The notes beneath the pieces are model-generated. The model searched no databases. It was not told where the DNA came from and saw only the letters and a list, made by a program, of their open reading frames with translations. DNA of 32,517 nt from a virus. A program made the translations under genes and the position numbers. Location: IMG/VR virus record IMGVR_UViG_3300042305_000639, positions 1-32,517 of that record; one strand, written 5' to 3'. Within the stretch, counting starts at the first letter, position 1. Each line of letters opens with the position of its first letter. Shown in pieces: positions 1 to 32,517 of this stretch.

Positions 1-2
1 AT

Positions 3-3000
3 ATGGCCTTATCTGAAGCTAGACTTGAGGGTGGATTTGCAAGAAATGATACATATGACCAATTGGTTAAAGATTATAGATCTAGAAACAATGGTAAGAT
101 GCCACCACAAGCATTGAGAGATGCTATGATGGCACAAGCAGAACAAGCTTCTAAAGATTCAATGCTTGCTAACACACTGCTTATTTATGCAAGTAATAAA
201 GTTTCCTTTGGTAATGTGCTTAATCCTAAATCTGGTTTGTCTAGAATGCTTTCAAAAAAAGTTGCTGAAGTTCAAAAGATGGCAGGTCAGTCAACTGTAA
301 GAGAGTTTACAAAGAAAACACTAAAGTCTGGTAAAGAATTACTTACTCCAAAGTTAACTACTGTAAAAGGTGCGTGGGCAACAGCTAAGAAACAAGGTGT
401 TCAAAAAACAGTTAAAGCTGCTATAGGTTATACTAAAGCTAACTTAATGGAAGGTGCTCAAGAAGTACTACAAGAAGTTATTGCTGACACATCTAGAAAC
501 TATCACTTACAAGCATTTTATTCTCAACCTGCTTCATCTTATTATTATACTAAAGCTCAGTTAGCTGAACTTAAAACTGATAAAACATTTGGTGAAATAT
601 TAGGTGAAGGTTTTAGTAAACAAGCTAGTGCTCAAGGTCTTGAGACATTTGCATCTGGTTTTGTGATGGGTGCTTTTGCTTATCCGTTAAATAGAGCTAT
701 TCCTTTTGCTCAAGAAAAATACATGCAAGTTTTTAAAAATGACATGTATAAAGCACATAAAGCTAAGATTGATGGGTATGTAGATAGAATGACTAAGTCA
801 GTTAATAATACCATGGCTAAGAATCCTCTTGATTTCCTTCAGTCAAAAGTATTTACTTTAGGTACACAAACTGAATTAGCTAATGTTATAGATACAGGAG
901 ATACTAAAGTAGAAAGAGATGCTAAAGAAGAAGCAGTTATTAAAAATGTAACAGACTTAATTAAAATGGACAGTCTTGAAATATGGACTGACTATATGGA
1001 ATCTTTAAAAGAATTGACTACTGAAGAGTATGCTGAAGCTGTTGGTATTACTGTTGAACAAGCTGAGGGTCATGTTGAAAAACTAGATAAGGTAATCAGT
1101 AGAGCCAAAGAAATAGAGAAAACATATAAAGAATACAATGAAAAATTCCCTAGTCCTATAGATCTTAATGACTATGAGGAAGGAACTAAAGAGTATGAGA
1201 AAGCTTCTGTATATCATGCAGCATGGGAGGAGGGTAAAAAGAATTTAATTTTCTATCATGAGAATTATAAGGATACTGTAACTAGGATGCAAAGTATTTA
1301 CCAAGCTATTGCTCAAGAAGAATTACTTGGTAAAATAGATCCCAATAGAGTTCAAGCTTTATTAAAAGATGATAGAATGCTGGGTGAAATACAGATTCTT
1401 GAAAGTGAAGTTGAAGGTTTAAAAGGAATGACAGATTCAGTATCTAAGAAAAAACTAAAAGAGACTGAAAACACATTGGGTATTTTAAAAGAATATCAGC
1501 AAGACTATGAAAACTTCATGTCTCATTTCTTTGAACAAGGTATGGTTGAACCGGGTACTGAAGAAGAAAAAGCTAAGAGGTTAGAGCTAGATGATAAAGT
1601 TATAAATAAACTAGAGTCTTCATTTAAAAAATACATGAAGTCATTAGCTAAACAAAGTGATGACATTATATTAAATGATAGTATTGATGAGGCTTTTGAA
1701 AAACTAGTGGATTACTATAAGCTTGGTAAAGAAGCAAACAAGTTATCTGATGCTATAAACATGATGAATGATCCAGAAGGTTTCATGGAGCATGTGGATA
1801 GAACATATGACTGGATGTATGAAATGTGGAACAACAGAGAAGACTATATCCGGGAAAACATTAATAAGCAACTTGAGACACTTAAGTTTAATCAGCTGCT
1901 TAATGATATGGCTGGTATTGGTATTTATGTTGACTTAGAGGCATTTGCAGAATTTAAAGAAACAGGAGTGATACCTACTGAATTTTTTGATGATGTAAAC
2001 AAAAGAGTAATAAAAAAAGGTAGTCCTATATATGAGCAAGTGGCTAATAGATTCATGGGCTTATCTGTTATGCAACAAATACTTGAAGCTAATAAACCTG
2101 CTAGTGAAAAACAAAAAGAAGAATTAGCAAGACTTGATGCAGAAGAGTTATCTGAAATAAATAAATTACCTAAAGTACCTACTAAAGTAGTTGTAAGAAA
2201 AATAGATAACAAAAAAAATTTTAGCATAAATGTTATCAATGATCAATTATCTAATGGTCAAAGTGTTGATGTTACTTATGAAGAAGATGGAGTACAAAAA
2301 ACAGCTGTGTTTTTTAAAGATCAGGATGGTATATTAAAATATGATAATGCAGAAGGGGAAGCTGTTGACTTAAAATTAGATATCAAGTTTAACAGTGGTG
2401 AAATATTTGAAATATTAAACAGACCAACTGATGAAGATGTAGCAGAAGTAAAAAAGAGATATGATGCTTTAAGAGCTGAGGCTGCAGAAAAAGCTATTGA
2501 AGAAGGTATTAAACCGTTCACAGCAGAACAAATAGCTGAGTTAGATGCAATCAATGCTGATACCCCAATAGAAGCAATGCCTCCAGAATTAAAACAACAG
2601 CTTGTTGATGCATATGATGAGTACAGAGCAAGACCAGAAAATAAAAGTATGTTTCCGGATAATCTTACTGAAGAAGATTTACAAAACAAGTTTGCAACAT
2701 TTATTAAATCTGAGTCAGAAGCATTAGAGATAATTGAGAAATATGTAAAAGATAAAAAGCTACAAGCAGCAACAACACCTGCTGGAGAAGTGGTTGTACC
2801 ATCTATTACTTTACCTAATGGAGAAGTAATATCTGCAGATGATGCTACTGATGCTATATTAGATACTACACTACAGAGATATAGATTTTTAATTGCTGAG
2901 TTGGGTGCAAAACCTGCAGATCAACTTACAGATGAAGAGAGAAAGAACTTGGCTATTTATAAAAGTAAAGCTAACATACTTTCTACATATATAGAGAACA

Positions 3001-5144
3001 AAAGAATTGGTGAGATGAGTCCTGAGCTCCAAGCAGCTAAAGCTAAAATAGATTTACTGCTTAAGGAACAGGAGAAGATTAAAGCAATGAAAACCGGCTA
3101 TGATGTAGAGGGTGATATTTTAAGAAGAGTAAGTAATGTTATTGAAAGCCTTAAAGGTGAGAAATATGCTTACAAGAAAATGGAAGATGTTAGAGTTGCA
3201 TTTAACATGACAATTGGTCAAGGTAAAGGTGTAGATGCTTTTATAAATCAATTAAGAGAGGCCAAGCTTCCTGGATTCAGTGAAAAAACATATGAAGCTC
3301 TTGCAGAAGAAATAAAAGAGTTAATGACTATAACTTCTGCAGATCAAGATGTACTTAAACTTCAACTTAATAGTTTAAGAGAAGATCTTAAAGTAGAAGA
3401 AGGTGAGTTTGGTAATCCTGAATTAGCTCAGAAAATAAGAAATCAGATAGCTGCAATTGAGAGCCAAATTCAAGAAGAAGTTCCTGTTGAAACTCCTGTA
3501 ACTTATGAAGAGTTAGTTGCTACTTCAAGAAACCAAATAGGTATTACAGGTCCTAACTTATCATTTATATTCTTTGGTAATTTACAAAATGCTATCAAGT
3601 CAGGTCAAATAAAATCTAAAGAAGAGCTGAATAAGATAATTGCTGACTGGAATGATGCTTCAGGGTACCAGGGATACCCTAATGAGATGAGTGATGCCCA
3701 GTCTAATATGTTGTTACAATTATCTGCCGGGCTTCCAGATGTCACACCTTCTGAGGTTAAAAAAGCTCAACAAACTCCAGATACACTTTTAGAAAGTGTA
3801 GAAAGAGCAGTAACAGAAAAAACATACAATGAAGAGACAGATGCAGGAACATACATAGATGACTTATCTAAAGAGTTTCTTGCAGGTAGAAAACCAAAAT
3901 TTGAAGCAGATAAAATTAGTGAGGAAGCTTATGAAAACCTGTTTGGTGAAAATGGTTTATTCCAGATTATGAAACAATGGATGGATACTAATAAATTAAT
4001 TATAGTATCCAGAGGTCTTGTTGTGTATGACAAGGATGCAAATGTTGCCGGGGAGATTGACTTCCTACTATCTGATGGTAAAAACTTTTACATAGTAGAT
4101 TTAAAAACAGGTAAGCAAGATAAGTGGGATAAGTATAATGATCCTAACAGTGAATATTATTCAAGCAAAGTATCTAATACATTGCAACAAGCATCTTATG
4201 TAAACTTGTTATACAATATGATTGGTGTTAAAGCTATTCCAAAAATATTACCAGTTGAAACTCAAATAGATAGAAATACAGGTAAGATATTAAAAGCTTC
4301 AAGACCAAGTTCACCTAATGCACTTAAAGCAGGTAAGATACTTATTGACCTACCTATTTCTCCAGAAATGCAGGCTCAAATAGACAGTGTCATACCATTA
4401 AAGTCTAAACCTACTATTAGTAGTGTACCTGTTTCTCCAAGTGTATCTAACATAGTAAATAAAGCTGAGGGAGAACAAGTAGAACCTACTGACTATGAAG
4501 AAGGTAGCGGTGTACCAACAGGAACTCCAACTGATACTTCTGCAAACGTTAAAGAGTATGAGGATAGAATAAACAAAGCTAAAGACACAGATCAGTTAGA
4601 CTTTATTGAACTTCAACTTGGTATAAACTCTCTTGACATGACAGCTGATGAGTTGTTCCAAGTGCAGCAAATGTTAGAACAAAAAAGGAGTAACTTACTT
4701 TCAGGGGGAAAAGCTGCAACGCAAGAAAAATCTTGGAGTATCGGAAACCAAGTTCACAGTGAAAGTACTATATTTGCAGACAAAGGTAAGAATAGAGGTG
4801 AAGTATTTTTAGAGCCATTTGAGACAGCAGTTATTAGCAGTATTGATATAGTTAAAGGTACAGTTACAATAAAACCATATGGTAAGAAAAATCAAAAGAC
4901 AATTTCTATTGATATGTTAAATAAAATGTTTAAATTAAATAGTGATCTATTTACTGAAGGTGAGGCACCAACAACTCAGCCGGCTGGTAAAGATCTTCAA
5001 AATCTATCTAAAGAGTCAACTGATGTTGTATCTACATTGCTTAATGATGTTACAGCACAGACAGCTTTAGAACAAGAAGTTGCAGATGAAAATATCACAG
5101 TAGATGAGACAGTTAATGATTTGTTAGATGATCTAGAATGTTAA
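3..5144 (+). CDS. Giant virion-associated protein with PD-(D/E)XK nuclease domain (probably 5' partial)
   Basis: A 1713-codon frame ending in TAA. The first ATG is at base 3, so the gene very probably continues left of the window. Residues about 140-230 are glycine/alanine-rich and helical, like ejection-type phage proteins, and the middle is long, charged and coiled-coil-like. A nuclease core lies near residues 1300-1400: GEID with D1353, then IVDLK with D1366 and K1368, then a Q-A-S-Y helix. This is the arrangement of Cas4/AddB-like PD-(D/E)XK nucleases. After a proline/threonine-rich linker there is a small beta-rich domain (about 1590-1660) and an acidic tail. The next giant gene begins 4 bases after the stop. 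In crAss-like phages such giant proteins accompany the virion RNA polymerase. The nuclease domain is well supported; the role as packaged cargo is inferred. Confidence 0.8.
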   Translation: MALSEARLEGGFARNDTYDQLVKDYRSRNNGKMPPQALRDAMMAQAEQASKDSMLANTLLIYASNKVSFGNVLNPKSGLSRMLSKKVAEVQKMAGQSTVREFTKKTLKSGKELLTPKLTTVKGAWATAKKQGVQKTVKAAIGYTKANLMEGAQEVLQEVIADTSRNYHLQAFYSQPASSYYYTKAQLAELKTDKTFGEILGEGFSKQASAQGLETFASGFVMGAFAYPLNRAIPFAQEKYMQVFKNDMYKAHKAKIDGYVDRMTKSVNNTMAKNPLDFLQSKVFTLGTQTELANVIDTGDTKVERDAKEEAVIKNVTDLIKMDSLEIWTDYMESLKELTTEEYAEAVGITVEQAEGHVEKLDKVISRAKEIEKTYKEYNEKFPSPIDLNDYEEGTKEYEKASVYHAAWEEGKKNLIFYHENYKDTVTRMQSIYQAIAQEELLGKIDPNRVQALLKDDRMLGEIQILESEVEGLKGMTDSVSKKKLKETENTLGILKEYQQDYENFMSHFFEQGMVEPGTEEEKAKRLELDDKVINKLESSFKKYMKSLAKQSDDIILNDSIDEAFEKLVDYYKLGKEANKLSDAINMMNDPEGFMEHVDRTYDWMYEMWNNREDYIRENINKQLETLKFNQLLNDMAGIGIYVDLEAFAEFKETGVIPTEFFDDVNKRVIKKGSPIYEQVANRFMGLSVMQQILEANKPASEKQKEELARLDAEELSEINKLPKVPTKVVVRKIDNKKNFSINVINDQLSNGQSVDVTYEEDGVQKTAVFFKDQDGILKYDNAEGEAVDLKLDIKFNSGEIFEILNRPTDEDVAEVKKRYDALRAEAAEKAIEEGIKPFTAEQIAELDAINADTPIEAMPPELKQQLVDAYDEYRARPENKSMFPDNLTEEDLQNKFATFIKSESEALEIIEKYVKDKKLQAATTPAGEVVVPSITLPNGEVISADDATDAILDTTLQRYRFLIAELGAKPADQLTDEERKNLAIYKSKANILSTYIENKRIGEMSPELQAAKAKIDLLLKEQEKIKAMKTGYDVEGDILRRVSNVIESLKGEKYAYKKMEDVRVAFNMTIGQGKGVDAFINQLREAKLPGFSEKTYEALAEEIKELMTITSADQDVLKLQLNSLREDLKVEEGEFGNPELAQKIRNQIAAIESQIQEEVPVETPVTYEELVATSRNQIGITGPNLSFIFFGNLQNAIKSGQIKSKEELNKIIADWNDASGYQGYPNEMSDAQSNMLLQLSAGLPDVTPSEVKKAQQTPDTLLESVERAVTEKTYNEETDAGTYIDDLSKEFLAGRKPKFEADKISEEAYENLFGENGLFQIMKQWMDTNKLIIVSRGLVVYDKDANVAGEIDFLLSDGKNFYIVDLKTGKQDKWDKYNDPNSEYYSSKVSNTLQQASYVNLLYNMIGVKAIPKILPVETQIDRNTGKILKASRPSSPNALKAGKILIDLPISPEMQAQIDSVIPLKSKPTISSVPVSPSVSNIVNKAEGEQVEPTDYEEGSGVPTGTPTDTSANVKEYEDRINKAKDTDQLDFIELQLGINSLDMTADELFQVQQMLEQKRSNLLSGGKAATQEKSWSIGNQVHSESTIFADKGKNRGEVFLEPFETAVISSIDIVKGTVTIKPYGKKNQKTISIDMLNKMFKLNSDLFTEGEAPTTQPAGKDLQNLSKESTDVVSTLLNDVTAQTALEQEVADENITVDETVNDLLDDLEC

Positions 5145-5148
5145 TGAT

Positions 5149-8100
5149 ATGAAAATTACTTGTGCCTTAAGCCAGAGTCAATCTGAAAAATTATATAAAA
5201 CCATATACAAATCTTTAACTGAAGCAATAAAAGCTGGAGAGACATTCAGTCCTGAGCAATATATGGCTGATCTTTTTGATAAGATTGCGGACAAAAAAGA
5301 TGAAGATACAGCAGTTAAGTTTCTTCAACAGGTTCCCTCTATTATAAGAACAATAGCAGCTAAACCTGCTTTTGACAACTTAGATATTAAGTTAGATCCA
5401 ATTAAAGAGTTGAGTCTTAAGTTTAAGAATGAGGTTGAAGGTTTTAATGAAGTACAAAAATACTTTAAACCACAAGTATCTGAGAGAGCAAAGTTGGCTT
5501 TGATTAAAGCTAAACAAAATGAGGCATTGCTTACTGAGCAAGTAGATCAAACATCTGAAATAAAAGATCCGGTAAGACTTAGACCTTTTAGTTCTACTGT
5601 ATCTACTATGCAGCAATTAATTCCAATTAATCCTGTTACAAATAAACCAATACTTGAAGAAAAAGTAGATCCTGCTAAACAGAGAATATTCTCTGCAATG
5701 GAAGCTATAAGAGCTGATGTAGAACTTTCTGATTCAACAGACCCTCTAGCTGGAATTACATATCAAGGTAGAACACTAAAGTTAAAACCAATACTGTTAA
5801 CAGAGTTAAGAAAAACTCATGAAGCTCAGTTAGATAAAACAACTCTTAATGAACTCATAAGAGCTGGTGCAATCAAAGCTCAAGAAACTAATAAAGAAGG
5901 TGTTGAAGGTTTAAAAAGAATTGCATTAGTGCTTACAGATGCAGACGGTAATTATCTTTACTTCAATCAAGAAGGTAAGATAGTTACTCAAGAAGAAGGC
6001 GGTGGCATTGTGTATCAGTTCATGAGAGATGTAAGAACTGGTAATGGTGTGTACAGATTAACTAATATGTATGGGACTGAAACTAGTGTTAAAACTCCTG
6101 CTGATATTGCTGCACAAATGGGTATCACAGAAGAAGAAGCTAGAAAGTTACAACAAGAAGAGTTTAAAGACCTGTATAAAGTTAAAGAAGCTACATTAAA
6201 AGGTGATGGACCTTTACTTGATTTAACTAGTTTAACTCCTGGTGTAAAAGAAAGTGTAGCCCAACCCTATGTTGACTTAAGAAACTTAAGAAAACTTCCA
6301 TTTGTAAACAATGCTACATTCAGAACTATTACTCCGGTAATGATTGGTGGTACTAGAGAAGCAGCTAAGATTACTTTAAATGGTAAAGAATACTCATTAG
6401 ATAGACCTAACTTACCTATTGAATTTGCTAATAATAAAAGACAAGCAAGTCCTTTAATTAGAAAGATTGCAGCTGCATTAGCTAATCCAAATATATCTAA
6501 TGCAGAGAAATATGATTTTGTTTCTCAGTTCTTATCAGATAAAGCATCTCCTTCTACTAGAAGACATGAGTTAAGTTATGATCCGGGTACCAATACTTTA
6601 ATTTTTAAGTATAATGAAAAAACATATAAGCAGGGTAGTGGAAAAGAGATACCACTTATAAATGAAGAACTTATTGGTAAAGAAAGCATTATTGAAGATG
6701 TTTTGCTAAATGCAGCTACTGATGATAAAGGTAACTACTATAGTGCTAAGATGACTTATAATGACAAAGCATTAAACAATAACCGTTACCGAGATTATGA
6801 TTTAGAAACAAACACAATCAATGATGAGTTTACTCCATACATACCTCTTCTTGAAACATTACCAAACACAAGAGTAAAGATATCTCAAGAAACAGATCCA
6901 GGATTCTTTAATTCACATATGGTATTTAGTATACCTACTGAATTTATTAAAGAGCTACAAGAGGACTTTAAAAATCCAGATCCTATTAATGTATCACAAC
7001 CTGTTCAACCTACTACTACAGATACTGAAACTGATATAGAAGCTCAGAAAGCTGAGATAGAAAAGAAGTGGAAAGATAAGCAGGCATGGTATATAAAAGA
7101 AGTTGGAGATTTTGATCAGTGGGAAAAAGAAAAAAATGCAGAACTAGCTGCATTAGAAGGTACTGCTACTCAAGCTCAACCTGTATCAACACAAGATCAA
7201 TCTATTAATAATGCAATTAGTCCTAATAATACTACAGATCCGGCTGATGACTTCAGTGATTTTATGTTTAGAAAGGGTGCAGATTTAAATGGAGTTACAG
7301 AAGAGCAAATAAAAAATGCTGAGCAATGGTGGAATGATTCTCCATTATCTAAATACATGGACTTTAAAACTATGGTAAACATAGTTAACTCTGATGTATA
7401 TGCTAGATTTATAGGTTATGCTTCTGTACTTAATGGTAAGTTTGGTAAAATAGAGATAGGTGAAAGAGGTACAATGGTAGATGTATACCATGAAGCATGG
7501 CATGCATTTACTCAGATATTCCTAACTAAAGAACAAAGAGAAAAGTTATATAAAGAAGTAGCTAAGCAACCGGGAGCATTTACATTACTAGATGGTACCA
7601 CAGTAGCATTTAAGGATGCTAACTATTTACAGTTAGAAGAATACTTAGCTGAAGATTTTAGATCTTATGGTATTGATCAATCAGCTAAAAAAGGTCAAAC
7701 AACAAGAAACACTCTGTTTAGAAAAATATTAAACTTTATCAAAAACTTGTTCTCTTCAAAGAGCACTAAAGATAAGTTGTTTAAAGAACTATACTTTGCA
7801 AAAAGTAATCCTAAGTTCTTAAAAAAATACTCACCAAATATTGATACCACATCTTTTAAACAACTCAACAGAGGTGTAGTAAGTTTAACAGACCCAACTA
7901 TTGATGCACTCAATAGACAGGATGCTAAACTGGTAAGTGAGAGTATTGACTCATATATATCTGAAATAATTGATGCAGCTGCAAAGTTTAAAGGTAATAA
8001 GAGTGGTAGCATATCTATGTTACTTGGTGATAACAATAAGAAAGCATTTTATACCAGAGTAAGAAAAGATTTTGAAACTAAACTTGCTAATGCTAGAACT

Positions 8101-11100
8101 AGTTATGCAGAGATTGAAAATGATCCTGATAAAGCTATGGAAGCTGCAAAGCTACTAAACAAGATAAGAATCTTTCAAGCTGCATTAGATAACTTTGGTG
8201 ATGCAAAAGGTGGTCTTGTAAAGTATCATTTAGAAAATACTACATTTAATTTACTAAGACAAAAATACATTGAAGTAGAAGAAGATAAAACTGATGTAGA
8301 AGAACAAACTGAAACAGAAGAATCAAGTGCTAAAGTAGAAGGAGTAGAGGAAAGTAAGTCTGGTGAACAGATAAAAGATAGTAAGGTTGGTAAGAAATCT
8401 TTGTTAGACTTAGCTAGTAAAGAAACAGTATACATTCTTAAGAGTCTTCACAAACTTGAAAATGGTAAAGCTGTTTACAATGAGTTAGGTTATAAAGAGC
8501 TTGCAAACTTTACTGAATCATGGAACAACTTAATGCGTGCTGTAAATGGAGAAAAAAATCCAGAGCAGATATATGATAATATAAAACAAGCAGCTGCTGA
8601 AGTTTATCCTGAGTTTAAACAGTTGATAAACAGCAAGCTTCCAAGTCCATCACAAGTAGTGCAAGCAGATAATATAAATGATAAAATATCTCAAAATAGA
8701 TTGCTTACTAACTTTTGGCAAGATGTTCAGAAAACAAGAGCTACATATTTACAAACTACTATATTTGAAAATGGTATAGCTGAAGTTACTAAAGCTTCAA
8801 TAGAAACAGCAAGTCTTGCAAATAAGTTTCAGGCTAAGTTTAAAGGAGACTTAACAAATGACTATGTAATAAGATCTCTTGAGAATAATATACCAATGCT
8901 TGACATGGATAAGATCATTGAAGATTTTGGTAAAGATGGTAATCTTATAATTGATAAATCATTTAATTTTGCAAGAGCAATTGGTTTGTATATAGATGAC
9001 TTAAGAGTTATAAAAAATGAACTTAAGAAAGATCAAAGAGCTATACAAGAATATGGTTTACCATATATATTTAAAACTATAGTTGAAATAAATAAAGCCA
9101 GTAAAAAACAAAACTTAACTTCGGAGGCTAGTGAAGCTATAACCAATTTCAGAATGAATCCATTACAAGGGTTGATGAAAGGTATTCCTGCATCAGTCTT
9201 AGGTAAAGAAGTATCTCAGAAAAATAAAATTGATAAGATACTTGGTCTTCAAGCTAAGTATGGTATTGACTCTTCAAACTTTGCAGTGCTTAATGCTGAA
9301 AGAAATCTTGTGTTTGAACATATAGAAGATCACTCTGTAAGTATGATCATATATGCTTTAAACAAAGCTTCTAATATGAAAGAGTTTTGGAATGCAGGTA
9401 GTGAGTTTGAATACTTAAGCTATCTTGATCCAAAGATAAACTCATTTACAAACAGATCACAAACTTTGAATTCCTTATTTGATATTGCATCAGATATGGA
9501 AAAAAGAGTTGGTAGATCCTTACAGATGTTTGTTAACTCTGGAACTCAGTTAGAAAATGGTGAAGGAACTAACACAACTTCATTAGATGTACATGGTAAG
9601 TTCTTGCAAGAACTACACAGTTTACTAAAAGGCGGTGTTCAAGAATTCATGAGACATGCTTCTAAGTCTTCTTCATTTGGTGCCAGAATAGAAGGTGGTA
9701 TTCCAGGTGGTGTGGGTAAAGGATCAGACACAAGACTTTGGGTAGATTTAGATAAGTTTGCAATTGGTACAGCTAACAACTATGTTACTAAAACTCATAT
9801 GATTCCTTATATAGCTGCAGAGTTAGAAAGGATAAACAAGTTTAAAACTAACAAAGATCTGTTTAAAAAGTATGCCGGCTATAATAGAAAGATGCCTGAT
9901 GGTACCATGGCTGGTGAAAACTTTACAGCTTTTGATAATGTTCTTACTGAAGATACTAAGAATGAGATACTTGAAAAGGTAACTGATCCAAACATGAGAT
10001 TAGAGGATTATCTTAAGACAGATCCTGTTCTTGCAAAAAAGATTGCAACTGATGTAGATAATTATTTTGAACAACAGACACTAGACCTTTTAGATTTTTA
10101 CAGTGAAGCAGAATACTTAAGCCCTGACTTACTTGAAAGATTAAAAGTATTCAATCTATCTGAAGAAGAAGCTACTAAAGTATTAATGAAAGCATATGCA
10201 GTAAATGCTTGGGTTCATAACTTTGAAATGGGTAGCTTATTCTATGGAGACTTGGTTCAATATAACCATGAAAAAGAAGAGTTACATAAAAGAAATACTG
10301 GGTCAACATCCGGTGGTTTAAAATTCAGAACAGATAAAGCTATACAATCTTTATTAACTGAATTAAATCAAAAAGTATCTTATGCTGCTACAATCCCTGG
10401 TATGGATACATTAGCATATAATGGTAAATTCAATACAGCAATTCTCCAAGATATAAAAAGAGACTCTAAATACATCAAGCCTATTGAGGAAGCTTTAAGA
10501 AAAGACTATGCAGAAAGATTTGCAAAAAGTAAACTATCTGAAGCAGAAATAAAAGCTGAGATTGACAGAAGAGTTGCTATTGAAATTGAGAAGTATAAAG
10601 GAATGGAAGAGGGTGATGGTCAAGGTTGGATTACTTTTGATGCATATAGAGCACTTAAAATGGCATCTGGTCAATGGAGTGATGTTCAGGAAGAGTTATT
10701 TAAAAAAGTAATTAATAATGAGCCTATAAATGCAGCGGATGTTGTAGAAATGTTTCCTGTATACAAAGTTCAAAACTATGGACATTTAGCAAATACAGAT
10801 TTACCAGTAATGGCAATGCATAAGTTTGCATTAGCTCCACTTATTCCATCTATGATTAAAGGTTCTGACTTAGAGAATCTTCACAATCAAATGATGACAA
10901 AGAATATACAGTATGTAACATTCCAAACTGGTTCTAAAGTTGGTAGTGTAACATCTGAAGTTAACAAAAAAGGTGAGGCTGCTGCAGATAAAATATATTC
11001 TGATGATGAGCAAATGAGCCTAATGAGTGACATCAAGTTTACACCAAATACTATATATCTGGAGTATCTTAAAGATGTTACTCAAGTTCCAGTATCATTT

Positions 11101-14100
11101 AAAGGTAAAACAGTATTCTCTACTCAGTTGAGAAAGCTTATATTAAGTAACCTGTATGAGAAAGGTATCCTTGATAAACATGCTGACTTAGTTAAAGACT
11201 ATGAGAATACTGTAGATGAGTATGGTAACTTATTAAAAATGGAGTTGCTTAATGATATTGGCTATGAATATAAAGATGGCAAATACATTGGAAACTTTAC
11301 TGAGTTTTTAAAAGTTATACAAGCTGAACTAGAAAGAAGAGACTTGCCAGAGCATCAAATAGAATTTATTAATGCTAATCCAGACAACTCATTAAAGACA
11401 GACTTATCATTGCATCTTAAATCTGATGATATAGAAAAGATCCTTGTAGCTTTAATGGAGAAAAGACTTGTAAGACAAAAGATTAAAGGTGAAGCTTTGG
11501 TTCAAGTATCAAGTGCTATGACTAATGGTCTATGGGACAATGGTCTTAAAAATGCTACAGATGAAGATGTGAGAAAATACATGGGTAGTAACAACCTACC
11601 TTTTTATGATCAAACAAAAGATGGTACATCTGCAATGAAGGTTGCTATTGCTTTACAAGGAGACTTTGTAAACTTGTTAAATTTAAAGCATAATGATGGT
11701 GAGGTAATAGGTACAAGACAAAGACTTAATCAGATGATTAAAGATGATAAGTGGATGTCTCAGAATGAGAAAGCCGTTACATTAACAGCTGTAAGGATTC
11801 CTGTACAAGGTTTAAACTCAATGGAATACATGCAAGTATGGGAATTCTTAGACCCAAGTGCAGGTAACATTATTATACCTCCATCTGAGATTGTTGCTAA
11901 GTCTGGAGCTGACTTTGACGTTGATAAACTTACTACATTTATGCCAGCTATTTCTAAAGATGGTAAGTTTATAGAATCAGCTATGGACAATGAGGCTATT
12001 AAAAGATTGATTGAATCTAATAAAGATACACCGGAAGGTAAAGCAACTATCTCAAGAGTAATATCACAACAAAAAGCAGCCCTTGAAAACAAGCTTATTA
12101 CAAGTATAAATAATATACTTAAGCTTCCGGAAAACTATGCTGCATTGGTGAGACCAAATGATACTTACTTGCTTAAAGATGATGTAGCTGATAAGCTTGA
12201 AGATAAGGTAGCTGACTATAATAGATTTAGAAACTATCATGGTGAAGCAGAAAGACCGGGTACAAAAGCAAAAAGATCAATAAGTCCAACAAGAACATTG
12301 GAACCATTATACAATCTTCATAAACATGAGGCTAACATGATTGGTAAAAATGTACTTGGTTTGGTAGCTATCTACAATGCATTACACCCAGTATATAATT
12401 CATTGGGTGCTAAGATGCCTAAAAAGTATTTTGACACATATTTTGATAGCTCATTAGGTAAATATGTTGAGGGTACAACACCTATTGAAACAAGACTATT
12501 AACTCCTCATAATACTACTAAAGATAATGAGATATCATTATCAGATATATACACTGCAGATGGGGTGGATTTAATATCTGATTTATACTCTCAGATGATT
12601 AATGGTGCCGTGGATGTTGAGAAAGATGCATGGATATTCTTTATTCAAGGTAACATGGAGTTAGCACCAATGATTTTGACATTGTTTAAAGCTGGTGTTC
12701 CAAGAGATTATGCTGTTAAGTTTTTATCTCAACCAATGATTAGAGAGTATGCTAAAGAGCTAAGACTATTGGGCGGATCATATGCTGATCTTGTAGCTGG
12801 TGAACTTGAAGATGCTAAAGCTGGTAAAAATAAAAGAGCCGCAATAAGTGTATTAGAAAAATTTGGTATACAGAATGCACCGGCATATGTTAAGTCAGAT
12901 ATAAAAACACATAGAGCTTTATCTGCTTTAATTAAAAAATCAGGCATCTTAAATGAAGAAGGTCAGTTTGATATCAAACTACTAGAAAAAATGCTGGTAG
13001 CAGATATACAAAAAGACTCACTTAAAGATCATCAGTTAGCAGTATTCTTACATTTCTTAGAGTTACAGAATCAGTTCTCTGGTTTCCAAGATTTATTAAG
13101 ACTTTCTAATCCAGATACTACAACTTCTAAAACTACACAGGAGATGGTGCTTAGAAAAGTACTTCTTTCACAAATGGAGAAGAACTCAAAAGTAGATCCT
13201 GCACTAGTTAAGAAGTTAAGAAATGAGTCTATCCTTGGAACATTCTATGATAATGACATCATAAGACAGTTAATAGAGCCATTGTTCCCATTAAAGAATA
13301 ATCCAACTGTAACTAAAGCTATTATTAACTTGATGGTTAATAGAGCATCAGATATAAAGAAATCATTTGGTTATGGTGATGATGGTAAAAGAATGTTTAT
13401 TACACAGTATAAAAATGGATTGGTTAATTACCTTTTCCAAAATGCTATGTATAACTATACTCAATCTGACACAGATGTATTAAACATTCCTTCTGAGTTG
13501 ATTGATAGATATTTCACTGGAGATGTATTCTTCCAAAATTTAGATTACTCTTTTGCAGATGACATGCTTACTTTAATAGAAGAGAATCCAAACTTAAAAG
13601 AAAAATATAGCATACTTAATCAGTTGGCTAAACCGGAGTTGAAAGAAGGACAGCAAATACTAACACTTAATGATAACAAGTTATTAAAGAGTGGTCAGTT
13701 AGCTGAAAGCTATTATGAGAATCTTAAAGAATTGGCAGACCCTAATGTAGAGAAAGTATCTAATACTGAAAAGAACTTGTACATAAGCAACATGTTTAAG
13801 TTGTTACCATTGATGACAATATATCAAAATGGAGTTGGCTTTAGCAAATATGGTTTTAATGAGGCTTTACCATTTGATGATTTCTTGGCAATAATGAATC
13901 CTGTATCTGCAGAGTTTATCAGTAAGGAAAACAAGGTACCAGATTTAACAAATGTATTTAATGGTATTAAAGATCCTAAGAATAGATTCTTTAGAAACTA
14001 TGTGAATATTGTACCAGGTAGAGCAACAGTTGCTCCTACTCAACCATCTACTCAACCTAAAGTTACCGGAACACAAATAACTTATACACCAAAAGGAAAA

Positions 14101-14577
14101 GAAACTCAAACTTATACAGTAAGAGGAGCTCAAATCTTTAATAGTGCTGGTGTAGAAGTATTTAAAGGTGATAGTGTAGATAGAAATAAAGTCTTTGCAA
14201 ATCTTGCAGTTGCTGAGGGTCGGGCGGTAGTTGTTGAGCATAATGGATCTAAGTATGTGGTAAACAAAAGAAACCAAATTATATCTGGGATAACTGGTAA
14301 AATGATGCAGTGGGCAGAAAATAATGGTGATAGACTTGCAATAGTTAAGAAAGCTCAAGATAAGTTTGAGGCAAACACATTAAACTTAGAAAGTGATACA
14401 GTTAAAGACACTGAGATTACAGAAACACCAACACCAAATACTGGTAACATAACTCCAAGATTACTAGTATTAAATAGTACAGAATTTCAATCTTGGTATA
14501 AGGGTGAGTTAACAAAAAACCCTAACTTAGATGTCAATAAAGCATTAGATTATTATATTAAATGTAAAGGGTTATGA
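5149..14577 (+). CDS. Giant virion RNA polymerase of crAss-like type with N-terminal zincin domain
   Basis: A 3142-aa protein. The catalytic signature is DFDVD at D2255/D2257/D2259, preceded by a GLNSMEYM segment and an IIIPPSEIVAKSGA segment. This matches the Mg-binding double-psi beta-barrel of crAss-like virion RNA polymerases such as phi14:2 gp66, single-chain enzymes that transcribe early phage genes. A segment with K1892 (HKFALAPLIPS) and K1930 (TGSKVG) probably forms the partner barrel. Upstream is a zinc-metalloprotease motif, H781-E-A-W-H785, with a candidate third ligand at E831 or E835 (LEEYLAEDF). An acidic E/S/T-rich linker spans about 1042-1085, and Q/P/T-rich linkers lie near 620-690 and 2960. 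The stop overlaps the next start as ATGA, suggesting coupled translation. No Shine-Dalgarno is visible, as usual in Bacteroidota. The polymerase call is firm; protease activity is predicted from motif only. Confidence 0.9.
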   Translation: MKITCALSQSQSEKLYKTIYKSLTEAIKAGETFSPEQYMADLFDKIADKKDEDTAVKFLQQVPSIIRTIAAKPAFDNLDIKLDPIKELSLKFKNEVEGFNEVQKYFKPQVSERAKLALIKAKQNEALLTEQVDQTSEIKDPVRLRPFSSTVSTMQQLIPINPVTNKPILEEKVDPAKQRIFSAMEAIRADVELSDSTDPLAGITYQGRTLKLKPILLTELRKTHEAQLDKTTLNELIRAGAIKAQETNKEGVEGLKRIALVLTDADGNYLYFNQEGKIVTQEEGGGIVYQFMRDVRTGNGVYRLTNMYGTETSVKTPADIAAQMGITEEEARKLQQEEFKDLYKVKEATLKGDGPLLDLTSLTPGVKESVAQPYVDLRNLRKLPFVNNATFRTITPVMIGGTREAAKITLNGKEYSLDRPNLPIEFANNKRQASPLIRKIAAALANPNISNAEKYDFVSQFLSDKASPSTRRHELSYDPGTNTLIFKYNEKTYKQGSGKEIPLINEELIGKESIIEDVLLNAATDDKGNYYSAKMTYNDKALNNNRYRDYDLETNTINDEFTPYIPLLETLPNTRVKISQETDPGFFNSHMVFSIPTEFIKELQEDFKNPDPINVSQPVQPTTTDTETDIEAQKAEIEKKWKDKQAWYIKEVGDFDQWEKEKNAELAALEGTATQAQPVSTQDQSINNAISPNNTTDPADDFSDFMFRKGADLNGVTEEQIKNAEQWWNDSPLSKYMDFKTMVNIVNSDVYARFIGYASVLNGKFGKIEIGERGTMVDVYHEAWHAFTQIFLTKEQREKLYKEVAKQPGAFTLLDGTTVAFKDANYLQLEEYLAEDFRSYGIDQSAKKGQTTRNTLFRKILNFIKNLFSSKSTKDKLFKELYFAKSNPKFLKKYSPNIDTTSFKQLNRGVVSLTDPTIDALNRQDAKLVSESIDSYISEIIDAAAKFKGNKSGSISMLLGDNNKKAFYTRVRKDFETKLANARTSYAEIENDPDKAMEAAKLLNKIRIFQAALDNFGDAKGGLVKYHLENTTFNLLRQKYIEVEEDKTDVEEQTETEESSAKVEGVEESKSGEQIKDSKVGKKSLLDLASKETVYILKSLHKLENGKAVYNELGYKELANFTESWNNLMRAVNGEKNPEQIYDNIKQAAAEVYPEFKQLINSKLPSPSQVVQADNINDKISQNRLLTNFWQDVQKTRATYLQTTIFENGIAEVTKASIETASLANKFQAKFKGDLTNDYVIRSLENNIPMLDMDKIIEDFGKDGNLIIDKSFNFARAIGLYIDDLRVIKNELKKDQRAIQEYGLPYIFKTIVEINKASKKQNLTSEASEAITNFRMNPLQGLMKGIPASVLGKEVSQKNKIDKILGLQAKYGIDSSNFAVLNAERNLVFEHIEDHSVSMIIYALNKASNMKEFWNAGSEFEYLSYLDPKINSFTNRSQTLNSLFDIASDMEKRVGRSLQMFVNSGTQLENGEGTNTTSLDVHGKFLQELHSLLKGGVQEFMRHASKSSSFGARIEGGIPGGVGKGSDTRLWVDLDKFAIGTANNYVTKTHMIPYIAAELERINKFKTNKDLFKKYAGYNRKMPDGTMAGENFTAFDNVLTEDTKNEILEKVTDPNMRLEDYLKTDPVLAKKIATDVDNYFEQQTLDLLDFYSEAEYLSPDLLERLKVFNLSEEEATKVLMKAYAVNAWVHNFEMGSLFYGDLVQYNHEKEELHKRNTGSTSGGLKFRTDKAIQSLLTELNQKVSYAATIPGMDTLAYNGKFNTAILQDIKRDSKYIKPIEEALRKDYAERFAKSKLSEAEIKAEIDRRVAIEIEKYKGMEEGDGQGWITFDAYRALKMASGQWSDVQEELFKKVINNEPINAADVVEMFPVYKVQNYGHLANTDLPVMAMHKFALAPLIPSMIKGSDLENLHNQMMTKNIQYVTFQTGSKVGSVTSEVNKKGEAAADKIYSDDEQMSLMSDIKFTPNTIYLEYLKDVTQVPVSFKGKTVFSTQLRKLILSNLYEKGILDKHADLVKDYENTVDEYGNLLKMELLNDIGYEYKDGKYIGNFTEFLKVIQAELERRDLPEHQIEFINANPDNSLKTDLSLHLKSDDIEKILVALMEKRLVRQKIKGEALVQVSSAMTNGLWDNGLKNATDEDVRKYMGSNNLPFYDQTKDGTSAMKVAIALQGDFVNLLNLKHNDGEVIGTRQRLNQMIKDDKWMSQNEKAVTLTAVRIPVQGLNSMEYMQVWEFLDPSAGNIIIPPSEIVAKSGADFDVDKLTTFMPAISKDGKFIESAMDNEAIKRLIESNKDTPEGKATISRVISQQKAALENKLITSINNILKLPENYAALVRPNDTYLLKDDVADKLEDKVADYNRFRNYHGEAERPGTKAKRSISPTRTLEPLYNLHKHEANMIGKNVLGLVAIYNALHPVYNSLGAKMPKKYFDTYFDSSLGKYVEGTTPIETRLLTPHNTTKDNEISLSDIYTADGVDLISDLYSQMINGAVDVEKDAWIFFIQGNMELAPMILTLFKAGVPRDYAVKFLSQPMIREYAKELRLLGGSYADLVAGELEDAKAGKNKRAAISVLEKFGIQNAPAYVKSDIKTHRALSALIKKSGILNEEGQFDIKLLEKMLVADIQKDSLKDHQLAVFLHFLELQNQFSGFQDLLRLSNPDTTTSKTTQEMVLRKVLLSQMEKNSKVDPALVKKLRNESILGTFYDNDIIRQLIEPLFPLKNNPTVTKAIINLMVNRASDIKKSFGYGDDGKRMFITQYKNGLVNYLFQNAMYNYTQSDTDVLNIPSELIDRYFTGDVFFQNLDYSFADDMLTLIEENPNLKEKYSILNQLAKPELKEGQQILTLNDNKLLKSGQLAESYYENLKELADPNVEKVSNTEKNLYISNMFKLLPLMTIYQNGVGFSKYGFNEALPFDDFLAIMNPVSAEFISKENKVPDLTNVFNGIKDPKNRFFRNYVNIVPGRATVAPTQPSTQPKVTGTQITYTPKGKETQTYTVRGAQIFNSAGVEVFKGDSVDRNKVFANLAVAEGRAVVVEHNGSKYVVNKRNQIISGITGKMMQWAENNGDRLAIVKKAQDKFEANTLNLESDTVKDTEITETPTPNTGNITPRLLVLNSTEFQSWYKGELTKNPNLDVNKALDYYIKCKGL

Positions 14578-17500
14578 GTAAGTGTTTGAATTTAAGTGAT
14601 AGAAATGTTGCTAAACTTGTTAAAGACTTTGGTGAAACTACTGTGTCTCAGATGGTTGATACATATTTTGGTGACAATGTACCAACTTATGATGAGTTTA
14701 TTGCCAATAAAGAAATCAAAGAACAGCTTAACATAATTCCTATTTCTAAAGTAAAAAATGAGATTGGAACAACTTTTCCAAAACTGTTAAGCACTGATAG
14801 AATTATACAGTTGAAACAAGCTATTTCAAAAGCTAATAATAATAACTACAAAGCTGGTAATCCGGAAGTATATATGCTTGTCAACTATGATAGAGTAGGT
14901 GAAGCAGATTTATATACCTGGGGTCTTAGAAAAGTAAGTGGAATATTAGATGTGGAAGCTAAGATAGAAAGAGCTAAAGCAATGGTGAGAGAGAGTGTAA
15001 CTCAAGTGAGTGACCTAGAGAAAATGATAGAAAACAATGAACACTTTCTACCGGAAGAAGACTTTGAGATAGATAATGAACAACTAGAGAATGAAAGACA
15101 AGCCAGAGAGTTATTAAAAGAAGATGCTGAAAGAGCTGGTTTAGATTATGATGACAAATATTTGTATCAAGAACAAGGTAGATCACTCAGTACAATAACA
15201 GAAGAAGAAATAACTAACTTACAAAACACTATAGATTATGAACTATTAAGTGAACAAAATCAAGAACTTCCAAATAAGGGAGGTGCTGCATATGTTTTTT
15301 TAAAAGAGAAAGATGCAGAAAAATTTGCTTATTTATTAGACAAACATAATGAATTTCCAAAAACATTTAGAGTAACAAGTATAGTAACTAAATATGAAAG
15401 AAATGATAAAAACCCACTTAAGTATGAGGGTTATAATGTTTATAAAGATTTTGAGTATATAAAATCCAATAATAATAAAAAATCTAACTTATATGATATT
15501 ATAGATTTAGAAACAGGTGAGATATTAGCCAGTAAGGTTAGAGTATTACATTTGTCTCAAGATTCTAAAGCTAAAATAGCAGATAAATATGGGGTTGAAT
15601 ATACACCAACTAAAGTATTTAGCGCAAATAGAAGCATAGCCTTTGCTTTATACAGACAAAAACCATCTAAAGCTAAATATATAGCTCAAGCTAAAAAGTA
15701 TTTATATGATGCTATTAAGTTTTTAAATCCAGAAGAGTCAAACTTGACAATCAATCTTGATCAAATAGAAAACTTCTTAGATTCTTTTCCACAAGACATG
15801 TGGGATTATATTAATACTACTTATTCTTCTGAAAATTCTACAAATGTTAATGCATCAATCTCATTGCAAAATGATATTAAATTTAATTTACCAAAGCTTG
15901 GTCTTATAAAAGAACTAGAAAAAATAACAGAATTACCTTTATTAGGAGTAAGTTTTAAAAATTATGATAGAACTAATTCCTTACAAAAAGCTTTTAAATA
16001 TTCTGATAAAGATGGTGGTTGGGGTAAAACAATTACTATTGATAGTTCATTAACAGAGAGACAGTTAAAAAGTGCACTTAAATATTACTTAACCAGTAAA
16101 AACATATTTAAAGCCTCATCAGAAGAAGAAAATGTTAAAAAGTATGCTGAACATAGAGGAATAGACTACAATGAACTAAAAGAACTTGTTTTTGGTGATA
16201 TTGATAAAGCACTAGAAGATGTTGCTTATAACACATCAGGTAATTCAGATACAATAGAGGTTTCAAAATGGAGAGAATCTGTTAGAAATTATGACTGGCA
16301 ATCAGTTGAACTATTTTCTATACCATATGAAAATTTTCAAAATACAGTTAAAGAAAGAATAACTGAAAAATTTAAGGATAAAAACTTAAGTAATGGTATT
16401 TCACATTTAGAATATTTCTTTAACTCAAATTCTTTTAATTGGTTGAATATTAATTTTAATAACATTTCTGGACAATACTATGCATCAGACATGGAGACAA
16501 AAGCCAATGTTGGTGTAGAAAGTAAAATGGCTGGTATAATTAATCCTTTTGAAATTAAGTTATATAGAAAACCAATTCCTGGTAAAACATTTCTTAAAGA
16601 AGAAGAGGTATTTAATAGATTAGCAGCAATAATGCATGAACCATTCCATGCTTTACATGCATTATCTTATGGTACAAAAGAAGAAAAAGATTTAAGAGAA
16701 GCATTTGATAAATTATATAATACAGACTTTGGTAAAGAAATGTTAGAACAAACATTTGGCTCTGGTTATAATCAAGGACAACAACTATCATATGATGTGT
16801 TATATAAAGAATTTACTGCTTTTTCTGCTCAGTTAATGCTTTATCCAAAAGAATGGATCCAAAAAACTGACTTAAGAAGTAATGATATATTTGACTTTAT
16901 ACAAAAAATACAAACTTTACAAGATAAAACATATGATGAGGTTGTAATTAGTTTACAAAAAATAGGAGAAATAGAAAAAGAAACTAATGATGTTGAGTTT
17001 TTAAAATTATCTTTTTTAGAAAAACTATACAATTTTATAGTAAAAGCTTTAAATAAAGTTATTCCATTATCTAAAAAGTTTTTTAAAACAATAGCAGATA
17101 ACAAAATAGTTAATAAAACTATAGTTGAAGATGTTTTTGGTACAGTTGAAGAAACTGTAACTAAGACAGTCAAGCTTCCAGAAAATATAAAAAAATCCAA
17201 AGAAGAGTTTTTAATAGCTATGGATGAATTAAAATCTGCTATTAATGTTTTAATGCAGATAGATAGTAAAGCTTTTAGTTCAAATAACATAAAAGAGTTT
17301 TTTACAGCAGGTAAAAACTATCAAGAGTCAGGTTCTGTTGATGAAACTTTACAAGAATCTTTTAATGAAACAATTAAAAATGTACCAGGAGAATATAGCC
17401 AGCAAGCTATAGATACTGAGTTAGATAGAAGAATTGAGTCTCAGAGACAAATGGATACAGAAGAAGCTTCTGTTGATGATAACTTGAACCAACTTGATCC

Positions 17501-20500
17501 AGATAATCAAAAAACAATTTTAACAGCTACAGCATTTGCTGAAAAATTAGCTGATGCAATTGGAGCAGATTATAAATTTGTATCTGAAGCAGAGGCTGAA
17601 GCTATTCTTGCTAATTCACCAACACCATATGGCGGTCAATCTGGATTTTATCATGCTAATACAGTATACTTAGTAAAAGGTAGATTGTCTTTAGATACTG
17701 TGCTACATGAGTTTGCACATCCATTAGTCAAAGGTATATTAAAACAAAACCCAAAACTATTCAATAATCTATATGCAGCACTTGCAAGCACACCAGAAGG
17801 ACAAGATATAATTGAAAGAGTAAGACAAGAGTATCCAAATCTTCAGGAGGGTACAGATAGATTTAAAGAAGAAGCTATAGTAACTTCATTAGAGATAAAA
17901 GCAGTATCTAAAGTAAATGATAACTCTCCTTTTGGTAAGTTCATTAAAAACTTAATGTTTGCTATTAAGAAAGTATTGAGAAGCATGTTCAATACCAAAA
18001 ATGGTAATGCAATAAATCTAAATAAGTTAAGTGAGAATACTACACTTGATGAGCTAGCAGGTATGTTGTCTAATCCAGAATTTACAATAATGGATATGGA
18101 ACTTATACCTTCTGATATTGCAGAATTTAAAAATGAGATTACTGCAAAAATAGAAGAGCTTAACAATGTACCTAAAGAAAAGCTTCAGGAAACTATAGAT
18201 AGAGTGTATACTGATACACTGAATCAACTTAACACACTTAAGCAAGCACCATTTAAAGTGAAACAAGAATTGTTAAGTGCAAAAGGTACTAAAATACTTG
18301 GTTACATTAGAGAGGAGTTGGAAAAATATCAAACTGTAAATGTAAGACCACAAGATGTAGATCCGGAAAATGTTATTAAAGCCATTACTGATCATGAGAC
18401 AGAAATGAAGTTAAGATCATTAGCACTTATCAACTCACTTAATGAGCTTAAAGTATTTACTGATAGTATAAAAAATATACTTGAAGAATTAGAAAAGTCT
18501 AAAGATAAAAATACCAATGCTAATATATCTAAAGTGGTGTATTACAAAGGTTTTTTAAATAGTCAAATGAGAATGCTTGAAGATTTGAAAAGCATACCTG
18601 AGTTAGACAGAGATGGTGAGTTCTTTAGAAAGATAAACTCTATTGCAGATAACATTAAAGATGCAGAGAAAAAGATATATAACATTGAGTTTAACTTCAT
18701 TAGTGAGTTTTTCAATAATGAAACTGATTTAATGGCAAGTGCTGTTGAAAATAACTTCAGAGAAAGAGTTACTCTTCTATTAAAAGCAGAAGGAATTCCA
18801 GAAGCTGACATTGAAAAGTTTATTGATAAAGTAATCAGCAATCCTGATGGTACATCTATGACTGTTAAAGACATAGAACTTCCTATATCTTCTAGAAGAG
18901 CTAAGTATGTTGTAGATGCAGCAAAAGAATACTTCTTTAAAAGACTTGGTAGACAACAAATTGAAGAATATTTAAGAGGAGAAAGAGGTGACTTAGGCTT
19001 TTTCACTGCTTGGATTACCCCTTATTCTAATATGGATGACCCAATTACTGGTGGATTTGTAAAGTTCATTAAAGAAAAAATGAATGATGCAATGATGAGA
19101 AGTCAGAATCAGGCAAATGATATAACACTAAAACTTCTGCCTTTACTTAATGCTGTTGGTTATAATCCTAGAAAAACTAATCAGTTAGGAGACATGTTAT
19201 TGTTTACTGATAAAGTAGGTTTTACAAATAGTGATGGTGTCTATGAAGAGAAGGATGTACTTACCTTTTTAAATAAGTTTAAAAACTATAGAGCTGATAG
19301 AGCCCGTTTACAAAATGATTTTGACTTAGCTAAATCTAAAAAAGATCAAGCTAAAATGAAAGAGGCTTATGAAGCACTTGAGATTTTTGATGAGAAATAC
19401 ATGCATAGAAAGTTCACTAAAGAATACTATGATATACAAAAGATCTGGAAAACAGGAGCTAAAGTAGTCAATCCTTTTACAGGAGAAGAAATTACTATTA
19501 CTCCTAAAGTTGCCTTTGATTCATTCTTAGAGAGACAAGAGCAGTTAAACAAGATGAGTACTCTTAAGAATGTACACTTCTTAGAATTAGAAGATTTGTA
19601 TGAATTGGGTGACTCAGAAGAACAAGCTAAGTTAGAATATAACAGACTGTTTGATATCTATAATCTTGATGGTAAACCAAAAACTGGTGAAGAGCTTCAG
19701 AGAGTGTTGCTTAGAAAAAAACACAGAGAGCAAACAAGAAACATGTATGACTATTCTGCAGATACAGATAGATTACAAAAAGACTTAGATAATTTTGCTG
19801 CTAAACTAAAAGCTAGAAATATTGACCCGGAAGCTTTACCAGAAGAAGGTGAAACAATGAACCGGTATCAAAAAGAAATGGATAGGTTCTTTAGAAAAAA
19901 TCTTAAGACAGCCTATACATCTCAATACTATCAATCTAGACAACAGATCTTTGAAGACATCAGAAAGATAACTGAAAAAGCTGGAGTAAAATCTAAGGTA
20001 GCTTTAGAATTATCTGAGTTGTATAAAGAGAGATATAGACTAGCAAACTCAACTGCAGATGCTAATGGACAACCAAATGGTCTTAACTTTACAGCAAGTC
20101 AAATTGATTTACTAAGAGATATAGAAAATAAGATACTTGCATTAGAGGCTAGTTATAATAAAAAGACTGGGCTTACTCAAGAAGAAACTGCCAGGCTGAA
20201 TATTTACATGACTAAAGTTTCCGCAAAAGTTCAGTTATCTCCAGAAGAAAACCAAGATTTCTTAACTCTTTATAAGACTAAGAATGATATGGGTCTTACT
20301 GAACTTGAGATGCAAACATTAAATAGAAAGTTTGCAGAGTTAGCAGCATTGAGTGTTAAAGAACCTACAGATTACTATATTGAAGCATTTAATTATGCAA
20401 TAAGAAACACAGGTCTTCCGGAAATTACTGCAGATAATGCAGATACTTGGATTAACTCAGATTACTTAACTCAAGCTTTAGCAAAAGATAAAGAGTTTGC

Positions 20501-22661
20501 TCAATGGTATACAAGAAACCATATTGAAAAACAGGTTTATGTCAAAGGAACAGGTATGACTAATAAAAACTTTAGATTAAATGTTTGGACAATAACCAAA
20601 CCATCTAATGAAAATTCTTACCAAACAACTGTATTGATGAATCCAGCTACAGGAGAGTATCAAAAATATATGGGTGTTCCTGCTGGAAAGTATAGTAAGA
20701 GTGTAATTAAAAATGAATTCTTGACCATACCTAGAGGAGCAAACTGGGATCAATATGTTGGTACTTATATAGATAATAGAGGTAACTATTTACCAAGAGA
20801 GTATAAGCCAGGAGATAGAAACACAGCATATGATAACAAATACATGAATGAAAAGTATGCTGAGTTAGAAAAAGCAAATAATGCAGAGTTCCAATTACTT
20901 AAAACCATATCTGAAGAGTTTATAAAACTCCAAGATGGTAAAGCAGTAAACAGTAGATTATATCTAGATCTTCCAAGATTTAGAAAAAGAAGTAATCTTG
21001 AATTTATTCAGTCTGGTGAAACTAAAGAAAACCTTGTAGAAAAAGTAGGTGGAATCAAAGGTTTGTATAAATCATGGTTTGGTAAAGCTCCTGATGATGT
21101 TGAATATGGATTTAATTTTGATGCTGGTAGCACATTAACTACAACAGATTTAGAAGGAAATCCAGTTACAAAAATTCCAGTGAGAGGTACATATAACTTA
21201 GATTCTAAAATGGTTTCTAAAGATGTATTAAGAAGTATGTATGAGTACTTGTTATCTCTAAATGAGCAACAAATACTTATGGAAAATGAACCTGTAGCAG
21301 ATGCATTATTGAGTGTTCTTTCAAATAACCCAATTAAAGATCTTGAAAAATTAGACAAAGGTGAGTTTAAGCTTACAGGTAAAAAGAAATATATTTCAAA
21401 AGAAGAAAACAAGAGAGAGAAAGCTGTAAAATATTTAATAGATAAAGTCTTTTATGGAAAGTCTACAACAGCATTTGAGGAAGAGAACCCGCGCATAGCA
21501 AAGATTTTCCAAGGAATGTTTAGAAGATCATCCAGAGCATTTATTGCTTTTGATCCACAGTCTGCTATTAAAAACCGTTGGGGACAGTTATATCAGAACT
21601 CAATCATGGCTGCTGGTGGTAGATTTGTTACACCAACATCACTTGCTAAAGGTAAACTAAAAGCAAAACAAACTGCAACATATTGGGTATTTAAAGATGT
21701 TTATGAAAAAGGTATTAAAACACCTGACATTCAATTGGTTGAAAGATTTGACCCATCATTAAGAACTGAATCTGAGTTTGGTAAATCTGCTTCAAGATCA
21801 ATTGCTAAAGATTTATCAGATATGACTTATGCATTTGATTTCAGAAGAACTATGGAATTTGAAGCTTCTATGGAGTTGTTCTGGGGAGTTATGTATAATA
21901 AATATGTAAATCAGAATGGTGAATCAATTCCTTATGCTGATGCATGGACATCTGATGCAGAAGGTAGATTAGTATTAAAAGAAGGCATTGATCCTAACTT
22001 TTCATTTGATGAAGTATTTCATAGATACACAGCCGGAGAAACATTAGATAGCATTGCAAAAAAATACAATATATCTGTAGAAGCACTCAAGTATAGAGCT
22101 GATATAGAATCTGTAGCAGACTTAATACCAGGTGAAGAAATTAAAGTAGGTGATGCTTCTGAATTTAAAAAAATGAAACTTTTAGTTCAAGGTGTAAACA
22201 AAAAAGTAACTGGTTCATTAGATAAATTTGATACACCACAAGCTGAGAAGTATTTATTCTATAGAGCATTTACTTTCTATAAAAGATTTGCTACAGGAAT
22301 GTTCTTGGATAAGTATCAAATTGATACAACGGCAGGAAACAGAGGAGGTTATGTATATAACTGGGATACTCAAACTCTTGAAAAAGGATATTACATGCAA
22401 GCATTTCAATCTATTTATAAATTAATAAAAAGTATAGGTAGAGATTGGGCTATTCTTACTCCACAAGAGAAAGTAGCTATGACAAGGTTGTTAGCTGAAG
22501 GTGTTTTATTATTCTTACTAGCAATGATTGTAGGTTCATGGGGATTTGATTGGGATCCAGAAGATCCAGATAGATATAAACAAATGAAAAGGGATAATAA
22601 AACCTGGTCAGGTTATTTTGGTAATCATCTTATGTATTTATTAATGACAACTAAATCTTAA
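14574..22661 (+). CDS. Giant cargo/ejection-type protein with two zincin domains, LysM-like domain and hydrophobic segment
   Basis: A 2695-aa protein whose ATG overlaps the previous stop. The first zincin motif is H688-E-P-F-H692 with candidate third ligand E746 (YKEFTAF). The second is H1045-E-F-A-H1049 with candidate ligand E1100 (KEEAIVT). Long helical, lysine/glutamate-rich stretches follow. Residues about 2485-2530 read as a LysM fold (AGETLDSIAKKYNIS, then LIPGEEIKV), a peptidoglycan-binding module. A hydrophobic helix spans about 2643-2658 (GVLLFLLAMIVGSWGF). The combination suggests a packaged protein that crosses the cell envelope during DNA entry, which is inference. Residues about 206-895, holding the first zincin, are encoded by distinctly AT-richer DNA. 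The frame ends at TAA 22659-22661, but the same frame stays open beyond it, so the C-terminus may be truncated. Confidence 0.82.
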   Translation: MSKCLNLSDRNVAKLVKDFGETTVSQMVDTYFGDNVPTYDEFIANKEIKEQLNIIPISKVKNEIGTTFPKLLSTDRIIQLKQAISKANNNNYKAGNPEVYMLVNYDRVGEADLYTWGLRKVSGILDVEAKIERAKAMVRESVTQVSDLEKMIENNEHFLPEEDFEIDNEQLENERQARELLKEDAERAGLDYDDKYLYQEQGRSLSTITEEEITNLQNTIDYELLSEQNQELPNKGGAAYVFLKEKDAEKFAYLLDKHNEFPKTFRVTSIVTKYERNDKNPLKYEGYNVYKDFEYIKSNNNKKSNLYDIIDLETGEILASKVRVLHLSQDSKAKIADKYGVEYTPTKVFSANRSIAFALYRQKPSKAKYIAQAKKYLYDAIKFLNPEESNLTINLDQIENFLDSFPQDMWDYINTTYSSENSTNVNASISLQNDIKFNLPKLGLIKELEKITELPLLGVSFKNYDRTNSLQKAFKYSDKDGGWGKTITIDSSLTERQLKSALKYYLTSKNIFKASSEEENVKKYAEHRGIDYNELKELVFGDIDKALEDVAYNTSGNSDTIEVSKWRESVRNYDWQSVELFSIPYENFQNTVKERITEKFKDKNLSNGISHLEYFFNSNSFNWLNINFNNISGQYYASDMETKANVGVESKMAGIINPFEIKLYRKPIPGKTFLKEEEVFNRLAAIMHEPFHALHALSYGTKEEKDLREAFDKLYNTDFGKEMLEQTFGSGYNQGQQLSYDVLYKEFTAFSAQLMLYPKEWIQKTDLRSNDIFDFIQKIQTLQDKTYDEVVISLQKIGEIEKETNDVEFLKLSFLEKLYNFIVKALNKVIPLSKKFFKTIADNKIVNKTIVEDVFGTVEETVTKTVKLPENIKKSKEEFLIAMDELKSAINVLMQIDSKAFSSNNIKEFFTAGKNYQESGSVDETLQESFNETIKNVPGEYSQQAIDTELDRRIESQRQMDTEEASVDDNLNQLDPDNQKTILTATAFAEKLADAIGADYKFVSEAEAEAILANSPTPYGGQSGFYHANTVYLVKGRLSLDTVLHEFAHPLVKGILKQNPKLFNNLYAALASTPEGQDIIERVRQEYPNLQEGTDRFKEEAIVTSLEIKAVSKVNDNSPFGKFIKNLMFAIKKVLRSMFNTKNGNAINLNKLSENTTLDELAGMLSNPEFTIMDMELIPSDIAEFKNEITAKIEELNNVPKEKLQETIDRVYTDTLNQLNTLKQAPFKVKQELLSAKGTKILGYIREELEKYQTVNVRPQDVDPENVIKAITDHETEMKLRSLALINSLNELKVFTDSIKNILEELEKSKDKNTNANISKVVYYKGFLNSQMRMLEDLKSIPELDRDGEFFRKINSIADNIKDAEKKIYNIEFNFISEFFNNETDLMASAVENNFRERVTLLLKAEGIPEADIEKFIDKVISNPDGTSMTVKDIELPISSRRAKYVVDAAKEYFFKRLGRQQIEEYLRGERGDLGFFTAWITPYSNMDDPITGGFVKFIKEKMNDAMMRSQNQANDITLKLLPLLNAVGYNPRKTNQLGDMLLFTDKVGFTNSDGVYEEKDVLTFLNKFKNYRADRARLQNDFDLAKSKKDQAKMKEAYEALEIFDEKYMHRKFTKEYYDIQKIWKTGAKVVNPFTGEEITITPKVAFDSFLERQEQLNKMSTLKNVHFLELEDLYELGDSEEQAKLEYNRLFDIYNLDGKPKTGEELQRVLLRKKHREQTRNMYDYSADTDRLQKDLDNFAAKLKARNIDPEALPEEGETMNRYQKEMDRFFRKNLKTAYTSQYYQSRQQIFEDIRKITEKAGVKSKVALELSELYKERYRLANSTADANGQPNGLNFTASQIDLLRDIENKILALEASYNKKTGLTQEETARLNIYMTKVSAKVQLSPEENQDFLTLYKTKNDMGLTELEMQTLNRKFAELAALSVKEPTDYYIEAFNYAIRNTGLPEITADNADTWINSDYLTQALAKDKEFAQWYTRNHIEKQVYVKGTGMTNKNFRLNVWTITKPSNENSYQTTVLMNPATGEYQKYMGVPAGKYSKSVIKNEFLTIPRGANWDQYVGTYIDNRGNYLPREYKPGDRNTAYDNKYMNEKYAELEKANNAEFQLLKTISEEFIKLQDGKAVNSRLYLDLPRFRKRSNLEFIQSGETKENLVEKVGGIKGLYKSWFGKAPDDVEYGFNFDAGSTLTTTDLEGNPVTKIPVRGTYNLDSKMVSKDVLRSMYEYLLSLNEQQILMENEPVADALLSVLSNNPIKDLEKLDKGEFKLTGKKKYISKEENKREKAVKYLIDKVFYGKSTTAFEEENPRIAKIFQGMFRRSSRAFIAFDPQSAIKNRWGQLYQNSIMAAGGRFVTPTSLAKGKLKAKQTATYWVFKDVYEKGIKTPDIQLVERFDPSLRTESEFGKSASRSIAKDLSDMTYAFDFRRTMEFEASMELFWGVMYNKYVNQNGESIPYADAWTSDAEGRLVLKEGIDPNFSFDEVFHRYTAGETLDSIAKKYNISVEALKYRADIESVADLIPGEEIKVGDASEFKKMKLLVQGVNKKVTGSLDKFDTPQAEKYLFYRAFTFYKRFATGMFLDKYQIDTTAGNRGGYVYNWDTQTLEKGYYMQAFQSIYKLIKSIGRDWAILTPQEKVAMTRLLAEGVLLFLLAMIVGSWGFDWDPEDPDRYKQMKRDNKTWSGYFGNHLMYLLMTTKS
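15190..17260 (+). other. AT-rich coding island inside the third giant gene
   Basis: Hand counts of 60-base lines give about 17-18% G+C at 16381, 16981 and 17041 and 23% at 15301. Flanking lines give 37% at 14941, 37% at 17401 and 33% at 17521. The reading frame is uninterrupted. The island encodes residues about 206-895, including the HEPFH zincin, and contains no CCGG site. The edges are estimated to within about 100 bases. It could be a recently acquired domain cassette or simply a fast-evolving region. Confidence 0.6.
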
Positions 22662-22961
22662 AATGAAGCTTTCTTACCTTTATTAGGTATTAAGGATCAG
22701 ATGTCATATTTTTCTACAACAACAATTGCAACTACCAATACAATCCAAATGTATATAAGAATAATGTTTGACATTTGGAACATTGCTACTGATAATCCAG
22801 ATGCAATATACTCTAAACAAGATCAGGGTCCTTATGCATGGCAGAAAAAAGGAAAATACAAACTATGGAATCATATAGGAAGTATGTATGGTGTTAAAGG
22901 TAAAAATAAAGATCCTATGTGGGCAGTTAAGAAATTTGAACAATTTGAAGCAACTAAATAA
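22662..22961 (+). pseudogene. C-terminal continuation of the giant cargo protein beyond an in-frame TAA
   Basis: This is the same frame as the 2695-aa gene. It starts immediately after TAA 22659-22661 and stays open for 99 codons to TAA 22959-22961. The first 13 codons read NEAFLPLLGIKDQ, which looks like ordinary protein although no ATG precedes them. The first ATG is at 22701 and would give an 86-aa product starting MSYFSTTTIA. The later part is rich in aromatic residues and glycine and ends in a lysine-rich segment. The simplest reading is that the ancestral protein was about 2795 aa and a GAA or CAA codon became TAA. Other possibilities are a sequencing error, stop-codon readthrough, or re-initiation at 22701 as a separate small protein. 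The next gene follows after 6 bases. Confidence 0.6.
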
Positions 22962-22967
22962 TAAACA

Positions 22968-23108
22968 ATGGCAAAGTCAGCAACAACAACAATCAAGGCT
23001 TATATTAAGCCAAAAGTTTCTAGACCTGGTGTTCACAGTAAGACTAAGACTTCTAGATCTAAGAAGTCAAAGAACTACAGAAAAGGTTATAAAAAACAAG
23101 GTAGATAA
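22968..23108 (+). CDS. Small, very basic conserved-type phage protein (46 aa)
   Basis: A 46-codon frame from ATG 22968 to TAA 23106-23108. The protein begins MAKSATTTIKAYIKPKV, continues with SRPGVHSKTKTSRSKKSKN and ends YRKGYKKQGR. Nearly 40% of residues are Lys or Arg and there are no acidic residues, so it should bind nucleic acid or another polyanion. It starts 6 bases after the preceding frame, in the same transcriptional direction as the giant genes, which suggests co-expression late in infection. From memory, similar short 'KPKVSRPGVH..TK' proteins occur in Bacteroidota phages, but I cannot assign a function. A longer overlapping frame in another phase (22888-23136) is judged a shadow. 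Confidence 0.75.
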   Translation: MAKSATTTIKAYIKPKVSRPGVHSKTKTSRSKKSKNYRKGYKKQGR

Positions 23109-23154
23109 TCAAAAAGTTCCATATACTTTGTTATAATTTTATTATATTTGTAAT
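23109..23154 (+). promoter_or_regulatory. AT-rich gap with weak Bacteroides-like -7 element
   Basis: The 46-base gap contains TATATTTG at 23143-23150, matching the Bacteroides -7 consensus TAnnTTTG. A TTTG lies at 23127-23130, but the 12-base spacer is shorter than expected for the -33 element. If real, transcription would start almost at the endonuclease ATG (23155), giving a nearly leaderless message. Such a match can easily arise by chance in AT-rich DNA. Confidence 0.25.
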
Positions 23155-23838
23155 ATGTTAGTTTATATTGCAACAAATAAAATAAATGGTAAAAAGTATA
23201 TTGGATATACTACCGGAACACTGCATGAAAGAATAAAAAATCATGTTAGAAAAGCTAATGATAAAAATCAAAAAGCTTATAATTATTTTTTTCAAAGAGC
23301 ACTTAGAAAATATTCTATTAATAATTTTATTTGGGAAGTATTGTGTGTTTGTATTGATAAACAAGAGTGTTGCCAAAAAGAAAAAGAATTTATTAAAAAA
23401 TATAATTCAGTAGCACCTGATGGTTATAATTTAACAGAAGGTGGTGATGGTGGTTTACAATGTGCAATTACAAAAATAAAAATATCAAATACTGTAAAAA
23501 GGTTGCATAAAGAGTATCCTGATAAATTTGATAGAATGCGGACTATGACAAAGGAAAGTAGATCTAATCAAGCAAAAAAAGCATGGCAAACAAAAAAGCT
23601 TAAAGGGTATAAAAGCATTTCAGGATTCAAATTAAGTGATGAGGCAAAACAAAAAATAAGCATTACTAAAAATAATAAAAATAAATGTGGTTGGATAAAT
23701 GTTAACACAAATGAAATACTATATAAATCTTTAACTGATATGTCTATATTTACTGGATTAAGTATAGGTGTATTTAATCATCTTAAACAAGGCCGGCAAC
23801 AAAAAACTAAATGTGGTTGGATGTTATATAAATCTTAG
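23155..23838 (+). CDS. Free-standing GIY-YIG homing endonuclease
   Basis: A 227-aa protein with an N-terminal GIY-YIG nuclease domain: V3-Y4-I5, K14-Y15-I16-G17, R26, H30, E78 as the likely metal-binding glutamate, and the closing GYNLTEGG. The C-terminal half carries DNA-binding modules typical of these enzymes: a NUMOD3-like SDEAKQKIS at 161-169 and a NUMOD1/IENR1-like segment over about 178-223. Such enzymes cut a specific site in related genomes lacking the gene, and repair copies the gene across. It sits alone between the two converging gene blocks, and I see no interrupted host gene or intron. The stop is TAG (23836-23838), which argues against TAG recoding. Confidence 0.92.
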   Translation: MLVYIATNKINGKKYIGYTTGTLHERIKNHVRKANDKNQKAYNYFFQRALRKYSINNFIWEVLCVCIDKQECCQKEKEFIKKYNSVAPDGYNLTEGGDGGLQCAITKIKISNTVKRLHKEYPDKFDRMRTMTKESRSNQAKKAWQTKKLKGYKSISGFKLSDEAKQKISITKNNKNKCGWINVNTNEILYKSLTDMSIFTGLSIGVFNHLKQGRQQKTKCGWMLYKS

Positions 23839-23843
23839 GTAAG

Positions 23844-23876
23844 AAAAAAAAGGGGAAAGCTATTACAGCTCTCCCC
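23844..23876 (-). terminator. Intrinsic terminator of the - strand operon, overlapping the last gene's 3' end
   Basis: Stem arms are GGGGA (23852-23856) with TCCCC (23872-23876) and AGCT (23858-23861) with AGCT (23867-23870), with one A/C mismatch and a 5-base loop. Read on the - strand it is followed by eight consecutive T (23851 to 23844). The TAA stop of the 113-aa gene lies in the loop. No T-run follows on the + strand, so it should act on leftward transcription only. Confidence 0.85.
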
Positions 23877-24204
23877 ATTCTACTTCTAATAACTGCCAAA
23901 ACAGTTTTTTTGTTTCTTCTTCTACATCTTCTTTTGACCATCTTTGTAAGTTGTCTCCAAAATGAGAAGTATCAAATCCAAATACCCACCAGTCTTTTGG
24001 TGCATAGTCTCCATCTCCATGTTGAGAATAAGTTAATCCACCATGAACCTTTATTTTGCTACTGATGCTATAAGAATTTTCACCCTTTCCATATAGACAA
24101 TGGCTAGGTGGTACTGCAACATACCCATTTCCCCAACCTCTTTTTATTACTTGTTCTGCAAATGAATCTTTCCAATGTTGATTTTCAAGTACATACCACA
24201 TCAT
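23863..24204 (-). CDS. Conserved-type hypothetical phage protein (113 aa)
   Basis: The protein is rich in Trp, Gly, His and aromatic residues. Its landmarks are GNGYVAVPPSHCLYGKGEN, then VHGGLTYSQHGDGDY, then WWVFGFDTSHFGD. I recognise this pattern as one that recurs in hypothetical proteins of many phages, with no known function. The many conserved-looking His, Asp and Trp residues would fit a small enzyme or metal-binding fold, but I cannot identify one. Its ATG overlaps the upstream stop as ATGA, indicating translational coupling with the zinc-ribbon gene. It is the last gene of the leftward operon, and its final codons form one arm of the terminator. Confidence 0.75.
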   Translation of the reverse strand: MMWYVLENQHWKDSFAEQVIKRGWGNGYVAVPPSHCLYGKGENSYSISSKIKVHGGLTYSQHGDGDYAPKDWWVFGFDTSHFGDNLQRWSKEDVEEETKKLFWQLLEVEWGEL

Positions 24205-24452
24205 AATTTACCCCCTTCATTGTCATAGAAGTCTAAGACTTCATACTTGTTATTAAAGTTTATTACCTTAAACTTATTCTCTTCAAAATCAAATCTAACC
24301 ACAGATAGTTTATCTAGTGCATTATGAAAAGAGCATGCTTTACAAACCATGCATTTACCTTTGTAGCTTTTTATCTGATACTTTCTAGTGTTGTCCTTGT
24401 ATTTTTCAAGTGGTTTATCTACACCACATTGAAAGCACTTAAGAGTCTCCAT
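24201..24452 (-). CDS. Small zinc-ribbon protein (83 aa)
   Basis: From the chosen start METLKCFQCG at 24452, cysteines lie at C6, C9, C34, C37 and C40: a CxxC knuckle, 24 residues, then CxxCxxC. This is typical of a zinc ribbon. The C-terminal half is beta-rich and ends DFYDNEGGKL. No catalytic residues are evident, so it may bind nucleic acid or act as a small regulator. The frame allows longer starts at 24458 and 24482; I prefer 24452 because it gives the shortest overlap (14 bases) with the upstream gene. It overlaps the downstream gene by 4 bases. Confidence 0.65.
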   Translation of the reverse strand: METLKCFQCGVDKPLEKYKDNTRKYQIKSYKGKCMVCKACSFHNALDKLSVVRFDFEENKFKVINFNNKYEVLDFYDNEGGKL

Positions 24453-24624
24453 CCTCATCTTCACAACAATCACAGACTTCATCTGTGTCTAACACACCAT
24501 ACTCATTATCATACCAGTCTCTGGCATCTTTTTTATTTGGCTCATCTATATCTCCACTTGCCATAGCTTCAGCCCCGGCCATATAAGCTTCAATCATTTT
24601 CTTTCTAAATGTCACTGGATGCAT
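24439..24624 (-). CDS. Small acidic hypothetical protein with cysteine cluster (61 aa)
   Basis: The protein starts MHPVTFRKKMIEAYMAGAEAM, an amphipathic helix, passes through DARDWYDNEYG and ends in a very acidic tail containing CDCC and EDEDGD. I do not recognise a family. Short proteins of this kind, with an AYMAG helix and a W-Y-D-N motif, are common among small phage accessory genes. The ATG overlaps the end of the MazG-like gene by 20 bases, and its own end overlaps the zinc-ribbon gene by 14 bases, so it is embedded in a tightly packed operon. Confidence 0.55.
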   Translation of the reverse strand: MHPVTFRKKMIEAYMAGAEAMASGDIDEPNKKDARDWYDNEYGVLDTDEVCDCCEDEDGDS

Positions 24625-25012
24625 GTGTGTCAGGTTTAATAAACTTACTTAATTCTGGTCTGAAATATCCTTTACCCTTGAGTATCTTACCATCTTCTCT
24701 CAACACTGGTTTACCATCTTCACCTAGTTTACTCATGTTACTAGCATGTATCTCATTAAATACATCCTCTATAATATGCTGCATACCATGTTTAAGAATA
24801 GTCCCGCATAAAATATACAGCTGATCACCAAGAGCATCTGCAATTTCTACCAGAGATTTGTTGTAACATGCTTCAAGGTACTCATCATTTTCTTCTTTCA
24901 TAAGACTGTGTCTTAGATCATACTCTGCATTAGGTACCAACTGTGGCCATCTGCCATCTTTCTGTCCAAAAGCTTTGTGGAACTCTGCCACTGCATCTAA
25001 ATTTTGTTTCAT
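24605..25012 (-). CDS. MazG-like NTP pyrophosphohydrolase (135 aa)
   Basis: An all-alpha NTP pyrophosphohydrolase of the MazG/HisE (phosphoribosyl-ATP pyrophosphohydrolase-like) superfamily, which hydrolyses nucleoside triphosphates to monophosphates and pyrophosphate. The metal-binding pattern is visible: E40-E41-x-x-E44, then E56-x-x-D59 and D63 (VEIADALGDQLY). The C-terminal HASNMSKLGEDGKPVL and GKGYFRPEL stretch is typical of phage members. I use ATG 25012 (MKQNLDAVAEFH); an upstream GTG at 25039 lies inside the terminator hairpin and is unlikely. The stop is TAG. It probably shapes the dNTP pool or (p)ppGpp-type signals during phage replication; the exact substrate is unknown. Confidence 0.9.
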   Translation of the reverse strand: MKQNLDAVAEFHKAFGQKDGRWPQLVPNAEYDLRHSLMKEENDEYLEACYNKSLVEIADALGDQLYILCGTILKHGMQHIIEDVFNEIHASNMSKLGEDGKPVLREDGKILKGKGYFRPELSKFIKPDTHASSDI

Positions 25013-25023
25013 AGTGTAAAGAT

Positions 25024-25055
25024 AAAAAAAAGGGGACACATTTCTGCATCCCCTT
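25024..25055 (-). terminator. Intrinsic terminator between the DUF932-like and MazG-like genes
   Basis: Stem AAGGGGA (25030-25036) pairs with TCCCCTT (25049-25055) around a 12-base loop. On the - strand it is followed by a T-run (25029 to 25024). The hairpin base is only 17 bases from the MazG-like ATG, leaving no room for a promoter downstream of it. It may therefore be a leaky terminator or attenuator rather than a full stop. A second short hairpin, CCTGTT/AACAGG (25067-25072 with 25084-25089), lies just upstream, next to the preceding stop codon. Confidence 0.75.
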
Positions 25056-25093
25056 AGTTGTATTAACCTGTTTTATTATGATTAACAGGATCT

Positions 25094-26326
25094 TTAGAAA
25101 AAGTCAGGAATGTCATCCCTACCTTCTTCAGTTTCATTAAAGTCTAAATCAAAATTATCTTCCATTGCAAACTCTGATTCAGTTACTACTACAGCCATCT
25201 TTGTATTCTCATTAAGTTCAATTGTATCTATAACAATTGGAGCTTCAAACACATTACCTACTGGGTCAGTATAAACTACAGTTTCATCAGATGATTCTTT
25301 GTGATCCAAATACTCTTCCACTGTAACCGGGGGCTCCGGTTTTTCTATTGGAACTAGTATTGAACCTAACACAGCATCATCATCAGCATCAATGTCAAAT
25401 GGAAGTTCTATGTCTTCAATAACATCTTCAACTTCTTCTTCATACTGGTGCAAAATCTCTTCATTTTCCACCTCTTCTTGCACCACTTCTTGTTCCGCCT
25501 CAGCTTCTGCAATTGCATCTAGTAGATTTATCTGATTAGGATCTACTTCAGTTTCTATAGCTTCATTAACAGTGTTAATAGGTTGAACTACCTGTGCAGG
25601 TGTACTGCACTGCTGAAAGTTTCCAATAGTAGAGATAAAATAATGAAGAATTCTTTGGTCTTCCATCCATGTCTTTGGATGTGATGACTGTAATGCATTG
25701 GTCACAAAGTTATAAAATGCCCATAAACTATCAGTATTAGCAAATACTTGTTGTGGTCTCTTCATTTGATCCCGGATCATACTAGCTTGTTCAGTAGTAA
25801 GAATCTCATACTCTGCAAACAATACTCCTAGTAACTGAGCTTGTTTTCTCTTATTAAGAGTTACAGTTTCCATGGTAGCTTTGTCAGAACACAATTGAGT
25901 ATAATACATATGAGCATTTGCAATGTAAGAATCAATTGTATCTTTGGTCTCTGTATCTGCAGAACCAGTATGTTTTCTAACCCATGAACCAACTTCTCCA
26001 GAAATCATAACAGAACCACTGTTATTTATATAGGCACCAACTACACATTTAAACTTTACTTGTTTATTATAACTGTTTGTCCAGGCAAACATCATAGACA
26101 ACTCTGGGTCATTATTAAAATTTAGTTTATAAATTCCCTGAGCAATTTGTCCGTCAGCAGTACATCTGTACTCCTCATCTACAATACCAAACCCTGCATT
26201 AGCAAGGGCTTGATAAGCATAATCAATTACAAACTGGTGACTAATCACAGTATAAGTGGCACCATGTGTTGGTAGTGCTACACTTATTAAGTTTGCTTTT
26301 GTTGTGTTTTGAATTTTCTTTGGCAT
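25094..26326 (-). CDS. DUF932-like phage protein with acidic C-terminal tail (410 aa)
   Basis: The N-terminal 190 residues resemble the DUF932 family of phage/plasmid proteins. There is a QALANAGFGIVDEEY segment, then AWTNSYNKQVKFKC, then a GSVMISGEVGSWVRKHTG stretch where DUF932 proteins carry their NSYD and HTG landmarks. The family's function is not established; it is common near replication and recombination genes. The second half is a long, strongly acidic Glu/Asp-rich segment ending DDIPDFF, reminiscent of the acidic, phenylalanine-terminated tails of single-strand DNA-binding proteins. The gene starts one base after the DNA polymerase stop, so the two are surely cotranscribed. It is followed by a terminator. 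The family assignment is moderate. Confidence 0.6.
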   Translation of the reverse strand: MPKKIQNTTKANLISVALPTHGATYTVISHQFVIDYAYQALANAGFGIVDEEYRCTADGQIAQGIYKLNFNNDPELSMMFAWTNSYNKQVKFKCVVGAYINNSGSVMISGEVGSWVRKHTGSADTETKDTIDSYIANAHMYYTQLCSDKATMETVTLNKRKQAQLLGVLFAEYEILTTEQASMIRDQMKRPQQVFANTDSLWAFYNFVTNALQSSHPKTWMEDQRILHYFISTIGNFQQCSTPAQVVQPINTVNEAIETEVDPNQINLLDAIAEAEAEQEVVQEEVENEEILHQYEEEVEDVIEDIELPFDIDADDDAVLGSILVPIEKPEPPVTVEEYLDHKESSDETVVYTDPVGNVFEAPIVIDTIELNENTKMAVVVTESEFAMEDNFDLDFNETEEGRDDIPDFF

Positions 26327-26327
26327 A

Positions 26328-28241
26328 TTAAAATAAACTTAGCTGATTTATATTAGGCTCTAAACCTTCTATTTCTTTTCTTATATTCTCCAGATAGTAC
26401 TTGTAATTAATCTCATAGTCATCAAAGTCCATATCATCTATGTGGTTGATATAAATCTGTTGCAGCCACTTGCCGGCTTCAATGTTTATCTCCCTACCAT
26501 CAGACTTATTTATCTTGATAATCTTAGACCCTGTATTACAGATATAATATCTTAAGGTATGCTGAAGTTCTTTCTCCGTGTACACACCATTCTTAATAAA
26601 TTTCTCTACATACTTCCAATCTCCCTTGATCTTTTTACCACCACAGTAATCAAAAATATTTCTGTTACTCTTTAGATAATCCTCAAGCTTGATACCCTCT
26701 ACAAAATAAGCATGCAAAGCTTTAGGTATTACAAGAAAACTCTTGTTCTTATGCAGTGCTAGGTCAGCAAACTCAAATCTACCTTTACATTTAGACTTAC
26801 CGTCTTCAGTAACAGCAATATAGTTGTTTACATCACCCAGTACTAGTTTACTATACTTATCATGTTCTAGTTGTAGGTTGGTTATCTTTTCCCATATCTT
26901 ACAGATCTCCATGTACTTGTCCACATATTCTCTAGGAATCATAGTCTCCAGACCATCTGTATTCTGCATCAACGGTATTGCTCCGGGGATACCTTCACAA
27001 ATCATCTCATATAACATACTAAGACTTAACTGACCATTGATAGTAATCTTCATTGTGAATTCAGGATCATACAGGAAACTGTTCTCATCATTACTAAGAC
27101 CATAAGTTGAATTCAAGATAATCTTGTATACATAGTTCTTTGGGTCCTTCTTTGGAATAGTTTTCCTTTCATCAAAGAACCATTCATACTGACTACAAAA
27201 CTCCTCTTGTGGTAAATGTGCCGGAGCCCATTTATTTCTAATAGCAAGATTAGGATAGAATGAAGTAACATCTGAAGTCATGATAACCATATCATCTGTG
27301 GCATTATATACCCTAGATTGTCTAGCACCATGAATACCACCCAGACCATAGTCTGTCTTTACTCCCTTATATTGTACAGAATACTTAAACCCACCTTTAG
27401 TATTTCCGGTATAGATAACTACATCCTGAAACTTTTTAAGTAGGTGTTGAAAGGTAGCTGTCTCAAAACTTATATAAGGTAGTATGATATCTTTTACAAC
27501 TATCTGTTCCCTCTGAGTTCTCATTTGCCGGAGCTCAGCTTTCCGGATACCAGTTTGCTTACTCAAGAAATGTAAAAACAGTTCTTTAGATATCCTTGGC
27601 TCAGATGCAGAGAATAAATCTATGTTATATTCTTCTGTCAGTGCTCTCCTTAACTCAATCTGTCCTTTACTTAACTGCATGATCTGTTTAGTAGACCGGA
27701 CATCATTTATACAATACTTTACAATAGAAAGTATTTGACTCTCTGTAACTTCAGCATAGTGTGGAATAGGCATATCCTTGATATTCTTCCAATCCATTGT
27801 ATACTGGATCCACTTAAGGCTAGACCTTTTAGCTGGATTGTCCCAGTGATTTAGTTTAAATACATCTACTTGTCTTATCTGCAAATCTCTAGAACCAAAC
27901 TCAGCAAACTCTCCTGCATTACTTCTCTGGATCACAGCTTGTGCTTTAGCATAGACAAACCTAGCAATAGTTTCACCATCTTGTTCAAGCAGCTGCTCTT
28001 TGTTCCGGAGAATATGTTCAGTAATTTGACTGTCAAATGCAAGACCATTAAAGCTAACATGCCATTCTTCAAGAGTTATATTTCTCTCAAGGAATGTTAC
28101 TAGTTCTAGTATATCATTTTGTGATTTGTGACAGATAAATACTTCTCTGTGTTCAGACTTTACATCTTCAAAGCAGGCTATGAAACAATTGGCTAAAGTT
28201 TCAAAATCCATGACCCAATGGGTTCTATTTACATTACTCAT
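26328..28241 (-). CDS. Family B DNA polymerase with 3'-5' exonuclease and beta-clamp-binding C-terminus
   Basis: A 637-aa replicative DNA polymerase. Exonuclease motifs: Exo I D12-F-E14, Exo II FNGLAFD (N65, D70), Exo III Y176-x3-D180. Polymerase motifs: A, D324-VTSFYP; B, K373-IILNSTYG; C, N427-T-D429-G. Motif C replaces the usual DTDS with NTDG but keeps the second, catalytic aspartate. A KCKGRF segment (484-489) fits the downstream KxK region. The last five residues are QLSLF (633-637), a perfect bacterial beta-clamp-binding pentapeptide. There is no obvious terminal-protein-priming insertion that I can recognise. The gene begins 39 bases after a terminator and runs directly into the DUF932-like gene. 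Confidence 0.95.
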   Translation of the reverse strand: MSNVNRTHWVMDFETLANCFIACFEDVKSEHREVFICHKSQNDILELVTFLERNITLEEWHVSFNGLAFDSQITEHILRNKEQLLEQDGETIARFVYAKAQAVIQRSNAGEFAEFGSRDLQIRQVDVFKLNHWDNPAKRSSLKWIQYTMDWKNIKDMPIPHYAEVTESQILSIVKYCINDVRSTKQIMQLSKGQIELRRALTEEYNIDLFSASEPRISKELFLHFLSKQTGIRKAELRQMRTQREQIVVKDIILPYISFETATFQHLLKKFQDVVIYTGNTKGGFKYSVQYKGVKTDYGLGGIHGARQSRVYNATDDMVIMTSDVTSFYPNLAIRNKWAPAHLPQEEFCSQYEWFFDERKTIPKKDPKNYVYKIILNSTYGLSNDENSFLYDPEFTMKITINGQLSLSMLYEMICEGIPGAIPLMQNTDGLETMIPREYVDKYMEICKIWEKITNLQLEHDKYSKLVLGDVNNYIAVTEDGKSKCKGRFEFADLALHKNKSFLVIPKALHAYFVEGIKLEDYLKSNRNIFDYCGGKKIKGDWKYVEKFIKNGVYTEKELQHTLRYYICNTGSKIIKINKSDGREINIEAGKWLQQIYINHIDDMDFDDYEINYKYYLENIRKEIEGLEPNINQLSLF

Positions 28242-28280
28242 ATCTCAGTTCAGTTAAGCTGTTCCCCCGTTTAATTAAAT

Positions 28281-28316
28281 AAAAAAAGAGGGTGCTGTTT
28301 GGTACTCACCCTCTTT
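28281..28316 (-). terminator. Strong intrinsic terminator after the 117-aa gene
   Basis: A perfect 10-bp stem, AAAGAGGGTG (28285-28294) with CACCCTCTTT (28307-28316), encloses a 12-base loop. On the - strand the stem runs into seven consecutive T (28287 to 28281). It lies 18 bases after the stop of the 117-aa gene and separates it from the DNA polymerase operon. The 39 bases between it and the polymerase ATG show no promoter I can recognise. Confidence 0.9.
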
Positions 28317-28334
28317 CTGGTTTTTTGGAATTGT

Positions 28335-28688
28335 TTAAGCTTGCTCAGCCATAAACTTCTTATAGTCAAACTTCTTAGCATTAACTGCAAATAGTTTGAT
28401 AACTTCATCTATTGCTGTAGCATCTTCTATATAAAACTCCTGAAACACTTCAATCTTGTGTCTCTCTTGTTTCACACCTTTTGTACCAGTAACAGGCTGC
28501 CCATAATCATCAACTTTTGGTAACATATGTAATGATACTTTTCTAATCTTAGAAATCACTACAAATACCTTAGTATCCGGGTCCATGATACACTCTACAT
28601 AAGGACAAGACTCAGTAATAGGAATCATTCTAAAAGTTTGCTTGTCATTCCATGTGGATTGTACAAGCATCATTGTGTTTTCACTCAT
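28335..28688 (-). CDS. Hypothetical protein (117 aa)
   Basis: I do not recognise a family. The first 75 residues look beta-rich (TFRMIPITESCPYVECIM, KVFVVISKIRKVSLHML). The rest contains a basic turn (GTKGVKQERHK) and ends in amphipathic helices (FAVNAKKFDYKKFMAEQA). The gene has its own candidate Bacteroides-type promoter just upstream and a strong terminator just downstream, so it may be made in large amounts as a single-gene message. Its position beside the polymerase suggests a replication accessory role, and a single-strand DNA-binding protein is one possibility. However, there is no acidic C-terminal tail and no visible OB-fold signature to prove it. Confidence 0.75.
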   Translation of the reverse strand: MSENTMMLVQSTWNDKQTFRMIPITESCPYVECIMDPDTKVFVVISKIRKVSLHMLPKVDDYGQPVTGTKGVKQERHKIEVFQEFYIEDATAIDEVIKLFAVNAKKFDYKKFMAEQA

Positions 28689-28707
28689 TTTTTGTTGGTT
28701 TAATTTT

Positions 28708-29277
28708 TTACAAATTTACTGTTTTTTCTATATTTTCCAAGTCTGCAACTTCCAATACTAGATTTTCTTTGTCCAAGTTGGGTTTATCACATAGCTCACC
28801 TACTTCTTTTAGTAGTTCAACATTCACACCTAGCAAATTTGCATATGTTTGAAAGTGTTTTTCAGGAAAGAGATAGCTGGCTACATAAATATAGTTACCA
28901 GACTTTGGGTCAAAGAAGTTTAATATCTTACGCTTTATATCATAATTTAACTTGCTGTATCTTCCATAGACTATATGGAACCAGTTGTATTCTAAATCAG
29001 AAAAATCAAATGTAAATATGCTTTTATCACCGGCAGATACATAGTCACAAAGTCTAGAGTGTTTAAGTAAAACATTCTTTTCAAAGTTAACATACTCAGC
29101 ATCTGTTCTTGTGTGATATACACATATTAGCTTCATATCCTCAGGAGTGACAGTGTTATTCCAACCTAGATAGGTTTCTTCTGGAATCACACTTGTGCCC
29201 CTTTTAATGTCCAAGAGCGGATATAAAAATATCTTGGACTTCTGAAAGTACTTCTTATAAAGCGCATTAATAACCAT
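28708..29277 (-). CDS. Hypothetical protein (189 aa)
   Basis: I do not recognise a characterised family. The N-terminus reads KIFLYPLLDIKRG, followed by PEETYLGW and a segment rich in aromatic residues (FDFSDLEYNWFHIVYGRYS). A KSGNYIYVASYLFPEKHF stretch precedes a helical, acidic C-terminus. The pattern suggests a compact alpha/beta domain; no catalytic motif stands out. It starts 5 bases after the exonuclease stop, so it belongs to the same transcript, and its 3' end overlaps the candidate promoter of the 117-aa gene. From its setting it may be a replication or recombination accessory protein, but this is inference. Confidence 0.75.
   Translation of the reverse strand: MVINALYKKYFQKSKIFLYPLLDIKRGTSVIPEETYLGWNNTVTPEDMKLICVYHTRTDAEYVNFEKNVLLKHSRLCDYVSAGDKSIFTFDFSDLEYNWFHIVYGRYSKLNYDIKRKILNFFDPKSGNYIYVASYLFPEKHFQTYANLLGVNVELLKEVGELCDKPNLDKENLVLEVADLENIEKTVNL
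28711..28740 (-). promoter_or_regulatory. Candidate Bacteroides-type promoter for the 117-aa gene
   Basis: On the - strand, TAAATTTG (28718 to 28711) fits the Bacteroides -7 consensus TAnnTTTG exactly. TTGG (28740 to 28737) lies 18 bases upstream, as a near match to the -33 TTTG. The predicted transcription start falls within about 20 bases of the ATG at 28688. The site lies inside the last codons of the upstream gene. The adjacent strong terminator supports a monocistronic unit. This was read by eye. Confidence 0.4.
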
Positions 29278-29282
29278 AAGTT

Positions 29283-30269
29283 CTACAATTTAATATTACC
29301 AACTGCAAGATCAAATGGTAAGTCATATCTCTTCTGTGTATAATGCCACTGGGCTATTTGTATAACAGATTTGAAATCACCCTTCCACTTGGTCATTGTT
29401 TCTGTAGAGACTTGGAAAGGATAAACTAAATTGTATTTGTCAATTACAATAAAGGTTACTTGAACTTGCCAATCTCTAGCATCTGGTCTGTCTTTCAAGA
29501 ACTTATCTGAAGCTAGAATAGTATAGATAACAGCTTGTATCCAATACTTGTAGTACTCAACAGCTTCCGGGAAATCCTGAATTGACTTGCCAGTAGTTTT
29601 GAGGTCATTGATGAATATCACCTTTGCCTCAGTATCAACTACAACATTGTCAAGAATTCCGTGAAAACCAAAAGGTAATTTGTCATGGTCAACCTTAATA
29701 TGCAACTCATTATAGGTCTCAATGTGTGTGTCTTCCTCACTGATATCTAGTGCTAATAGTGTTCTCACATCACTATTACTCTTTAGTATCTCTACCTGTG
29801 CTTTGCAGCCATCCAAAGTAGGTTGATCTACTATTGATTTGTCTAGACTATTCTTAAGGAATTCAAAATACTCTTTGTGTTCATCAGTGAGAATCTTGTC
29901 AAGTCTTTGCTGATCTGTTTTAAGATTCTGATAAAGATTTGCTGTAAGTAGCTGTGTGAGTATATCTGTTGAGTAGTCTTCCAAAAGTAATGAATTATTT
30001 GCAACTGACAAGTGAATTCTAAAAATATTGTCAATAATTTTCTTAGGGTTATCACTTGGTAGTTTACCCGGCATACTAAGAAATTTATCATCATAGGTCT
30101 CAGGTTCAAACAGTAAACAGTGCAGGACACTCCCTCCTATGAGGTGAGCATCCTTACTGTCTTCTCTCTGGTTGAGCACATAATGATTGTAAAAAGCAGC
30201 GGGAGAATAAAGTAATTTATTCAACCCACTGTAGCTAAAATAAAATTTCTTCTGATAGAATCTTTCCAT
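29283..30269 (-). CDS. PD-(D/E)XK exonuclease, RecE/Cas4-like (328 aa)
   Basis: The N-terminus reads FSYSGLNKLLYSPAAFYNHY, the start pattern of phage-type RecE/Cas4-like exonucleases. Catalytic elements with numbering from the chosen ATG: GGSVLH with H50 followed by E55 (FEPE), GILD with D207, INDLK with D222 and K224, and the helical Q245-x3-Y249 motif (WIQAVIYT). Such enzymes degrade DNA ends to produce single strands for recombination or replication. I chose ATG 30269 (MERFYQKKF), 4 bases after the upstream stop; in-frame ATGs at 30296 and 30293 would overlap the upstream gene by about 20 bases. Its stop is TAG. The family is clear; partner and polarity are unknown. Confidence 0.88.
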   Translation of the reverse strand: MERFYQKKFYFSYSGLNKLLYSPAAFYNHYVLNQREDSKDAHLIGGSVLHCLLFEPETYDDKFLSMPGKLPSDNPKKIIDNIFRIHLSVANNSLLLEDYSTDILTQLLTANLYQNLKTDQQRLDKILTDEHKEYFEFLKNSLDKSIVDQPTLDGCKAQVEILKSNSDVRTLLALDISEEDTHIETYNELHIKVDHDKLPFGFHGILDNVVVDTEAKVIFINDLKTTGKSIQDFPEAVEYYKYWIQAVIYTILASDKFLKDRPDARDWQVQVTFIVIDKYNLVYPFQVSTETMTKWKGDFKSVIQIAQWHYTQKRYDLPFDLAVGNIKL

Positions 30270-30273
30270 TTCA

Positions 30274-31632
30274 TCAGAACCATTCAAAGTCATCATCTTT
30301 AGTTTGTGGTATTTGATTATTATTGGTCTCTTCTATTGGCCCTTTATTTGTCTCTATTTTAGGCTCCGGAATTTCCTCTTCTAATGCTATTAACTCTGAC
30401 TTAAGTTCATTTCTAACAATATTAGTAAATGCATCTTCTATGTCTTCATCAGCTAGTTCTTCCTCCTGTGCAGGCTCATTGCACACATCAGCAACGCCAG
30501 CCACCCCTGGAGACAAAGTGTTAAGATCTACAAGGTCTCCATGCAATTCAGATATCTCTATACCATCCTCTGGAACAAAATCTGGGAGCTCTTCATAAAC
30601 ATAGTTAGTATTTAGCAACTGCAGAGTTTCTTCATTGACAGTTATACTTTTTACTTTAAAAAATGTACTGTCTCCTCTTCTACCAAGTTCATCAGAATAA
30701 TGCTCCATAAGAACATCTATTTTATCTGTATCAAGGACATCTTTGTTAATAAGAGACTGCATTATATTATCCACACTGGTATCCATGTTGCTTTTACTTT
30801 TACCTAGAAAACTAAGTAAAGACTTGAAATTCACATGGTTCTTAGTATGACAGTTGTACATTTTGCCAGCATGATCCTTGAATAACATCTCAAGATACAA
30901 TAAGCTATCTATATAATTACAATTAGCCATAATCTCCATTGCAAGTACATGATTGTCTCCATCTGAGCTCTTAAACATATCAGAAATCTGATTAAACATA
31001 GTTGCATCTATAGTAGCAGCATCTTCACCATTAATGTGTTTAATCAATTTACTCTCATCATAAATATCCAGGGTTAAGATATCTGGAAACAAATCTGTGT
31101 GATCACTGTCTACTGAATAATATACACTAGAGTGTCTAGAAATACTATTATAAGTGTATCTTTTTACAGCTGCTAATTCTGAATTTCTTAACTGACCAGC
31201 TGCAGAATAATCTATAATAACTACATCTTCAGTATAAAACTCTAAAGCTTGTGTAAGATTTTCTTTATAATAATCATCTATTACAAGTTCAGGGTCTAGA
31301 AGAATAGCTCTAACAGCTGAAGTTTGTATAGAATAATACCAAGCTCCACTTGTAATCTTATCTTTAGTATTCTTACCAGCAAAGATATGTGTAGCATCAT
31401 TTATATTTCTGACAGTTTTAATACCATGTTGCAAAGACAAGTCTTTTAGTTTTACTCTAGGTATATTAACCCCCGGTAGAAAATAAAGCTTATCTCCTTT
31501 TGACGGGGTGTAATCCTTATCAGTTGCAGTTACTATGTTTGTACTACTATCTGCACAATATAAAGGTTCTACCTTTATGATTAGCTCATTATGCATGGCA
31601 TCTACTTCATAAATATGTAAGTATGTTTTCAT
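30274..31632 (-). CDS. Hypothetical replication-module protein with acidic, SSB-like tail (452 aa)
   Basis: I do not recognise a family. The N-terminal 130 residues look alpha/beta (KLYFLPGVNIPRVKLKDLS, DATHIFAGKNTKD). The central part is mostly helical, with LAMEIMANCNYIDSLLYLEM and a histidine/cysteine pair in MYNCHTKNHVNF. From about residue 350 onward the protein is very acidic and probably disordered, ending KDDDFEWF. That acidic, aromatic-terminated tip resembles the protein-interaction tails of single-strand DNA-binding proteins. It lies between the MoxR-type ATPase and the exonuclease; the exonuclease start sits just past its TGA stop. A hairpin lies 18 bases before its ATG. A role as a DNA-binding or adaptor protein is only a guess. 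Confidence 0.75.
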   Translation of the reverse strand: MKTYLHIYEVDAMHNELIIKVEPLYCADSSTNIVTATDKDYTPSKGDKLYFLPGVNIPRVKLKDLSLQHGIKTVRNINDATHIFAGKNTKDKITSGAWYYSIQTSAVRAILLDPELVIDDYYKENLTQALEFYTEDVVIIDYSAAGQLRNSELAAVKRYTYNSISRHSSVYYSVDSDHTDLFPDILTLDIYDESKLIKHINGEDAATIDATMFNQISDMFKSSDGDNHVLAMEIMANCNYIDSLLYLEMLFKDHAGKMYNCHTKNHVNFKSLLSFLGKSKSNMDTSVDNIMQSLINKDVLDTDKIDVLMEHYSDELGRRGDSTFFKVKSITVNEETLQLLNTNYVYEELPDFVPEDGIEISELHGDLVDLNTLSPGVAGVADVCNEPAQEEELADEDIEDAFTNIVRNELKSELIALEEEIPEPKIETNKGPIEETNNNQIPQTKDDDFEWF

Positions 31633-31649
31633 TCTTTTAAGTTTAATAA

Positions 31650-31667
31650 GGGGAGTTTTATCTCCCC
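31650..31667 (-). terminator. G-rich hairpin just upstream of the 452-aa gene
   Basis: GGGGAG (31650-31655) pairs with CTCCCC (31662-31667) around a 6-base loop. On the - strand it is followed by TTATTAAACTT rather than a clean T-run, so termination is likely weak. It sits only 17 bases before the ATG and could instead influence translation or RNA stability. Confidence 0.45.
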
Positions 31668-31692
31668 CTATGTTTGTTTTAATTAAATTCTA

Positions 31693-31713
31693 AGTTCCTT
31701 TTGGTGGGGAACT
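31693..31713 (-). other. Short inverted repeat downstream of the MoxR-type gene
   Basis: AGTTCC (31693-31698) pairs with GGAACT (31708-31713) around a 9-base loop, 14 bases after the ATPase stop on the - strand. The following TTAGAATTTAATT is T-rich but broken. It may form a tandem weak terminator with the G-rich hairpin 25 bases further on. Confidence 0.3.
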
Positions 31714-31727
31714 GCTTGATGTTTGCT

Positions 31728-32516
31728 TTACTTGACAGCCATCTTCACCACGTCCTGATTCATCATGAGCTGACTGAACCGGACTTTGTTACCATTAACA
31801 ATCTCTTTGACCATATAATATCTTAGGTCATCAGTGAATGCTTCACAGTCAGTAGTAAGTTTAGCTATCCTGTCAATGATTGGTTTACCTACTGAACCTT
31901 TGTCAGCTAAAGTAAGAGAATAGTTAATCACCCTTGTTGCAATAACACTAGAGATATCTGCCCGGAAGTCATTATCTTTCCCTACTGCATTAGTAAGAGA
32001 GTTCATAACATACTGCTCATCTTTAGTCAGGATGTCTACTGGAGAAATAATCCTATCTAGCTTATTATTAATGAACATAGTAAACATTGAACTAAAGTCT
32101 ACACCAACAGAACCTTCACCAATCATTTGGATTAGAGGCAGGTCTGCTTCAAACTTCTCAATAGAACTAATTGCATTGAAGAAAGTAGTAATAGCTCTTG
32201 GATTAACTCTTTGAGTTACCAATTCTGGGTGCATCAACATAAAGTTAATACATCTACCATCTATGTTTGCTTTCTCTGCCCACTTAGCCCATACATCAGA
32301 ATCATACTTTAACTCAACTGAGATAAATCTAGTCTTCTGAGCAACATCTAGACTGGTTACATTATAATCACCATTGTCTGGATTAGTAGTCAAGATTACA
32401 TGCCAGTTCTTTGGTAGCTTCCAAGATACATATTCTTGTCTGTCTAATATCTCCATTGTTGCTTGCATAAACCTTGCATCAGCTCTGGTGTAATCATCAA
32501 GAATCAAGAAACCACC
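31728..32516 (-). CDS. MoxR-type AAA+ ATPase (partial, cut by the right edge)
   Basis: 262 codons are visible and the frame is open to the window edge. The visible part begins GGFLILDDYTRAD, a Walker B strand with neighbouring aspartates. Sensor 1 follows (VILTTNPDNGDYNVT), then an arginine-finger region (DVAQKTRFISVEL) and a helical lid domain with VNPRAITTFFNAI. This is the MoxR/dynein-related branch of AAA+ ATPases, which remodel protein complexes. The TTG at 32507 is internal and not a start; Walker A lies outside the window. MoxR proteins usually work with a partner bearing a von Willebrand A domain, and I see none here. It is the most upstream visible gene of the replication block. Confidence 0.85.
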   Translation of the reverse strand, partial: GGFLILDDYTRADARFMQATMEILDRQEYVSWKLPKNWHVILTTNPDNGDYNVTSLDVAQKTRFISVELKYDSDVWAKWAEKANIDGRCINFMLMHPELVTQRVNPRAITTFFNAISSIEKFEADLPLIQMIGEGSVGVDFSSMFTMFINNKLDRIISPVDILTKDEQYVMNSLTNAVGKDNDFRADISSVIATRVINYSLTLADKGSVGKPIIDRIAKLTTDCEAFTDDLRYYMVKEIVNGNKVRFSQLMMNQDVVKMAVK

Positions 32517-32517
32517 T

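Follow-up and report, generated by a model that had tools for sequence, protein, structure and literature searches.

CpG depletion of the vertebrate type is driven by the fast loss of CpGs through deamination of 5-methylcytosine, and the CpG-centred site YCGR belongs to McrA. In non-temperate dsDNA phages, the avoidance of restriction sites is described as concerning mainly orthodox type II sites, and YCGR is listed in the same source as a methyl-directed restriction site (Rusinov et al. 2018, PMC6286503). A literature search over titles and abstract openings found no description of CpG avoidance with an exemption for CCG, and the main text of a preprint on phage CpG (PMC12132194) contains neither the word CCGG nor the word crAss. 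Here, we analysed positions 1 to 32517 of the IMG/VR virus record IMGVR_UViG_3300042305_000639 (32,517 bases; this whole stretch is hereafter called the window) together with its relatives.

The window contains 96 CG dinucleotides whereas its base composition predicts 860 (rho(CG)=0.11), and CCGG accounts for 49 of them, compared to a share of 2.6% predicted from base composition (binomial P ~1e-50). The avoidance, from which CCG/CGG (a C on the 5′ side) is exempt, extends from position 1 to 32517, with 61 CG and 29 CCGG in block 1-23850 and 35 CG and 20 CCGG in block 23851-32517. The sequence-only reading had described a strong depletion that spares CCGG and crosses both coding blocks; all three points were confirmed, and its by-eye counts (60/29 and 35/20) proved almost exact. 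Relative to an independent expectation, CCGG reached 2.1 and the remaining CpG contexts, pooled, 0.06, while TG/CA was modestly over expectation (rho 1.16). The + strand carries three giant ORFs, none of whose Pfam matches is an RNA polymerase family: one of 1713 aa (3-5144) with weak nuclease matches only (PD-(D/E)XK / exonuclease; 14 CG, 7 in CCGG), one of 3142 aa (5149-14577) without a Pfam family (29 CG, 13 in CCGG) and one of 2695 aa (14574-22661) with a LysM domain towards its C end (15 CG, 7 in CCGG). On the same strand lies a predicted GIY-YIG homing endonuclease (23155-23838; 3 CG, 2 in CCGG; rho 0.28). On the - strand, family matches pointed to a MazG-like / PRA-PH nucleotide pyrophosphohydrolase (24605-25039), a family B DNA polymerase (PolB; 26328-28241; phrog_1252, E 1e-139), a PD-(D/E)XK nuclease similar to exonuclease VIII (29283-30296) and an ATPase (31728-32507; phrog_1297).

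A codon-usage or protein-level cause of the CpG shortage was ruled out by a synonymous-codon shuffle, which kept the proteins and the codon usage of the 13 called genes of the window (uncurated ORF calls). These genes hold 94 CG compared to 331 ± 12 in the shuffles, so that the claimed depletion beyond codon usage was upheld, and 48 CCGG compared to 18.8 ± 3.4, CCGG exceeding the shuffles in each of the three codon phases. An objection raised along with the sequence-only reading, that a null preserving codon pairs might yield the same CCGG share of CpG, failed under a shuffle that preserves codons and not codon pairs; a pair-keeping null would retain the junction CpGs themselves. As the within-codon CG count is fixed by the design of the shuffle, the deficit can be read at the codon junctions, where 33 CG were seen and 270 expected (T-CG, 1 vs 68; CG-A, 0 vs 120). 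Across the clade, arginine CGN codons were placed after codons ending in C (T-C/CG, 292 vs 38 expected; A-C/CG, 213 vs 51; the slash marks the junction). Regular spacing of CCGG was rejected, since the intervals in the window are irregular and range from 9 to 3,312 bases, and the pattern CCGG-N6-CCGG has no occurrence there. This irregularity, together with the roughly neutral gain of CCGG reported below, speaks against the CCGG protein-binding site that had been offered as one possible cause.

Relatives were collected using PolB as the query, which gave 247 matches, and 80 loci were retained, some of them near-duplicates of one another; one locus (L002) is 100% identical to the window across 6.1 kb. 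The depletion was present in all 80 loci (rho 0.08-0.25 each), and six fetched records of relatives (112-123 kb) carry the pattern along their whole length, so that its occurrence beyond the window, on which the sequence-only reading had hung its interpretation, was established. For pooled counts, 14 of 81 loci were removed as near-duplicates; the 67 kept (rho 0.08-0.24) still include some that are 94-98% alike. CpG avoidance with CCG spared is real and clade-wide. Judging from their predicted proteins, the relatives of the window are crAss-like phages: crAss-type major capsid and ring proteins were matched in relatives G001 and G007 (PF23898, PF25702, PF24228), and the relatives' records also carry portal and terminase families. 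The window fragment itself showed no crAss capsid or ring protein among the families scanned. These scans covered 69 of the 105 ORFs called in G001 and 68 of the 112 called in G007, with 25 of 27 families listed in one scan and 25 of 26 in another; both genomes also encode a uracil-DNA glycosylase, and G001 carries an HNH nuclease. The G001 TerL matched 124 phage records, with 23-27% identity among the 30 listed, and three of the four matches inspected for class were Crassvirales while one was not. The major capsid protein (MCP) of the relatives is 28% identical, over 99% of its length, to that of Leptolyngbya phage Lbo-JY46. In a check for phage-plasmids, PolB matches were found in 7 plasmids at 24-30% identity and MCP matches in none.

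The rule followed by these genomes is that a CpG is avoided unless a C precedes it, tallied per strand; it holds at the DNA level and is roughly strand-symmetric. CpG frequency approximates two half-site weights multiplied together, each strand contributing the one given by the base 5′ of its C; in the window, these weights are 0.14 for A, 1.43 for C, 0.29 for G and 0.02 for T. This four-weight product model was fitted per locus, with a deviance <12.6 on 6 df taken as adequate, and it fitted 62 of the 67 non-duplicate loci. The C weight ranged from 0.67 to 1.65 (median 1.08) and was the top weight in 66 of the 67, the exception being a locus with 36 CpGs in 8 kb (L045). Across the clade, TCG was avoided most strongly, ACG and GCG less so and CCG not at all. 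The order differed in L012, L013, L022, L024 and L026, neighbours in the PolB tree, which avoid GCG most, and L023, L052, L057, L069 and L080 lean likewise towards the strongest GCG avoidance. A codon-controlled junction table, pooled from 1,091 called genes (ORF calls, not curated genes), gave a flank order much as in the locus fits, with 18 TCGA where 1,653 were expected and 408 CCGG where 232 were expected. In the pooled coding-strand table, the strand-symmetric half-site model had a deviance of 134 and the asymmetric one of 30; because the latter fits the junction table better, strand symmetry is approximate. The product model outperformed both additive-gain (one-flank) and per-strand decay models in all four groups of loci fitted, and at wider flanks (-4 to -2 and +3 to +5 of the C of the CpG) base use shifted by at most ~1.7-fold, far below the adjacent flanks.

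The sequence-only reading had treated CCGG as the protected unit, and this part of it did not hold. CCGG is the sole CpG tetramer that reads CCG on both strands, and it is common only for that reason; CpGs with CCG on one strand or the other are spared in proportion. A second-order Markov model expects 46.8 CCGG in the window, close to the 49 seen, so the exceptional words are CCG/CGG and not the tetramer. Likewise, a CCGG-specific interaction term was worth only 1.2-1.3-fold in the junction table, and because it adds little beyond the half-sites, the exempt unit is CCG (or CGG) and not CCGG. On these two grounds, CCGG as a special tetramer was ruled out. CpG contexts without CCG on either strand, non-palindromes included, are depleted.

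CpG depletion by itself does not set the clade apart, but the CCG exemption does. The rho of comparison phages was 0.03 for crAss001, 0.10 for FPSV-D24, 0.15 for Fusobacterium phage Fnu1, 0.32 for P-SSM2 and 0.97 for T4, whose cytosines are modified; the FPSV-D24 record is classed as Fipvunavirus, not Crassvirales. A ratio of the C weight to the maximum weight (C/max) above 1.5 was found in 66 of the 67 clade loci and in 1 of 40 comparison sets (L140: 2.41, 49 CpGs), within a small, hand-picked comparison of 41 fitted sets made up of the window, 39 phage sets and a Campylobacteraceae metagenome-assembled genome (MAG). It included 17 fitted loci out of 63 from the crAss001 clade and seven out of eight from the Lbo-JY46 clade.

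To follow the gain and loss of CpGs, 25 trios of relatives were aligned and synonymous changes were polarised by parsimony in 22 of them, three having been dropped for branch reuse or too much divergence. The main T to C and C to T counts covered 156 genes, excluding those with fewer than 60 aligned codons, those below the identity thresholds and those nearly identical, while the bootstrap and A to G counts covered 168 genes, with identical genes kept. Third-position T to C changes that make a CpG numbered 55/11526, compared to 523/20538 where the next base was A, C or T. Split by the base 5′ of the C, they were 3/3298 for TCG (control, 160/5826), 26/4530 for ACG, 11/1584 for GCG and 15/2114 for CCG, and CCGG-creating changes showed no suppression (7/286). 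Similarly, on the A to G path CpG-creating changes were 29/4586 vs 88/3864, with TCA to TCG at 1/726 and CCGG-creating changes unsuppressed at 11/370. In the bootstrap, the gain ratio was 0.08 [0.05-0.11] for CpGs without CCG on either strand, 0.35 [0.23-0.50] for those with one CCG and 0.96 [0.32-1.67] for CCGG. Gain differed ~10-fold with the far-side base, the one that follows the G of a new CpG (NNT/GG, 31/1978; NNT/GA, 8/5512). Loss by C to T at CpGs was 32/272 vs 397/6578 in the control, with bootstrap ratios of 0.73 [0.16-1.39] without CCG (4/94 vs 397/6776), 2.80 [1.90-3.83] with one CCG and 2.05 [0.76-3.52] for CCGG (6/50). On the counterpart of the A to G path, loss was 18/228 for CpGs and 11/110 for non-CCGG CpGs, each vs 58/982.

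Shared tips among some of the 22 trios led to double counting of some changes, so the counts were repeated on 18 trios without shared ingroup tips (136 genes). There, gain without CCG was 16/6502 vs 437/17158 (T to C) and 5/1888 vs 71/3120 (A to G), and CCGG gain was 6/246 and 9/294, in agreement with the 22-trio counts. By path, loss was 4/82 vs 332/5544 and 3/32 vs 45/786 without CCG, 21/112 and 6/48 with one CCG, and 6/40 and 6/94 for CCGG. Among pairs sharing at least 95% identity, the gain ratio without CCG was 0.04 [0.00-0.12] (2/3246), so the low gain does not stem from new CpGs being quickly lost again; the CCGG ratio in these pairs, 0.50 [0.00-1.74], comes from 1/146 and is too sparse to judge. 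Overall, CpG loss was up ~1-2-fold while synonymous CpG gain was down 4-5-fold and TCG gain 16-30-fold. New CpGs are kept from establishing, and those already in place show no fast loss.

These counts suggest that either selection purges new DCG sites (D = A, G, T) or such mutations scarcely arise, and selection is favoured because the far-side base shifts the gain about tenfold and the flank effects multiply. Our tentative reading, to which we give slightly less than an even chance, is that new TCG, ACG and GCG sites are selected against through a DNA-targeting enzyme that reads 5′-(T/A/G)CG-3′ on each strand. Such sites would arise in phage DNA and then be selected against; the putative enzyme, met during infection, would read its site one strand at a time and damage or mark the phage DNA at DCG, with CCG outside its specificity. 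A cost summed per strand would fit an enzyme that acts on the NCG of one strand at a time. The enzyme would more likely be encoded by the host than by the phage, as part of a restriction, type IV or methylation-guided defence, because phage records yielded no C5 methylase (PF00145, 0 of 20 relatives' records, several partial), no Vsr (PF03852) and no N4/N6 methylase (PF01555; both 0 of 12 records, some of them fragments), and because the flank order changed in sub-clades. The GCG-avoiding sub-clade would be easier to square with host enzymes that change than with a constant trait of the phage. Host restriction pressure on other CpG contexts, listed among the original suggestions, therefore comes close to this reading, with DCG as the target. 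A PADLOC scan of 69 G001 proteins gave matches to PbeA models (up to 1.5e-29) and weaker ones, which include a model for type IV restriction (5.6e-06). We know of no enzyme with DCG specificity. A more specific proposal, that an enzyme for the asymmetric 5′-DCG-3′ with CCG as a built-in exemption is used by the hosts of the clade, or by the phage as it breaks down host DNA, appears rather unlikely; to our knowledge, a per-strand 5′-DCG-3′ specificity is unlike that of any restriction enzyme.

The main counterpoint to selection is that an equilibrium would need a several-fold raised loss of the most-avoided CpGs, whereas 4/94 was seen. We can guess that the survivors of this class are constrained sites, and their low loss would also be consistent with DCG being seldom produced by mutation. 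A serious, if unlikely, alternative is accordingly a bias of mutation input, in which the replication or repair of these phages rarely makes the T to C or A to G errors that create DCG and no selection is needed; strongly suppressed gain, without raised C to T loss of the most-avoided class, is what it predicts. However, one-flank gain predicts additive half-sites, and the additive model was worse than the product in each group fitted; with the base beyond the neighbouring G shifting the gain rate by an order of magnitude, a polymerase or repair step would need to recognise the newly formed tetramer on both strands. Decay of methylated CpGs, with CCGG spared through VSP-like repair or a CCGG methylase, is so improbable that we give it hardly any weight, in spite of the modest TG/CA surplus. 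Under it, loss should be increased as strongly as CpG is depleted (well over 10-fold) and gain should be normal; the reverse was observed, with gain down 4-30-fold and low also in the pairs of at least 95% identity. The failed searches for C5 methylase, Vsr and PF01555, in phage records several of which are fragments, count against it too. A host methylase may protect CCGG, but this would leave the partial, proportional sparing of CCGT, CCGC and their complements unexplained. Methylation decay and VSP-like repair, as parts of the sequence-only reading, were therefore abandoned.

The joint avoidance of several type II palindromes (among them TCGA, ACGT, GCGC and CGCG), driven by changing restriction systems of the hosts, none of which targets CCGG, agrees with the drift of flank weights among sub-clades. 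We nevertheless consider it quite unlikely, as the non-palindromic ACGA, GCGA and TCGG obey the product rule, which most loci fit, and the rule is a poor fit (deviance 82) for P-SSM2, in 50 kb of which neither CCGG nor GCGC occurs. Mimicry of, or mutation pressure shared with, a CpG-poor host, for example from the Campylobacteraceae, would draw on the sole bacterial genome match, the Campylobacteraceae MAG, which carries a PolB at 53% identity and two MCP contigs and whose sampled contigs have a rho of 0.27. We hold this to be highly unlikely, since the flank order of the MAG differs (ACGT lowest at 0.11, GCGA and CCGC highest at 0.44, CCGG only 0.26) and MCP was found in 1 of the 101 Campylobacterota genomes searched, namely the MAG itself. 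As the 100 others had no match, the phage contigs in this MAG are probably mis-binned. A short-match search with 20,000 of the 32,517 bases of the window matched 90 of 104 genomes at E 0.01, which we read as AT-rich noise except for the phage contigs of G021, and nine short-match loci in genomes of the family of the MAG showed no CRISPR-like repeats.

Altogether, the pattern turns a composition bias into a quantitative rule, with four half-site weights per genome that would predict the substrate preference of the candidate enzyme and could serve as a fingerprint for tracing the host of a widespread crAss-like clade. If the DCG-specific enzyme exists, it would have a short non-palindromic CpG specificity that has left phage genomes of >100 kb almost devoid of DCG. 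The substitution data indicate that a strong CpG deficit in phages need not stem from methylation decay.

Compared to the known systems, the pattern shares with 5-methylcytosine deamination a CpG deficit across coding phases, but in the present clade CpGs are lost at a near-normal rate and gained rarely. The McrA site YCGR is also CpG-centred, with pyrimidine and purine flanks, and TCGA, the worst context here, is a YCGR; however, CCGG is a YCGR as well and should be avoided, whereas it is the sole unavoided context in the window. Restriction-site avoidance, as described for dsDNA phages (PMC6286503), is alike in being a selection-driven shortage of short DNA words, while here a graded per-strand trinucleotide rule applies to CpGs generally, those read as CCG excepted. 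The classical type II pattern, in which only specific palindromes are avoided, is not what is seen, since non-palindromic CpG contexts are depleted too. Bacteroides phage crAss001 and Flavobacterium phage FPSV-D24, related via TerL or portal, have a similar or stronger overall CpG depletion without the CCG exemption of the clade, their C/max being 1.46 and 0.83 (C weight 0.32 each) compared to a clade median of 2.31.

The order in which flanking bases affect CpG was shifted in five loci that are neighbours in the PolB tree (L012, L013, L022, L024 and L026), where GCG was the most avoided context and the avoidance of CpG flanked by A or T was relaxed. At codon junctions of the called genes, pooled over the 67 non-duplicate loci of the clade, AGGA was found 2011 times against 4071 expected, about half, a shortage that perhaps reflects avoidance of internal ribosome-binding-like sites. 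Arginine was mostly encoded by AGA in the clade, and a lone tRNA-Arg(TCT) gene was located on the minus strand of the relative G011 (L106:6630-6704); no other tRNA in the six fetched records had an amino acid assigned to it.

The plus strand of the window carried three giant ORFs side by side (1713, 3142 and 2695 aa; positions 3-22661), from which recognisable domains were almost absent. Among the relatives, the crAss-like phage G007 (L087-L093) presented protein matches to spore photoproduct lyase, to the C-terminus of arginyl-tRNA-protein transferase and to the C-terminal domain of the RNA polymerase alpha subunit. PADLOC PbeA models matched one protein of the relative G001 (alignment A1) with values of up to 1.5e-29. 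Contigs belonging to the phage clade of the window, or close to it (L118, L206 and L207), were included in G021, a Campylobacteraceae MAG, into which they were probably mis-binned through the CpG poverty and low G+C content common to both.

Outside the clade, the CpG depletion of Bacteroides phage crAss001 (L121, 1-50000) was extreme and exceeded that of the window (rho of 0.03), and rho ranged from 0.02 to 0.59 in the 25 of its 63 relatives for which it was computed. Flavobacterium phage FPSV-D24 (L240) had a rho of 0.10 and CCGG at 0.00 of expectation over 50 kb; its CpG was thus strongly depleted, yet without the CCG exemption seen in the clade of the window.
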